NCBI RefSeq assembly: GCF_000186865.1 | Contig: NW_008705562.1 | Coordinates: 3,055,745 to 3,119,744 of the forward strand | Direction of reading: 5' to 3' | DNA length: 64,000 bases | From: Aureococcus anophagefferens | Taxonomy: Eukaryota; Sar; Pelagophyceae; Pelagomonadales; Pelagomonadaceae | Shown here: positions 1 through 64,000 of the stretch, piece after piece | Position numbering within the stretch: position 1 is the first letter of the stretch | Layout: each line of letters begins with the position of its first letter | Notes under the pieces: generated by a model | The model's database searches: none | Seen by the model: only the letters and a program-made list of their open reading frames with translations | What the model was told of the DNA's origin: nothing | Position numbers and translations under genes: made by a program

Positions 1-3000
1 CGCCCGCCGTCGACCGTCGTGCGCGCGCCGCCGCCCGCGTCCGCCTCCGCCAGGCGACGGTGCGCCGCGCGTCGTCGACATCGACGCCGGCGCTCCGGCG
101 CGCCTCGCCGGCGCCGCGCCGCGGCGACTCGCCGCGGCCGGCCGCGCTGCCCGCCGAGGCCGCGCGGGCACCGACGACGCACGCCGCCGAGGTCGCCGCG
201 GGCGCGTCGCCGGCGGCGCGGCGCTGGCGCGAGATGCACGCCGCCCACGCGACGGACGCGCCGGCCGCCGCGCGGCGCCGGTCCCTGTCCGGCGGCGCGC
301 GCGCCGCGGCGCCGTCGCTCGCGATCCGATCGTTCCGGTCGCCGTCGCCGTCGTCGACGGGCCGCGGCTCGACGCCGCCGCCGTCGCCATCGCGCCGCAC
401 GCCGCCGCCGTCGCCGACGTCGTCGGTCTACAGCGGCAGCGGCAACGTGTCCCAGCTCGAGGACGTCCGCGCGGTCCGTGGCCGCCTCGCTCGGACGGCG
501 CGCGACCTCCGCGCGTCCGAGGCCGCCGCCGCGGACCTGCGGCGCCGCGTCGTCGACCTCGAGCGCCAGGCGAAGACGCTCGGCGACGAGAACCGCCACG
601 TCAAGGCGACCTTCGACCGCCGCGTCGACGCGTCCAAACGGCGCGCGACCGTCGCCGAGGCCCGGACCGTCGAGCTCGAGGCGAAGCTCGAGGCCGCGGC
701 GGCGGAGGCGAAGCGCACGCGCGCGGAGACGCGGAGCGCCATCCAGATCGAGGCGGCGTCCATGCGCGGCGGCGTCGCGGCCGCGCGCGAGGCGACGGCC
801 GCGGCCGTCGCCGAGGTCCGCGAGTTGAAGGACGACGCGCGGAGGAAGACGCTCGCGACGTGGCTCGAGAAGACCGTCAAGGCGCGGGGGGTGGCGCCGG
901 CCTGGCGGGCCTGGATCGCGCGGACGCGCGACGGCCGCTTCGTCGACCAGGCGCGGGCCCACGCGGAGGCGCTCGAAGCGGCCGCGCGGGAGCGGAGTTC
1001 GACGCTCGAGGACGCGGCGCGGTCGCACGCGCGGGACATCGAGGACGCCCGTGAGGGCCACCGGCTCGCCCTCGACGACCGGGAGCGCGCGGCCCGCGAG
1101 CGCCACGCGGACGCCGTCGCGAGCCACGGCGCGGAGCTGGCGCGCGCGCGCGACGCGCACGACGAGGCCCAGCGGCGCCACGCCGAGGACCTGGCGGCGA
1201 TGCGGGAGCGTCTGGGGCGGCGCGCGCTCAAGGTCTGGTTCCACGAGATCATCGCGCGCGACGGCGTCGCCGAGGCCTTCCGGGCCTGGCGCGCCGCGGC
1301 GGCCGCGGCCTCGCGCGACGACGCGCGCGAGGCCATCGCCGACCTCCGGAGCCGCCTGGGCCGGCGCATCGTCAAGACCTGGATCGACGAGACCATTTTG
1401 AGGGACGGCCTGGCGCCGGCCTGGCACAGCTGGCGGCGCCTCGTCGCGGCCGCGGAGCGCGACGAGCAGCGATCGTTGGTCGCGGGCCTCAAGGAGCGCC
1501 TGGGCCGGCGCATCGTCAAGACCTGGATCGACGAGACCGTGCTCAAGGACGGCCTGGCGCCGGCCTGGCACACCTGGAAGCTGCGCGTCCACGAGTCCCA
1601 CAAGGACGACCTGCGGGGCCAGATCTTCAAGCTCCGCGACGCGCTCGGGCGGAAAACCCTAAAAACGTGGATCGACGAGACCATCATCCGCGACGGCGTC
1701 GCCCCGGCCTGGCACGCGTGGAAGGCCGCCGTCCACGCCTCCCACAAGGACGCGCTCCGCGAGGAGATCGCCGCGCTCAAGGACCGCCTCGGCCGCCGCA
1801 TCGTGAAGACGTGGATCGACGAGACCGTCGTCCGGGACGGCGTCGCGCCGGCCTGGCACAGCTGGAAGGCCGCCGTCCACGAGGCCCACAAGGTTTCGCT
1901 GCGGTCGGAGAACGCGACGCTCCGGGAGCGCCTCGGGCGCAAGACGCTCAAAACCTGGATCGACGAGACGGTGCTCCGGGACGGAAAGGCCCTCGCGTGG
2001 CACGGCTGGCGCCACGCGGTCGCCTTCGAGCGCCGCCGCGACGCCGCCGAGGACGTGCGCGCCCTCGCCGACGAGGTCGCGACGCTCCGCAAGCAGCTCG
2101 CGGCCAAGGGCGGCGACGACGCCGCGGCGCGCGACGCCGCGAAGGCCGCCGCGGCCGTGCCGAGGCTCAAGCTCCGGCTCCTCGCCGCCGCCGTCCGCGC
2201 CGTCTTCGACCGCCGGACGCTCTTCGGCGCGGCGACGCGCGCCCTGCGGCTCTGGCGCTTCGCCGTCGCGCCGGCGGAGCCGAAAGGGGCCGTCGGGGGA
2301 TCGCGGAGCGGCGCGTCGACGTCTTCCGCGCCGCGGAGCAAGGAGGCCGCCGAGGACCTCTGCGACGGCCTGCCCGGCGACGGCCCGCCGCCGCCGTCGC
2401 CCGCCTTCGACGACGACACCGTGAGCAGCCGCGCCGACGACGACCTGCCGCCGCGGCCCGCGTCGACGCCGCGGCGCCCGGTCAAGACCGCGCGGAAGAA
2501 GGCGCCCGCGAGCGCGGTCCGCTCGTCCCCGCGCGCCGTCGGCAAGTACCGCGGCGACGCCGACGACGCGTCCGACGAGGCGTCGCCGGCGCCGGCGCTC
2601 CCCGCGCCGCCCCCGGCCGACGACGACGCCGCGGTCGCCCAACTCGTCCGCGACCAGCTCGCGGCGTTGGACCGGGACCTCGCGGCGCTCCCGCCGGGCG
2701 CGGCCAACGCGAAGGCCCTGCGCGCGCGCCGCGACCGCGTCGCGGCCCTCGTCGACGACGCGCCGCCGCCGCCGCCGGAGCCCGCCGCCGCCGCCGAGGA
2801 GGAGGAGGACGACGACGCGTCGCGGCTCGCGCGAGCCACGGAGGCCGTCGCGCAGCGCGCCGCGCTCGAGGCGCTGGCGGCCCAGAACGACGCGCTGGCC
2901 GTGGCGCTGCGCGCGACGCCGCGCGACGCGACCGTCGCCGCCGCGGAGCTCCGGGTCTTGGAGGCGCGGCTCGACGCGACGAAGCGCGACTACGACGACT

Positions 3001-3386
3001 GCCGCGCGAGCCACCGCGCGGACCTGGCGCGGTACCGCCTCGAGCTCCAGGGCGCGCGGGACCAGTTCGCCGCGGAGCGGTCCGCGCTCCTGTCGCGGCT
3101 CCGCGACGAGGGGCTCACCGTCCACGAGCTCACGAAGCGGTGCGACGCGCTCGAGGCCAAGCTCCGGGACCGCAGCATCGACGCGCCGGCGCTGCCGGGC
3201 GGCGCCGCGGGCGCCCTGCGGGCGTCGCGGTCCGCCGTGCGGGCGCTGGAGGACGCGCGCGACGCGCGCGTCGCCGCGGTGACGCCGCCCGACGGCGCGG
3301 GCGGCGTCCGCCGCGAGAAGCAGGCGTTCTCCGACCTCCTCGACTCCAACGCGCTCCTTCTGCGCGAGCTCGGCGTGCGGGACTGA
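1..3386 (+). CDS. Coiled-coil protein with Sfi1-like tryptophan repeats (5' partial)
   Basis: The frame is open through the left window edge, so the start lies outside or at the first in-frame ATG (234). A low-complexity Ser/Pro/Arg N-terminus is followed by an Ala/Glu/Arg-rich coiled coil (about 430-830). A tandem array follows at about 838-2030: one divergent copy, then six regular copies of a 48-residue unit with core LGRRIVKTWIDET...DG.APAWH.W. Each unit has paired Trp residues and a charged helix. After it come acidic and Pro-rich stretches and a second coiled coil to the stop at 3384-3386. Regularly spaced helical Trp repeats recall Sfi1-type centrin-binding repeats, but 48 residues is longer than the usual ~33, so the resemblance is inference. 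A basal-body or cytoskeletal scaffold role is plausible and unproven. The antisense open frames here are by-products of GC-rich codon use. Confidence 0.75.
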   Translation, partial: PAVDRRARAAARVRLRQATVRRASSTSTPALRRASPAPRRGDSPRPAALPAEAARAPTTHAAEVAAGASPAARRWREMHAAHATDAPAAARRRSLSGGARAAAPSLAIRSFRSPSPSSTGRGSTPPPSPSRRTPPPSPTSSVYSGSGNVSQLEDVRAVRGRLARTARDLRASEAAAADLRRRVVDLERQAKTLGDENRHVKATFDRRVDASKRRATVAEARTVELEAKLEAAAAEAKRTRAETRSAIQIEAASMRGGVAAAREATAAAVAEVRELKDDARRKTLATWLEKTVKARGVAPAWRAWIARTRDGRFVDQARAHAEALEAAARERSSTLEDAARSHARDIEDAREGHRLALDDRERAARERHADAVASHGAELARARDAHDEAQRRHAEDLAAMRERLGRRALKVWFHEIIARDGVAEAFRAWRAAAAAASRDDAREAIADLRSRLGRRIVKTWIDETILRDGLAPAWHSWRRLVAAAERDEQRSLVAGLKERLGRRIVKTWIDETVLKDGLAPAWHTWKLRVHESHKDDLRGQIFKLRDALGRKTLKTWIDETIIRDGVAPAWHAWKAAVHASHKDALREEIAALKDRLGRRIVKTWIDETVVRDGVAPAWHSWKAAVHEAHKVSLRSENATLRERLGRKTLKTWIDETVLRDGKALAWHGWRHAVAFERRRDAAEDVRALADEVATLRKQLAAKGGDDAAARDAAKAAAAVPRLKLRLLAAAVRAVFDRRTLFGAATRALRLWRFAVAPAEPKGAVGGSRSGASTSSAPRSKEAAEDLCDGLPGDGPPPPSPAFDDDTVSSRADDDLPPRPASTPRRPVKTARKKAPASAVRSSPRAVGKYRGDADDASDEASPAPALPAPPPADDDAAVAQLVRDQLAALDRDLAALPPGAANAKALRARRDRVAALVDDAPPPPPEPAAAAEEEEDDDASRLARATEAVAQRAALEALAAQNDALAVALRATPRDATVAAAELRVLEARLDATKRDYDDCRASHRADLARYRLELQGARDQFAAERSALLSRLRDEGLTVHELTKRCDALEAKLRDRSIDAPALPGGAAGALRASRSAVRALEDARDARVAAVTPPDGAGGVRREKQAFSDLLDSNALLLRELGVRD
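838..2030 (+). repeat. 144-bp coding tandem repeat, one divergent and six regular copies
   Basis: The 48-residue unit repeats in frame without indels from about 1207 on. Units from about 1350 to 2000 share the core KTWIDET and APAWH.W, with synonymous differences between units. Selection on the protein, not just recent DNA duplication, therefore seems to keep the register. Confidence 0.8.
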
Positions 3387-3538
3387 TGTTTGCTGATTTA
3401 GCCCGTAACAAGCTAGTTCCTACTCGGGGCGATCCGTCGCCGGCCCCTCCAGGCCCAGGGGCCGGGCTGATCTCGATCGCCGCCGTTTGAGGCAAAAATC
3501 GCGCGGCAAACAGTTCCGCCCTCGCCGAGACCGCCGCG

Positions 3539-4249
3539 ATGACGTTCTACGCGGGCCAGCGCCTAGAGGCCAAATGGGATAGTGACGAGTACTTCCCGGC
3601 GACGGTCAAGTCCGTGAATCCCTCGGGTTCGCTGAGCTTACTTTATGACGACGGCGGCTTCTGGGAGAACGCGCCGACGAAGGTCATCAAGCCGCGGAAG
3701 ACCGTCGCCGGCGCGAAGCGCAAGTCCGTGACCATCGCCGCGGACACGAAACCGAACGCGTCGGAGGAGGTGAAGCCGAAGAAGCCGCGCGGCCGGCCGC
3801 CGAAGGCCAAGGCCGAGCCGGCGCCCGCGCCCGCGGCGAAGCCGCGCGGCCGGCCGCCCAAGGCCAAGGTCGAGCCCAAGGCGGAGCCCAAGGAGGAGGG
3901 CGCGCCGAAGAAGCCGCGGGGCCGGCCGCCGAAGGTCCCCAAGAAGGAGTCCGAGAAGCCCAAGCCCGCGAAGAAGTCGGTGGACCCCAAGTACAAGACG
4001 CCGAAGGGCCAGGCGACGAAACCGTCGACGGCGGGCTCCGAGAATTCGCCCCCCAAGTCCAAGCCCACGGGCGGCATGCTCAACAAGAAGGTCATGGCGA
4101 CGTGGGACAGCGACATCGCGTACCCGGCGCGCGTCGTCGGCGTCACGTGGAGCGACTCGCTCAACCTCCTCACGCACGTCAACCTCAAGTTCGACGACGG
4201 CGCCTTCTGGAACAACGCGCCCGTGACGACCATCAAGGGCCTCGCCTGA
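3539..4249 (+). CDS. Tudor-like / AT-hook / Tudor-like chromatin protein
   Basis: A 236-residue protein. Residues 4-52 and 182-234 are two related Tudor/agenet-like modules sharing the pattern A.WDSD..YPA..V........L.FDDG.FW.NAP...IK. Between them lie three textbook AT-hooks (core PRGRPPK, about residues 83-89, 102-108 and 126-132) in a Lys/Pro/Ala linker. AT-hooks bind the minor groove of AT-rich DNA; Tudor folds read methylated Lys or Arg or act as DNA/peptide binders. A nuclear chromatin-reader or architectural role is inferred. The ATG at 3539 is chosen because the first Tudor module begins almost at once. The partner ligand cannot be told from sequence. Confidence 0.8.
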   Translation: MTFYAGQRLEAKWDSDEYFPATVKSVNPSGSLSLLYDDGGFWENAPTKVIKPRKTVAGAKRKSVTIAADTKPNASEEVKPKKPRGRPPKAKAEPAPAPAAKPRGRPPKAKVEPKAEPKEEGAPKKPRGRPPKVPKKESEKPKPAKKSVDPKYKTPKGQATKPSTAGSENSPPKSKPTGGMLNKKVMATWDSDIAYPARVVGVTWSDSLNLLTHVNLKFDDGAFWNNAPVTTIKGLA

Positions 4250-4395
4250 GCGTCGGACGCGACGCGATCCCGCGATTCCGCCCGGCCGCGCGTTCGAACC
4301 GCGCGCGGCCTCGACGACCCTCGACGACTCCCCCCTCGATCACCCGTGCGTCCGCGCGAAGAAGTCGCGCGCACGACGCCGCGTAAGCGATAGAA
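4250..4395. other. Intergenic, no gene seen
   Basis: Short spacer after the Tudor/AT-hook gene. I see no RNA gene, no tRNA-like cloverleaf and no convincing promoter element. Confidence 0.5.
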
Positions 4396-4545
4396 TCATC
4401 GAAGACGCGCCATGTTGAAGTTAATGTTGCCGTCCAACGCTTTAGGAGGAGCCCGCACAACGATGGTCCGGCGGTGCTCGGTGAAGGACTCAGACCCGTC
4501 GTTCTCGTGCCACGCGACCGTGTCGTCGTTGTAGGACGGTGACAT
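4396..4545 (-). pseudogene. Relic of an FG-GAP/VCBS-repeat gene, possibly with an introner remnant
   Basis: On the minus strand the stretch reads DDTVAWHENDGSESFTEH and then a DGNI-like segment. The motif W.ENDGS..FTEH is characteristic of VCBS/FG-GAP blades and matches the style of the blades in the surface protein at 25013-26150 (for example AWYENDGAEGF). No neighbouring frame supplies the rest of a gene, so this is a fragment. Its distal part (about 4396-4430 read in minus) resembles the end of the introner at 24810-25012 (both contain an ACTTCAA.(a)TG.CGCGT core). It overlaps the start codon of the next gene by two bases. The VCBS match is seen in the sequence; the introner remnant is tentative. 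Confidence 0.45.
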
Positions 4546-6997
4546 GGTCGAGGCCTCGTTCGCCGAGAAGCTGCGGCGGCGCCAGGCGTCCCTGCGCCAG
4601 AGCAACGCGCGGCCCCGGGGCTCCGAGGAGGCGCTCGCGGCGCAGCAGCTCGCGCGGCGCCAGGCGTCGGAGTACGCCTTCCAGCAGCGCATGCTCGAGC
4701 AGGGCCTCGGCGTCCAGCGGGACCTGCCGCCGGCGTCGGGCCTCGCGCGGGACGACCGGCGCCAGTTCGTGTCGCCGGTCATCGCGTCCGTGCCCGAGAT
4801 CCCCGCGCACCGCGTCGCCGGGTCGCGCGCGCGCGGCGCGTCGATGCTCGAGGCCGCGTCCGTCGGCGCGGCGGCGGCCGCGCGCGAGCGCGAGCTCGAC
4901 CGCCAGCGGGGCGTCGCCGAGCTCGTGCGCGCGAGCCGCACGAGCCAGCTGCGCGCGGCGACGCCGCCGCGGCCGTCCGCGCTGCCGTCGCTCGCGGCGC
5001 TGCGCGACGCGCGCGGCGAGGCCGCGGCCGCGCTGCGCGCGGAGGACCCCGCGCCGGGCGCGGGGGACCCGCGGGGCCCGCCGCCGCGCGGGCCCGACGC
5101 GCTGCCGGAGGTCGGCGACGCGAGCGGTTTTACGCGGCGCGTGCGCATCAGCGACGAGACGCGGGGCCGGCGGCCCTTCGGGGGAAGCGGCTTCGACGCC
5201 GAGAACGACGACTGGCACGCGCGCCAGGCGTCGCCGCAGATGCCCTGGGGCCGCCTGGGCACGCGGGGCGAGACGCCGTTCCTCGACGAGGCCGAACGCC
5301 AGGACCGCGAGGTCAAGGGCGTGTCCGCGTCGCCCGTCGCGCTTCCGGGCGTCTTCGCCGCGGGCGCGGGCCCGACGGACTTCGCCGTGCGCTTTCTGGG
5401 CTGCGGGAAGCTGCGGGACGACGATTTGCAGCGCCTCGGCGCGGAGCTCGCCCTGGGGATTTATGCGTATGGCGCCGTGCCCTGGCTGTCGCTGGAGAGC
5501 GTCTGCGACCGGCACGCGTCGCGCCTGTCGACGCTCCACCCGTGCTACCGGGGCACGCTCGTCGGCCGCGCGTGCCTGGAACTCGATGTCGCTTTAAAAG
5601 CCGTCGGCGGCACGGCCCACGGCGGGCTGTTCCTGGACACGGCGGAGCGCGACGCGTTCCTAGAGAAGGAGTGCCGCGGCCGCGACTGGGGGCCGAACGG
5701 GCAGCGCGAACTGCCGGAGGCGCTCCGCGGCACGGACGCGAACCGCCTCGCCGGCGTCGAGGCCGCGTACCCGTCTTTCACGACGTCGGAAAAGATCTTC
5801 GGGGGCCACGAGGTGCGCGACTGGAAGCGCGAGTGGGAGGCCGCGTGGGATGGGGACGCTACCGGCGCGGACATCAAGGCGTCCCTCGAGACGCTGGACG
5901 TCCACGAGGCCTACGACGAGACGGGGCGGCGGCTCCTCTTCGCCGACGCGCACACGTCCTGGGGCGTCGACATCCACGCGTCCGCGGGGAGCGCGCGGGC
6001 CCAGGACGTCGCGCGGCGGGGCGAGGACATGTGCGCGCGGCTCCTCCCGCGCGTGCCCTGCCCCAAGGCGCCGCCGGGCGAGTGGGCGCCGCCGGGCTTC
6101 GGCGCCGACTACCTCGCCTACCTCGTGGCGCTCCTCCGGTGCGCCGCCGTGCTGAGCAGCGCGCTCCTGGCCGCGAAGCACGACGCGCCGGACGTTTTAC
6201 CGCTCGACGCGATCCGCCTCGCGCTGCGGCGGCCCTGGCCCGACGCGGCCACGCCGCGCTGGCTGCCCTTCGAGCCGGCGCTGGACAACGAGTCCGGCGC
6301 GCCGTTCCTGGGGGGCGGCGTGTCCGTGGGCGTCGTCAAGCCCGGCGCGGTGTCGTGGGCGCCGCGGAAGCCGGCGGCGGACGACGCGCTCGCGAGGACC
6401 TACGTGCTCAAGCTCGACGAGCTCGTCGAAGAAAACGCGCTGACCGTCCTCGACGCGCTGCTCGCCGTGCGCGACTCCTGCGCGGCGCCGGAGGCCTGCT
6501 TCCTCTACGAGGTGTCCGCGCTCGGGCTCCGGGACAACTACGCGACCGCGCACCCTTCGGCCCACCTCCCGCGGCCCCGGGGCGGGCCGCCGCCGCCCCT
6601 CGACGCCGGCGTCCTCGCCGCCCACCTCGCGGAGCTGCTGCCCCTGGGCTACTGCCGCCGCGTGGGCAGGGGCCGCGTCGAGATCGCGCGCGCGCAGCTG
6701 TGTCGCTTGGACGCCGCGGAGCTCCTCGCGGCCGCGACGGGCGACACGGTCCAGGCCGCGGAGACGAAGGAGCTCAAGCCCGTCCACGAGAAGGTCACGC
6801 TGCTGAACGGCGACGTCCACGACGGCAAGTGGCTCTTCGGGCGGAAGCACGGCTCGGGCGTCTACGCGTTCGCGTCGGGCGCCAAGTTCGAGGGCAAGTG
6901 GGACATGGGCAAGATGGTCGGCATCGGCTGGTTCACGGCCGCCGACGGGACGCGGAACATCGTCGACCTGCGGAAGAAGAAGGACGGGGGGGCGTAA
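4544..6997 (+). CDS. Large protein with C-terminal MORN repeats, otherwise unrecognised
   Basis: 817 residues. The N-terminal ~110 residues are charged and helical (FAEKLRRRQASLRQS...). A Gly/Pro/Arg linker follows to about residue 270. The 270-700 part is folded-looking but matches no family I recognise. Residues ~745-800 carry two MORN motifs (GDVHDGKWLFGRKHGSGVY and AKFEGKWDMGKMVGIG), which usually bind phospholipids or serve as scaffolds at membranes and axonemes. The ATG at 4544 is the first in-frame start and sits just after the VCBS relic. The next gene on the same strand starts 74 bp downstream. Confidence 0.7.
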   Translation: MVEASFAEKLRRRQASLRQSNARPRGSEEALAAQQLARRQASEYAFQQRMLEQGLGVQRDLPPASGLARDDRRQFVSPVIASVPEIPAHRVAGSRARGASMLEAASVGAAAAARERELDRQRGVAELVRASRTSQLRAATPPRPSALPSLAALRDARGEAAAALRAEDPAPGAGDPRGPPPRGPDALPEVGDASGFTRRVRISDETRGRRPFGGSGFDAENDDWHARQASPQMPWGRLGTRGETPFLDEAERQDREVKGVSASPVALPGVFAAGAGPTDFAVRFLGCGKLRDDDLQRLGAELALGIYAYGAVPWLSLESVCDRHASRLSTLHPCYRGTLVGRACLELDVALKAVGGTAHGGLFLDTAERDAFLEKECRGRDWGPNGQRELPEALRGTDANRLAGVEAAYPSFTTSEKIFGGHEVRDWKREWEAAWDGDATGADIKASLETLDVHEAYDETGRRLLFADAHTSWGVDIHASAGSARAQDVARRGEDMCARLLPRVPCPKAPPGEWAPPGFGADYLAYLVALLRCAAVLSSALLAAKHDAPDVLPLDAIRLALRRPWPDAATPRWLPFEPALDNESGAPFLGGGVSVGVVKPGAVSWAPRKPAADDALARTYVLKLDELVEENALTVLDALLAVRDSCAAPEACFLYEVSALGLRDNYATAHPSAHLPRPRGGPPPPLDAGVLAAHLAELLPLGYCRRVGRGRVEIARAQLCRLDAAELLAAATGDTVQAAETKELKPVHEKVTLLNGDVHDGKWLFGRKHGSGVYAFASGAKFEGKWDMGKMVGIGWFTAADGTRNIVDLRKKKDGGA

Positions 6998-7047
6998 GGT
7001 TTTCGAGCGCCGACGACTTCAAGAACGAGTGCAAGATACACGGTCTT

Positions 7048-7063
7048 CAAAAGCGCGCTTTTG
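7048..7063. repeat. 16-bp perfect palindrome upstream of the esterase gene
   Basis: CAAAAGCGCGCTTTTG is self-complementary and lies 8 bp before the ATG at 7072. It may be a dimeric factor site or an mRNA hairpin in the leader. No function is shown. Confidence 0.4.
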
Positions 7064-7071
7064 GAAGAACG

Positions 7072-8169
7072 ATGAAGACCACAGCGCTGCTCCTCCTCGC
7101 GCCCCTCGGGGCGGCGATGAAGGTCAAGGTCTTCATCCTCGCGGGCCAGTCGAACATGGAGGGCCACGGCGTCGCGACGAAGTCCCGGGGCGCCAACGAC
7201 GGCAACGGCACGGTCCAATGGGAGGTGGAGCACGGCGACTGGAAGAAGCTGCCCGTGTGCCCGACGATGGCCGAGCAGACCGACGAGGTGGGCTGCCGCG
7301 CGGAGCACGCCGACTTCGACGGCCTCATGACGGACGGCAACTGGACGGTCTTCGACGACGCCTTCGTCCATTTCGAGGGTTCGCGGAACAAGACCGGCCC
7401 GCTGTCCGTGGGCTTCGGCATCAGCGACGACTTCGTCGGGCCCGAGTACGGCTTTGGGGTGTCCCTGCAGGGCGCCTTCGACGACCAGACGAAGGTCCTG
7501 CTCCTCAAGTGGGCCTGGGGCGGCACGGCGCTCCAGACCGACTGGCGGCCGCCGTCGTCCGGCGGCGTCCTCGGCTGGTGCTACGGCAACATGACCGAGG
7601 TCGTCCACCGCGTCCTCGACACCGGCCTGTCATCGGTCGTGCCGGGCTACGACTACGGCGCCGACTCCTACGACATCGCCGGGTTCGCGTGGCACCAGGG
7701 GTGGAACGACGGCTGCGGCGACGAGGGCACGAAGGAGTACGAGGTCAACCTCGTTAACCTGATCCACGACGTGCGCGCCGAGTTCGGCGTCGAAAACCTG
7801 CCCGTGTCCATCGGCCTGAGCGGCTTCGGCGGCTGGGGCCAGGGCGTCGACCGCCGCCTCGAGATCATGCGCGCGCAGTACAACGTCTCGACCTACGTCG
7901 CCAACGTCGCGACCGTCGAGACGCGCGGCTTCTTCCGCGACTTCACGGAGACGGGCGGCTGCATCAACCAGGGCTACCACTGGTTCGGCAACGGCGAGAC
8001 CTACGTCTACGTGGGCACCGCCATGGGCGCCGCCATGAAGGCGCTCCTCGCGGGCACCTGGGTCCAGCCCAAGATCGACTACCTCCCGCCCGCCGGCGGC
8101 GCCGTCTCCTGCGCCTCGGCCTTCGCCTGCGGGCCCTACGCCGACGGCGAGCCGCTCTGCTACTGGTAG
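7072..8169 (+). CDS. Secreted SASA/SGNH-type carbohydrate esterase
   Basis: 365 residues. The N-terminus MKTTALLLLAPLGAA is a likely signal peptide. The mature start FILAGQSNMEGHG is the block-I signature of the sialate O-acetylesterase-like SGNH family, with nucleophile Ser27 in GQSN. A GIS..FVGPEYGFG segment and FAWHQGWND (the block III/oxyanion region of the SASA family) follow. A late GYHWFGNGETY supplies a candidate catalytic His. The family removes acetyl groups from sugars or xylan. Secretion and sugar de-acetylation at the cell surface are inferred. The ATG at 7072 is chosen over longer upstream reading because it starts the signal peptide. Length fits a single SASA domain. Confidence 0.8.
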   Translation: MKTTALLLLAPLGAAMKVKVFILAGQSNMEGHGVATKSRGANDGNGTVQWEVEHGDWKKLPVCPTMAEQTDEVGCRAEHADFDGLMTDGNWTVFDDAFVHFEGSRNKTGPLSVGFGISDDFVGPEYGFGVSLQGAFDDQTKVLLLKWAWGGTALQTDWRPPSSGGVLGWCYGNMTEVVHRVLDTGLSSVVPGYDYGADSYDIAGFAWHQGWNDGCGDEGTKEYEVNLVNLIHDVRAEFGVENLPVSIGLSGFGGWGQGVDRRLEIMRAQYNVSTYVANVATVETRGFFRDFTETGGCINQGYHWFGNGETYVYVGTAMGAAMKALLAGTWVQPKIDYLPPAGGAVSCASAFACGPYADGEPLCYW

Positions 8170-8399
8170 CCACGACGGCGCGGCGTAAGGCGGTCTCAGT
8201 GACCCCCGGCGGCGGCGGCCGCGGCTGAGGCGAGGACATCGGGCCGAGCTGCTCGCCGCGAGAGTCGTCCGCCGCGCCGCGCCGCGCCGACCGTCCGACC
8301 GCCCGCGCCGCCTTCGTCTGCCGGTGCCCGCGCCGCCGCGACACAGTTCGTCCGCCGCGCCGCCGGTCCGCGCCGCGCCGCCGCCGCCGGTCCGCGCCC
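8170..8399. other. Intergenic, pyrimidine/CG-rich leader of the Sm D2 gene
   Basis: This 230-bp spacer holds CG-rich simple sequence (repeats of CGCCG). No gene or RNA is recognisable. It must contain the 3' end of the esterase gene and the promoter of the Sm D2 gene. Confidence 0.5.
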
Positions 8400-8735
8400 A
8401 TGGCGTCCATCACCGACAAGATGGAGAGCGGCGAGCCGAGCGTCGAGAACGAGTTCGCGACGGGCCCGCTGTCGCTGCTGCTCCACTCCATGAAGAGCAA
8501 CAGCCAGGTGCTCATCAACGTGCGCAACAACCACAAGCTGCTCGCGCGCGTCAAGGCCTTCGACCGCCATTGCAACATGGTCCTCGAGAACGTCAAGGAG
8601 GTCTGGACCGAGATCCCCAAGACGGGCAAGGGCAAGAAAAAGTCCAAGCCCGTCAACAAGGAGCGCTACATCTCCAAGATGTTCCTCCGCGGCGACTCCG
8701 TCATCCTCGTCCTCCGAAACCCGAACATCAGCTAG
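8400..8735 (+). CDS. SNRPD2: Small nuclear ribonucleoprotein Sm D2
   Basis: 111 residues with the full D2 pattern. A short N-terminal helix region (FATGPLSLL) is followed by Sm1 ([21 protein letters not shown] then [10 protein letters not shown]). A Lys-rich loop ([14 protein letters not shown]) leads into Sm2 ([15 protein letters not shown]). Sm D2 is a core ring subunit of the spliceosomal U1, U2, U4 and U5 snRNPs in the nucleus. The length is that of the family. The ATG at 8400 gives the canonical start. It converges with the sulfotransferase gene, with 35 bp between the stops. Confidence 0.97.
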
Positions 8736-8770
8736 ACCTCCTGTGTAAGCGCGGCGTCATCGCACTCTGA

Positions 8771-9661
8771 TTAGTCCGGGGGCGGGCGGAACTCGGGCGC
8801 GCGACGCTTCTCGAAGAGTTCCTCGCGGCGCTCCGGGAGCGCGACGCCGTAGCGCGCCGCGGCGCGCCGGAAGCGCGCCAAGCCCCGCGCGTAGAGCGGC
8901 CCGTCGAACGCGTCGTGGAAGCCCGCCCGCTCCAGGGCCGCCCGCGCGCCGTCGCGCTGCTGGGCCGTGTAGCGGTGGATGCGCGACGTCGACTCCGCGA
9001 GGCGGTGGAGGTCGACTTCGAGCTCCGGCGCGAGCATCGCGTGCAGCGTCCGCACGGATTCGGGAAAGAAGGCCTGCGCGCCGACGAAGAGGAAATCCTC
9101 GTCGAGCCGCCGGAGCGCCTCGTCGAGATCCGAGGGCTCGAGCGGCGCCGCGTCGCCGCAGAGCCGCCCGAGCACCGCCTTGGTCTGGCAGTGCGCGACG
9201 CCGGGGGTGCGCGCATAGGTATCGATGTAGGAGCGGTTCCCGTTTTTCTTCGCGATCCTCGCGAACGCCGCCGCGGCGTCGACGTCGTTGAGGTCCTTGA
9301 AGTCGTGGCCCGCGGGGAACATGGGGTGCGTACGCCCGAAGAAATACGCCGACACGAGGCGATCCGCGGGATCGCGCAGCAACGTCACCGCGATGCCTTT
9401 GAAGGACGGGTCGTAGGGCGTGTGCTGGTGCGAGCCGTCGACGAGCTTCCTCCTACAGTACGTTGGCCAGCTCCTGAGCGTCGGCGGCGCGAGTGATTTT
9501 TTAGTGTCCATGTAGAACTCGGGGCAGCCCACTCGCACGATCGTCGCGCCGAAGGCGGAGCCCGTCTTTTGCACGTGCATCCAAAACAGGCGCGGCCTTT
9601 CGTCTTGTTCATCCGCGGCCGCCGCCAGCAATAGCAGCAGGGCTCGTCGGAGGGCTGTCAT
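8771..9661 (-). CDS. Secretory-pathway sulfotransferase
   Basis: 296 residues from the ATG at 9661. The longer upstream frame lacks support and would cross the divergent gene. MTALRRALLLLLAAAA is a signal peptide or signal anchor. WMHVQKTGSAFG is the 5'-phosphosulfate-binding loop and LLRDPADRLVSAYFF the 3'-phosphate-binding motif of carbohydrate sulfotransferases (Sulfotransfer_2/heparan type). The enzyme should move sulfate from PAPS to glycans in the Golgi; the acceptor is unknown. Many Arg and acidic residues fill the C-terminus. A second, more divergent sulfotransferase-like gene lies at 52613-53794. Confidence 0.8.
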   Translation of the reverse strand: MTALRRALLLLLAAAADEQDERPRLFWMHVQKTGSAFGATIVRVGCPEFYMDTKKSLAPPTLRSWPTYCRRKLVDGSHQHTPYDPSFKGIAVTLLRDPADRLVSAYFFGRTHPMFPAGHDFKDLNDVDAAAAFARIAKKNGNRSYIDTYARTPGVAHCQTKAVLGRLCGDAAPLEPSDLDEALRRLDEDFLFVGAQAFFPESVRTLHAMLAPELEVDLHRLAESTSRIHRYTAQQRDGARAALERAGFHDAFDGPLYARGLARFRRAAARYGVALPERREELFEKRRAPEFRPPPD

Positions 9662-9830
9662 CTCCGACCCATCGTGAGCTGCAAGTGGCTCGCCGGCTGT
9701 CATAACCCATCGTGAGCTGCAAGCCAGTGAAGGAGCACCCACCTTGCAGTCAGATTGCATTCTATCAAAGCGAGCTATGGAGTCGCCGCGCGCGAAGACG
9801 GCGATCGCCGCGGAGAGCAGGAGCCGTCGG

Positions 9831-10637
9831 ATGCCGATGCGGATCTCAAAAGTGCTACTTGCGTTCCTCGCGCTTCCCATCGACGCCTGGCAGGCGCCGC
9901 TGCGACGGCCGCACGCGCTGCGACGGCCGCAGGCGCTGCGCCCGCGGACGACGCTGCCGGCGAGCCCCGAGGACGAGTTCTACGATGCCCAGGAGGAGTA
10001 TGAGACCGCCGCCGCGCGCCTCCGCGCCGCGGAGCGGCGGCTGGCGGCCGCGGCGGACTCGGCGCCGAAGCCGCGGCCCATCGGCGCCAAGTCGCTCGTC
10101 GACCGGTCCGACGCGGGCACGCTCCTCCTCACGGTGCCCGCGTCGGGCCTCACGACCTCGACGCTCTTCGGCCTCGCGTTCTCCGCGGCCTGGTTCAGCG
10201 CCATCGTGCCGGCGACGGCGGCCTTCGTCGCGGCGCGCGCCGTCGCGAGCGCGGCGTTCATGGCGCCCTTCTGGCTCGCCGGGGGCACCGTCGTCAAGTC
10301 GACGCTCCTCGACCCCGCGAAGACGACGACGTTGAGCGTCGGCGAGTACGCCTGGGAGCTCACGCAGAGCGTGGCGGGCGTCGTCGACGTCTCCGAGGAG
10401 ACCGGGCCCACGGAGGACCTGGCCGGGGCGGACGTGGCCGTGACCATCGTCCAGAACGGCGTGCCCTCCTACGCGTGCCGCTTGGTCTCCGCGAACGGCG
10501 TCTGGGGCGTCGGCGACGGCCTCCCGCGGGAGGAGCTCGAGTGGATCGCCAGCGAGATCAACGACCAGCTCGCCTCCTACGCGTCCCGGAGGGAGGAGGC
10601 GGGCGGCGAGATGCCCCGGCCGCTGCCGCCGAAGTAA
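9831..10637 (+). CDS. Plastid-type targeted membrane protein of unknown function
   Basis: About 268 residues from the ATG at 9831 (ATG 9837 is equally possible). MRISKVLLAFLALPIDAWQAP is a signal peptide followed by a cleavage-like DAW.QAP and a basic, transit-like stretch, which resembles the bipartite plastid leaders of stramenopiles with Trp in place of Phe. A heptad-like Glu/Ala helix (EDEFYDAQEEYETAAARLRAA) follows. Two hydrophobic segments lie around SGLTTSTLFGLAFSAAWFSAIVPATAA and AFMAPFWLAGG. A soluble C-terminal domain of ~130 residues completes it. No family is recognised. Its stop lies 3 bp from the stop of the convergent JmjC gene. Confidence 0.6.
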   Translation: MPMRISKVLLAFLALPIDAWQAPLRRPHALRRPQALRPRTTLPASPEDEFYDAQEEYETAAARLRAAERRLAAAADSAPKPRPIGAKSLVDRSDAGTLLLTVPASGLTTSTLFGLAFSAAWFSAIVPATAAFVAARAVASAAFMAPFWLAGGTVVKSTLLDPAKTTTLSVGEYAWELTQSVAGVVDVSEETGPTEDLAGADVAVTIVQNGVPSYACRLVSANGVWGVGDGLPREELEWIASEINDQLASYASRREEAGGEMPRPLPPK

Positions 10638-10640
10638 AAT

Positions 10641-11911
10641 TTAGCCCTCCGCCCGGCCGCGCTTCCGCGCGCGCGCGCCCTTGAACTCGGCCCAGGACGC
10701 GTGGCGGTCCGGCGGCGCGTCGTCGACGTCGAGCTCGAGGAGCTGGCGCGCGAGCTCCGCGGCGCCCGGGTCCGGGAGCGCCGCGATCGCCGCCGCCGCG
10801 CGGTCGCCTGGGCAGGAAAAGAGTGCGAAATTCCCAACTTCAAAGGCTCCGATCTCGGCCTATTCCACTCGTTTCGGCTAATTTCTGGACGAGCGATCAT
10901 CTCTCGGAGCGGCCTCGAAGCGCGGATGCTTTTTCCAGAACGCGCGCGCGCGGAATACTCATGTTGAAGCGAACTTGAATCACTCTTTTCCTGCCCTGGC
11001 GGTCGCGGTTCGACGCGTCGACGAAGTTCGCGGCGACGCCGACCGTCGCGGCGACGTTGGCGACGCGGTGCGGCGCGCCGCCGGGCACGAAGAGCAGGTC
11101 GCCGGGCTCCTGCGTCGCCTCGTAGGGCGCCGGCGCGCCGCCGTCGCCGGGCCCGTCGAAGAGCGGGTCGTCGCCGCCGTCGGCGAAGCGCGGCCGCAGC
11201 CAGGCCGCGTCCGCCGGCCGCCAGATCGTCCATTTCTTTTCGCCGTGCAGCAGGCCCATGCAGAAGTGGGAGGCCACGGCGTCGACGTGCAGCTCGGACG
11301 TCGTGCCGGCCGGTCCCACGAAGAGCGACGGCCAGCAGTCGACGAAGGGCAGATCTTCGCCCTTCGCTTTCTGGAACAAGTCCGCGGCGAGCCAGCGGGG
11401 GACGCGCCAGCGCAGGTTCGTGTTGGTGAGAGACCAGTCGTGGAGGTAGCGCTCTTCCGCGTCGAGGNNNNNNNNNNNNNNNNNNNNNNNNNNNNNNNNN
11501 NNNNNNNNNNNNNNNNNGACGCGCGGCGACGGCGTCGTGCGCGTCGAGGAGGTCGCGCGCGCGGCGCGCGAGGCGCGCGGCGTCCTTCGCGGCGTCCGTC
11601 GCGTCGCCGCGCCGCGCGGCGACGGCCGCCGCGCGCGCGGCGAGGCCCGCGGCCTCCGCGAGGCGGTCGCGGCGCGCGGGGCCGCCGCTCCGCGCGAGCC
11701 ACTCGAGCCAGCGCGCGAGCGCCGCGTCGCGGTCCACGGACGGCCGCGACGACCGGAGCGCCGCGACGCGGTCGTCGACGAGGCGCCGGCAGCCGCCGTC
11801 GCTCGCGTAGAAGGCCGCGAGGTCGCCGGGCGGGCCGGGCGCCGTGCCGGCGCGCGCGCGCGACCGGTACCAGCGCGCGGCGCAGGCCTGCGGCAGCTCG
11901 TCGAGCGTCAT
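10641..11911 (-). CDS. JmjC/cupin-type Fe(II) 2-oxoglutarate oxygenase, two exons
   Basis: Exon 1 is 11911-11007 and exon 2 is 10807-10641, separated by the introner at 10808-11006. A 50-N gap (11468-11517) interrupts exon 1, so the middle is missing and the frame relation across it is unknown. The N-terminus is helical (LDELPQACAARWY...). After the gap comes a JmjC-like core: SELHVDAVASHF (HxD iron ligands), KKWTIWRP, EPGDLLFVPGGAPHRVANV (distal His) and a final ANFVDASN. This order is that of the FIH/TYW5/PSR-like cupin hydroxylases, so a protein or RNA hydroxylase role is inferred. Splicing of the introner joins N-R-D-R to a short basic tail ending in stop 10641-10643. Confidence 0.75.
10808..11006 (-). 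mobile_element. Introner A: family-1 transposon acting as an intron
   Basis: The element body is 10808-10998, flanked by an 8-bp target duplication GCGGTCGC (10800-10807 and 10999-11006). The ends are inverted repeats (GGGCAGGAAAAGAGTG and its complement). Read on the minus strand, the intron starts with the GC of the duplicated target (GCGACCGC), ends CTGCCCAG at 10808, and is 199 bp, exactly element plus one target copy. The exons rejoin in phase 1. The core is about 85-90% like introners B and D by eye but is inverted relative to the gene compared with them. Confidence 0.9.
11468..11517. other. Assembly gap (50 N)
   Basis: Run of 50 N inside the JmjC gene. The true size is unknown. Confidence 0.99.
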
Positions 11912-12052
11912 GAGGAGAGCGCTGGAACCTCGGCTCCCTCGGAGAACAGCAGCATCTCAGCATCTCAATGATGTTTGCCGATGTATCTCCACGAGGCAGC
12001 CCCAAAACAGCTCCAACGCTGTAGCCGCGCCGCGCCGCCCCCAGCCGCTACC

Positions 12053-12748
12053 ATGGGCGACGAGGAGTCGAACTACAAGGTCGAGTACCTGGACCTGCCC
12101 GAGGATTCGACGGAGGAGAAGGAGTTCGTCTGGGTGGCCCGGGCGGGCAAGGCCCGCGTGACCTACAACAGCGGGAGCGTCTACGAGGGCGACTTTAACG
12201 ACGAGAAGATGAAGCACGGCACGGGCAAGTTCGTCTGGATGACCCAGGGCGAGGAGGACGAGGAGCCCAAGCCCCTGGCGACCTACGAGGGCGAGTACGC
12301 CGACGGGAAGCGCAGCGGCGTGGGCACGATGACGTACCCGTCCGGCGACACGTACACGGGCGAGTGGAAGGACAACAAGATGCACGGCACGGGCACCTAC
12401 AAGTACAAGAAGACGGACGACATCTACAGCGGGTCCTTCGTCGACGGCGAGAAGGAGGGCGCGGGCACCTACGAGTTCGGCAAGGACTCGTCGCGCCTCG
12501 ACGGCACGTGGGCCAAGGGCGCGTTCACGTCCGGCGAGTGGCAGTTCAAGGACGCGGGCAACTACCAGGGCACCTTCGAGGGCGGCCAGCCCATCGGGGC
12601 CGGCAAGTTCAACTTCGTCACCGCGGGGGGCATCAAGATCGCCCAGGAGGGCGAGTACAAGTCCGACGCGCCCGTCGACCCGGACGCGGCCGAGGACGCG
12701 GAGCCGCCCGTGCGAACGTGGCACGGCAAGCCCGTCTTCTCCTCCTAG
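12053..12748 (+). CDS. MORN-repeat protein, radial-spoke-head-1-like
   Basis: 231 residues. The ATG at 12053 lies in a strong context (ACCATGG). At least four to five MORN repeats run from about residue 38 to 190 (GSVYEGDFNDEKMKHGTGKF, YEGEYADGKRSGVGTM, YTGEWKDNKMHGTGTY, YSGSFVDGEKEGAGTY, NYQGTFEGGQPIGAGKF). The C-terminus ends ..RTWHGKPVFSS. MORN arrays of this size occur in RSPH1 and related axonemal or plasma-membrane scaffolds. A flagellar role is possible but not provable here. It is divergent to the JmjC gene, with a 141-bp shared spacer. Confidence 0.8.
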   Translation: MGDEESNYKVEYLDLPEDSTEEKEFVWVARAGKARVTYNSGSVYEGDFNDEKMKHGTGKFVWMTQGEEDEEPKPLATYEGEYADGKRSGVGTMTYPSGDTYTGEWKDNKMHGTGTYKYKKTDDIYSGSFVDGEKEGAGTYEFGKDSSRLDGTWAKGAFTSGEWQFKDAGNYQGTFEGGQPIGAGKFNFVTAGGIKIAQEGEYKSDAPVDPDAAEDAEPPVRTWHGKPVFSS

Positions 12749-13266
12749 GCGCGGGGGAGCGGCGCCGGGGCCGCGCGGGGGCGGTACAACCATGTAGATC
12801 ACCCGGGGCTCTCGAGAGCGGCGCACTTCGTTCGCGTGAGGCTCGCGTGGCCTTCGCGGCGCGTCGAGCCCCTGGCCTGGAGTCGCTTACTGCTAGCCCG
12901 GGCCTAGCCGAGACCCACGGGGGAACCGGACTCTCGCTGGGAGGAGCGCCTAGGCGCGTCGCGTCCGGGGTGAGGAACCCCAAAGAGCGCGCTGGTCCAG
13001 CGCTCTCGCTGCCTCGTGGCCGTCTGACGCCGGGGAAGCCTCCGGACCTGCCGCGTCCTCTCGCTCGGTCGACCGAACGGGGTTTCGCGGCCAGGGCAGC
13101 AGGCGGGGCTGCTGGCCCCAGCCCCGGCGCCGCGGCGCGGCTTGGCGGCGGCGTCGAGGCTCGAGCTGTGGAGGCTGTGGAGCACCCTATCCGCCCAGCT
13201 CGTCGCGTGCCCACACGAGAGCCTATCGCAGCTCGTCGTCGCCGCGCACCCACACGACTCGCATCA
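12749..13266. other. 518-bp intergenic region, no gene seen
   Basis: Very GC-rich with many short inverted motifs (for example TCTCGAGAG near 12810 and GGCCTAGCC-like stretches). Open frames through it are overlaps from other frames and lack protein character. It should carry the MORN gene's 3' end and the urea transporter promoter. No tRNA or snRNA fold was recognised. Confidence 0.5.
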
Positions 13267-14253
13267 ATGGCCAGCCTCCGCGCCGCGACGACGCTGCTGC
13301 GCCGCGGCATTTCGCCCATCAGCCCGCGCGGCGCGCGCGGGCTCGCGCAGAAGAGCTCCTGGCAGGACGCGGCCCTCGCGTCGGCGACGCAGTCCATCAA
13401 GGGCGTGGGCCAGGTCGTCTTCCTCGACAAGCCCGCCCAGGGCAACGTCGTCCTCGCGGGCCTCGCCTACGGCGACCCGGCGCTCGCCGTGCTCGCCGCG
13501 GTCGGCGGCGCGTCGGCGACGAGCGCAGCGAGGCTCCTCGACGTCGACCGCGGCTCGGTCGACGCGGGCCTCTGCTCCTACAACGGCGTGCTCGTTGGCT
13601 GCGCCTTCGCCGCGTTCCTGCCCGGCGCGGTCGCGCCCCTCGCCGCGACCGTCGCCGGCGCCGCGGCGACGGCGCCGCTGTCCGCCGTGCTGAAACGGGC
13701 CTGCGGTGCGACGCCGCAGTTCACGCTCGCCTTCAACGCCGTCGCGCTCAGCGCGTTGGCCTACACGAAGCCCTTCGCGGTGCCGCCGCCGCCGGCCGAC
13801 GCGGCCATCGGCTTCGCGGACGTCGCCGCGACGCCGCTCGTGGGCCTGTCGCAGATCTTCGTCGTCGACTCCCCCGTGACGGGCGCCGCGATCGCCGTCG
13901 CCCTCGCCCAGGCCGACACGTCCTACGCGACGCACGCGATCAACGGGTCCGTCGTCGGGTCCGTCGTCGGGCTCGCCGTGGGCGCGGACCCGCACGAGGT
14001 CGTCCACGGCCTCTGGGGCTTCAATTCGGCCCTCACCGCGCTCTCCGTGGCCGTCTTCTTCGAGCCCAGCCGGGCGTCCTACGCCCTCGCCGGCGCCGGC
14101 GCCGCGTCGACGGCCGTGCTCTTCGGCGGCCTCAAGACGGCGCTCGGCGCCTTCGCGGTGCCCGCGCTCACGCTGCCCTTCTGCGCCGCCGCCGCGACGT
14201 GCTACGCGCTCCCCGCCGCGCTCGGCGAAACCGGCGCGCTCCGCCTCAAGTAA
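13267..14253 (+). CDS. Urea transporter (UT family) with a basic N-terminal presequence
   Basis: 328 residues. The N-terminus ASLRAATTLLRRGISPISPR is Arg/Ser-rich and amphipathic, mitochondrial-presequence-like and unusual for a plasma-membrane UT. The rest is strongly hydrophobic with the two-fold UT repeat: GVGQVVFLDKPAQGN then GLCSYNGVLVG in the first half, and GLSQIFVVDSPVTG then HGLWGFNSALTAL in the second. These are the paired motifs of bacterial and animal urea channels. It should pass urea down its gradient. Plasma membrane or mitochondrial inner membrane are both open; the presequence favours an organelle, as an inference. It converges with the DapA gene, with 23 bp between the stops. 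Confidence 0.85.
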   Translation: MASLRAATTLLRRGISPISPRGARGLAQKSSWQDAALASATQSIKGVGQVVFLDKPAQGNVVLAGLAYGDPALAVLAAVGGASATSAARLLDVDRGSVDAGLCSYNGVLVGCAFAAFLPGAVAPLAATVAGAAATAPLSAVLKRACGATPQFTLAFNAVALSALAYTKPFAVPPPPADAAIGFADVAATPLVGLSQIFVVDSPVTGAAIAVALAQADTSYATHAINGSVVGSVVGLAVGADPHEVVHGLWGFNSALTALSVAVFFEPSRASYALAGAGAASTAVLFGGLKTALGAFAVPALTLPFCAAAATCYALPAALGETGALRLK

Positions 14254-14276
14254 CCTTGCGCCCTTACGCGGCATCT

Positions 14277-15611
14277 CTAGACCTCCGTGAGGGAGCCCTC
14301 GGCCTTGTCCATGACCTCGACGAGGGAGTGGAGGCGCGCGACGATGGCCGCGACGGCGTCGTCGTCGACGCCGAAGACGCGGATGTCGACAGACGACGGG
14401 CGCTTGAAGTTGAATTCCGTGTTGAACTGGTCGTTGGGCGACACGTTCAAGTTCGAGAGCTCGAGGTCGCCGCCGCTCGTCTCGATGATGTCGAGCGCCT
14501 GGTTGATGAGGCCCGTGTCGAAGAGGTGGCCCCGGAGCACCAAATCTTTCGACGGCCAGCCGAAGGAGCCCGTCGTCTCCGCGCCGCCCTCGACGCAGGA
14601 CGCCTGCGCGAGCGCGGCGTAGACGCGGTCGTGGAAGTCGAGGTCGAGCGGCGAGAGCGGCGACCGGATGCCGCCCGCGGTCCTGCCCATGCGCTGGAGG
14701 GCCCACTTCACGGGGATCGGGTTCGCCTCGCAGAAGAGGTCGCGGTGGAGCGACTGGAGCGACGCGTCGACCTTCTCCGCGGCGTCGGCGTCGCCCGACC
14801 CCGCGGCCGCCATGACCTGCGCGACGGCCGCGGGCGCGACGTTCGCGGTCACGGAGATGACGCCGTCGCCGCCCTGGGTTACGTAGTCCCGCGCCATGCC
14901 GTCCTCGCCCGAGTACTGGCGGAAGCCCGCGCCGCAGACGGCCCGGAGGGGCCCGACGCGGTTGTTCGCGCCCGTCGCGTCCTTGAGCCCGACGACGTTC
15001 GCGTGCTTGCTCAGCTTCACGGTCGTCTCGACGGTCATGTCGACGCCCGTGCGGCCGGGCACGTTGTAGAGCACAATCGGTAAATCGACGGCGTCGGCGA
15101 CGGCCGTGAAGTGCGCGAGGAGGCCCGCCTGCGACGGTTTCACGTAGTAGGGCGTCACGACCAGCGCCGCGTCCGCGCCGAAGAGCTTCGCCTGCTTCGT
15201 CGCCGCGATGGTCGCCGCCGTGGAGATCGTACCCGTGCCCACGACGATGGGAAGCACGCCGCCGATCTCCTCGCGCGTCGCGGCCATGACCTCCTCCTTC
15301 TCCTCGTTCGTGAGGCACGACGCCTCGCCCGTAGTGCCGAGGATGACGACGCCCGCCGTGCCCTCGGCGACGTGCCACCGCAGGAGCGCCCGGAGCGCGT
15401 CGAGGTCCACGGCGCCGTCGTCGGCCATGGGCGTCGCCAGCGCCACGAGCGACTTGCCGCCGCCGGGCAGAGGCATGGGCCCCCTCGCCATCATCGTCGT
15501 CGACGACCGCGACGACCGCGACGGGCGCAGGGCCCCGAGGCGGCGGGGCGTCGCGTGCGGCCCGAAGGCCGCGCTTTGCGCCGCGAGGATTAGCGCGAGG
15601 AGCACGCGCAT
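14277..15611 (-). CDS. dapA: Plastid dihydrodipicolinate synthase fused to a LOR/SDH-like domain
   Basis: 444 residues. MRVLLALILAAQSAAFGPHATPR is a signal peptide with an SAAF.GP cleavage motif and a transit region, which is bipartite plastid targeting. Residues ~52-340 are a class I aldolase of the DapA family: GTTGEASCL (92-100), YNVPGRTG with Tyr182, and the Schiff-base Lys210 in GLKDATG. DapA condenses pyruvate with aspartate semialdehyde in lysine synthesis. Residues ~350-435 (LRGHLFDTGLINQALDII, GGDLELSNLNV, DIRVFGVDD) resemble the LOR/SDH-type conserved domain seen in lysine-catabolic and arginine-related enzymes, which is not normally fused to DapA. A regulatory role for it is inferred. 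Confidence 0.85.
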   Translation of the reverse strand: MRVLLALILAAQSAAFGPHATPRRLGALRPSRSSRSSTTMMARGPMPLPGGGKSLVALATPMADDGAVDLDALRALLRWHVAEGTAGVVILGTTGEASCLTNEEKEEVMAATREEIGGVLPIVVGTGTISTAATIAATKQAKLFGADAALVVTPYYVKPSQAGLLAHFTAVADAVDLPIVLYNVPGRTGVDMTVETTVKLSKHANVVGLKDATGANNRVGPLRAVCGAGFRQYSGEDGMARDYVTQGGDGVISVTANVAPAAVAQVMAAAGSGDADAAEKVDASLQSLHRDLFCEANPIPVKWALQRMGRTAGGIRSPLSPLDLDFHDRVYAALAQASCVEGGAETTGSFGWPSKDLVLRGHLFDTGLINQALDIIETSGGDLELSNLNVSPNDQFNTEFNFKRPSSVDIRVFGVDDDAVAAIVARLHSLVEVMDKAEGSLTEV

Positions 15612-15766
15612 CAGGTTTTAAAGCTCGAGATCTTGGCGGCTCGGAGCGAGCGCTTCGCCGAAGCGGCGTGCCCCACGACGCCGCGGCAAAAAACACGCGC
15701 TCGGCCCGACCAACCCCAAAAACAGCTGGCGTATCGCGAGACGATGCTTTTTACATCCCCACAATA

Positions 15767-16870
15767 TCAGGACGCCGCCGCCGGGCAGACGAGGCCGCGG
15801 AGGTCCGCGACAACTTGACCCAGGGAGATGCCCGGGTTCTTGCGCGCGTGCTGGTACATGGCGACGCCGAGCACGGAGAAGAAGAAGCCGGCGTACTCCT
15901 GGTCCGTGATGTGGGAGTCGCCGACGACCCAGGTCGACACGATGACGACGCCAAAATTGCGGACGAGCGACGTGATCCGCAGTGTGAGCGCGGACGTCGC
16001 CTGGACCATCAAATTCGTCGCGAGGTTGACGACGACGCCGCCCATGCTCGCCGCCACGAAGGGCAGCGGGTTCGCGGCGACCTTGGCGCAGGCGTCGCCC
16101 ACGTCCTCGAGCAGGAGCGACGTGATCGCGAGCGCGACGATCGCCGCGGGCCCCATGACGAAGAGCCCCTCGACGGACCCAAACTTGCGGTCCACGAGGA
16201 GGATCTGCATCGTGATGAGCTTGATGGCCTCGAAGACCTCGGACGCGAGCATGACCGCGACGCCGTACGCGGACATGTGGACCTCGCCCTGGACGGCGAC
16301 GGCCGTGCCCGCGGAGATGATCAGGATCGACAATACCAGAACCGCGCTCGGCCGCTCGAGGCGGCTCACGAACAATAGGACCATCAGCACCACGGGCGCG
16401 AAGGCCTTCAAGATCTGCACGAAGGCGACGCTGTTGTAGAGGTACGCGACGTTGCCCGTCGTCAAACACAGCGCGAGCGCGGCGCCGATGGGGCCGACGC
16501 GCGTCGCGTAGAACGACGGCGTCATGCCCGCGAGCTGCTCCGACGACGCCAGCCCGGCGTAGAGCGCGCCGCCGCTCAGGCACGTCGACAGGCACAGACC
16601 CATGAGCGACAGGAAGCTGCCGTAGGGAAAGTCGATGTCGACGAGGATGTGCTTATTCAGGAAGATGAGGCAGGGCCCGGCGAGGCAGTAGAGCGCCGTC
16701 GCCGCGACGGCGCGCACGACGCCGCCGAACTTCTTGGGCCGCTCCTCGCGCGGGCTCTTGGGGTTCTCGGCGTCGAGCTCCAACGCCTTGGCGTCGTCGT
16801 CCGTGCGCGGCACCTGGCTGTACTTGCCCTTGGACGACCGCGCGTGCGCCGCGTCCTGCGGCTGCGGCAT
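15767..16870 (-). CDS. Triose-phosphate / nucleotide-sugar transporter family protein
   Basis: 367 residues. A polar N-terminus of ~48 residues precedes about ten hydrophobic helices. FLNKHIL in the first helix and the late LTLRITSLVRNFGVVIVSTWVVGD are the family hallmarks of TPT/NST (drug/metabolite superfamily) carriers; the latter resembles the substrate-site helix of UDP-sugar transporters. There is no plastid leader, so the Golgi/ER membrane is more likely than the plastid. Substrate specificity cannot be read from sequence. It is divergent to the K+ channel gene across a 262-bp spacer. Confidence 0.85.
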   Translation of the reverse strand: MPQPQDAAHARSSKGKYSQVPRTDDDAKALELDAENPKSPREERPKKFGGVVRAVAATALYCLAGPCLIFLNKHILVDIDFPYGSFLSLMGLCLSTCLSGGALYAGLASSEQLAGMTPSFYATRVGPIGAALALCLTTGNVAYLYNSVAFVQILKAFAPVVLMVLLFVSRLERPSAVLVLSILIISAGTAVAVQGEVHMSAYGVAVMLASEVFEAIKLITMQILLVDRKFGSVEGLFVMGPAAIVALAITSLLLEDVGDACAKVAANPLPFVAASMGGVVVNLATNLMVQATSALTLRITSLVRNFGVVIVSTWVVGDSHITDQEYAGFFFSVLGVAMYQHARKNPGISLGQVVADLRGLVCPAAAS

Positions 16871-17132
16871 GGCGGGGTGTGCAGCTGTGGTGTTAATGTG
16901 GCGTCGCGAGCGGTTTCGCAGCTGTGCTGTTCGCTTCGCGTCGCGAGGCGGACGGCGCGGTGCCTCCAGGGCGCGCGTCTCACGATCGTCGTGTCGTCAC
17001 AATTGCCACGGGACTTCAACACCTTTGTTTTACCCCCGAAACGGATGCCTCAGCCCACGATGGCAGCCTTGAGGAGTGTCTGAGGCGTGTTCGTAAACAG
17101 GCGCGGCGATCGTCTGAAGGTGCGCCGAAATA
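16871..17132. promoter_or_regulatory. Divergent intergenic promoter region
   Basis: 262 bp between the start codons of the transporter (minus) and the K+ channel (plus). It must hold both promoters. No clear TATA box is seen; an AT-richer patch lies at about 17000-17040. Confidence 0.4.
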
Positions 17133-19391
17133 ATGCTGCGCGTCATGCCGCCCGGCGGCGGCGGGCGCAGTTCCCTCCACGGCAGCCTGCCGGGCGGCGG
17201 GCGCAGCAGCCTGCACGCGTCGCTCCCCGGCGGGCTGCCCGGCGCGTCGGCCCCGGGCCCGCGGGGCCCGCCGCGGGCGGCCCGGGGCCTCAAGCGCCAG
17301 GAGAGCGCGTCGCTGGGCGTGCGCCGGTCGCAGGACGCGCAGCGGAAGAGAGACCTCGAGCTCCGCGCGTCGCAGCAGCCGCCGTCGCCGACGGGCGACG
17401 AGCCCCGGAAGCGCGGCACGTTCCACGGCGGCGCGCGCGCGACGTTCAACCGCAACTCGCGGGGCACGTTCCGCGGGGCCATCGGCGGCCTGCTCCGCAC
17501 GTCCAAGGTCGACCCGGAGCCGGAGCCGGCCGAGGAGACGGACTGGGACGACTTCGTCGACGCCGCGGTCGGCGACGAGGATCTGGACGAGCTCGACGCG
17601 CGGTTCCCCGTGCTGACGACGGCGTCGCGGACGTTCCGCGTGATCGACGCCTGCGGGCTCGTCGCCGTGGTCTTCGTCGCGTTCTGGACGCCGTTCCGCG
17701 TCGCGTTCGTCGAGCGGGACGACGTCGCGTACGACGCCGTCGAGGACCTGATCTCGCTGGCCTTCTTCGCGGACATGGCGCTGCGCTTCAACACGGCCTT
17801 CCGCCACGACAACGGCATGCTCGAGCGGCGGCGGTCCGTCATCGCGGCGCGCTACTGCCGGGGCAGCTTCCTCTTCGATTTGCTCGCGACGGTGCCCTGG
17901 AGCCGAATCATCGTCGACGGCGCGGGCCGGACGGCCTACGTCAGCGACCGCTACCGCGTGCCCGTGCTGCCCATGTTCCGGGCCCTGCGCCTCGCGTGGA
18001 TGCCGAGGCTGCGCGAGTACCTGGGCAAGGGCGCGCAGCGCCTCGACGTGAACCAGGGCTTCGCGCGGCTGGCCTACATCGCCGTCCTGCAGCTCGTCAT
18101 CACGCACACGCTCGGCTGCATCTGGTACATCATCGGCAAGTGCGACGTCGCGTCGCGGGACGCGCGCGAGGACGTCATCTGCGTGAGCTCCTTCGGTTTG
18201 GACGACGATCTCGCGTACTTCGCCGCCTCGGGCGCGGACGGCTATTCGTCGCGGTGCACGTGGCTCGAGCTCTACGACATGCGGCGGGGCACGAACGTGG
18301 AGAAGTACGTCGCCGCCGTCTACTGGGCCTTCTCGACGCTCACGACCGTCGGCTACGGCGACATTAAAGCCTCGACGAACGACGAGCGGCGCTTCGCGAT
18401 GATCGTCATGCTCACGGGCGTGTCGTGGTACGCGTACATCGTGTCGACGACGTCGTCGATCATGGCGACCTTCGAGTGGGAGAGCAACCGCATCCGGGAG
18501 CGCATGCTCAAGGTGTCGGGGTTCCTGCGGGAGAACAAGCTCCCCGACGACCTGAGCCGCCAGATGGTGCGGTTCTACAACCATTTCTACAGTTCGAACA
18601 CGTGGAAGATGGCGTCCTACGACGGGTCCGAATTGCTGCAGGTCATGCCGCCGACGCTGCGCTGCGACGTCATCTTGTATGTGGAGCGGGACTTGATAGC
18701 AAAAATCCCGTTCCTGGACAACAAGTGCGGCGCGTTCATCGCGGACCTCGTCGTCATGCTCCAGCCGTGCTCCGTGTCCGCGGGCGAGTACGTCATCCGC
18801 GAGGGCACGATCGCCAACGAGATGTTCTTTCTCGTCAAGGGCAAGGCCGTCGTTTTAGCGAAGGGCGCCAAGGTCCACGCGTTCAACGCGGGGTCCTACT
18901 TCGGCGAGGTCGGCTGCATCCGCGGCGCGGTGCGCACGGCGTCGATCAAGGCCATCATGCGATCCGAGCTCCAGACGCTCCACAAGTCGTCCCTCCTCAG
19001 CCTCATCGAGGAGTACCCGGACACGCGCGACGAGCTCAACATCACCGCGGACGCGCGGACCGCCGACACGGTCCAAGTCATGGCCAAGTCGCCGGGCCCG
19101 AAGCCCGGCGTGTCCCGCCAGACCTCGGGCCGGAAGCAGTCCATCTGCTCGCCGGGCCTCGCGCGCCAGACCTCCGACCGGAGCTACAAGGCGCCGCCGG
19201 CCGACGCGGCCCCGGGCGGCGACGCCGTCACGACGCGCCACCTCAAGGACATGGTCAAGCGCGAGCTCGCCGCGTCCCGGACGGAGATCGCCGCGCTCGT
19301 CCGCGCCGTCGTCGCCCGCGAGCTCGACGCCCAGAACTCGGACGCGGGACCCCTGTCGCCGGCCGCCCGGCCCCGCGTCGTCGCGAGTTAA
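17133..19391 (+). CDS. Voltage-gated-type K+ channel with cyclic-nucleotide-binding domain
   Basis: 752 residues. A Gly/Ser/Arg-rich N-terminus (~170) precedes six membrane segments from about residue 165. The S4-like segment is PMFRALRLAWMPRLREYLG, with few regularly spaced Arg. The pore is YWAFSTLTTVGYGDIKAS (about residue 393), the K+ filter TVGYGD. A C-linker follows, then a cNBD at about 520-635 with FLVKGKAVVLAKG, GSYFGEVGCI and a final helix. The tail is Ser/Arg-rich and ends in a short helix. Order and spacing match EAG/KAT/HCN/CNG-class channels. It is predicted in the plasma membrane and modulated by cyclic nucleotide or by an intrinsic ligand. Poor S4 charge leaves strong voltage gating uncertain. 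Confidence 0.9.
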   Translation: MLRVMPPGGGGRSSLHGSLPGGGRSSLHASLPGGLPGASAPGPRGPPRAARGLKRQESASLGVRRSQDAQRKRDLELRASQQPPSPTGDEPRKRGTFHGGARATFNRNSRGTFRGAIGGLLRTSKVDPEPEPAEETDWDDFVDAAVGDEDLDELDARFPVLTTASRTFRVIDACGLVAVVFVAFWTPFRVAFVERDDVAYDAVEDLISLAFFADMALRFNTAFRHDNGMLERRRSVIAARYCRGSFLFDLLATVPWSRIIVDGAGRTAYVSDRYRVPVLPMFRALRLAWMPRLREYLGKGAQRLDVNQGFARLAYIAVLQLVITHTLGCIWYIIGKCDVASRDAREDVICVSSFGLDDDLAYFAASGADGYSSRCTWLELYDMRRGTNVEKYVAAVYWAFSTLTTVGYGDIKASTNDERRFAMIVMLTGVSWYAYIVSTTSSIMATFEWESNRIRERMLKVSGFLRENKLPDDLSRQMVRFYNHFYSSNTWKMASYDGSELLQVMPPTLRCDVILYVERDLIAKIPFLDNKCGAFIADLVVMLQPCSVSAGEYVIREGTIANEMFFLVKGKAVVLAKGAKVHAFNAGSYFGEVGCIRGAVRTASIKAIMRSELQTLHKSSLLSLIEEYPDTRDELNITADARTADTVQVMAKSPGPKPGVSRQTSGRKQSICSPGLARQTSDRSYKAPPADAAPGGDAVTTRHLKDMVKRELAASRTEIAALVRAVVARELDAQNSDAGPLSPAARPRVVAS

Positions 19392-19488
19392 CATTGTTGA
19401 ACCTTTCACGACGCTCTTTATTAAAGCCGCGCCCCGCCAACACTGCTAGTTGAACTTCACGATGCTCATTTGAGCCGCAGCCAGCCTG

Positions 19489-20442
19489 ATGGGCTGCCTC
19501 GTCCGGTGGCTCGCGGTCGCCGGCGCCCATGTGCTCGCCGTTGCCGCACCGGAGGCGCTGCCGCGTCCGGACGTGGCGCTCTGCACGCCGGGCGGCGCCG
19601 CGCCGGGCTGCGCCTTCGCGGTGGCCACCATGGCCTCCGCGCCGTCGCTGCCGGAGCTCGAGCTCTTCGTGCGCACGCTCGCGCGCTTCGACGGGTCGCG
19701 GCCGCTCTACGTCGCCGTCGACGCCGCCGCCGGCGCCTGGCTCCGGGCGCAGACGTTCATGGCGGCCGTCGCGCTCGACGTGCTCGAGAAGTACGGCCCG
19801 CGCGGCCGCGACGGCCTCAAGCGCCAGAAGCACCGCAACGCGACGGACCCCTGGCTCTCTTTGCAGCTGGAGAAGACGACGGTCATGGAGGCCGCGCTCG
19901 ACGCGGGCCACGCCGGCGTCCTGTTCGCGGACGCGGACGTGATCTGGCTGAGCCCGCTGCCCGCGATGGGGCCCGAGGCCCTGGGCGTGAGCCGCTGCCT
20001 CTGCAGCAAGCACACGGAGCGCCGCTACGGCCGCTACAACGGTGGCATGGTCTTCGCGCGGAACGCGTCCGTGCTAGACGTCTGGCGCCGCGCGTCCGTC
20101 GGGAGCCGCTACTACGAGCAGTCGGCGCTCGAGGACGTCGTCCGCGCGGTCCCGAGCTTCCTCCTGCCCCGCGAGGCCGACGTCGCCGCGCTCTACCTCC
20201 TCAAATCCCACTCCCACGACGGCCGCGACCACGCGGCGGACCTCGAGCTCGCGGACGACAACGCGACGGTCCTCTGGATGCGGCGGCCGCTTCTGAGCGC
20301 GCACGGCCACGTGCTCCCGGGGCCCCAGTACGCGCGCTGGGCCCGGCCCGCGGCGGACCGCCTCCGGGCCGTGTTGGGCCGGTCCGTCATCCGCGACGAC
20401 CTCTGCGCGACGCACGCGGCGCTTTGTAAAGATCCGGGGTAA
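19489..20442 (+). CDS. Secretory glycosyltransferase with DxD motif (nucleotide-diphospho-sugar transferase)
   Basis: 317 residues. MGCLVRWLAVAGAHVLAVAA is a signal peptide or anchor. The GT-A-like core includes VLFADADVIWLSP, in which the DAD at 148-150 would bind the metal and nucleotide sugar, and YNGGMVFARNASVLDVW downstream. This arrangement is that of the GT77-like (RRA/RGXT) domain family. A Golgi role in adding sugars to wall or surface proteins fits the Pro/Ser-rich surface proteins in this window, as inference. It is followed 115 bp later by the oxygenase-like gene on the same strand. Confidence 0.75.
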   Translation: MGCLVRWLAVAGAHVLAVAAPEALPRPDVALCTPGGAAPGCAFAVATMASAPSLPELELFVRTLARFDGSRPLYVAVDAAAGAWLRAQTFMAAVALDVLEKYGPRGRDGLKRQKHRNATDPWLSLQLEKTTVMEAALDAGHAGVLFADADVIWLSPLPAMGPEALGVSRCLCSKHTERRYGRYNGGMVFARNASVLDVWRRASVGSRYYEQSALEDVVRAVPSFLLPREADVAALYLLKSHSHDGRDHAADLELADDNATVLWMRRPLLSAHGHVLPGPQYARWARPAADRLRAVLGRSVIRDDLCATHAALCKDPG

Positions 20443-20557
20443 TCTTTGCTTCATGTTTCGCTACGAGGTCCCTTTCGCTTGCCAACGGACTCTGAGCACC
20501 TCAAAAAACGAGCCAAGCCCGAAGCCGCACGCGCGCACCCTCAAGAAGCGTCCAACG

Positions 20558-21391
20558 ATGCTATTCGTAGCTCTCGCATCGGCGACCATTGCATCCGCAA
20601 TAAAGACGTCGCCAGCGGCGCTGCGCCAATTCGGAGCGCTCTCCACGCACGGCGTGGCAGCGACGCGCTTCGCCGACGCCAAGGACGCGTACGCACTCCT
20701 CGAACCCATCCGAGACGCCTTCGACGAGCTGCGCTCCGTGCATCCGGACGCGCTGGCGCCGCAGCTGGAGCCGCCGGCGCCGGGCACGACGCTGCACGCC
20801 AAGGACGCGAAGTTCCATTGCTACGCGGCGGGAACCACGCGCGCGATGCGATGGCTCTACGCCGCCGACGAGTCCACGCTGGAGCTCTTCGAGCCGCTGG
20901 CGGCGCACTTCCGGCCCCACTTCGACATGACCGTGTCGGCCGCGGGCTGGGACGGCGACGGCGACGGCGCGCCGCTGACCGTGCTCTCGGCCGCCAGCTT
21001 CGTAGCGGTCGTCGGCGCCGACGAGGGCATCTCGGACGAGATCGCCCGCTGGCACGAGGACTGGGGCGCCTGCGGCGACCACGAGGCGTTCAGCGTGCTG
21101 CTTCCCATGCATCATGTTGACATCACCGCCCAAAAAGCCTACCGGCTCGAGTATCGGACGTGGGAGAACGACCGCGTCAACGTCTACGACTATCAGCTCG
21201 GCGACGCGGTCCTCGTCGACGGCCGCGCGCCCCACCGGACGGCGCCCTTCTCCGCGGCGGACCTCGAAGAGGCCGACGGCGTCCGCGTCCTCGTGTGCCT
21301 CAACTTCGCGTCCACGGACCCCGCGGCGCGCGACGGCCAGCTCGACACGATGCGGAGGCAGACGCCCAACTTCTTCCACCTGCCCCACTAA
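20558..21391 (+). CDS. Secreted or targeted HxD...H oxygenase-like protein
   Basis: 277 residues from the ATG at 20558; the longer upstream frame starts in non-coding-like sequence. MLFVALASATIASAIK is a short signal peptide. A late jelly-roll-like region carries RWHEDWGACGDHEAF (His166, Asp168), LPMHHVD, and DYQLGDAVLVDGRAPHRTAPF (His226), the spacing of a double-stranded beta-helix Fe(II)/2-oxoglutarate oxygenase. A later Arg (VRVLVCLNF) could bind the co-substrate. The family assignment is by motif only. Substrate unknown. Confidence 0.55.
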   Translation: MLFVALASATIASAIKTSPAALRQFGALSTHGVAATRFADAKDAYALLEPIRDAFDELRSVHPDALAPQLEPPAPGTTLHAKDAKFHCYAAGTTRAMRWLYAADESTLELFEPLAAHFRPHFDMTVSAAGWDGDGDGAPLTVLSAASFVAVVGADEGISDEIARWHEDWGACGDHEAFSVLLPMHHVDITAQKAYRLEYRTWENDRVNVYDYQLGDAVLVDGRAPHRTAPFSAADLEEADGVRVLVCLNFASTDPAARDGQLDTMRRQTPNFFHLPH

Positions 21392-21795
21392 GGGTATGTC
21401 GCCTAGAGAGCTGCACGCCTGAGCGCCGTGGAAAATGTGCTACAAATTGCACTTCTGGCAAAATTAGTGAAGGTTTTTGTTTACCTCACCGTCCGCAGGA
21501 TCTATATACTATTTTGCAGTGTGTCGCGGTGCACACGTCCGAGCAGCAACATAAAACTTTTAATGAGTGGTTTAAAGCGAGCGCAGCGAGCAACCTCAAT
21601 CAAACGAGTGGCCGATAGCTCGCGAAGCGAGCTTGCCGGCCGTAGGCTTGTATTGAACTGATCGTGAACCATTCCCGGCGGCAAAAGAATCGGATAGTGA
21701 ACCATTCCCGGCGGCAAAAGAATCGGCCCGACGCCCGGGACAGCCCAGCTTCTCTCAAACTGGCGCGGCGTGAGAAGCCAAGACGTCCACTCGGT
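21392..21795. other. 404-bp AT-richer intergenic region with hairpin and direct repeat
   Basis: Notably lower in GC than the flanks. It contains a 7-bp stem with GAA loop (AGCTCGCGAAGCGAGCT, 21617-21633) and a 33-bp-period direct repeat at 21664-21727. A 77-codon open frame at 21428-21661 has no protein-like features and is not called. It is probably the promoter and leader of the giant surface gene. Confidence 0.5.
21664..21727. repeat. Direct repeat, two copies, 33-bp period
   Basis: The unit GTGAACCATTCCCGGCGGCA continues as AAAGAATCGG and recurs without change 33 bp later, 70-100 bp before the ATG of the giant surface gene. It could be a duplicated promoter element; no function is shown. 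Confidence 0.7.
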
Positions 21796-24700
21796 ATGCT
21801 CGCGCTGCTGCTGCTGCTCCGGGCGGCCGCCGCGACGACCGACGACGTGGTCGTTCAGCGCGGCGCCGTCGATCACGCCACGGTGGCAGCCCTCGCGGCG
21901 GACATCGCCGGGCAGCCCGCGGCCAAGGGCTGGATGGCCGTGCCCGGCGCCGTCGCGGCGCTCCTCGGCGACGCCGGCGCCGTCAAGGCGCCCTACCGCG
22001 TCGCCGCCGGCGCCGTCGAGGCGCACCGCGACACGGAGGACGGCGCGGCCGTCGACGGCGACGTGTCCGTGCTCTACGTCGGCGCGGACGCCGGCGCGAC
22101 GTTCGTCCTCGTCGACGCGGCCACGGGCGCGGAGACGCGCGTCCCCGTCGAGGCCGGGACGCTCATCCGCTGGCGCAACGGGCGCTTCTCGCACCGCGTC
22201 GACGCGGAGGACCAGCGCCGCGCGCTCCTCGGGCCGGCCGCGCCCAAGGCCGGCGGCGGGCTCCGCGCGGTCGGCAACGCGCAGGCGGACGACGGCCTCC
22301 AGTGCGCGTCGGGCGAATTCGCGATCACCTTCGGGTACCGGCCGTCCGGCGCGGCCTGGGGGTCCATGAACTCCTACCCGGACGCGGAGGAGATGTGCCT
22401 CGCGCCGTCGTGTTTCGTGAAGACGTTCCAGCTCACGGAGACCATCGACGAGGCCGCGGGCCTCTCCTTCGCCGTCGTCGACGCCGGCTCGCCCCAGTCC
22501 GAGGCGTCCGTGCGCGTCTACGGCGACGACGAGATCACGTGGTACTTCTGCATCGACTCCGACGGCTCCGTGAGCCGCTACCCGTCCGCGGCGCCGACGG
22601 CGTCCGCGCGGCCCACGCCGGGCCCGTCCGCGGCGCCGACGACGACGGCGCCGTCGGCGCCGTCCGTCACGCCGACGACGAGCGCGCCGTCCGCGACACC
22701 GACGACCGCGGCGCCCACGACGGCCGCGCCGACGGTCGTCTCGTGCGCGTCCCGGGTCGCGGCGGGCAGCTGCGGCGGCGCGCGACTCCTCGGCTACGCC
22801 TTCGACGACGCCAACGCCTGCGCGAACCGCGCCGCCGCGACGAAGACCTGCGGCGCCCACCTCCAGTACTCGCCGCGCGTCGACGAGGTCGGCTGCTGGT
22901 GCTGCCCGGAGGCCTTTGAGCCGCCCGGCGACGCGTCGTCCGAGTTCGCGCTCTACGAGATCCGGGCCTGCGACGCGCCGACGGCGGCGCCGTCGGACGC
23001 GCCGTCCTTCTCGCCGACGCCCTACCCGTCGCCGTCCTGCGGCTTCTACGCGACGCTCTTCAGCGCGACGTTCCTCCCGAGCGGCGCCGCGTGGGCGTCC
23101 GCGCGCGCGTCCGTCTTCTACGGCACCTGGGACGCGGACCGGGACCCCGCGACGAACCCGCTCATCGCGACGCTCGCCTACCCGTTCCCGGATCTCGACT
23201 ACCTCTGCGTGGCGCCGGGCTGCTACACGCTCGTCTTCGAGGGCGACGCGGACGGCCTGCGCTTCACGATCGCGTCGCCCGTCGCGGACCAGACGGTCAC
23301 CGTGGAGACGTCGGACCTGGCCTTCTGCACGGACGAGGAGGGCCACTTCGACAGGGCGCCGACGGCCGCGCCGACGGCGACGGCGAGCCCGAGCCGCGCG
23401 CCGTCCGCGGGCGGGCTCGCGCTCGCGGAGCCGTGGAACTGCACGAACGGCACGGCCGCGCAGGTCCTGCCCTACGGCGACGCCTACGTCATCGCGGCGC
23501 TCGACGGCGGCTCGGGCACCTACCGCGTCAACCGTTATCTGGACGTGCCGAGCGGCGCCCAGGTCAACGCCGTCGCCATGGTCGGCGGCCGCGTCGTCGC
23601 GGCCGTCGACGGACGACTCTGCGCCGTCGACGGCGACGGGTCGCTCCGGTGCCTCGACGGCGCGCTCGGCGAGGCCTCGCCGGACGCCGCCGCGGGCCTG
23701 TTCGGGTCCTACTACTACGCGGCGCGGCCCGGCGCGCCGGCGTCGACCGGCGCGTTCTACTGGGTCGAGGACGCGCTCGGAGACGCCGCGGCGTACCGCG
23801 GCGCGGCGCCGTTCCGCGTCGCGGACGCGCTATTCCCCCACGGCGGCGTCCACGACGTCGCCGGCATCGTGGAGCAGCCCGGCGACGACGATCTGATTTT
23901 GGATGGGATCCTGGGCGGCGCGTATCTGGTGGGCCTCGGCTGCGGCTTCGAAGTCCTCGTGGTCCGGTTGCACGAGGACTCGGGCGCGCCCGAGGCCTAC
24001 GCGGTCATGACGCCGCCGAGCACCGTGGCCTGGAACGGCGCGGACCCGCAGGCCCTGGTCACGTCGGGCTTCGGCGCGGCCTGGGCCTTTGGCAAGGGCG
24101 CGGGCACGCGCGCGTTCTTCGCGGAGAACGCGGGCCTCGGCGTCTTCGAGGTCCTCTTTCCGCTGACGGTGCCCGAGACCTACTGGAATTTCGACGACGA
24201 CGAGGACGACGACGTCTACGTGCCCGTCGTGCCCGCGACGTCGCCGACGCCGACGCCGCGGCCCACGGCGAAGCCGACGGACGCGCCCGCGGACCTGACC
24301 TGCCTCGCGAAGATCGTCTCCGAGGGCGCCTGCGACCCGCCCGCGAGCAACCAGTCGTCCATGGGCCTGCTCAACGCCTACGACACGCCCGAGGAGTGCG
24401 CCGAGGCCATCCTCAGCGGCAACGACGCCACCGGCTGGAGCGCGGAGACGGAGCCGGCGACGAACCACGACTTCGCGCAGATCTGCGGCAAGCGGACCTT
24501 CATCTACGGCGACGTGTGGTGGGGCACGATCTGCAACTGCTGCACGAACTCCATCATCAACACGAATCCGACCTGGACCCACTACGACATCTACACCTAC
24601 GACTGCGACTTCCCCGAGGACGTCGTCGCCGGGTCGCGCCTCGACGACTGCCCGGGCTTCGAGCCCTGCGAGAAACCGCCGCCGCTCGTCTGCCCCGGCA

Positions 24701-27700
24701 CGATCGAGTGGACGCCCCACGCCATCAACGACGGCGCCGTCTGGGCGCCGTCGTCGCTCAAGGTCGCGGACCTCGACGGCGACTGCTGCGTCGACTTTGT
24801 GGTCACCGACTGTGTGCAAATCAACCAGTGAGCTGGGACGTCGGGGCCAAACTTGAGAATTCTCTAGCTCGGTCAAATCGAAGTCGATTCGGCTGATTTT
24901 TGGACGAATCGATTGCTCTCAGCGAGTTCTCGAAGCACGGCGGAAGTGATCGTGTCAAAACATTCGAATACGCGCACATTGAAGTCGGGTTGAAGATTTG
25001 ATTTGCACACAGGTCACGGAGGAGAGCGGCGCGTCCAACTCCGTGGGCAACCGCGTGTCGACGTACCGCAACGACTGCGCCCAGAACTTCACGGAGATCC
25101 TAGAAGCCTACGACTTCTGCCCCGCGGGCAGCGACATCGGCGACATCGACGGCGACTGCGACCTCGACGTCGTCGCGACCGTCAAGCACGGCATCGACCG
25201 CGGCCGCCAGCAGGGCGACGTCAACTGGTACGAGAACTGGGAGGCGACCTTCGTGGCCCAGCGCCCCGTCTCCGGCGCGCCGGGCGGCGTCGAGACGCCC
25301 AACTACGACCACAACTACCCCTGGGGCGTCGAGATTGTCGACGTCGACGGCGACGGCGACCAGGACGTCGTCGTCAGCGACTGGGGCGACGGCCACGTCC
25401 AGTGGTACGAGAACTCGGGCGGACCGGACATCACCTTCGCCCTGCACGAGGTCGGCTACGCCGCCTCGACGTCCTACGCCGTCGTCGCGGCCGACGTCGA
25501 CGGCGACGGCGACGTCGACCTCCTCGCCGGCTCCGCGCGGACCTACGCGATGACGCTCTTCGAGAACCTCGGCGACGCGCTGACCTGGACGGCGCACGCC
25601 GTCGCGACGCCGGACACGACCTACGGCGTCTCCGTCGCGGACGTCGACGGCGACGACGACCTCGACCTCCTCAGTTCGTCGCACGAGGCGGCCGACGACG
25701 CGGTCTGCTGGTTTTCGAACCTCGGCGGCCTGGCCTTCGACCGCGCCTGCCTCGCGGGCTCCGCGGAGGCCTTCAGCGTCGCCGCCGCGGACTTGGACGG
25801 CGACGACGACATGGACATCATCTCCGGCGAGACCGCGTGGTACGAGAACGACGGCGCCGAGGGCTTTTCGCGCCGCTTCGTCCACGCGACGCCCAACGGC
25901 GCCGCGGTCGTCGTCGCGGACGTCGACGGCGACGGCGACCTCGACATCGCCGCCGTGTCCATGGGCCGCGCGGACTTCGACTTCGAGGACCGGGACACCT
26001 ACGAGTGCCAGTATCTCACGGACCTCGGCCAGGCGGGCTTCGCGGGCGACTGCACGGGCTTCATCTCCTGGTTCGAGAACGACTGCTCCATCGCCACGCT
26101 GTCGCCGACGGCCGGCAACGCCGACGGCGGGTCGGGCGTCGAGGTCGTCTGGCGGGGCCCGAGCGACGAGGCGGGCTACAACGACGGCGTCAACTGCCAG
26201 GGCGACCCGCCCTTCGCGTCGACGCCCTTCCCGACGCTCGAGCCGACGGATTACCGGGTGAGCGACCTCCGCGAATATTTCTTCCCGACGGCCGCGCCGT
26301 CCGTGTCGCCGTCCCTCGCGCCCACGCCCTACCCGTCGCCGGACTGCGCGTACCCGTCGCACGCGTTCGCCGCGGAGTTCCTGCCGTCCGGCGCGGACTG
26401 GGGCCCGGTCACGGCGTCCGTCTATTGGGGCACCTGGGACGAGGAACGGGACGTCGACATGAACCCCTTGATCACGCAGCTCTCGCACCCGTTCCCCGAC
26501 GTCGACTACCTCTGCATCTTCACGGGGTGCTACACGCTCGTCTTCGAGATCGACGGCGTCGCCGAGGGGTTGTCGTTCACCATCTCGTCCGAAGCGACTC
26601 GCAGCACCTGAGCCTCGACGGGAGCGACGGCACGGAGACGATGACGATCAACGGGACGCAGAAGCTCGCGCTCTGCGCGGACGCGGACACGGGCGAGTTC
26701 AACCACGCGCCGACGGCCGCGCCGTCCCTCTCCATGCCGCCGAGCTACGGGCCGTCCCAACCGCCGAGCTACGCGCCGAGCGCGACGCCGTCGACGTACG
26801 CGCCGAGCGCCACGCCGTCGATGAACTTCCCGACCGTGAGCGGCGACTACTGCGCCGCGGTCGCGTTCCCCGCGATGGCCTGCTCCCAGAGCCTCGAGTT
26901 CCTCGGCTTCGACTTCGTCGACGCCAACGCGTGCGCACACGGCGCGAGCCGGGAACGGAAATGCGCCGGGCGCATCCACTACTCGGCGACGCGCAACGAC
27001 GAGTACGGCTGCTGGTGCTGCGATTCCGACGCGTTGTACGTGAGCAACGACGACTTCGACGTCTACGACGTCGTGCTCTGCGGGGATCCATCCGCGGCGC
27101 CGTCGTCGATGCCCCTGGCGGCGCCCACGGCCGCGCCCACGTCGACGCCGTCGGCTCCGCCGTCCTTTTTGCCGACGCCGTACCCGTCGCCGGACTGCGC
27201 GTACCCGTCGCACACGTTCGCCGCGGAGTTCCTGCCGTCCGGCAAAGACTGGGCCCAGGTCACGGCGTCCGTCTATTGGGGCACCTGGGACGAGGAACGG
27301 GACGTCGACATGAACCCGTTGATCACGCAGCTCTCGCACCCGTTCCCCGACGTCGACTACCTCTGCATCTTCACGGGATGCTACACGCTCGTCTTCGAGA
27401 TCGACGGCGTCGCCGAGGGCCTGTCGTTCACCATCTCGTCCGAAAGCGACTCGCAGCACCTGAGCCTCGACGGGAGCGACGGCACGGAGACGATGACGAT
27501 CAACGGGACGCAGAAGCTCGCGCTCTGCGCGGACGCGGACACGGGCGAGTTCAACCACGCGCCGACGGCCACACCGACGTTGAGCCTCGTGCCGAGCTAC
27601 GGGCCGTCCAGCCCGCCGAGCTACGCGCCGAGCCCGACGCCGTCCACCTACGCGCCGAGCGCCGCGCCGTCGTCGCGGCCGACGGAGTCCTTCCCGCCGA

Positions 27701-30700
27701 GCGCCGGCCCGACGGCCTCCGCGGCGCCGACGGCGCCCGTCTGCGCCCACCTCGCCTACCCGGAGACGGCCTGCCCCGGCGACGCGGCGCTCCTCGGCTT
27801 CTACGGCAGCAAGAACGCGTGCGCGCGCGCCGCCGCGGGCGAAGCGTCGTGCGGGGGCTTCATCATGTTCGCCGCGGGCTCGGCCTGCTACTGCTGCGCC
27901 GTCGACGCCTTCGCTCCCTCCGCGGCGCCGACGTACCCCATCCCGTCGCCGAACCCGACGCCGCTGACCCTCGCGTGGTCGACGCGGCCGCACAACTGCT
28001 CCGCGACGGGCGCGATGCTCCGCCCCCACAAGGTCTTCGCCGGGGGGCTCTACACGGTCGTCGTCGGCGCGCCGGACGCCGTCGCCTACGACGTGCCCGC
28101 GGGGCTCTCCGTCGCCGACGTCGACGGCGCCGCGGCCGTGCATTTCGAGGGCGAGACGTACCCGCTGATGGCGATCTTCGGCGGCTCGGTGAGCAAGCTC
28201 TGCCCCTTCGACGCCCAGAACGTGACGTGCTTCCCCGGCGCGCTCGCGGCGCCCGTCGGCAACAACGCGGCGCCGTCCGTCGCCGCCGTCGTCGGGACGA
28301 GCTACCACTACGCGTACCGCCCCGGCGCGCCGAACGCCGACGGCGTCTTCTACCGCGCGACGGGCATCTACGGCCTCGCCCCGACGCTCGACGTCGCGAG
28401 CGACGCGTTCGCCGTGTCGTCGGCGCTCTTCGACGGCGCCGTCGGCGACGTCGCGGCGCTGGTCGAGGACGGCGACGACCTCATCGTCGACGGCGTCGCG
28501 CGCGCCTACCTCGTGGGCCTCGGCTGCGCCTACGAGGCCTTCGTCGTGCGCCTCGACGCCGCCGGCGCGCCGGAGGCCTACGCCGTCGTCGCGTCGGCCG
28601 TGGACTGGAACGGCGGGCCGCCGGGGGCCGCGAGCCCGTGCTTCTCCGCGGCGTTTACGGTCGACGGGGACCGCGCGGTCTTCCAATCCGACGACGGCGA
28701 CGGGCTCTTCGAGCTGGCGACGCCGCTCGTCGTCGACGACGCGTGCTGGAACACGGGATCGGGCGGCCACGTCGCCTGCGCCGGCGCGACCGTCGTCAGG
28801 CGGGCCGCCGCGGGGCCCGCGGCCGGCGACGGCTTCGCGTGCGCGGACGCGGCGTCGAACCTCCCGACGACGAACAACCCGACGGCGGCGCCGTCGACGG
28901 CGACGCCGACTACGCTGACGCCCTCGCCGCCGCCCACGCGCGCGCCCTCGTCGCCCCCGACGCCCGGCCAGGGCCTCGACATCGTCACGGAGGTCGTCCC
29001 CTTCGACTGCGGCGCGCACAGCAACCCCATCCAGGTGCTCAAGTTCGCGCTCGCGGACACGAAGCACTACGTCATGGAGCTCAACCTCGACACGGGCGAG
29101 TACGAGGAGCTCTACAACTTCGAGGTCGCCAAGGTCAACGGCTACGCGACCGTCAACGCGGCCGCGGTCTTCGACGCGGGCAACAACTCCTTCTACCCCT
29201 TCGCGAACTTCAACGACGAGCTCTGCGTCTTCAGCGCCAACGCGCGCACCTGCGTCGGCGACTTGAAGGTCTCGTCGGCGAGCTCGGGGGCCATCGTCGG
29301 CGACACCTACTACTACGCGTGCGCGACGTGCGGCGCCGAGAACATCGGGCCCCAGTGGATCTACACCGTCTTCTCCATCGGCCAGCCGGCGCCCGTCTTC
29401 TCGGAGCGGAGCGACCTGATCCTGCGCCTGCGGCGCGAGCTCTGGTACGAGGCGTCGTCCAAGGGCAACATCTACGACTGGGCGTCGCTCGTCGAGGGCG
29501 GCGCGGAGCTCGTCGACGACGACGACGCCTCCGGCAAGTACCTCATCGGCATGAACCCCAAGGTCACGAAGATCGTCGTCGTCAAGATCGACGAGGCGAC
29601 GGGCCAGGCCGGGTCCTACGCCGTCATCCCCGTCGAGACGGACTGGAACGGCCAGACGCCCGTGTCGGGCTGGTCGCGGCGCAACGGCGGCTCGAGCCCG
29701 TTCGGCGCCGCGTTCACCTACCAGACCGACGACTACGACCGCGTCTTCTTCACGTCCAACGACGCCTGGGGCTTGTTCGAGCTCGAGCTGCCCTTCCGCG
29801 TCAACGCGGACTGCTGGAACAGCGGCCTCGACAACTCCGCGCACGTGACCTGCAGGGCAGGACAAGAGAGCGAAATTCCCAACTTCAAAGGCTCCTTTCT
29901 CGGCCGTTTTCCACTCGTTTCGGCTGATTCTTGGACGAGCGATCATCTCTCGGAACGGTCTCGAAGCGTGAATGCTTTCTCCGGGACGCGCGCGCGCGGA
30001 ACACTCACGTTAAAGCGACGTTGAATCACCCTTATGCTGCCCAGGTGACCTGCCACGCGGGCCGCGGGCCCGCGGCGTGGATCACGTACCGCATGAAGTC
30101 CGAGGAGACCTACTACAACGACGGCATGAACTGCCACCCCTACCGCGTCGCCATCGACGAGACCCTCGCGCCCGCGGCGACGTTCCGGCCGACGACCACG
30201 CCCTACCCGAGCCGCGCGCCGTCGACCGCCGCGCCGTCGACGGTCCGGCCGTCGTCCGGCGAGCCGTCGCGGGCGCCGTCGACGGCCGAGCCGTCGGCGT
30301 CGCCGACGACGCTCACGCGGTCCTCGCCCGTGGACGTCGGCAGCGACGACGACGGCGACGACGACGGCGCCGTCGACGGCGACGACGCGGCCGTCGCTCC
30401 GACGCCGTCCCCGACGGCGGCCGTCGTCGCGCCGACGGCGGCGCCCGCGCCCGCGCCGACGTTCCTCGCGAGCGACTGGGACCTCTACGCGCTCGCGAAC
30501 TGCTCGGACCCGACGGCGGCGCCGTCCGTCTTCCCGTCGCCCGCGCCGTCGCCGGGCCCCACGACGGCCGCGCCGTCGCTCCGCCCCACGACGAGCGCGC
30601 CTTCTCTGTGCCCCTCGCTCCACCCGACGCTGACCGTGCCGGATCCGACGCTCGCGCCAGTGTCGAGCGACAGGAGTGTTTTTTCGCGTGAATTTCGCCT

Positions 30701-33700
30701 GAAGATGTGAAGAAATCCGACCCCGTCGCACTTGGTAGGCTCGCGCCCACGCCCGCGCCGAGCCTCGTGCCGACGTACACGCAGCCGCCCTCGCGCGCGC
30801 CGTCGACTTCGTCACCGTCGTTCGGGGACCCCGCGTGCCTGCCGCACCCGCTCGAGCTCAACTTCTCCGCCGCTACGGTCGCGCGAGACGGCAACGCGAC
30901 GGTGTTCCAGGGCGCGGGGCGCTGGGACGATGTGTCCGTGGACGTCGCCGTCGCCGCCGCGGACGGCTCGGAAGTCGCCGCCGGCGTCGTCGACGCCTTC
31001 GCCATTATCGACGTCCCCAAGGGCGGAAGCCAGGCGTTGACGCTCAGCTTCTCGTCGGGCGGCGTGCCCCTCGCGGTGGGCTCGTTGTACCTCACGTTCG
31101 TCGACGTCGACGCGTCGACGGCGGTCTCCGAGGTCGTCTGCGTCGACGGCGCCGACGCCGTCGTCGCCGTCGGCGCCGCGGTCGACGCGACCGCGTCCGC
31201 TTTCGCCTGCGACGGGGGCCCGGGCGCGTCGACGTCGTTCGCGTCGACGGCGCAGGGCTTCGACTGCGACGACCCGTCGGACCCCTACGACCTCGACGGC
31301 GCCGTCGCCTGCGCGGGCTGCTTCGACGGGTCGGCCTGCGGCGCCCTCGGCGACCTCTTCCCCGTCGTGCCGCGCGACCGGAGCGCCATGGTCGCCTTCG
31401 TGACGCCGCGGAGCTCCGTCGACGTCGCGCTGTCGGCGCCGTGCCCGTCCTGCAGCGCCGCCGAGCGCTCCGCGACGCGCGCCTTCCGCGTCGCCGGCGG
31501 CTCGTCGCTCTCGGGCTGCGCGCCGTCCGCGGCGCCGACGACGTCGACGGCGCCGCCCTCCGGTGGGCCGACGCCGTCGCCGTCGACGCTGCCCCCGTCG
31601 TCGTCCGCGCCCTCCCTCCGACCGTCGCCGCTCCCGACGGCCGCGCCGACGCCCGAGTGCCCGGCGGGCGCGTGCCTCTACGCCGTCGTCGTCGACGCGG
31701 ACGCGTTCGAGGACGCGGGCGTCGCCATGAGCCTCTGGGTCGACCACTACCTCGACGGCGCGCCGACGCCCAGGGGCGAGGCGCTCGTCGACGTCGCCGT
31801 GCCGGCGACGGACACGACCCACGTCTGCCTCGCGGACGGCTGCTTCACGGCGCGCTTCGACTTCTCGCGAAAAACTCCAGCGGGCCTCGCCTTCGAGGTC
31901 CGCTCGTCGGGCCGCGACCTCGTGCAGAAGCTCAAGGCCGCGAACGCGTCGACGATCCAGCGCTACTACTTTTGCGTCGAGAGCTGCCAGGTCGAGGCCT
32001 ACCCGACGGCCGCGCCGACCTACACCGCGGCGCCGTCGCGCGCGCCGTCCGCGTCGCCGACGACGGCGCCGCCGTCGTCGCGTCCGTCCTTCGCGCCGTC
32101 GCCCGCGCCGTCGCCCGCGCCGCTGCCCGCGCCGACGGTGCCGCCGTCGCCGTCGCCGTCCTTTTTGCCGACGCCCTACCCGTCGCCGGAATGCGCCCCG
32201 CCGTCGAACACGTTCGCGGCGGAGTTCCTGCCGTCCGGCGCGGCCTGGGCCAACGTCACGGCGTCCGTCTACGTCGGCTCCTGGGACGACGAGCGCGACG
32301 AGGCCGCGAACCCGCTCATCACGCGGCTCTCGCACCCGTTCCCCAACGTCGACTATTTGTGCATCGTGTCCGGGTGCTACACGCTCGTCTTCGAGATCGA
32401 CGGCGCCGCCGAGGGCCTGTCGTTCACGATCTCGTCGGAGAGCGACTTCGAGCACATCAGCCTCGACGGGACCCAAGGCACGGAGGTGACGGCGATCGGC
32501 ACGAACCTCCTCGCGCTCTGCGCCGACGGCCCCATCTTCGACCACTCGCCGTCGTCCGCGCCGACGGTCACCACACCGCCGTCGTTCGCGCCGATCCCCC
32601 GGGCGACGTTCCCGCCGCTCCCCGCGCCGTCGCCGCCGCCGACCTACGACCCGACGCGCGCGCCGACGGCCGAGGTCCCGCCGCCGCCGACGGCGCCGCC
32701 GTCCGCGGCGCCGACGCTCGCCGCGGACTGCCGCAACGTCGTCCGCCTGAACTTCGCGGGCGCGGACGTCGCCCTGAGCAACCTCGACGGGTCGAACCCC
32801 TTCTTCCCCGCGGAGCTCCGGCTCGCGAACGTCGGTATACGCGCGAACGGCCGGCCCTTCGACGTCGTCGTCGCCGTCGAGGGTTCCTACGGCGGCGTCG
32901 GCGGCGTCGACGGCGACTTCCTGACGCTGACGGTGGACCGGGGCGCGTCGACGACGTTCGCCGTGCGCTTCGAGGATTCGGCCACGGGCAACCCCGCGGA
33001 CGTGCACCCGCTCTACGTGACGCTCGTCGACGTCGACGGCCTCGGCGACGTCTCCGAGGCCGCGTGCCTCGAGGCCGCGGACTTCGACGGCTACGTCTTA
33101 GGCGACGACGTCGCCGCGACGTCGACGAAGACGACGTGCGACGGCCTCGCCGCGGGCGCGTCGACGACGTTCGCGTCGACGGCCGACGGCTACGGCTGCG
33201 ACGACCCGTCGGACGCCTTCGACCTGGGGGTCGTCACCTGCGAGGCCTGCTACGGCGTCGATGCCTGCGCGTCGTCCCAGGCGGCGGGCTTCCCCGTGGA
33301 CCAAGCCGCGCGCGCGGTCATGTGGGCCTTCACCGCGCCGCGGTCGTCCTTCGACGTCGTCCTCTCGGCGCCCTGCCCGGGCTGCGCGGCCTCGTCGGCG
33401 ACGCGGACGTTCAAGCTCGCCGGCGCGTCGTCGCTGGCGCCCTGCCTCTCCGGGCCGTCGGCCGCGCCGTCGGGGGGACCGGCGCCCGCGCCCTCGTCGT
33501 CTCCCGTCGTCGCGCCGACGCCGCGGCCCACGCCCGCGCCGACGGCCACACCCGGCGACCCGACCGCGGCCCCGATCTTGCCGTCCCCGCGCCCGTCGTC
33601 GGCGGCGCCGTCGGCGCACCCCGCGCCGGCGCCCACGGACGTTCCGTCGCTCGCGCCGACGCCCGCGCCGACGGCGCTGCCCGCGCCGGGCCCCTCGACG

Positions 33701-34294
33701 CCCCCGACGCCGGCGCCGTCGCTGGCCTGCGACGCGTGCCGCGTGTCGCTCCGCTTCTCGCCCGACGCGGACGCGTGGGCCGGCGTCGCCGCGACGCTCG
33801 AGACCGCCGCCGGCGAGGCCGTCTTCGCCGTCGACGGCGACCGCGCGGACCTGCTCTGGACCTGCGTCGACGCCGACGGCTGCTACTCGTTCTTCTTCGA
33901 GGCCGACGAGCCCGCGCCGGGCAGCGCGCTCATCCTCGAGTCGTCCGAGGGCGTCACGTTTGCCGTCCTCGGCGACGGGACGTCGGACCGCTACGACTTC
34001 TGCATGGACGGCTGCGCCTTCGACCACGCGCCGACGCCCGCGCCGTCGGCGGTTCCGTCGCCCGCGCCGTCGGACTACTGGGCGACCTGCCAGGACGCGG
34101 CCTACGAGATCCACGTCGCCGGGCGCGTCTCCGGGAACAATCTCGGCGGAATCGGGCCCGACGGCGGCGACCCGGTGCTGCGGTATGCTTCCGTGACCGA
34201 GAAGGACGGGCGTGACGTCGACCTCGTCGTGAGCGTCGCCGAGGGTTACGACTACGCCGCCGCCGACAATTTCGCTACTTACCATGCCATGTGA
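21796..34294 (+). CDS. Giant secreted modular surface protein (~4,000 residues, four exons)
   Basis: Exons 21796-24801, 25013-29844, 30045-30649 and 30739-34294; all junctions keep frame and total 12,000 nt once a 1-nt deletion at about 26592 is allowed for. MLALLLLLRAAAA is a signal peptide. Recurring modules are joined by 'APTxAPS' linkers. They are: (a) a ~110-residue FLPSG..W...SVYWGTWD...CYTLVFE domain (near 23040, 26335, 27185, 32190, with diverged copies near 22310 and 31660); (b) a small Cys-rich domain with GCWCC (22740, 26850, 27740); (c) three ~280-residue kelch-like domains (23430, 27980, 28990); (d) seven VCBS/FG-GAP blades with DVDGDGD calcium loops (24760-26150); (e) a ~230-residue Cys-containing domain (30850, 32740, cut copy at 34085). 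It is an adhesion or wall protein by architecture. The 3' end looks truncated. Confidence 0.8.
24802..25012 (+). mobile_element. Introner C: family-2 transposon acting as an intron
   Basis: A 211-bp intron bounded by near-identical target copies GTCACCGA (24802-24809) and GTCACGGA (25013-25020). The transposon ends are CTGTGTGCAAATC and its exact complement GATTTGCACACAG. The donor GT comes from the target copy and the acceptor CACACAG from the element. The exons rejoin in phase 0 within a VCBS blade (DFV then VTEES). Its centre (TTCGGCTGATTTTTGGACGA) is related to family 1 although the termini differ. Confidence 0.9.
26330..27570 (+). repeat. Near-identical internal duplication in the surface gene
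   Basis: About 389 bp at 26330-26718 recur at 27181-27570, offset 851 then 852 bp, with only scattered mismatches. They encode module (a) plus its QHLSLDGSDGTETMTINGTQ tail. The 1-nt change of offset marks the frameshift in the first copy. Confidence 0.85.
26592..26593 (+). other. Single-base deletion (frameshift) in the surface gene
   Basis: The first duplicate reads TCCGAAGCGAC where the second (near 27441) reads TCCGAAAGCGAC. The missing A shifts the frame and creates a stop at 26609-26611. Downstream coding continues undamaged for kilobases, so an assembly error or very recent mutation is likelier than an old pseudogene. Confidence 0.85.
29845..30044 (+). mobile_element. Introner B: family-1 transposon acting as an intron
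   Basis: A 200-bp intron. The target duplication GTGACCTG (followed by C in both copies) lies at 29845-29852 and 30045-30052. The element body starts CAGGGCAGG and ends CTGCCCAG. The GT donor is supplied by the target copy, the AG by the element. The phase 0 join gives ..AHVTC then HAGR... The core, AATTCCCAACTTCAAAGGCT and TCGTTTCGGCTGATTCTTGG, matches introners A and D. Confidence 0.92.
30650..30738 (+). mobile_element. Intron F: 89-bp GC-AG intron with target duplication, third type
   Basis: Bounded by GCTCGCGCC at 30650-30658 and again at 30739-30747. Removing one copy plus the 80-81 bp between them joins PDP-T-LAP-TPAPS in phase 2. The donor is GC, the acceptor TTGGTAG. The termini are not clear inverted repeats and the interior does not match families 1 or 2, so it is either a third element or an old, decayed one. 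Confidence 0.7.
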
Positions 34295-34322
34295 AGCGGG
34301 ATGGTAGTCTCATGTCCCGGCA
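34295..34322. other. Short spacer between two truncated-looking genes
   Basis: Just after the surface gene stop; a 12-bp palindrome GGCACTAGTGCC (34319-34330) spans its edge and the opposing stop. Both flanking genes look cut, so a rearrangement or misjoin is possible. Confidence 0.4.
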
Positions 34323-35145
34323 CTAGTGCCCGGCGGCCGGACCACGGTTGTGGCACTCGCCGAGCCGGAAGCCCCGGACGTAGAGCGCGAGATGCGGGAC
34401 GCTGCACTCCGCGAGGTCGTCGTCGTGGGCGGCGCAGAAGTCGTAGACGGCCTTGGAGTCGCCATAGTTCGGCTGGGTGTCGGAGTAGACGCCGTCCCAA
34501 TACTCGCCGGCGCTCGTCATCGAGGTCGAGCTCCCGACGAGGTCGTCGAGCGCGCCGTCGCCGAAGACGGCGCAGACGCGCCTCGCGCCCGACGGCGCTT
34601 CGAAGGCCTCGAGGCAGGCCAGGAGCGCCTGCGCGTACATCGTGCCGCCGACGGCGTTCGCGCGGTAGTCGCGGTGCAGCTCGAGGAGGGCGTCCTCGAC
34701 GCCGCGCAGCGCGTCGCGCTTGCGGACGCGCGACCACGCGGCGCGCGCGACGCGGAGCGACGCGCCGGGCGCGAGCCGCGCCGCGACGTCCGCGACGAAC
34801 GCGTTGACGCCGTGGACCAAGGCACACGCCCGTCACGGTGTGCGTCTCCTTGAGGTCGTAGGCGATCCACTGGTCGGTCGTCTGCCTGGCGTACCAGCCC
34901 CCGTCCTCATCGTACTCACCGTCGAGCGTGTTCCTGCAGTTGTACTCATCTGCGTACTGCGACGAGACCGAGCACGCGTCCGCGTCCGGGAGCAGCTCGC
35001 AGCACCTGGCTCGGCTCGCCAAGGAACCCCCCTGGGGGATAAGCGGGGGGAGGAACTCGCACTGATCCGAGACGCCCTCGGCGAAGAGCGCGGCGCGGAA
35101 GCCGACGATGAGGGCGATCATGGCGCTCATGGTGGCGATCTTCAT
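34323..35145 (-). pseudogene. Discoidin-like / vWA-like secreted protein, frame-broken
   Basis: From the ATG at 35145: KIATMSAMIALIVGFRAALFAEG is a signal peptide; a Cys-containing stretch (CEFLPPLIPQGG...CCELLPDADACSVSSQYA) precedes the start of an F5/8 type C (discoidin) domain with NTLDG and DQWIAYDLKETHTVTGV. There the frame breaks (about 34820-34840). The other frame continues as the second half of a von Willebrand A-like domain (VNAFVADVAARLAPGASLRV, GGTMYAQALLACLEAF, RRVCAVFGDGA) to a stop at 34323. The rest of discoidin and the metal-site half of vWA are missing, so this is an internal deletion, a missed intron or a misjoin. It is related in style to the extracellular proteins nearby. 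Confidence 0.55.
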
Positions 35146-35744
35146 GGCCTGGGAAGATGCGAGGGGGGTCGCCGAGACGCCCGGGCGGCGACCGAGCGCG
35201 CGAAACCGAGGCCCCCGGCGCTCCGACCTTTTCGGCGGGCGACGGCGTTCGGCGCTCGCCCCGGGCCCCGAGACGTTCGGTCGATGGGTACTCCCGGAGC
35301 GTTTGGGACTTCGGAGGGGGGGGGCGGGGCTCGAGCGCGTCCAGAGGCGCCGCGGCGCGCGACGTCTAGAGTTTCGATTATGGCTTGAATTTTGTGACGA
35401 CCGCCTACCCGCGCCCACCTTGGGCCCGGGCGGGCGCGGGCACTGGGGGGGGGCACTAAAGCCGCCGCGGCACCGGACCCCGGGGTCGCTCCTCTTGAGG
35501 GGCCGGGATCGTCCCTGTTGCAGGGGCACCAGACGTCCCTGGCGCGGAGCTTGGCTCCTGACGCGGCCCGCGGAGATGAATCTCGCCGCATCGGACGATC
35601 GGCTGACGCCCGGTGCGCACCGGTGCGCCGGCCTGCCCTGGTGCGGTCGAGCCGCTGCTTATGCATCGACTTCTCGTTCTCGAGGCTCCCGGCGCTTGCC
35701 TCGATCCCTCCCCCCCCGGAAAAAAGAAGCCCCCCCCCCCCCCT
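35146..35744. other. 599-bp intergenic region rich in G/C homopolymers
   Basis: No gene recognised. It contains runs of G near 35318 and 35445 and a run of 14 or so C near 35735, plus short inverted motifs (GGTGCGCACCGGTGCGCC at about 35610). Open frames crossing it have no protein character. Homopolymers of this kind are prone to assembly error. Confidence 0.5.
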
Positions 35745-38700
35745 TCACTTGAGTCCCCCGGCGACGTGGCCGTCCCAGGGCCGGGAGACGTTGTTGAGCG
35801 CGTAGGCGGACTCGTCGACGCCGATGTGCGCGAGCGTGACGCGGGGCAGGTAGGCGACGCGGAGGCCGGCGTCGCGCGCCTTGAGGGAGAAGGACCGCTC
35901 GAACTCGGCGTCGTCCGGGTCGAAGACCGGCGCCTCGCCGAGGACGTCGAAAAAGGCGCAGGCGAGCGCGCGGAGGTCCCAGAGCGCCGGGTTCAGCGTG
36001 AAGCCCGGCCAGTACGTGAACGCGTGGCCGGGCTCGACGGTGCCGAAGTCGTGGAGCCGGTAGGCCACGCCGCCCGGCGTGGCCCGGGGCCAGCCCGCGG
36101 CGCCGACCGCGTCGCACCCGTCCCGCGCCGCGTAGGCGCACGCCCGGCTCGACTGGTCGTTGAGGAGCACCTGGACGAGGGGCTCGGCCGCGGCCTCGAG
36201 CACGGCGAGGGCGTCGCCCACAACGTCGCGCGGTGCCGCGCCGTCGACCGCGAGCCAGTCGTCCTCGAGGTAGAGGAGGTACGGCGTCTCGACGACGCGG
36301 AGGAGCGCGTTCATGCTCCGCGCGTGGCCCTTGTGCGCGGGGCTCTTGTAGAGAAAGTCGAAGGCCGGGAACGCCGCGGCCATGGCCGCGCGGTCCTCCG
36401 GCGACGACGCGTCGTCGACGACGACGACGCGGCAGACCGCGCCGTGGCGCGCGACGTCGCCGACGGCGAGCGCGCGCGCGAGGCCGCGCATCGTCGCCTC
36501 GAAGTGGCGGCGGCGCTTGCAGGTCGTGACGCCGATCGTCACGTTGCAGCCCCGCGGCGCGCCGGGCGGCGGCGGCGGCGCGCCCCAGCCCCGGCGCGCG
36601 CCGGCGCCGCCGCGCGCGCACCGGCCCGCGCCCGCGGCGGCCTCGGGCCCGCGGCGCCTCGCGGCCGCGACGGCGTCGCGCGCGAAGCGCGCCGCGAGCC
36701 AGGGCGCGCCGCCGTGGCCCGGGAAGCGGCGCTTGAGCTCCGCGGCGACCTGGTCGACCGCGCCGTCGTCGAGGCCCCGGCGGAGCGCGAACCACGCGGC
36801 CGCCTGGTGGAGGTCGTCGCCCTCGCGGACGTCGACGGCCGCCGCGGCGCCGCCGGGGAGGGAGAAGGGCGCGGCGCCGAGGGACCGGGACCCGCCGCCG
36901 TTGGCGCCGTGCTGGAGCAGCGCCGCGAGCCAGCGCCGCTTCACGTCCTCGGCGCCGATGTGGTCGCCGAGCGATTCCGCGACGGCCGCGGGGTCCTCGC
37001 CGTCGCGCACGGCGACGAGGTAGTGGGTCTCGACGCCCGTCTTGGGGTCCGGGTGGTTGAGCTTGACGGCGTAGGCGCAGCGGGACACGTCCGGCGCCGC
37101 GACGGCCCCGCCCGGCGCGAGCTCCCACCCGAAGTCCCGCGGCGCGTAGCCCGGGGCGCCGGCGGCGGCGAGGGCCTCGCGCGCGAAGATCGCGCGGCGG
37201 CCGGGGCCCGCCGGCCGCGGCGCCGCCGCGACGTGCGCGAGGAACGCCTCCCACTCGCGCGTGACGCCGTCGTTCTCGTAGAGGACGCCGCGGCGCTCGA
37301 GGATCCGCGCGCGGATTTGCGCGGAGTCGAATTTCGCGACGCGCACCGCGGCGGCGACGAAGGCCTCGGGCGTCTGCGTCACGCAGGCGGGGCAGGGGTC
37401 GCCCATGAGCTCGTACATGCCGCGCGTGAGCTGCAGCACGGACGTCCGCGGCTCGAGGAGCACGATCGGCGTGCCCGTGGACAGGATCTCGAGCGACGAC
37501 CGGCCGCCGCCGACGGGGAAGGGGTCGAGGACGACGTCCGCGAGCTGCGCGAGCTTGACGAACTCGCGGAAGTCGAGGCGCCGGAAGAAGACGACGCGCG
37601 CGCGGACGTCCTCGGGGATGGACCGCGCCCACCGGTCCGCGAGCGCGGCCGTCCACTCGCCGAGCTGCGCCTCGGGCATGGCGACGAGCGCGTCGCCGTC
37701 CTCTCGTAAAACGCCGGCGATGAGGGCGTCGAAGTCCGGGTGGAGCTTGTAGAGCGTCTGGGGCACGAGGTAGAGCCTCCGCCGCGGCGCGGCGATGACG
37801 TCCGCGATCTCCAGGTCCGGGTCCGGGTCCACGGGCCAAGGGAAGCGCGTCGTCAGGCCCTCCATGAGCCAGAGCGTCTCGCTGTAGTCGTCCTGGCCGC
37901 CGGCGGCGTCGCCCCGGGCCTCGAAGAGCTCCGACGACACGAAGTAGTCGACGCCGCCGGCGGCGCCGGCCGCGCCCGCGGCCTCGCCGTCGGACCGCGC
38001 GACGCCCGACGTGACGGCGTGGCCCCAGAAGAGCGCGCTGCGCCGCGCGAGGCGCGCAAAGGTCAGGAAGTAGGTCATCGTGTTCATGCCGACCTCGCAG
38101 AACACGAGCACGTCGAGCTCGAGCGCCGCGACGGCGCGCCGCGCGGCGTCGAGCGAGCCCGCGGGGACGCGCGCGTAGACGTCGGCGGCGCCCCGGAGCT
38201 TCGCCGTGAGCTCGTCCTCGGGCTCGCCGGCGACGTGGAGCACGGCGACGGTGAACCGGGACCGGTCGAGCGTCTCGACGACGCCCGCGGTCAGCAGGCC
38301 GACGCTGTGCGTGAAGAAGAAGGCCGACAGGAAGCCGACGCGGAGCTTGCCCGGCGCCCGCGGCGCGTCGAGGAAGGGCGCGCGCCAGGCGAGGTCGCTT
38401 CGCGCGCCGCGCCAGTAGACGCGCGCGAGGAGCCGCCGCGGCGGCCTGGGCAGGAAACGGGTGATTCAACGTCGCGTCAACGTGAGTGTTCCGCGCGCGC
38501 GCGTTCCATAAAAAGCATCCACGCTTCGAGACCGCTCCGAGAGATGATCGCTCGTCCTAAAATCAGCCGAAACGAGTGGAAAACGGCCGAGATCGGAGCC
38601 TTTGAAATCGGGAATTTCGCGCCCTTTTCCTGCTCTGGCGGCGGCAGGTCCGCGTAGCCGACGTACTCGAGGTAGTAGCCCAGCGCCCCGGAGCCCGTGC

Positions 38701-39777
38701 TGTGGAGCGGGTCCACGATGCGCAGCGTCGGCGCGCGCAGGAGCCGCCGCAGGGCCTCCGTGTAGGCGACCCAGACGCGGTCCATGTGGTCGCCGTCGTC
38801 GTAGATGTGCGGCAGGACCTACCGAGGGGACCGCGCGGTCGGGAGGCGACGACGACGGAAAAAGCCGGCGCGCCGGGGGGACGCGCGGACGTGGCGAGCT
38901 GGAGGCGCACGCTGTCCGCGTGGTCGCGGCCCTCGCCGCCCGGCGCGAGCGCGATCGCGAGCGCCTCCTCGTAGAGCGCGCGCGCTCCCGAGATGTTGCC
39001 GCGGTAGCCCTCGTGGTGCGCGAGGGACGCGACGGGCTGGAAGACGCCGACGCCGAGGTCCCGCGCTTTGCGCCAGAGGTCGACGGCGCCGGAGACGTTG
39101 CCGAGCCTCTGCTCGATGAGCGCGACGTTGTGGAGCATGGGCACCGAGTTCGGGTCGAGCTCGAGGCCCCGGCGGCCCGCGGCGAGCGCGCCGCCGAGGT
39201 CGCCGACGTCCCGGAGCTGGATGGCGTAGTTGCCCGCGGCCTGCACCGACGTCGGGTCCCGCGCGAGGGCCTCGCGGAGCACGGCGACGGCGGCCGCGTG
39301 GTCGTCGACCGCGTCGAGCGCGAGCGCGTAGTCGTTGAGCAGGCCCAGGCGCCCGAGGCAGGGCCCGGCGCAGCCGTCGGCGGCGGCGGGCGACGCGAGC
39401 GCCGCCGCGTAGGCGCCGCGGGCCGCCGCGGCGTCGCCGAGGTCGTAGTGGCGGAGCCGCGCGAGCGCCGCCGCCGCGTGGCCGTGGGCCGCGTCGCGCG
39501 CGAGGCACGCCTCGAAGGCCGCCGCGGCGTCGGTCTTGCGGCCGAGGCTCGCGAGCACGACGCCGCGCGTGTGCTCCGCGTGCGCGGCGCGGCTCGCCGC
39601 GCAGGCGCCGCCGGCGCAGAGGCCGCAGGCCGCCTCGGCGGCCGCGAGGGCGGACGCGAAATCGCCGCGCTCGTGCGCGGCCGCCGCCGCGGCGAGGCGC
39701 TCCCGGGCGGCCTCGTCCTCGCCGCTGCACAGCGCGGGCAGCGCCAGGAGCCACAGCGCGACCGCGAGGCAGCCCAT
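35745..39777 (-). CDS. TPR - GT41 (OGT/SPY-like) - GT2 fusion glycosyltransferase
   Basis: Exon 1 39777-38646, exon 2 38445-35745, about 1,277 residues. GCLAVALWLLALPALCSG is a signal peptide. TPR-like helix pairs fill ~25-310. The GT41-type catalytic part has LDVLVFCEVGMNTMTYFL, FWGHAVTSG and PFPVGGGRSSLEILSTGTP, the nucleotide-sugar site of OGT/SPINDLY relatives. After a Pro/Gly linker comes a GT2-like GT-A domain: NVTIGVTTCKRR, VVVVDDAS, LYLEDDW (DxD-like) and a late LPRVTLAHIG. Exon 1 has a frame break at about 38820-38880, restored by one base or by a small intron of length 2 mod 3; the conserved sense would be LQLAT then VLPHIYDD. The signal peptide puts an OGT-like enzyme in the secretory path, unlike cytosolic OGT. 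Confidence 0.8.
38446..38645 (-). mobile_element. Introner D: family-1 transposon acting as an intron
   Basis: A 200-bp intron. The target duplication on the plus strand is GCGGCGGC at 38438-38445 and 38638-38645. Read in minus, the donor is the GC of GCCGCCGC, the element begins CAGAGCAGG and ends TTTCCTGCCCAG. The phase 2 join gives YADL-PPRRLL within the GT41 region. The core orientation relative to the gene is the same as introner B and opposite to A. Confidence 0.92.
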
Positions 39778-40074
39778 CGCGGCGCTCCACGGCAGCGTGC
39801 TTTTTGACAGCACCTTGAGGGATCAACTCACCTGTCACGATCCATATATATATGCGTGAGTTGTGCGTGCCGGTTCCCCCGCCGTACGGAAATTAAATGG
39901 CTGTCGTCGCGCGAGCGGTGCAGAGGGAAGCATTGACACGGGAATGAGTGGCTCAGCTCGCGCGAGCGCGCCCGAAGGGCGCGCTCTCGCCGCGCCGCAG
40001 GCAAGCCCCCCCGGCAGGGGCAAGATGCCGTAGGCGTCTTGTTATATATAGGCGTGATCCCCGCAGCCCCGACC
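39778..40074. promoter_or_regulatory. Divergent promoter with two TATA-like boxes
   Basis: 297 bp between the start codons. An AT-run ATATATATAT at 39843-39852 lies ~70 bp upstream of the minus-strand start, and TTATATATA at 40042-40050 lies ~25 bp before the plus-strand start. A perfect donor-like CAG/GTGAGT at about 39825-39833 on the minus strand hints at a leader intron. The GTG at 39813 sometimes used as a start is not expected in a nuclear gene. Confidence 0.5.
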
Positions 40075-41484
40075 ATGGTGCGCGACGAGGAGGTGCGCAA
40101 CGACCCCTACAGCATCGAGCAGCGGAACACGGACCAGAAGTACGAGGGCCTCGCGACGCAGATCATCGCCGCGCACGGGAGCATCGGCAAGAACCTGCGG
40201 CGCAAGGACAAGACGCTCATCACGATCACGAAGCGGCGGAGCACGTTCCAGGACTCGATCACGCGCTGGAACCAGGTGCTGAGCGACCACCTGGGCCTCG
40301 CGCACAAGCTCGAGCGGGACGTGCCCGGCCAGGACGCGCGCCAGAGCCGGAACCGGACGCTCAACGACCACGGCCTCCGCATCGCCGGGACCAAGGCCGA
40401 GGCCGCGGACCTCTACGGCGAGATCCGCCCGGAGCACTTCCACATGCCGACCTGCGCCAAGGCCAACGGCGGCGCGAAGAACAAGCTCACGAAGGAGGGC
40501 TTCAAGGCCTCGGGCGACTCCAAGTTCCAGCCGCGCGAGCTCTCCATGTACCGCAAGCTCTTCCAGGAGATCATCGACTGCACGCAGGACCAGGTCACGG
40601 GCCTGAGCGACAAGGCGTCGCAGGAGCGGGAGGCGCCACCGCCCGAGGAGGGCGCCGAGGGCGGCGACCGGGCCCCGGGCCGCGCGCGCGAGAAGCGCGG
40701 CGCGCTGCAGCGCGGCACGTCGTCCAAGTTCTTCGGCGACCTCGTCATGGAGGGCGCCGAGGGCGAGGGCGCCGCGTCCGACGAGCTCGACGCCGAGGGC
40801 CACGTCGTCATCAGCGGCCACATGAAGGAGGAGGACCTGCCCACGGGGCCCCAGAAGGAGTTCCAGGAGAACTCGCTCCACCGCGCGGACTTCGAGGCCT
40901 ACCTGCGGACGCGCGTGTCCGTCGGCGAGCGCGACGGCCGCCGCGCCTCGGAGCTGCTCGGGGGCTGGCGCCCGGCGAAGATCAAGCGCATGCTCGGCAA
41001 CACCTACGCGCACATCAAGCTCGACGACGGCTCCATCGTCACGCACGTGCACAAGCTCCAGATCCGCAAGCGGACGCGGAGCCTGAGCACGGTGCACGCG
41101 GCGCTCAAGGACAAGGTGGAGGACGACAAGGTCGTCCAGCACAAGGGGTCCCTGTACAAGGACCACAGCGCGCCCTTCCGGTCCGAGGACCCCGTCGACG
41201 TCTGCGTCGACGGGACGCTCCCGCTCGTCTGGGGCCGCGTGCGCCACGGCGTGGCGACGATGCGCGGCGAGTTCATGACCTTCAACGACTTCATCGAGAT
41301 GCAGATCAAGTACTGCAAGGCGCTCACGGCCCACACGCGCATCGTCCTCAGCGGCATGGACGAGGACTACTTCGTCTCGCACTACCCGTGGTGGGAGCCG
41401 CTCCTCAAGACGGTCCTCAAGAAGCGGCCCGGCGGCGGCGACACGTTCGGCTGCGCCGCGCCGACCTGCGGCTTCGGCGTCTAA
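40075..41484 (+). CDS. Conserved-looking protein of unknown function
   Basis: 469 residues from the ATG at 40075 (ACCATGG context). Rich in charged residues, no signal peptide and no membrane helix. The N-terminal ~120 residues are helical (EGLATQIIAAHGSIGKNLRRKDKTL). A low-complexity acidic/Gly linker lies at ~185-240. The C-terminal ~200 residues look folded (RTRVSVGERDGRRASELLGGW, TYAHIKLDDGSIVTHVHKLQI, MRGEFMTFNDFIEMQIKYCKAL). The KLDDGSIVTHVHK stretch recalls SH3/Tudor-like strands. I do not recognise the family. Its stop codon directly abuts the stop of the convergent transporter gene. Confidence 0.65.
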   Translation: MVRDEEVRNDPYSIEQRNTDQKYEGLATQIIAAHGSIGKNLRRKDKTLITITKRRSTFQDSITRWNQVLSDHLGLAHKLERDVPGQDARQSRNRTLNDHGLRIAGTKAEAADLYGEIRPEHFHMPTCAKANGGAKNKLTKEGFKASGDSKFQPRELSMYRKLFQEIIDCTQDQVTGLSDKASQEREAPPPEEGAEGGDRAPGRAREKRGALQRGTSSKFFGDLVMEGAEGEGAASDELDAEGHVVISGHMKEEDLPTGPQKEFQENSLHRADFEAYLRTRVSVGERDGRRASELLGGWRPAKIKRMLGNTYAHIKLDDGSIVTHVHKLQIRKRTRSLSTVHAALKDKVEDDKVVQHKGSLYKDHSAPFRSEDPVDVCVDGTLPLVWGRVRHGVATMRGEFMTFNDFIEMQIKYCKALTAHTRIVLSGMDEDYFVSHYPWWEPLLKTVLKKRPGGGDTFGCAAPTCGFGV

Positions 41485-42645
41485 CTAGTCCGCGCCGGGG
41501 TAGCAGGGCCCGCTCCAGGCGACGCGCGCGAACGCGGGGCGCGCGCGGTCATCGCGGCGGCGCCACGCGCGCGCGAGCGCGGACCCGATGAGGGAGTGGG
41601 CCGTCGCCGAGAGGGCGCCGGGCAGCGCCGCCGCCGGGGGCAGGCCCGCGGAGCCCGCGAGGACGACGGCGAGCGCGGAGTTCTGCATGCCCGTCTCGAT
41701 GGACACGGTCCGCCGCGCGGCGGCGGGCAGCCCCGCGAGCGCCGCGGCGCGGTAGCCCAGCGCGAAGCCCAGGGCGTGGAGCGTGACGACGGCGCCGCAT
41801 AGCCGGAGGAGCAGGGGCGCCGGTAGGGGCGCCGCGGCGGACGCGGCGACGACGGAGCCGCAGATGAGCGCGACGAGGACGACGGCCGCGGGCGCGAGCG
41901 CGGGCTCGGCGGCGTCGCAGGCCTCCGGGAAGGACCGGCGCAGGAGGAGCCCGCCGAGGACGGGCAGCAGCACGACCTTGAGCGTCGACGCCGCGAGCGC
42001 GGAACGGCACACGGCCGCCTTCGCGCCGACGCACAGGCTCGCGAGCGCGGGCGTCAGGGCCGCCGCGGCCAGCGTCGACGCCGTGGTCATGGAGATGCTC
42101 AGGGGCACGTCGGCGCGCGCGATGAGGCTCACGAGGTTCGACGCCGTGCCGCCGGGGCAGCACCCGACGAGGCAGACGCCCGCGGCGAGCGCGGGCGGCA
42201 GCCCCCAGAGCCGCGACGACGCGACCGACGCGGCGGGCATGATGCCGAACTGCGCGCAAAAGCCCACGAGCACCGCGGACGGCCGAGCGGCGACGCGCGC
42301 GAAGTCGGCGGTCGTGAGGGTCGTGCCCATGGCGAGCATGATGAGCGCCAGCGCGGCCGTGACGAGGTCCGGGCCCATCCAGCCGAAGACCGCGGGCCCG
42401 ACGGGCGTGCCGCCGACCAAAGCCGCGCCGGCGACCCAGGCGGGAAACGCGTCCGTGATGGACGCGCTGAGGTCCGCGGTCCTCGCGGCGCGGAGCGCGA
42501 GCGGCGACGTGCGCTGCAGCGGCGACGTGCGGAGCGCGAGCGGCGACGTCGGTTGCAGCGGCGCGCGGAGCCGATGGCGCGGCGGCGCGCGGAACGCGGC
42601 GCACCCGCGCAGCGATGCGATCACAAGTAATACGTAGTGGCGCAT
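41485..42645 (-). CDS. Plastid-targeted bile-acid:sodium-symporter-family (BASS) transporter
   Basis: 386 residues. RHYVLLVIASLRGCAAFRAPPRHR is a signal peptide with the CAAF.RAPP cleavage motif and a basic transit region, indicating the plastid. A short SPLALR repeat (SPLALRTSPLQRTSPLALR) lies in the transit part. Nine or ten hydrophobic segments follow. GWMGPDLVTAALALIMLAMGTTLT and LVGCCPGGTASNLVSLIARADVPLSISMTT (the Na+-site GGTASN) identify the BASS/SBF family; ETGMQNSALAV is the second conserved site. Plant members carry pyruvate, glycolate or ketoacid across the plastid envelope; the substrate here is unknown. Confidence 0.88.
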   Translation of the reverse strand: MRHYVLLVIASLRGCAAFRAPPRHRLRAPLQPTSPLALRTSPLQRTSPLALRAARTADLSASITDAFPAWVAGAALVGGTPVGPAVFGWMGPDLVTAALALIMLAMGTTLTTADFARVAARPSAVLVGFCAQFGIMPAASVASSRLWGLPPALAAGVCLVGCCPGGTASNLVSLIARADVPLSISMTTASTLAAAALTPALASLCVGAKAAVCRSALAASTLKVVLLPVLGGLLLRRSFPEACDAAEPALAPAAVVLVALICGSVVAASAAAPLPAPLLLRLCGAVVTLHALGFALGYRAAALAGLPAAARRTVSIETGMQNSALAVVLAGSAGLPPAAALPGALSATAHSLIGSALARAWRRRDDRARPAFARVAWSGPCYPGAD

Positions 42646-42841
42646 CGGGCGGCGGTGCAGGCCTGCACTTTTCTCTTTTGTCGGCTACGGTAGGCGCGAG
42701 AGCGCGAGCGTGCGACAGAGCTCAGCGCTGCGAGTGCAAGCATCAACCTGCACTGATCGAGCAGACTACTACTAGCGGTTTGCTCGCGCCGCAAACGATG
42801 ATCATTCCCGACTCCGTTTAGGGCTGCCCTCGCTCTTAACG
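42646..42841. promoter_or_regulatory. Divergent spacer between BASS and mucin-like genes
   Basis: 196 bp, moderately AT-richer than neighbours. No clear motif beyond candidate initiator sequence. Confidence 0.35.
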
Positions 42842-44973
42842 ATGCGCATGCTCGCGCTGCTGTCCCTCGGCGCGGTCGCCGACGACTGCGCCCACGAGTC
42901 CGTCAACTTCCGGCTGCTCCTGGGCGACGAGACGGGTTTCATGCGCTACCCGGCCTTCTGGGAGATGGCGCCGGCGTCGGACGTCGCCGAGGACCGCGAC
43001 GGCTTCGGCGCGGTCGCCGCCGGCGACGACGGCATCGCCGCGTCGGGCAACGTGACGCTCGACGCCGGCACGGACTCGCCGCTCCCGCCCATCTGCGCGG
43101 CGCCGGGCGAGTACCACCTCACGGTGTCGCGGCCCGCGGCGTCCTGCGGCGCGGCCGTGGACGTCGTGAGCTGCGTCGTGCCCACGTCGCTGCCGACGCC
43201 GGGCCCGTCGCCCCTGCCCACGGCCGCGCCGACGCCCGCGCCGCAGACGCGCGCGCCGTCGCCGCGGCCGACGGCGACGCGCGCGCCGACGCCGCGGCCG
43301 AGCCCGACGCCGACGCCGCGGCCGTCGCGGCCGCCGACGCCGGCGCCGACGCCGGCGCCGTCGACGGCGCCGCCGTCGGCGACGCCGACGGCCCGGTGCC
43401 TGCGGGACGCGCTCGTCGAGGAGGGCACGTGCACGTCCGCGGGCTGCGCGGTCACGAACGTGCTGAACATCCCCGGCTACGACGCGTCGCGGTGCCTCGT
43501 CGAGGAGGCGCGCCTGACGGCGACCTTCGGGGGCGACCTCGACGGCGACGCGTCGACGACCCTGGCCGTCGCCGCGAGCCTCGGGGCTCTGGAGGGCGCG
43601 CCCGCCGTCGGCGCCTGCGCGGGCTTCGCCGGCGGCGACGCGTGCGCGGGCGCGCTCCAGGGCTGCGCGGCGACGACGGACGTCGACGTGTCGCCGTCCC
43701 TCGAGGACTCGTCGACGCTCGTCGTCTCCGCCGCGAGCTCCGCGGCCGTCGACGACTGCGGCGCGGGCCGGCCGGCCTTCCGCGTCCGCGCGGCGCTCAA
43801 CTACACGATCTGCTGCAACGCGCCGTCGGCGCCGCCGACGCCCGCGCCGTCGCGCGTCCCCTCGACGCCGCCGTCGCCCGCGCCGTCCGCGCGGCCGTCG
43901 CCCGCGCCGTCGACGGGGCCGTCCCGGTCGCCGACGCGGCGCCCGACGGGCCCGACGCCGCGGCCGACGGCGGCGCCGACGACCGCCGCGCCGACGAGGG
44001 CGCCGACGACGGCGCCGACGCGCGCGCCCGTCGCGCCGACGCGCGCGCCGTCCGCCGCGCCCTCGGCGGCGCCGAGCTACGCGCCGACGGCCGCGCCGAC
44101 GGCCGAGCCGAGCTTCCTGCCGACGCGCGCGCCCTCGGAGCTGCCCACCGTCGGGCCCTCGGCGCCGCCGAGCCCCGCGCCGACGGCCGGGCCCTCGCGG
44201 TCGCCGACGGCGCCGCCGACGTCCGCGCCGACGAGCGCGCCCTCGGCGCTCCCGTCGTCGCCGCCGACGGCGCCGCCCACGTCCGTCCCCACGGCCGCGC
44301 CCTCCGGCGCGCCGTCGCGGTCGCCGAGCCCCGCGCCGTCGCGCGCGCCGACGCCCGCCGTCGTGGAGCCCACGGCCGCGCCCGCGCCCGCGCCCAGCGC
44401 CGCCCCGACGACCGCCGCGCCGTCGCTCCCGCCGACGCCCGGCGGCACGCCGACGCCGAGCCGCGCGCCCTACCCGAACCCGACGGCGTCGGACCCCTGC
44501 GTCGAGTACGACGCCGAGGAGATCGCCATGTGCTCGAGCTTCGCGTGCCAGACCATCAACAACTTCGTCATCGCCGGCTACGACGCGAGCCGCTGCGTCG
44601 TCCAGTCGGCCCTGCTCACGGTGTCCATCAGCGGCGACTTCGAGGGGGGCTTCGACCTCTACGACGACGAGGGGCTCTCGGGCGAGACGTCCGACGTCGC
44701 CGAGGCGGCCATCCTCTACCTCGACGACGTCGAGTACGCGACGTCGGACCCGTGCACGACGTCGGCGGAGTGCCTCGACGCGACGGGCGCGACGAACCTC
44801 AACGACTTCCGCGCGCCCGGCTACGAGACGTGCCCCCAGTTCGAAAACATCGACGTCACCGCGGCGTTCAACGACGACGGCGAGGTCGAGGTGACCACGG
44901 AGGGCACGGCGTCCGTCGACGCCTGCCAGAGCTTCACGAAGGGCCGCCTCGTCGCGACCTACTGCTGCTACAA

Positions 44974-45006
<33 letters not shown>

Positions 45007-46066
45007 CGGCCCGACGACGGCGCCGTCGCCGCGGCCGACGCCGAAGCCGACGCCCGTCCCCACGCCGGCCCCGTCGACGGCCGCGCCGTCGACGGCGACC
45101 CTCGCGCCCGTGGGGCCGACGCTCGCGCCGACGTCGTCGGTCCCGTCCGCGGCGCCCACGGGCGCGCCCGTCGGGCCGACGACGACGCCGACGCCCGCGC
45201 CGACGCCGCGGCCGTCCCTCTCGCCGACCCCGCGGCCGTCGCCCGCGCCGTCGCGCAGGCCCACGCGCATGCCGTCGCCCGAGCCGACGGCGCCGCCCTC
45301 GACGACGGCGCCCACGGCCGGGTGCGTGGACACGTTCCGCGTCGTCGTCCGCGAGGACGACCTCGGCTGCGCGCTCTGGACCCGGGCGCCGACGCCGTCG
45401 ACGCCGAAGAAGCGCGCCGTGGACTGGATCGAGCGGAGGCGCAACTACATGATCCTCGTGTGGATCCTCGTCGCGCTGCTCGCGTGCCTCGCGCTCTGCT
45501 GCGTCCTCGCGGTCTACGTCGCCTACGAGAAGCCCAAGGAGGCGCCGCCCCCGCCCCCGCCGAAGAAGAAGCGGCTCCGGAGCCGCATCGCGCCGCCGCC
45601 GTCGAGCTCGTCGAGCTCCGACGACGACGACGACGCGGCCGCGACGCCGCCGCGGCGCCGGCCGCCGCGGCGCCGCGAGCCCGACGACTCGGACTCGGAC
45701 CTGCGGACGCCGGACTACGCGCCCTTCGTCGTCGACCACACGGCGCGCCGCACGGGCCCGCGCACGCGGAGCCTCTTCGACGACGCGCCGCCGCCGCTGC
45801 CGCCCTTCTCGCGGGGCCGCCGCGACGTCGTCTCGCGCGACGCCCGCGGCGCCATGCTCGACGCGCCGTCGACGGCGCCGCGGCCGCCGCGCGCGCCCTG
45901 GCGCGACCCCGAGCGCGGCTCGCGCCGGACCTCGCGCCGCCGCCACCCGCGGCGCTTCGGCGGGCCCGCGAACCGCGCGTCGTCGGACTCCGAGTCGGAC
46001 TCGGACGCGAAGCCCCGGGCGGCCTACTCGCCCATCGCCCGCGACCGCGCGGACTTCTTCCGGTAA
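42842..46066 (+). CDS. Mucin-like type I membrane surface protein
   Basis: 1,074 residues. RMLALLSLGAVADD is a signal peptide. Three small Cys-containing globular segments lie at about residues 15-115 (QTR ahead of the linkers), 180-320 (CLRDALVEEGTCTSAGC...) and 555-715 (CVEYDAEEIAMCSSFAC...). The latter two are homologous (NIPGYDASRCLVEEARLT versus IAGYDASRCVVQSALLT). They are joined by long Pro/Thr/Ala/Ser linkers (APTxAPS). A membrane helix, NYMILVWILVALLACLALCCVLAVYVAY, lies at ~867-895. A cytosolic tail rich in Pro, Arg, Asp and Ser follows. It is a heavily O-glycosylated cell-surface receptor or wall linker by architecture. The ligand is unknown. Confidence 0.8.
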
Positions 46067-46162
46067 GCATGTATGAGGAGCCGGTGCATCGCGACATGCG
46101 ACGAGTCCTTCAACGAGTAACGAAATAAACGTCAACGATATGCGCGTCAGTTTTGAGGCACC

Positions 46163-46515
46163 ATGAAGGCCGAAGATTTGCATCGCGACGTGCTGCCCCA
46201 CATTCGCAATGGTTCCGGGATCGCAGTGATGGCCGGCGGCTTCTGCGGGGCCGTGCGGGCCTGCGTCGGCAGCGGCTGCAGCCTGCAGGCCGACGAGGCC
46301 AAGGACGTGACCTACGGCGGCGAGGTGCGCGAGGTGTCCATGCTGCCGCCGGAGCCGGCGCCCGTCGCCGTGCCCGTCGTCGACGGCGACGACGACGGCA
46401 GCGTCGTCACGGCCGAGGCGAGCGCCGAGGAGCGGCGGCCCTCGAAGGACGCGCCGGCGCCGGCGGAGGAGCGCAAGGAGGAGCCCGCGGAGGACTCGGA
46501 CGACGGCTCCGACGG

Positions 46516-46548
<33 letters not shown>

Positions 46549-48923
46549 CGAGGCGGCGGCGGCGTCCGCGGAGTCGTCGCCGGAGACGCCCCAGCGCGTG
46601 AAGAAGAACCTGTCGAAGATGGGCTTCAAGGTCTACTCCGACGACGGGAGCGAGGGCGGCAGCAGCCCGCGGCCGAGCCTCGAGGGCCCGGGCGTCGCGC
46701 TGACCGAGTCCGCGCGGCGGCGCCTGTCGTCCATGTCGTCCATCGGCGAGGACGAGGAGGCGCACGAGGGCTACGCGCGGCACGCGCCGGCGGAGCTCGA
46801 GGGCCTCGGCGACGGCGCGGCGGCGCGGCGGCGCAGCAGCCTCGACGCCAAGGTCGCGAGCGCGCTCGCGCTCCGCGGCTCCGGCGGCTCCGGGTCCGCC
46901 ATGGCCGCCGCCGCCGAGGGCGCGGCGATGACGGCGGACAACGAGCGGCGCCTCTCCGCCGCGGCGCCCGACGCCGAGCGGCGCCTCTCCGCGGGCCAGC
47001 TCCTCCTCCGGGACCCGTCGCGGCTCCGGCCGCGTCACCGTCGACGAGGACCTCTACGCGTCCTTCAACGCCCAGGCCTGCGCGGCGACGCGGCGCCACA
47101 GCCACGCCGTCGGCCTCGGGTCGACCATCGACGACTTCGGCGACGAGTACGACGCGGCGCGGCGCGACAGCGCGCGGTCCATCGAGCGGTTCCCGAGCGA
47201 CCTGAGCGACGGGTCCGCGGCGCCCGTCGCCGAGATCCCGCCCTACGTCGCGCCGCCCGCCCGCGCTCCGAAGCTCGCGCCGCCGAGGCGCCGGGGCAGC
47301 GAGACGAAGCCCCTCATGGAGCGGCGGAGCGTGCGCCTCGCGGAGCCGCCCGGCGCCGACGCGCCGTCCGCGCCGACGTCGCGCGAGTCGTCGGGCGACG
47401 AGTGCGAGCGGAACACGCTCGCGAACATGCGCGCCAACAGCATCTACGGCATGACGCCCATCGGCAACCTCATGAAGCCGGACCGGCGGCGGAGCTCGCT
47501 CAAGCGGAAGCCCGCGGAGAGGGACCGGTCGCCCGAGGTGTCGCCGACGGTCCTGAGCCGCGACGCGCTCCAGCGGCACCACAGCGACATGGGCGTCGTG
47601 GGGGGCGTCATGAACGGCGACCGCCACGGGTCCGTGCCCTACATCCGGAGCAGCCTGAGCCGCCTCCTCGCGCGCGTGAGCATCCGCCAGTCCAAGGTCG
47701 AGGCGCCCCCGGAGGTGACGCCCAGGGCGGCGGCGCCGCGGGCGGCCCACCGCCACAGCTCCCCGGACCAGCTCCCCATGCTGCCCAAGGACCGGCGCGG
47801 GTCCGCGGCCCTGGACAAGGGCCTCATCATGATCCGCGCGCGCGTCTTCAGCCTCGGCCAGATCAAGATGGAGGAGCAGACCTTCACCTGCGGCTTCGAC
47901 CTCCACGTCAAGTGGAGCGAGCAGGAGCCCGGCGACGTCGAGTGGGCCCAGAAGTTCCTCCGGGGCCGCATCGACCTCGAGGACCGGGCCGCGCCGCGGG
48001 GCTTGCGGTGGGAGCCCCTCGTGCGGTTCCCGAACGCGGTCACGGTGACGGAGCCCGACAAGGACCTGCGGCTCTACGACGTGAACCCGGAGAAGAAGTA
48101 CATCACGCGGCGCTCCGTCATCCACGGCACGTTCAAGTGCCTCTACGACCTGTCGTCCTTCCCCTTCGACGTGCAGCAGCTCCGCATCGACGTGCAGCTC
48201 GGCCGCGAGATCCACACGTGCGCGGAGCTGCGGCTCCCGACGTACCGCATCGGCCACTGGCGCGGCGCGCCGAACGTGCTCATGCACCAGATCGACAGCG
48301 AGTTCGACTACCGGCCCATGCGCTACGTCGTCTGGACGTCGCAGATCCTCGAGACGCCGACGGTGCACTCGCGCTACTCCTTCGTCATCCCGGCGCAGCG
48401 GCGGTCCTACTTCTACCTCTGCAACTGGGTGCTCATCGTGCTCATGGTCCAGACCATGGCCTTCTCCGTGTTCCGCTTCTCGCCGAAGGAGCTCGAGACG
48501 CGCATCGGCACGACGGCGACGCTGTTCCTCGTCCTCGTGCAGTTCAAGCTCCAGATCACGGACAAGGCGCCGGCCCTGAGCTACCTCACGCTCTTCGACA
48601 AGTACCTGATCACGGCGGCCGTGTCCATCTTCGCGATCTTCATCGGGTCGGTCCTCCTCGCGCCCGTCGCGAGCATACTCCACGTCGGCGAGGACGCGCT
48701 CGACGCCTACCTCCAGGTCGCCATCGGCGCGACCTGGGTCTTCCAGCACTACTCCTTCATCGGCTCCGCGCGCCACGCGAAGCGGCACCAGCGGAGCCGC
48801 ATCGCCGCCATGGGCAAGATCGACGACTCCATGGTCGAGCTCCTCCGGCGGACGAAGATCGACGTCAACGACGACGGCACGGTCAAGGACGAGGAGCGCT
48901 ACAAGAAACTCATCAACAACTAG
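46163..48923 (+). CDS. Pentameric ligand-gated-type ion channel with long disordered N-terminus
   Basis: An N-terminal disordered part (46163-~47010; acidic, Ser-rich, poly-Gly/Asp) is in one frame. From about 47030 the coding sense moves by +1 (RVTVDEDLYASFNAQ...) and runs to 48923. The break may be a single-base assembly indel; no intron with target duplication is visible. The C-terminal ~370 residues are channel-like: a beta-rich region with CLYDLSSFPFDVQQLRIDV (the FPFD signature of Cys-loop channels), then four membrane helices starting YFYLCNWVLIVLMVQTMAFSVF. Cys-loop cysteines at canonical spacing are not obvious. An ion channel of plasma or internal membranes is inferred; the ligand is unknown. 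Confidence 0.75.
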
Positions 48924-49035
48924 CGCGCGATGCGCGCGCCGCCCCCCCTGTGACCCCTCGATCTCGAGCCGGCGAAGCCGGCCTCGCTAAGGTGCCCTCT
49001 GTCGACGAGCTAGCTCCCGTCGAGACGCCGCCTTC

Positions 49036-50073
49036 TTAGAGCATGACCGTCTTCGGCGGCGACGGGTTCCGGGCGGCCGCGGCCGCGGGCGGCGGCGCCG
49101 GGCCGGGCGGCGCCGGCGGCATCGCCGGCGCGGCCGCGGCCGCGGGCGCGACGGCGGGGGGGCTCGGCGACTTCGCCGCGGGCGGCGGGGGCGCGGGCGG
49201 CTTCGCCGCGGGCGTCAGCGCCGGCGGCGCGGCGGGCGGCAAGGGCACGGCGAGCGTGACGTAGCCCTTGGCGATGTCGTTCTTGAAGTCGGCGCGCGAC
49301 GCGCCGAGCGCGAGGAGCCCCTTGGCGGACGTCGCGGACTTGTAGCGCTCGTAGCGCGCGGCGGACTCGCCGCGCTTCGGGTTCGCGAAGGCGACCGTGA
49401 GCTTCGCGTCGTCGGCGATGAGCTTCGACACCTGCGCGGCCGTCGGCCCGGCCTTGGCCTTTTTTTTCGGCGCGGCGCCCGGCGCCGCGGGCTCCGACGA
49501 CTTCTTCTTGCGCTTCTTCGGCGCCTTCTCCTTGGGCGCCGGCGCCTCGACGGTCGCGAGCTTCGCGGAGGACGACGCGAAGAAGCCCGCGTACTCCGTG
49601 GGCCTGGTCCGCGCGGCCGTGTCCCGCGTCTCGGCCGACTCGAAGACCTCGCTGTCGTCGATGAACGAGTCGTCGGACTCGTAGTACTCGAGGCCGCCCT
49701 CGTCGTCGCTGTCGCCGCCCAGGCCCGTCGCGAGCTCGCCGCCGCCGAAGAAGCGCTCGAGGCGCTCGACGACGTTGTAGCGGCCGCCGCGCGGCGCCGC
49801 CGCCGCGTTCGCCGCCGCCGCGCCGCCGGGCGCCGCGTCGTCGCCGGCGCCGAGGTCGACCTCGCCGGCCTCGTCCTCGGGCGACGAGTCCTCGTCGTCC
49901 TCCTCCTCCTTCTTCGCCTCGCTCTCCTTGGGCGCCGGGTCCACCTTGCGCCGCTTCTTGCCAAAGGCCTGCGGGAAGAGCTCGCTGAGCACGAACTCGT
50001 TGGGCCCGGACTTGTCGAGCGACAGGTTGAACGCGAAGCGCGTCGCCTTGGGGTGGGGGCGCTTCGTCTCCAT
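49036..50073 (-). CDS. Ubinuclein / Hpc2-related domain protein (HIRA complex-like)
   Basis: 345 residues from the ATG at 50073; longer upstream reading enters non-coding sequence. ETKRPHPKATRFAFNLSLD opens the protein. After a Lys/Glu-rich acidic stretch comes YNVVERLERFFGGG...LEYYESDDSFIDDSE (~125-170), the Hpc2-related domain that in Hpc2/ubinuclein binds histone H3.3 via FIDD. A nuclear-localisation-like KKRKKK and a helical domain (AAQVSKLIADDAKLTVAF) follow. The tail is Pro/Ala-rich. In the HIRA complex such proteins deposit H3.3 independently of replication. The C-terminal half is not clearly like animal UBN1, so identity rests on the HRD. Confidence 0.75.
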   Translation of the reverse strand: METKRPHPKATRFAFNLSLDKSGPNEFVLSELFPQAFGKKRRKVDPAPKESEAKKEEEDDEDSSPEDEAGEVDLGAGDDAAPGGAAAANAAAAPRGGRYNVVERLERFFGGGELATGLGGDSDDEGGLEYYESDDSFIDDSEVFESAETRDTAARTRPTEYAGFFASSSAKLATVEAPAPKEKAPKKRKKKSSEPAAPGAAPKKKAKAGPTAAQVSKLIADDAKLTVAFANPKRGESAARYERYKSATSAKGLLALGASRADFKNDIAKGYVTLAVPLPPAAPPALTPAAKPPAPPPPAAKSPSPPAVAPAAAAAPAMPPAPPGPAPPPAAAAARNPSPPKTVML

Positions 50074-50268
50074 GAGCGTTTGGTCGAGGCTATACGATGC
50101 GAGGGCACGAGCCCATCCTGCGCGCCAAACTCTTCGAGGAGGAGCCTGCTCGGCGAGTTGGCCGTGCAATCCACAAATCCTTGCACATGGTGTCCGGGGC
50201 AGCCGCTGCTCGCCGCCGCTCGTCGAGAAGCCATTCACGCCAGGATCTGAGCATTACACGCTCGCATT

Positions 50269-51678
50269 ATGGGGAACATCGTCGTCGCGCCGCCCAACGA
50301 GTGCCACGTCATCGCGGGCTGCGGCGGCACGCGGTTCCTCATCGGCCAGGCGGGCTTCGCCTGGTGGTGCTGCAACAGCGTGCGCATCCTGTCGCTCCAG
50401 CTCATGCAGCTCGACGTGTCGAGCACGAACGTCGAGACGGGCGAGGGCGTCAAGCTCAACGTGCGCTCCGTCTGCCAGGTCAAGGTCGAGGCGTCGAAGA
50501 TGATCAACGACAAGATGCAGATGAACATCGACAAGATAAAGCTCGCCGCGCAGCACTTTTTAGGCGAGAAGCTCCGCGCCGTCAAGGACAGCCTCACGTC
50601 GACCATGGAGGGCCACCAGCGCCAGGTGCTCGGCACGCTCACCGTCGAGAAGATCTACAAGGACCGCGAGGCCTTCGCGGCGACCGTCAAGGAGGGCGTC
50701 CTCGAGGACATGGCGAACATGGGCTTCGAGATCGTCTCCTACGTCGTCACGGACGTGTCCGACGAGAACGGCTACATGGACGCCCTCGGCATGACGCAGA
50801 CGGCCAAGGTCAAGCGCGAGGCCGCCGAGGGCGTCGCGGCGCACGAGGCCGAGCAGCGGAAGATGGTCGCGGAGTGCGAGGCCGACGCGGACATGTCCGA
50901 GGCGAAGATGCGCGAGACGTCCCGCATCGAGGTCAACGCGCGCCGCACGGAGGCCGCCATCGCCATCAACGCGAAGACGCAGGAGGAGGCCGACTCGAAG
51001 AACGAGCTCGACCTCAAGGTCGCGGCGAACAAGCGCACGCTCGAGCTCAAGCAGGCCGAGATCAACGCCGAGGTCGGCCGCGCCGAGGAGCAGGCCCGCG
51101 CGGCGTCCATGATCGAGCGCGCGACCCAGGAGCAGAACGTCACGCGCGAGCGCACGCAGCAGCAGGTCGAGGAGGCGCAGGTCCTGCTCCAGGTCGCGGA
51201 GCAGCAGGCCCTCCAGGCCCAGGCCGAGTCCAAGGGCACGTCGCTCGCGGAGCTCGTCGTCCAGAAGAACCAGGCCGAGGGCATCCTCGTCGCCGCCAAG
51301 GCCGACGCCGAGGCGAAGCTCCTCTCCGCGGAGGCCCGCGCCAAGGAGATCGCCGCCATCGGCGAGGCCGAGGCCAAGACCATCGAGGCCAAGGGCCGCG
51401 CGGAGGCCCTCGTGCTCAAGGAGAAGAACCAGACCTACCAGTACATGGGCGAGGCGGGCATCACGTCCATCGTCATCGAGAAGCTCCCGGCCATCGCCGA
51501 GGCCATCGCCGCGCCCCTCGCCAAGACCGACAAGATGGTCTTCATCTCCCAGGACGACGCCACGGGCTCGAAAGTCACCAAGGACATCATCAAGACCATC
51601 GCCACGCTCCCCGACGCCGTCGAGGGCCTCACGGGCCTCGACCTCAAGAGCGCCATCGCCAAGGCCACGAAGCTCTAG
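50269..51678 (+). CDS. Flotillin-like SPFH protein
   Basis: 469 residues. MGNIVVAPPNECHVIAGCGGTRFLIGQAGF starts with Gly2 (a possible myristoylation site) and Cys residues suited to palmitoylation. An SPFH/band-7 domain occupies ~1-190 (DVSSTNVETGEGVKLNVRS, VLGTLTVEKIYKDRE, MGFEIVSYVVTDVSDENGYM). A long Glu/Ala-rich coiled coil follows (~190-390), then a C-terminal oligomerisation region (YQYMGEAGITSIVIEKLPAIAEAIAAPL). Flotillins scaffold membrane microdomains at the cytosolic face of the plasma membrane and endosomes. The length matches the family. It is divergent to the HIRA-type gene and convergent with the methyltransferase gene. Confidence 0.95.
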   Translation: MGNIVVAPPNECHVIAGCGGTRFLIGQAGFAWWCCNSVRILSLQLMQLDVSSTNVETGEGVKLNVRSVCQVKVEASKMINDKMQMNIDKIKLAAQHFLGEKLRAVKDSLTSTMEGHQRQVLGTLTVEKIYKDREAFAATVKEGVLEDMANMGFEIVSYVVTDVSDENGYMDALGMTQTAKVKREAAEGVAAHEAEQRKMVAECEADADMSEAKMRETSRIEVNARRTEAAIAINAKTQEEADSKNELDLKVAANKRTLELKQAEINAEVGRAEEQARAASMIERATQEQNVTRERTQQQVEEAQVLLQVAEQQALQAQAESKGTSLAELVVQKNQAEGILVAAKADAEAKLLSAEARAKEIAAIGEAEAKTIEAKGRAEALVLKEKNQTYQYMGEAGITSIVIEKLPAIAEAIAAPLAKTDKMVFISQDDATGSKVTKDIIKTIATLPDAVEGLTGLDLKSAIAKATKL

Positions 51679-51701
51679 GAGATTTCAAGAGCGCAGTTTT
51701 A

Positions 51702-52502
51702 CTAAGACCAGTCCACCGTCAGGAGCAGCGCGGGCTCCGCGTCACCGGCGTCGAGGGTCTGTTCGGTGATGGTGCCGCCCCGCGCCGCCGCCGCGGCCAC
51801 AAAGGCCGCGCGCGCGCCCTCGGCGCGGCCGGCGACGGGGTCCGCGATGAGCGCTCGAGGCGCCAGGCGCTCGCACGCGTCCGCGAGCGCCGCCATCGCC
51901 GCGCCGTCGTAGAGGATGTCCGACCCGAGCACGACGTCCGCGCGCGGCACGTCGACGGCGGCGAAGTCGCCCACGGCCGCGGACACGATCACGCCGGGCG
52001 CGCCCGCGGCGCCCGCGCTCAAGCCGTTGAGCGACGCCGTCGCCATCGCGCAGTGCAGGCACTCGGGCTCGCGGTCGACCAACGTCACCGCCGCGGCGCC
52101 CGCGCGCGCCGCCGCGAGGCCGACGACGCCGAGCCCCGCGCCGAGCTCGACGCAGCGGAGGCCCGCGACGCTCCGCGCGTCGCTCCGCAGGTGCGCCGCG
52201 AGCGCCCGCGCGCTGTCCCAGACGTCGCCCCAGCTCGGGTCCGGGTCCCGCGCGTCGCGGCCCGTCGCGACGTACCACTCCCAGAGCGCGTCGGCGTCCG
52301 GCGGCCGCACGAGGCCCTTGTCGAGGCCGTATTTGGACCCGTCGGCCTGGACCATGGGCGGCAAAACACGGTCGCCGTCGTGGAGGTGGAGCGGCGGCTG
52401 CTCTGCGGTCGTTGCGCGGCGAACGACGGTCGCGAGTGGTCGTCGATGCGATCGCTGCAGTGCGCGACAGAACGCGAGCATGCTGAGAGGTGCGAGGCGC
52501 AT
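51702..52502 (-). CDS. METTL21/EFM-type protein-lysine methyltransferase-like protein
   Basis: 266 residues. A basic N-terminus with few acids (MRLAPLSMLAFCRALQRSHRRPLATVVRR) is mitochondrial- or plastid-presequence-like. The SAM-dependent core has DVWDSARALAAHL, CVELGAGLGVVGLAAARAGA (the SAM-binding glycine loop), VTLVDREPECL and DVVLGSDILYD; the last, (D/N)-x(1)-DILY, is the hallmark of the Methyltransf_16 (METTL21/FAM86) proteins. These methylate Lys in elongation factors or chaperones; the target is unknown. It converges with the flotillin gene. Confidence 0.8.
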   Translation of the reverse strand: MRLAPLSMLAFCRALQRSHRRPLATVVRRATTAEQPPLHLHDGDRVLPPMVQADGSKYGLDKGLVRPPDADALWEWYVATGRDARDPDPSWGDVWDSARALAAHLRSDARSVAGLRCVELGAGLGVVGLAAARAGAAAVTLVDREPECLHCAMATASLNGLSAGAAGAPGVIVSAAVGDFAAVDVPRADVVLGSDILYDGAAMAALADACERLAPRALIADPVAGRAEGARAAFVAAAAARGGTITEQTLDAGDAEPALLLTVDWS

Positions 52503-52612
52503 CGCAAGAGCTTACCCAGCTTCGCAAGTTAGCTGTCGCATCGCGAAGGCGAGAGGCAAACTTCGCGGCACGATGAATTCAACGTCGCCTCGGCGCGCAT
52601 GGGCAGCCCAAG

Positions 52613-53794
52613 ATGAGCGTCCTTGACGCGCCGCTCTGCCTCAAGCGCTGCACATATGCACTCACCATCTGCAACGCGCTCGCCGTCGCCGTATTCTTCG
52701 CGTCGCGCCACGCGCTGCGCATCTTCCTGCCCGAGGTCGCCGGCACGCAGGAGTGCGCCGGCGCGCGGGGCCGCGGCGGCGGCCCGCTCGTCGCCGTGAG
52801 CGGCTTCCACAAGAGCGGCATCTTCCTGTCGCGCAAGCTCGCCGGCGCCGCGTGCCTGCGCCTCGACGCGTGCTGCGCGTTCCATCCGCCGGACGCGACG
52901 CGCGCGCAGCTCGCGGCCTCGGCCGCGCGGCCCGAGGTGTCCGTCATGTTCCACTACCACCCGCTCCTCAACGAGTTCGCGGGACCGCGGCGCGTCGTCC
53001 TCTGGCGCGACCCGCGGTCGAAGCTGCTCAGTACGCTCGCGTACCACCGGCGCGGCGTCGAGCGCTGGGCCGTCGACGACGCCGCGCTGTCGCGGCGGGC
53101 CGTGGCCGAGGACCTCTGCGGCGCGCTCCAGCTCGGCGCGCGGGCCCCGGCGTCGTCGTCATTTTCGAAGAACTCCGTGGGTGACCCATCGCGTTTCTTT
53201 AGGCGCGCCTGCCGCCGGTTCCTGTCGACGGACGCCGCCGCGGAGCGGCGCGCGGGCGAGGCCGTGGCCGCGGCCGCGCGGCGCGCCCTCGCCGCGCGCC
53301 TGACGGAGGAGCCGCGCGCCCTCGCGGCCGTGCTCCGGTCGTCGACGGTCGCCGACGGCTGCGTCGTCGCGGGCGCCGTCGCGGCCTTCGACACGCTCGA
53401 GATGGCGCTCTTCGTCAACGCGACGAGGCGCGCGAGCGGCGCGCTGCTCCTGAAGCTCGACGACGTCGTCGCCGACTTCTCGGCGGCCGCGGACGCGCTC
53501 GTCGCCTTCTTCGGGAGCGCCGGCGGGCGCCTCGGGCGGCGCGCGCGCGCGGACGCGGCTGGGCTCCGGCGCAGCTTCCTCGCCTTCGACCTCCGCGGCG
53601 CGACGCTGGATGCCCACCAGTACCGGGCCTTCGACCGCGTAGTCACGCGCCACAGCTCGTCGCGGCGCTACGAGCGCGCCGCGGGGCGCGAGCTCCGCGC
53701 GCTCCTCTGCGGCCGCGGCGCGGACCGGGACCTCAGCGCGATCCTCGCGCCGGCCTTCGCGCTCCTCGGCGGGGACATGTGCGACGCGACTTAG
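52613..53794 (+). CDS. Type II membrane sulfotransferase-like protein
   Basis: 393 residues. A short cytosolic tail, then a hydrophobic anchor (CTYALTICNALAVAVFFA). VAVSGFHKSGIFLSRKL resembles the PAPS 5'-loop and VVLWRDPRSKLLSTLAYH the 3'-phosphate motif of sulfotransferases. The acceptor is unknown and sequence identity to classical families is weak, so the assignment rests on these motifs. The stop TAG overlaps the stop of the convergent gene in the four bases TTAG at 53791-53794. Confidence 0.65.
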   Translation: MSVLDAPLCLKRCTYALTICNALAVAVFFASRHALRIFLPEVAGTQECAGARGRGGGPLVAVSGFHKSGIFLSRKLAGAACLRLDACCAFHPPDATRAQLAASAARPEVSVMFHYHPLLNEFAGPRRVVLWRDPRSKLLSTLAYHRRGVERWAVDDAALSRRAVAEDLCGALQLGARAPASSSFSKNSVGDPSRFFRRACRRFLSTDAAAERRAGEAVAAAARRALAARLTEEPRALAAVLRSSTVADGCVVAGAVAAFDTLEMALFVNATRRASGALLLKLDDVVADFSAAADALVAFFGSAGGRLGRRARADAAGLRRSFLAFDLRGATLDAHQYRAFDRVVTRHSSSRRYERAAGRELRALLCGRGADRDLSAILAPAFALLGGDMCDAT

Positions 53795-54387
53795 GCGCAC
53801 TCGGGCGGCGTGGCGAAGGCGTCGGCGGGGACCGCGCGCGAGTAGGCGCCGCGGGCGAAGAAGTCGTTGCGCACGACGGTCGCGCCGCCGTCCGCCGCGG
53901 CGTCGCGGCGCGCGAGCTCGTCCGTCGCCGTGACGAAGAAGGACACGTTGTCGGCCCGCCACTCCGTGCATGCGGTGCCGTCGACCTTCGCGGCGCCGGC
54001 CGACGTCGCGTCCGCCGGCACGTCGAGGAGCGTAAAAGGCAGCTCCTCGAGGGGGTTCGCGCTCTTCGTCGGCGCGGAATCGCAGGTCGTGCCCGTCCGG
54101 GGAGCCTTCGACACCGTGATGAGGTGGGTGCCGTTGAAGACAAGCTTGCCGAACTTGGGGTCGACGCGCGTCCAGGACTGCTTCTTGGCCGACACGCACA
54201 TCGTGTAGTTATAGACGAGCTGCGGGACGATCGTGCCGTTCGACAGCGTCGTGTCGTACATGTCTGCGCAGAATTCCTGCGACGGCGTCGGCACCGCGTC
54301 CGCGGCGGCGAGCACCGCGTCCGCGGCGGCGAGCACCGCGTCCGCGGCGGCGAGCACCGACAGGGCGAGCAATTTGAGCATCATCAT
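53791..54387 (-). CDS. Small secreted Cys-containing protein
   Basis: 198 residues. MMMLKLLALSVLAAADA is a signal peptide, extended by a VLAAADA unit repeated three times (a 21-bp DNA repeat at about 54296-54358). The mature part has six or so Cys (CADMY, YTMCVSAKK, TTCDSAP, TACTEW, PPECA) and several N-glycosylation sequons (NGT, NYT, NVS). No family recognised. It is probably extracellular. Confidence 0.65.
   Translation of the reverse strand: MMMLKLLALSVLAAADAVLAAADAVLAAADAVPTPSQEFCADMYDTTLSNGTIVPQLVYNYTMCVSAKKQSWTRVDPKFGKLVFNGTHLITVSKAPRTGTTCDSAPTKSANPLEELPFTLLDVPADATSAGAAKVDGTACTEWRADNVSFFVTATDELARRDAAADGGATVVRNDFFARGAYSRAVPADAFATPPECA
54296..54358 (-). repeat. 21-bp tandem repeat, three copies, in signal-peptide region
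   Basis: Unit GCGTCCGCGGCGGCGAGCAC(C) repeated exactly three times, encoding VLAAADA. It lengthens or duplicates the signal-peptide cleavage region. Confidence 0.85.
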
Positions 54388-54450
54388 CGTGTGTGGGCAG
54401 CGATTTTGAGTGTCTCAAATCTTCAACAACCGACGAATTCTGTAAACACG

Positions 54451-54474
54451 ATGGTCCGCCGTCTCATTCTGTAA
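54451..54474 (+). promoter_or_regulatory. Upstream mini-ORF copying the start of the next gene
   Basis: ATGGTCCGCCGTCTCATTCT encodes MVRRLIL then stop. The same ACACGATGGTCCGCC block recurs 30 bp later as the true start at 54481 (MVRHLL). It is a local duplication of the start region that leaves an upstream ORF, which could lower translation of the main frame. Confidence 0.6.
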
Positions 54475-54480
54475 AACACG

Positions 54481-55200
54481 ATGGTCCGCCATCTCCTCGG
54501 CGCCGCAGCCCTCCTCGGCGCGGTCTACCTCGTGTTCATACCGCTGCACCGCGTGGTGCCCTGGGCCCTGCAGCTCGTGGTGAAGGCGCTCCCGGCGCTG
54601 CTGCTCGCGGCGGCCGTCTGGCGCGGCGGGAGGCTGCCCCGGCGGCGGCGCGTCGCCGCGGCGCTCGTCTTCTGCGCCGTGGGCGACGCGCTGCTCGCCT
54701 GCCCCGTGCTCGGCGCCGGCGCCTTCACGGGCGGCCTCGCCGCGTTCCTCGTCGGCCACCTCCACTTCATCGCGGCCTTTCTGCCCGAGCGCGACCGGGG
54801 CCTCTCCGCGGCCGCGACCGCGCGCCGCGTCGCGCCCTACGCGGCCGTCTTCGGCGGCATGTACGGGCTGCTCTACCCGAAGCTCGAGGGCGTCCTGGTG
54901 GGCGCCGTGGCGGCCTACGCGCTCGCGCTCACGTCCATGGCCGCGTCGACCGCGCTCCGCGGCGGCGCGGCGCCGGATTCGTACGCGAGCGGCGTCGTCG
55001 GCTCGTCATTCTTCCTCGCCACGGACGGCCTCCTGTCCATCTTCCACTTCCACGTCTTCGGCCCCGCGCCCTACCTCGCGCCCCAGTGGGCCGTCATGGC
55101 CACGTACTACGCGGCCATCGCGGGCCTCGCGCGGAGCCAGATGCCGCGCGACGACGCGCTCCAGGACGGCGCCTACGGTCGGCTCTCGCCGTCGGCTTAA
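54481..55200 (+). CDS. TMEM86/YhhN-family membrane protein (lysoplasmalogenase-like)
   Basis: 239 residues, almost entirely hydrophobic with seven or eight membrane helices. Family motifs: VGDALLACP (acidic pair), GGLAAFLVGHLHFIAAF, and GSSFFLATDGLLSIFHFH. These line the active site of TMEM86 and bacterial YhhN enzymes, which hydrolyse the vinyl-ether bond of lysoplasmalogens. Location is ER or other internal membranes by homology. The start is duplicated upstream. Confidence 0.85.
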   Translation: MVRHLLGAAALLGAVYLVFIPLHRVVPWALQLVVKALPALLLAAAVWRGGRLPRRRRVAAALVFCAVGDALLACPVLGAGAFTGGLAAFLVGHLHFIAAFLPERDRGLSAAATARRVAPYAAVFGGMYGLLYPKLEGVLVGAVAAYALALTSMAASTALRGGAAPDSYASGVVGSSFFLATDGLLSIFHFHVFGPAPYLAPQWAVMATYYAAIAGLARSQMPRDDALQDGAYGRLSPSA

Positions 55201-55247
55201 TATGTTAATTTCGAAACCGGGGATGTCTGCGAATTTGCGACCGCGCG

Positions 55248-55339
55248 GCGGGTCCTGGGGACCCCGCGCGTCGTTTTTGGTGTGCGCTGCGGGTCCTGGG
55301 GACCCCGCGCGTCTGCGCTGCGGGTCCTGGGGACCCCGC
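55248..55339. repeat. Three copies of a 20-bp hairpin-forming repeat
   Basis: GCGGGTCCTGGGGACCCCGC occurs at 55248-55267, 55289-55308 and 55320-55339. Each copy folds back on itself (GCGGGTCC against GGGACCCCGC). They lie between convergent genes and may act in 3' end formation. Confidence 0.8.
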
Positions 55340-55342
55340 GCT

Positions 55343-56038
55343 TCAAATTGATCTCGCCGCCTCGCGAGGGAATGTGACGACGGCTCGTCGCCGCCGCCGT
55401 GTTGTAGAGAAAGCTTGCGTATTGATGCTTGGCTTGTGAATTGACGGTCTTGTGTTGTAGAGAAAGCGTGCAAATTCACGCTTGGCTTGTGAATTGATGG
55501 TCTTGTGTGGTAGAGAAAGCGTGCAAATTGATGCTTTGCTTGTGAATTGATGGTCTTGTGTTTTGAATTCCGCCGAGGGGTCCCCGGAGGGTTCGGCCGT
55601 CGGCTCGTAGGACGGCGGCCACGTCTCGGGCGTCGGTTCCAACGACGGCGCGAACGACGGCGTCGACGAGCTCGGATCGGGCGTCGGAAACGCCGATGGA
55701 TCCGGCGTCGGGACCGACGAGCTGGGCTCGAGCGTCGGAACCGGCGACGGATCCGGCGTCGGGATCGACGAGCTCGGCGCGCTCGTCGGCCGAAACGTGT
55801 ACGTCGGCGAACGCGACGGGGAACTTGTCGGCGTCAGCGACGGAGGAGACGACGGCGCCGGCGTTGGCGGCGTCGTTGGCGCGCTCGACGGCGCGCTCGT
55901 CGGCGGGACGCTCGGCGATACCGTTGGTAACTTCGAAGGCGGACTGGACGGCGCCGACGATGGGATGATCGTCGGTTCGGGCGTCTGGGCCCGGCAAAGG
56001 GCCAGGACGACCAGTCCCGCCCAGGCGCGCGTCATCAT
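55343..56038 (-). CDS. Secreted Ser/Pro/Thr-rich surface protein, probably truncated
   Basis: 231 residues from the ATG at 56038. MMTRAWAGLVVLALCRAQ is a signal peptide. Then ~130 residues of APSS/PTP/SVPTPDPS linker repeats without any globular module. At about residue 160 the frame runs into a 53-bp minisatellite (55399-55557) that encodes unrelated sequence (KTQDHQFTSKAS...), and it ends in an Arg-rich tail. It looks like the head of a mucin-like surface gene cut by, or fused to, repeat DNA. Confidence 0.5.
   Translation of the reverse strand: MMTRAWAGLVVLALCRAQTPEPTIIPSSAPSSPPSKLPTVSPSVPPTSAPSSAPTTPPTPAPSSPPSLTPTSSPSRSPTYTFRPTSAPSSSIPTPDPSPVPTLEPSSSVPTPDPSAFPTPDPSSSTPSFAPSLEPTPETWPPSYEPTAEPSGDPSAEFKTQDHQFTSKASICTLSLPHKTINSQAKREFARFLYNTRPSIHKPSINTQAFSTTRRRRRAVVTFPREAARSI
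55399..55557. repeat. 53-bp minisatellite, three copies
   Basis: Copies at 55399-55451, 55452-55504 and 55505-55557 sharing GTGTTGTAGAGAAAGC and TTGGCTTGTGAATTG. The unit is much AT-richer than the flanks. 53 is not a multiple of 3, so successive copies read in different frames, which explains the changing peptide in the overlapping ORF. Confidence 0.9.
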
Positions 56039-56107
56039 CGGACGGTCATGCTGCGTTGGGCACAGTGGGGCAGCCGCATCTCGCAACAAGTTCCCACTTA
56101 GCCCCAC

Positions 56108-56360
56108 TTACATACGCTGCCCGCCAGGAAATGTGCTTCTTACGCCTTAAGTAGGTGCTCGAGCACTTTTATGGCAAAGCTGAACTTGTTGCCGGCACGT
56201 GATCGATAAGTTTCGCACAAGATCGGTACAATTTGGATGTTTTCGTCCGAGAGGGCCCTTTTTAGGAGCACTCTCAGCTGCCGTCGGCCCTGTTGGAACG
56301 CCAGCCCTGTCGAACGTCGACGCTTGGAACGCCAGCCCTTTTGGAACGTCCGACGTCACC
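56108..56360. promoter_or_regulatory. Leader/promoter of the ammonium transporter gene
   Basis: Contains CTTTTATGG-like AT-rich sequence and a short direct repeat TGGAACGCCAGCCC (near 56294 and 56326). The frame upstream of 56361 starts with GTG and is not taken as coding. Confidence 0.4.
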
Positions 56361-57761
56361 ATGTCGTCTCTCTCGGCCGAACAGCAGGAGGAGGTCGCCC
56401 AGATGATCGCCGACGCGTCTGCGAACTCCACGGCCGCGGCGGACACGCACTGGGTGCTCTACTGCGGCACGCTGGTCTTCCTCATGCAGGCGGGCTTCGC
56501 CATGCTCTGCGCGGGGTCCATCCGCGCGAAGAACGCGCAGAACATCCTGCTCAAGAACCTGCTGGACGCGTGCGTCGGGGCCATCTGGTTCTGGATGACG
56601 GGCTACGGCTTCGCCTACGGCGCGCGCACCGACAGCCAGTGGGGCAATTGGTTCATCGGCAACGACCTGTTCTTCCTCAACGGCCAGGGCTTCGTGACGA
56701 AGGACGCGTTCCACAACTGGTTCTTCCAGTTCGCCTTCGCCGCGACGGCTGCGACGATCGTCTCCGGCGCCGTCGCGGAGCGGTGCTCCATGGTCGCGTA
56801 CGCGGGCTACAGCGCGTTCCTGACGGGCTTCGTCTACCCCGTCGTCGCCCACTGGATCTGGAGCGGCGACGGCTGGCTCAGCGCGTTCATCCACGACCCC
56901 ATCTTCAACGTGGGCGTCGTCGACTTCGCGGGCTGCGGCGTCGTGCACATGGTCGGCGGCGCGGCCGCGGGCGTCGGCGCGTACATCCTGGGCCCGCGCC
57001 TCGGCCGCTTTGGCGGCGAGAACGCGGGGCCCATCAAGGGCCACTCCATGCCCCTCGTCGTCATCGGCACGTTCCTCCTCTGGGTCGGCTGGTACGGCTT
57101 CAACCCGGGGTCGACGCTCGTCATCGTCGACGCGGACGTCGTCGCCGCCAAGACGGCCGTGACGACGACGCTCGCGGCCGCGGCCGGGGGCGTGACGAAC
57201 CTGTTCATCCACTACAAGCTCACGCACACCTACGACGTCGCCGAGATGTGCAACGGCATCCTCGCGGGCCTCGTGTCCATCACGTCCGCGTGCGCCGTCG
57301 TCGAGCCTTGGGCCGCGCTCGTCATCGGCTTCGTCGGCGCGTGGGTCTACACGGCGGGGTCCAAGATCCTCGTCGCCTACTATATCGACGACGCCGTCAA
57401 CGCGACGCCGGTCCACTTCTTCGCCGGCGCGTGGGGCCTGCTCGCGCCCGCGTTCTTCGCGCGGCCCGAGAACATGCGCGCCGCCTACGGCAACCACTCG
57501 CGCGCGGGCCTCTTCTACACCGGCGACTTCTCCATGCTCGGCTGCCAGCTCCTCGCCCTCGTGAGCGTCACGGCCTGGGTCGTCGCGCTCATGGGGCCCT
57601 TCTTCCTCGCGATGAACCGGTTCGGCCTCTTCCGCGTCCCCGAGGACATGGAGATCGACGGCCTCGACAGCTCGAAACACGGCGGGTCCGCGTACGGCTT
57701 CGACCTCGAGGCCAAGGTCGTTCCCGCCGCGACCACCGCTCCCGCTCCCGCGGAGGTCTGA
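56361..57761 (+). CDS. AMT1: Ammonium transporter (AMT1 type)
   Basis: 466 residues from the ATG at 56361 (CACCATGTCG). Eleven membrane helices. Family marks: DFAGCGVVHMVGGAAAGVGA with the first pore His, NPGSTL..., and ATPVHFFAGAWGLLAP with the second pore His, the twin-His pair that conducts NH3/NH4+. The C-terminal tail (EDMEIDGLDSSKHGGSAYGF) retains the conserved D..HG.SAY used for allosteric or phosphorylation control in AMT1 proteins. Plasma-membrane ammonium uptake is the expected role and pairs functionally with the urea transporter at 13267. Confidence 0.95.
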   Translation: MSSLSAEQQEEVAQMIADASANSTAAADTHWVLYCGTLVFLMQAGFAMLCAGSIRAKNAQNILLKNLLDACVGAIWFWMTGYGFAYGARTDSQWGNWFIGNDLFFLNGQGFVTKDAFHNWFFQFAFAATAATIVSGAVAERCSMVAYAGYSAFLTGFVYPVVAHWIWSGDGWLSAFIHDPIFNVGVVDFAGCGVVHMVGGAAAGVGAYILGPRLGRFGGENAGPIKGHSMPLVVIGTFLLWVGWYGFNPGSTLVIVDADVVAAKTAVTTTLAAAAGGVTNLFIHYKLTHTYDVAEMCNGILAGLVSITSACAVVEPWAALVIGFVGAWVYTAGSKILVAYYIDDAVNATPVHFFAGAWGLLAPAFFARPENMRAAYGNHSRAGLFYTGDFSMLGCQLLALVSVTAWVVALMGPFFLAMNRFGLFRVPEDMEIDGLDSSKHGGSAYGFDLEAKVVPAATTAPAPAEV

Positions 57762-57971
57762 TCGCGGACGAGGTCTGATCCCCGGCACACCTGCACATAC
57801 GCCGGCGCCGTCCCTCGCGGGCGCCCGGGCGCGGCGCGGACCGAAATCCGCGGCGCTCCCCCGAGGCACCGCCATCGCGGGCTACACGCCCGCGAGCAAT
57901 TAAGTCCAACGACCCCACTCGTGGAACCTAGACAACCTGCCCTCGATTCACGAGGCAATCTTAGGGGCGGC
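57762..57971. other. Intergenic between convergent AMT and U-box/WD40 genes
   Basis: 210 bp, no gene seen. Serves as 3' ends of both genes. Confidence 0.4.
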
Positions 57972-59765
57972 CTAGAACCGCGACCGCGGCAACCGCGTCA
58001 CGGCGAGGCAGGCCGGCTGNNNNNNNNNNNNNNNNNNNNNNNNNNNNNNNNNNNNNNNNNNNNNNNNNNCCAGGAGCGTCGCGACGACGGAGATTGAGCG
58101 AAGGTCGTACACAACGGCGAACCCGCCCGCGTCGGCGACGAGCGCCGTCCGGTCGTCGAGGAGCGCCGTCGCGGTCACGGGGCCTGTGTGGAAATCCAAA
58201 TCATTCGATTAAGCACAAATTGAAGTCGGGTTGAATATTTGATTTCCACACAGCACGGGGCTTGCGGTCGTCGCGGACGCGACGGGCGCGTCCGACGCGC
58301 GCGGGTCCCAGAGCAGCACGCGCCGGTCGTCGCCGCCGCTCAGCACGACGTGGTCGCCGACGGCGACGGCGCGCACGGACGAGCCGTGGCCGCGCATCGC
58401 GGACCCGTCGTCGAGATCGAGCGACCCGAGCGTCGCGATGGGTCCGAGGGTCGCCGCGTCCCAGAGCTTCACGTACCAGTCGGACCCGCCGGACGCCAGG
58501 GTCGCCCGCGCGCCGTCGTAGGCGACGCAGTTGACCTCCGCGCGGTCCGCGCGGCCCGCCGTCGCGTGCGCGTCCCGCACGTGCGCGACCTCGGACCACG
58601 CCGCGACGCCCGCGGTGGCCTCCTTCGGCGGCCGCCAGGCCAGGAGGTCGCCGCCGCGGCAGCCCCCGACGACGAAGGCGCCGGCGTCGTCGGCGGCGAG
58701 GGCCGTGACCCAGTCGCGCGCGCCGCCGAGCCGGCCCGTCTGCGCCCAGCGGCGCTCCACTTCGACGTCCGGGCCCTTCTTCTTGCTGTACCAGTGCTTC
58801 TTCTCCTTCGCGACCTCGACGCGCGTCTCGCGCCACTCCCAGCAGGCCGCGGACCGGCTCAGCCCGCAGGTGATGAGGCAGCCCGGCGCCTGCGCCGGCG
58901 CGACGCAGCGCACGACCTTCGACGGCGCCTTCGTGTCCGCGCCGAGCGACGCGAACGACGGCGGCGCGACGGCGCCGAAGGCGCCGTCGGCGGCGAGGGA
59001 CCCGCCGCCCTTGAGCGCCCCGCCGACGACCAAAACGTCGCAGGCCTCGCGGAGGAGGTCCGCGCGCGGCGCGTCCTCCGCGGCCTCGACGGGCTCGAGC
59101 GCGGTCCCGCGGCCGGCCCTGTCGTCCTTCTTCTTGGACCGGCCGAAGACGGAGCCGAAGAAGGACCCGCGCTTCTCCTTCTCGGGCTTCTCGGCCTTGT
59201 TCGTGAACGCCTGGCCCCGGTCGCTGAACGCCGCGCCGGATTCCGTGATCGTCGCGCCCGTGTTTTTCGTCTCGAAGCGCGGGCCGAGGCCGAAGGACGT
59301 GCCCTTGTCCCCGAAGGTCGACAGGTCCGCGGCCTTGTCGCCCGGCGCCGCCTGGAGCGGCTTCGACGCCCGGGGCGGGTCCGCGGGCGGCGGCGGCGGC
59401 GCGGCCGCGGCGGGCCGCGGCGGCGCGGCCGCGGCGGGCCGCGGCGGCGCGGCCGCGGCGGGCCGCGGCGGCGCGGCCGCGGCGGGCCGCGGCGGCGCGG
59501 CGGCCGGCGGCGCGGTGGGCCGCGGCGGTGGCGCGGCGCCGCCGTTCATCTCGGCGATGGTCTTTCGCAGCGCGTGGTTCTCGATGAGCGCCGTGCCGCC
59601 GGCGCCGAGGGGCGCGCCCGTCGTCGGGGACGTGAGCTTGCCGGTGCCGAGCCACTGGGTCACGGCGGACCGCTCGTAGGTGTGGCCGTCGCCGGCGAGG
59701 ATGACGGGGTCGACGAAGGCTTCGAGGGTCAAGGGGCAGCAGAGGCCGTCGAGGTCGTCGGCCAT
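57972..59765 (-). CDS. U-box E3-type protein with WD40 repeats, two exons
   Basis: Exon 1 59765-58262, exon 2 58183-57972 (with a 50-N gap at 58020-58069). The ATG at 59765 (MADDLDG) is preferred to 59789. A U-box sits at residues ~5-75: LCCPLTLEAFVDPVILAGDGHTYERSAVTQWL. Then a Pro/Ala linker of four RPAAAAPP units, a Lys/Gly-rich part, and a C-terminal WD40-like propeller (NCVAYDGARATLASGGSDWYVKLWD; GDHVVLSGGDDRRVLLWDPR). U-boxes recruit E2 enzymes; the propeller would bind substrate. Ubiquitin ligase activity is inferred. The gap hides the last blade. Confidence 0.8.
58020..58069. other. Assembly gap (50 N)
   Basis: Run of 50 N inside exon 2 of the U-box/WD40 gene. Confidence 0.99.
58184..58261 (-). 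mobile_element. Introner E: 70-bp miniature family-2 element acting as an intron
   Basis: The element body is 58184-58253 between target copies CACGGGGC (58176-58183 and 58254-58261). Terminal inverted repeats are CTGTGTGGAAATC and GATTTCCACACAG, exact for 13 bp. Read on the minus strand, the donor is the GC of the target (GCCCCGTG) and the acceptor CCACACAG, giving a 78-bp intron and a phase 1 join (TTAS-PVTATALL). Its right part (ATTGAAGTCGGGTTGAA) equals that of introner C, but it faces the gene in the opposite direction. It looks like an internally deleted copy. Confidence 0.9.
59396..59505 (-). repeat. 24-bp coding tandem repeat (RPAAAAPP)
   Basis: Four near-perfect units of GCGGCGCGGCCGCGGCGGGC plus four bases, encoding a Pro/Ala linker between the U-box and the rest of the protein. 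Confidence 0.8.
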
Positions 59766-60014
59766 CGTCGCGAAGGCTTCCCGAGGCAATGCTCCACCTC
59801 TTGGATTTCAGCAGGAGGAGGAGGCTGCCCCAATTGCAAATGTTCAAGAAAAGAATCGTCCCCTTCAATTAATAGTCCAACATGCAAATTCTCGCTTCGC
59901 AACCACAGATCGGGCAGCATTATAGCATTCTGCTGCAGTGTGCTCGCGCGTGCCGGTGGCGGGACACGTTGACGGGGAGGCGGCGCTTCGCCGCACCGCG
60001 CCGTCTCAACGAGC

Positions 60015-62162
60015 ATGATCCGCGGCCGCGCGGGCACGGAGCCCGTCGCCTTCGTCCAGAGTCCGATGGCGGCGCACGGGGCGAGCCCGGCCGCGCCAGC
60101 TCCCGGCGGCGGCCGCGTCGTGACGTTCGAGGCCCCCTGCCTCGGCTTCACCATCGACGTGAACGCCGCCCTGGACGGCCACGTCGTCACGGAGGTCGAG
60201 GCCGCGGCGGCCCTGGGCGTGCGCGTCGGCGACCGGATCGTGGCCGTCGACGGCGCGGCGCTGCCCCGGGGCCTCGAGTGCTGGCGCATCGCCGCCATCG
60301 TCGAGGCCGTCGGCCGGCCCTGCACGCTCACCTTCGCCGGCGACGACGACGACGACGACGGGGCCGCGGCGGTCTACGAGATCCTTCGAAAGCCCGCGAC
60401 GAACGTCGCCGTCGCCGAGGCGATCCACGAGACGACGGGTCTGCAGCCGCCCTTCGCGCTCGTGCTCGCGAAATCCGTCGTCGGGGCCCTCGAGCGCGTC
60501 GTCGCCGGCGAGCCCCTGGGGGACGCGGCGACGCCCGCGGTGCTGACGTTCCTCGAGATCCTCTTCGCGGACACGGCCGTGCAGGCCGTCAAGCCGCTGC
60601 CGCCGCCCTGGGCCCTCGAGACGAGCCGCGGCGTCAAGGCCGCGCTCGTGGAGATCACGGGCGCCGGCGACGCCTTCAACGTCGCCGCGGTCGTCTCCGC
60701 GCTCGTCGCGCCGAGCCACCTCACCGTCGACACGCCGCTGCGGCGCGCGCTCTGCGACGGCGCGCTCCACCGCCGGCTCGCGCGCGACCTCGGCGTCGAG
60801 GAGGTCAAGGAGGACGCGCGGGACGTCATCGATGTCGAGGACGACATGGGCGCGTTCGACGACGGCGACTGGGACCGCGAGGCGAGCGCGTCCGGCGACT
60901 GGGAGACGGACGAGTCCGGCGTGCTCGTGGAGCCGGAGGTCGAGGTCTTCGACGCGGGCCAGCGCGTCGCGCTCGGGTCGCTCGGCCCCGCGGCCATGCG
61001 GTGGGCGCTGGACCACGCGGCCGACGGCGGCGTCGTCGTCGAGTCGCGAGGCGGCCGCCACAAGGTGTGTCTGGAAAGCAACAACGCGACGATGGAGTTC
61101 GAGGATGGCCAGCTCACGTGCGAAGGCGGCCTGCCGCCGCGGCTCCTCTCGCCCGTGCGGCTGCAGCACCCGTCGGTCGTCGGCGCGTTCCTCGCGCGCG
61201 CGCACGACGGCGCGCTCGGGACCGTGCGAGGCCCCGCGCGCGAGGGCTACGCCGTCGAGGTCGACGACGCCGGCTTCACCTGGGACCTGCCGCCCGAGTG
61301 CCTCGCGAAGGTCGCCGAGTCGCGCCTCGAGAAGTCGCGGCGCATCTACGCGGCGCAGAAGGCCGCGCGCGAGCGCGCGGACGCGGCCGAGGCCGAGGCC
61401 GAGGCGAAGCGCAAGGCCGAGGTCGCGCGCGTCGACGCCGAGGCCGAGGCCCTGCGCGCGGCGGCGTTGGAGCTCGAGGCCGCGGCGGAGGCCGAGGCCG
61501 CCGAACTCCGGCGCAAGGCCATGGCGAAGAAGATCCAGGGCGCGTCCGCGCGGCTCCGGGCCCGCTCGCGCGAGAAGGCCGAGGCGCTGGCCAGGGCCGA
61601 GGCGGCGACCGCGACCGCGGCGCCGGACTTGGCCGCGGCGGCGCCGACATTCCGCGCGGGCGACCGCGTCGAGGCGTGGCGGCCGCGTTACCAGGAGCAC
61701 TTCCCGGGCATTATCGCGGTGGCCCACTCCAAATGGCTCTACGACGTGCGCTACGACGACGGCGTGCTCGAGAATCGCGTCACCGCGGACCTCATCCGCG
61801 CGCCCGGGGCGGCCGCAGCCGCGCCGCCGCCGGCGCCCGGCCGCGGCGTCGAGATGACCCAAAGCGCGCCGGCGTACCGGCCGCCGCCGCCGGCGGCGTA
61901 CCAGCCGCCGCTCCCGCCGCCGCCGCCGCGCCCGCCGCCGCCGCCCGCGCAGGCGCCCCAGCAGATGAGCGTCATCGTGCCGCCGAACGCGCCGCCGGGC
62001 ACGCAGCTCACGATCCAGGGGCCCGACGGCCGGCTCTACCGCGTCGTCGTGCCGCCGGGCGCGCACCCGGGCTTCCAGATGACCGTGGCCCTCGCGCCGC
62101 CGCAAGACGCGCCGCCGCCGCAGTGGATGCAGCGCACGCAGCAGTTCCAGCGCCAGTTCTGA
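60015..62162 (+). CDS. PDZ-like / coiled-coil / Tudor-like / PPG-motif scaffold protein
   Basis: 715 residues. Residues ~35-105 look PDZ-like (LGFTIDVNA..., ALGVRVGDRIVAVDGAALP). A helical domain follows (~115-280), then a long Ala/Glu/Arg coiled coil (~435-545) with an IQ-like KKIQGASARLRARSREK. ~550-600 is Tudor/chromo-barrel-like (FRAGDRVEAWRPRYQEHFPGII...YDVRYDDGVLENRV). A poly-Pro region and a C-terminal MSVIVPPNAPPGTQLTIQGPDGRLYRVVVPPGAHPG follow; that VPPGxxPG...PDGR motif is frequent in stramenopile proteins. A cytoplasmic or cortical scaffold is inferred. Confidence 0.6.
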   Translation: MIRGRAGTEPVAFVQSPMAAHGASPAAPAPGGGRVVTFEAPCLGFTIDVNAALDGHVVTEVEAAAALGVRVGDRIVAVDGAALPRGLECWRIAAIVEAVGRPCTLTFAGDDDDDDGAAAVYEILRKPATNVAVAEAIHETTGLQPPFALVLAKSVVGALERVVAGEPLGDAATPAVLTFLEILFADTAVQAVKPLPPPWALETSRGVKAALVEITGAGDAFNVAAVVSALVAPSHLTVDTPLRRALCDGALHRRLARDLGVEEVKEDARDVIDVEDDMGAFDDGDWDREASASGDWETDESGVLVEPEVEVFDAGQRVALGSLGPAAMRWALDHAADGGVVVESRGGRHKVCLESNNATMEFEDGQLTCEGGLPPRLLSPVRLQHPSVVGAFLARAHDGALGTVRGPAREGYAVEVDDAGFTWDLPPECLAKVAESRLEKSRRIYAAQKAARERADAAEAEAEAKRKAEVARVDAEAEALRAAALELEAAAEAEAAELRRKAMAKKIQGASARLRARSREKAEALARAEAATATAAPDLAAAAPTFRAGDRVEAWRPRYQEHFPGIIAVAHSKWLYDVRYDDGVLENRVTADLIRAPGAAAAAPPPAPGRGVEMTQSAPAYRPPPPAAYQPPLPPPPPRPPPPPAQAPQQMSVIVPPNAPPGTQLTIQGPDGRLYRVVVPPGAHPGFQMTVALAPPQDAPPPQWMQRTQQFQRQF

Positions 62163-62196
62163 ACTCGGTTTAAAACAACACGACACATGTGGGAGT

Positions 62197-64000
62197 CTAA
62201 AGGGAGACGTGATTCTCCACCGGCGGCGCGTCCTCGTCGGACTCTTCGGCGTCGCGGGGGCGCTTGCGCTGCGACGGCGGCGGCTCGGCCGCGCGGCCGC
62301 GGCCGTAGCGCTGCCAGTTCGCGAGCGCGGGGGTCGCGGCGCCGGCGGGCCCCGGCTCGGCGGCCGACGGCGCCGGCGCGACGGACGCCCCGGGCGCCGC
62401 GGGCGCCGCCGCGGCCGTCACCTCGACGGCGGGCGTGTCCTTGTCGTCGGCCTCTTCGGCGTCGCGGGGGCGCTTGCGCTGCGACGGCGGCGCGGGCACC
62501 GGCGTCCGCGCGACCGGCACGCAGTCGCGACGTCCGTCGATCACCTTTTGTAGCACAACATCAATTTCAGCCTTTGAGACCGAAAAATACACACTCAGCT
62601 TCTCCACTATGAGCTCCTTCGAAACCGAGCGATCAGCTTTGGTTTTCTCCAGCTCGACATCAGTCTTCAACAATTTTTCGAGGGCGTCTTCGACAGCGGC
62701 CGGCGTGAGCGACGGCGGCGCGGCCGGCGCGGCGACCGGGGCGGCCGGCGCGGCCGGCGCGGCGACCGGGGCGGCCGGCGCGGCCGGCGCGGCCGCTGCA
62801 GTAGGAGCGACTGGTGGCCACGGCGCGACCGGCGCAAGTTGCGGCGCGACGGGCGGAGATTGCGACATCGGCACAAAATACGGCGCGCCCGGCGGAAAAT
62901 ACGCCGCGCCCGGCGGCACAAAATAAGCCGCGCCCGGCGGCACGAAGGGCATCGGCGGCGGCGCGACCGGCAACGGCGGCGGCGCGACCGGCGGCGGCTC
63001 GTCGGCCTCGTCGAGCTCGCCCGACCGCTCTAAGCTGTCGAGCGCCGCGGCGACGTCCGCGTCGTCGATGCGGTCGTCGTCGGTGGCCGTGAAGGTGTCG
63101 AAGGGCCGCACGCGCGCGATGCTCGCGGCCCGCTCCGCGGCGACCTCGAGGAAGAGGCGGTCGAGCGTCCGCGCGAGGGGCTTGTCGCGCGTCCCGTCGT
63201 CGTCGTCCTCCTCGACCAAAGGGATCAGGTCCGCGAGCTCGTCGCGCCGGAAGAAGCGCTGGAGCACCTCGTCGTCGGCGACGCCCGACGCGACGGCGCC
63301 CTTGGCGATCTGCCGGTTGAAGACGCGCTCCTCGACGGTGCCCGCGGCGACGAGGCGGTAGACGAAGACGGGCCGCTCCTGGCCGAAGCGGTGCGCGCGC
63401 GCGATGGCCTGCGCGTCGTCCGCCGGGTTCCAGGACACGTCGAACAAGATGACGCGCGTCGCCGCGTGCAGGTTGATGCCGACGCCCGCCGCGCGCACGG
63501 ACAGGAAAAACACGACGGCGTCGGAGCTGCTGAAGTCCTCGATCAGGGCCTGGCGCGCCGTCACCGTCGTGTCGCCGTCGAGGCGCCGCGCGAGGCGCGC
63601 GGGCCAGCCGAGGTCGCCCGAGACGACGGAGATCTGCAGGTAGTCCAGGCTCCGCAGGGACTGGGAGAAGACCAGCACCTTCTCGCCGCGCGCGCGCGCC
63701 TTGACGAGGATGTCGCGCGCGACGAGCGCCTTCGCGCCCGCCTCGGGCCGCGCGTCTCCCACGACCGGCGCCAGGTCGCCGCCGAGGCGGTCGTGCCACG
63801 CGCGCGACGCCGCGCAGAGCACGTCCGCGGCCTCGCGCGGCGCCCGCGGCGCCGCCGCCGGCCCCCGCAGGTCCGCGACCTCGTCCGCGCCCGAGCCCGC
63901 GTCCGACTCCTCGTCGTCGTCGCAGATGAACGACGCCATGACCCGCTTCTCGAGCTTCGCCGGGAGCACGCGCTCCTCGTTGTGGCGCCGCGCGAGCGCC
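62197..64000 (-). CDS. SNF2-family helicase, C-terminal part (5' partial)
   Basis: Reads open to the right window edge, so the ATPase N-terminal lobe is outside. The helicase C lobe is clear: VLVFSQSLRSLDYLQI (motif IV region), FSSSDAVVFFLSVRAAGVGINLHAATRVILFDVSWNP (motif V) and AIARAHRFGQERPVFVYRL (motif VI, Arg finger). The spacing is that of the ATRX/ARIP4/RAD54 group. After it come acidic regions, a Pro/Ala/Tyr low-complexity stretch with PPGAAYF repeats, a short helical domain, and two copies of PPSQRKRPRDAEE. The protein should remodel chromatin or DNA-bound complexes in the nucleus. Confidence 0.85.
   Translation of the reverse strand, partial: ALARRHNEERVLPAKLEKRVMASFICDDDEESDAGSGADEVADLRGPAAAPRAPREAADVLCAASRAWHDRLGGDLAPVVGDARPEAGAKALVARDILVKARARGEKVLVFSQSLRSLDYLQISVVSGDLGWPARLARRLDGDTTVTARQALIEDFSSSDAVVFFLSVRAAGVGINLHAATRVILFDVSWNPADDAQAIARAHRFGQERPVFVYRLVAAGTVEERVFNRQIAKGAVASGVADDEVLQRFFRRDELADLIPLVEEDDDDGTRDKPLARTLDRLFLEVAAERAASIARVRPFDTFTATDDDRIDDADVAAALDSLERSGELDEADEPPPVAPPPLPVAPPPMPFVPPGAAYFVPPGAAYFPPGAPYFVPMSQSPPVAPQLAPVAPWPPVAPTAAAAPAAPAAPVAAPAAPAAPVAAPAAPPSLTPAAVEDALEKLLKTDVELEKTKADRSVSKELIVEKLSVYFSVSKAEIDVVLQKVIDGRRDCVPVARTPVPAPPSQRKRPRDAEEADDKDTPAVEVTAAAAPAAPGASVAPAPSAAEPGPAGAATPALANWQRYGRGRAAEPPPSQRKRPRDAEESDEDAPPVENHVSL

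Follow-up and report, generated by a model that had tools for sequence, protein, structure and literature searches.

The window, a 64,000 nucleotide stretch of DNA from the brown-tide alga Aureococcus anophagefferens (contig NW_008705562.1), has three genes that are each interrupted by an element of some 190 bp belonging to one family, here F1. The host of element A is cupin/JmjC-like (a name given by eye from its translation), that of B is long and repeat-rich, and the relatives of the host of D are named O-GlcNAc transferase (SPINDLY family). An element of a second, related family, F2, and a short F2-like one are also present (Table 1). Aureococcus was one of two organisms named in the initial annotation. 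Apart from two stretches, which look like gene-model errors, a flotillin gene in the window is identical to A. anophagefferens JL721_6507. It was this gene that settled the species; a protein search with part of the host gene of D had left it undecided. An Rfam scan of the window gave no match above gathering scores.

Table 1. Elements, target duplications and predicted introns in the window.
Feature	Position	Strand	Length	Details
Element A, family F1	10808..10998	-	191 bp	core on the plus strand, inverted relative to intron polarity
A target duplication, upstream (intron-strand) copy GCGACCGC	10999..11006	-	8 bp	source of GC 5′ splice site; second copy 10800-10807
Predicted intron A	10808..11006	-	199 nt	GC-AG, phase 1
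F2 element	24810..25012	+	203 bp	CTGTGTGC...GCACACAG at its ends; flanked by GTCACCGA/GTCACGGA, which differ at one base; removal keeps frame
Element B, family F1	29853..30044	+	192 bp	core sense to intron
B target duplication, upstream copy GTGACCTG	29845..29852	+	8 bp	source of GT 5′ splice site; second copy 30045-30052
Predicted intron B	29845..30044	+	200 nt	GT-AG, phase 0
Element D, family F1	38446..38637	-	192 bp	core sense to intron
D target duplication, upstream (intron-strand) copy GCCGCCGC	38638..38645	-	8 bp	source of GC 5′ splice site; second copy 38438-38445
Predicted intron D	38446..38645	-	200 nt	GC-AG, phase 2
F2-like element	58184..58253	-	70 bp	exact 8 bp duplication (CACGGGGC on the plus strand)

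Re-reading of the elements and their flanks places A, B and D, to the base, where the initial annotation had put them. The exact 8 bp target duplication claimed for each is borne out, the plus-strand flanks being GCGGTCGC/GCGGTCGC for A, GTGACCTG/GTGACCTG for B and GCGGCGGC/GCGGCGGC for D. Identical 8-mers 192 bases apart occur at only 29 of 200,000 random window positions, and so these duplications are not due to chance. The three are also related to each other, as had been proposed: aligned over 192 columns in one core orientation, A and B agree at 166, A and D at 168 and B and D at 171. Terminal inverted repeats are indeed shared, though the 3′ end of B, GCTGCCCAG, and the intron-strand 5′ end of D, CAGAGCAGG, are each one base off the repeat originally quoted.

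Removal of each element together with one copy of its target restores the reading frame, in the phases first assigned. From their sequences, A, B and D are almost certainly introners, that is, short non-autonomous DNA transposons of A. anophagefferens that are predicted to be excised as introns. Acting in trans, a cut-and-paste transposase would make an 8 bp staggered cut in a coding exon, and insertion there would duplicate the target. The element ends in AG beside the duplicated target and would thereby bring the 3′ splice site with it, while a duplicated target starting with GT or GC on the gene strand would be usable as the 5′ splice site. The spliceosome would use exactly these sites, and with one duplication and the element removed from the pre-mRNA, the frame would be restored. 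Insertions facing the wrong way, or at targets that do not start with GT or GC, would be purged because they could not be spliced out cleanly.

A search of the assembly, the check proposed at the outset, found 480 F1 copies with exact polarised ends (pattern CAGGGCAGG-N160..190-CCTGCCCAG; reversed-pattern control 0). The F1 core, with up to three mismatches, has 2,084 genome matches (control 0), and the one exact 23-base core pattern tested has no match in viral contigs. The copies sampled for closer study came from the contigs that the end search listed first, together with the best matches of two further searches, and are not a random draw; merging of duplicate and nested matches left 93. 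Far from most other loci lacking target duplications, the case raised against the reading by the initial annotation, the 8 bp duplication is exact in 76 of the 93 and has one mismatch in 8, two in 2 and at least three in 7, with 0.95% exact among shuffled pairs. In the 86 copies that have no more than two mismatches, the duplications differ at 12 of 688 positions (1.7%). The description of these copies as young thus holds for the exactness of the duplications but not without reserve, as A, B and D differ from each other at 11–14% of columns and the sample, mostly baited with exact element ends, leans young.

Exclusion of lengths outside 184–198 bp left 90 copies, and setting aside five with CT at both ends left 85 that are polarised. 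A strong coding signal is present on both sides in 78 of these and missing on at least one side in 7. In 75 of the 78 testable copies the intron strand is coding and the frame is kept on excision; three fail the strand or the frame test. The base that follows the AG of the element is other than G in only one of the 480 exact-ended copies, from which we infer that at most about 1–2% of such copies are at sites where G is not needed. These counts make it extremely improbable that the elements are ordinary MITEs that lie in genes by chance and stay unspliced. Terminal inverted repeats, duplications of fixed length and short size are certainly MITE hallmarks, but retention of about 200 nts would shift the frame, whereas removal keeps it in nearly all testable copies, conserved kinase and motor domains included, and the near-absolute presence of G after AG also argues against this.

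Spliced coding contexts were reconstructed in silico for 73 F1 copies, after five whose duplications mismatch at two or more positions, and seven whose flanks are short or weak, had been left out. Compared to solved homologues, the in silico spliced protein is gap-free at the junction both for PI4K-beta and for myosin V, the aligned stretch for the latter beginning about 12 residues before it. These two junctions fall inside ancient domains (kinase and motor respectively). A GSK3 gene with an F1 copy, 97% identical to an A. anophagefferens protein, yields a spliced protein of 413 residues with just one difference, away from the junction, from the database protein P0194, whose contigs may be cDNA or an element-free allele. 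(The source of P0194 is short ENA contigs.) Among three aligned A. anophagefferens models the GSK3 junction is seamless in two, and one model, P0195, has one extra residue there.

Location of nearly all sampled copies at a sense-strand spliceable coding site would be directly explained by spread at the RNA level, with excised introns being reverse-spliced into new transcripts and then copied back to the genome. However, the first 8 nts of the old intron should then travel, and instead they match the new downstream exon wherever the duplication is exact; the terminal inverted repeats and the occurrence of both core orientations also fit DNA transposition. Spread via RNA is accordingly very improbable, and it is on the matching duplications (76 of 93 exact) that reverse splicing was ruled out.

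In the 75 polarised F1 copies with an exact duplication the 5′ splice site is GC in 38, GT in 35 and GA in two. With the 3′ AG lying in the element and a GT or GC target in 73 of 75, the initial reading of an introner that carries one site and takes the other from its target is upheld. Intron phase tracks the availability of co-optable GY sites in the coding flanks: phases 0, 1 and 2 account for 33, 15 and 25 of 73 introns, against availabilities of 0.40, 0.255 and 0.344. GT is 20.6% of the GY sites in these flanks, yet it is used in 35 of 73, which is what selection on splicing quality would predict.

The near-absolute rule that the target starts with GT or GC could in principle be a target preference of the transposase and owe nothing to selection for splicing. 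The use of GT above its availability relative to GC counts against this, and so does the final base of the F1 duplication, which is C in 28 of 75, the background rate. Family F2 is more telling. It has 564 exact-ended elements in the genome (control 0), and as its ends are alike, a preference of this sort should place G on both sides. Among 50 elements listed, G is on both sides in 18 and on one side only in 32. Genome-wide, 786 of the 1,128 sides are followed by G, and if every element has at least one, 222 of 564 (39%) have both. In F2 the rule thus looks one-sided, as selection for splicing would have it and target preference would not; the latter is improbable and was rejected as the cause of the G rule on these side counts.

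Both ends of F2 begin CT in 8 of 14 sampled copies; in the other six the second base of the 5′ end is C or G. Sampled copies are used in either direction. There are exceptions in this sample: in L047:2769 the coding signals lie on opposite strands, and two others fail to keep frame, their ends probably having been misplaced by the script. The F2-like element in the window is apparently internally deleted; its removal corresponds to a GC-AG intron of 78 nts and joins an open minus-strand frame that is WD40-like by eye.

The core of A is opposite to the polarity of its own intron, while the cores of B and D run with theirs. Across F1 it is the second base at each end that tracks the intron strand, and two mirror-image forms result. 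Placed downstream in the intron, an end beginning CT supplies an AG, and one beginning CA does not. In F1 a CA end is nearly always paired with a CT end, so that any one copy would splice in a single direction. The genome search for exact 9-base ends gave no occurrence of a CA/CA form of F1, and a CT/CT form at seven places (the control gave one). On a tree, core orientation undergoes 8 changes compared to 27.5 in shuffles, at least two of them forced by well-supported branches (an earlier FastTree gave 6 against 27.6), and an AU test of the core-sense form as a single clade gave p 0.341. The tree does not decide the number of origins of the mirror forms. Strand inversion through recombination between the end repeats was discarded as their source; point changes at position 2 suffice.

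The CA/CT ends might instead reflect RNA folding, with a mismatch where the long terminal stem ends leaving the F1 3′ splice site unpaired, and CT at both ends burying it. In 75 natural F1 introns the predicted mean unpaired probability of the A of the 3′ AG is 0.84, and it falls to 0.03 when the 5′ second base is changed in silico to T, the natural form being the higher in all 75; in six of the eight core-inverted F2 copies that base is C or G, and the A is predicted to be unpaired. However, the effect of the change to T is inherent in the inverted repeats, and in silico folding ignores proteins and co-transcriptional splicing. The AG is predicted to be buried in three of five CT/CT F1 copies, and in seven of eight sampled CT/CT F2 copies, of which six keep frame, the seventh not being assessable. 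With F2 speaking against it, opening of the stem is a weak rival only, and rather unlikely to account for the CA/CT ends.

Copies outside genes or at non-spliceable sites are nearly absent from the sampled F1. Under random insertion followed by purging many copies would be expected outside genes, and the account above therefore lacks a step. A joint reading would be that handedness is set by one base per end, with F1 having one-way mirror forms and F2 being often CT/CT and two-way, and that elements survive, or insert, almost exclusively at spliceable sites. This is tentative, with the odds somewhat against it as a whole. If it is true, insertion would be coupled to transcribed exons, or else there would be active loss of copies elsewhere. 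Two questions become testable, namely control of splicing direction by the second base, and the absence of copies outside spliceable sites although random insertion with purging predicts that such copies outnumber the spliced ones.

Introners are a leading candidate for making introns in bulk, and an independently tested set in a long-contig assembly is useful. Those of Micromonas pusilla, where repeated elements brought mass intron gain, differ in the splice site carried and in duplication length. Insertion between nucleosomes and presence/absence differences between strains are traits that would be expected of introners of the A. anophagefferens type. Huff, Zilberman and Roy, in Nature in 2016, reportedly described the A. 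anophagefferens introners as short DNA transposons, non-autonomous and bounded by terminal inverted repeats, whose duplications are constant in length and which carry one splice site and co-opt the other. Introners are thus already published from this species and A, B and D are a rediscovery, sharing with them the species, terminal inverted repeats, duplications of constant length (8 bp in F1) and one co-opted splice site (judged here by sequence only). That 2016 work may already include the rule for the ends, the two mirror forms and the one-sided count of G. According to later papers, A. anophagefferens introners always come with direct repeats and terminal inverted repeats that are constant in length (PMC7789003), have a characteristic length of about 210 bp (PMC9481584), and insert in both orientations, which is credited to Huff et al. 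(PMC10228655). Gozashti et al. 2022 (PMC9860276) include families in which the element brings the 3′ site and the duplication provides the 5′ one (their Fig. 2B, from another species), 5′ sites that are GC or GA, methods that allow for copies in opposite orientation, and a family from an Aureococcus sp. whose duplication is 8 bp (Fig. 2F). Their Aureococcus sp. example brings both splice sites with it and lengthens the transcript by 12 bp, whereas here removal of the element together with one duplication adds nothing.

A six-frame genome search, made without exon joining, gave no match at E 0.001 to the MULE transposase domain PF10551. The hAT domain PF05699 has four genome matches, a little over the family cut-off. 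No matching end in the right direction lies within 1.3 kb downstream of two of the four; these same 1.3 kb stretches contain just two 9-mers that are one mismatch from an element end. hAT elements have ends beginning CAGNG on both sides and the target consensus nTnnnnAn. F1 resembles hAT-type MITEs in its 8 bp duplication and in having one end that begins CAGGG, but its second end is CTGGG, F2 has CTGTG, and so CAGNG does not occur on both sides. The targets also differ from the hAT consensus, with T at position 2 of the intron strand in 35 of 75 and A at position 7 in 6 of 75. Position 2 of the target is itself shaped by selection for splicing.

Elements A, B and D, the representatives in the window of a family (F1) of 191–192 bp, lie where the initial annotation had placed them, each flanked on both sides by an exact 8-bp repeat, as it had claimed. 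Identical 8-mers at the same spacing are found at 29 of 200,000 random window positions. On the gene strand the predicted intron is one repeat copy plus the element in all three, and the phases proposed also stand. Column agreement in a common core orientation is 166 of 192 for A and B, 168 for A and D, and 171 for B and D. A point absent from that annotation is that the core of A is opposed to its intron, unlike the cores of B and D, which share the direction of theirs. On the intron strand all three nevertheless start with CA and end with AG; the identity of the second base at either end thus goes with the intron rather than the core. One of two runs of 50 Ns in the window lies within the open frame carrying A.

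Coordinates of elements and associated features (plain numbers are window positions; repeats on the plus strand)
Feature	Position	Length	8-bp duplication	Predicted intron	Phase	Remark
A (F1)	10808-10998		GCGGTCGC	GC...AG, 199 nt	1	
B (F1)	29853-30044		GTGACCTG	GT...AG, 200 nt	0	
D (F1)	38446-38637		GCGGCGGC	GC...AG, 200 nt	2	
F2 copy	24810-25012					keeps frame on removal
F2-like, apparently deleted	58184-58253	70 bp	exact	78 nt		removal joins open frame
F1/F2 hybrid	L007:2514-2719		exact			
F1 pair, first (L028)	G000:C1:2490559-2490744					same orientation as second
F1 pair, second (L029)	G000:C1:2490804-2490995					59 bp from first
hAT-like pair (L084)	G000:C1:943540-943698					97.5% identical to L085
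hAT-like pair (L085)	C13:599794-599952					97.5% identical to L084
N run	11468-11517	50 Ns				
N run	58020-58069	50 Ns				near the 70-bp element

Introners were reportedly published from A. anophagefferens by Huff et al. (2016). Since they are in print, the presence of introners of the A, B, D type in this species is a known finding. That publication is cited in PMC9481584, PMC7789003, PMC10228655 and PMC9860276, and PMC10228655 attributes to Huff et al. insertion in both orientations. The flotillin in the window matches A. anophagefferens JL721_6507 exactly outside two stretches resembling gene-model errors.

Coding context was assessed for 85 F1 copies of 184–198 bp with one CA and one CT end (polarised), the signal being sought within 150 bp on either side. 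It was strong on both sides in 78 and missing from at least one side in 7. For 75 of the 78, coding and intron strands coincide and frame is kept when one duplication and the element are removed; the other 3 fail. Among 75 polarised copies with an exact duplication, the duplication starts with GC (38), GT (35) or GA (2). GA would be the co-opted 5′ splice site in L067 (duplication GAACGGCT) and L068 (GAGCTCGC), both of which are in frame in the coding test. The phase distribution (33/15/25 of 73) tracks the availability of GY dinucleotides in the flanking coding sequence (0.40/0.255/0.344). GT use exceeds its supply (35/73 versus 20.6%), the result that lower tolerance of weak GC sites would predict. 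In silico spliced proteins align without a gap at the junction, within ancient domains, for PI4K-beta and for myosin V, where the aligned stretch begins about 12 residues before it. The spliced GSK3 protein (locus L002; 413 residues) is seamless across the junction against P0194, a protein from short ENA contigs, and differs from it at one residue; the GSK3 alignment includes three A. anophagefferens models, of which two likewise run through the junction without a break and the third inserts one valine. The spacing of one same-orientation F1 pair leaves a very short exon between its members.

A second, related family, F2 (203 bp, ends CTGTGTGG...CCACACAG, 8-bp duplications), was found in the flanks of sampled copies, at L072, L056, L040, L044, L063, L078, L020 and others as well as in the window. 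Removal keeps frame on the coding strand in 10 of 20 cases, the window copy included; 7 are not assessable, 2 fail, where the element ends were probably misplaced by the script, and one (L047:2769) has coding signals on opposite strands. The gene with the 70-bp F2-like element, which reads as an intron, is WD40-like by eye. The hybrid combines an F2-like end, CTGTGTG, with an F1-like one, CCTGCCCAG.

Genome-wide, the base after the AG of the F1 element is other than G in 1 of 480 copies. Were this a target preference, F2, whose two ends are alike, should show G on both sides. The likeness of its ends also means that each of the 564 F2 elements with exact matching ends in the genome counts twice, once per side. 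G adjoins 786 of these 1,128 sides, that is 564 + 222 provided every element has at least one G side. By eye, none of the 50 listed elements lacks a G side, and 18 have two. One required side plus background, estimated from the frequency of C in the final position of the F1 duplication (28/75), accounts for these counts. Among 20 listed single-G-side elements with printed letters, 11 are core-sense and 9 core-antisense by eye, which shows F2 in use in both orientations.

Of 4,000 positions drawn at random from the window, 2,238 have clearly coding sequence to either side in a single frame. Random insertion with purging of unspliceable exon insertions alone would leave a majority outside genes, where G is not needed. 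Against that expectation stands the single copy lacking G; since the sampled loci were not chosen at random, this genome-wide count is a stronger observation than their coding context. There are two alternatives: a link between insertion and exons, or loss of the copies that land elsewhere. Insertion into nucleosome linkers, reported for these introners according to PMC9860276 and PMC10228655, may contribute to the explanation.

When the 93 sampled F1 copies are all set in the same core orientation, their ends are CA..AG (46), CT..TG (36), CT..AG (5) or other (6). A genome-wide search requiring exact 9-base ends gives 480 copies of the one-way form (pattern-search control 0), none of the CA/CA form and 7 loci with the CT/CT form (control 1). 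Of these 7, three are 197 bp long and carry an additional short repeat at one of their ends; in the 197-bp CT/CT copies L041 and L042 it is GGCAG-like, making the target-duplication boundary ambiguous there. A need for an unpaired A in the 3′ AG of the RNA would explain the combination of one CA and one CT end: the predicted mean probability that this A is unpaired is 0.84 in 75 natural F1 introns versus 0.03 with T as the 5′ second base. However, that base is T in 8 of 14 sampled F2 copies (C or G in 6), the AG is predicted to be buried in 7 of these 8 CT/CT copies, and 6 of the 7 keep frame on removal. On a tree of 85 cores, which is poorly resolved (49 of its 82 internal branches are drawn open), the core-sense and core-inverted forms cluster (8 changes versus 27.5 shuffled). 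Well-supported branches force at least 2 changes; the core-sense form as one clade is not rejected (AU p 0.341).

Core identity averages 0.926 (maximum 0.988) in the core-sense and 0.924 (maximum 0.994) in the core-inverted form. The upstream duplication copy, being intronic, is free to drift. Among the 93 copies, 86 have no more than two mismatches between their duplications, and in these 12 of 688 positions are mismatched (1.7%), an estimate that leans young because the sample was mostly baited with exact ends.

hAT-type elements have an 8-bp duplication in common with F1, but their ends are unlike, and F1 duplications do not fit the hAT target consensus. A six-frame search for the MULE transposase domain PF10551, with exons left unjoined, gave no match at E 0.001. 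Four hAT-domain matches in the genome are slightly above cut-off; for two, the 1.3 kb from the domain start held no correctly directed end, just two 9-mers one mismatch off an element end. The 97.5% identical stretches L084 and L085 each carry a hAT-dimerisation-like domain, beyond which lie diverging repeats; a recent transposon or a segmental duplication is a possible explanation.
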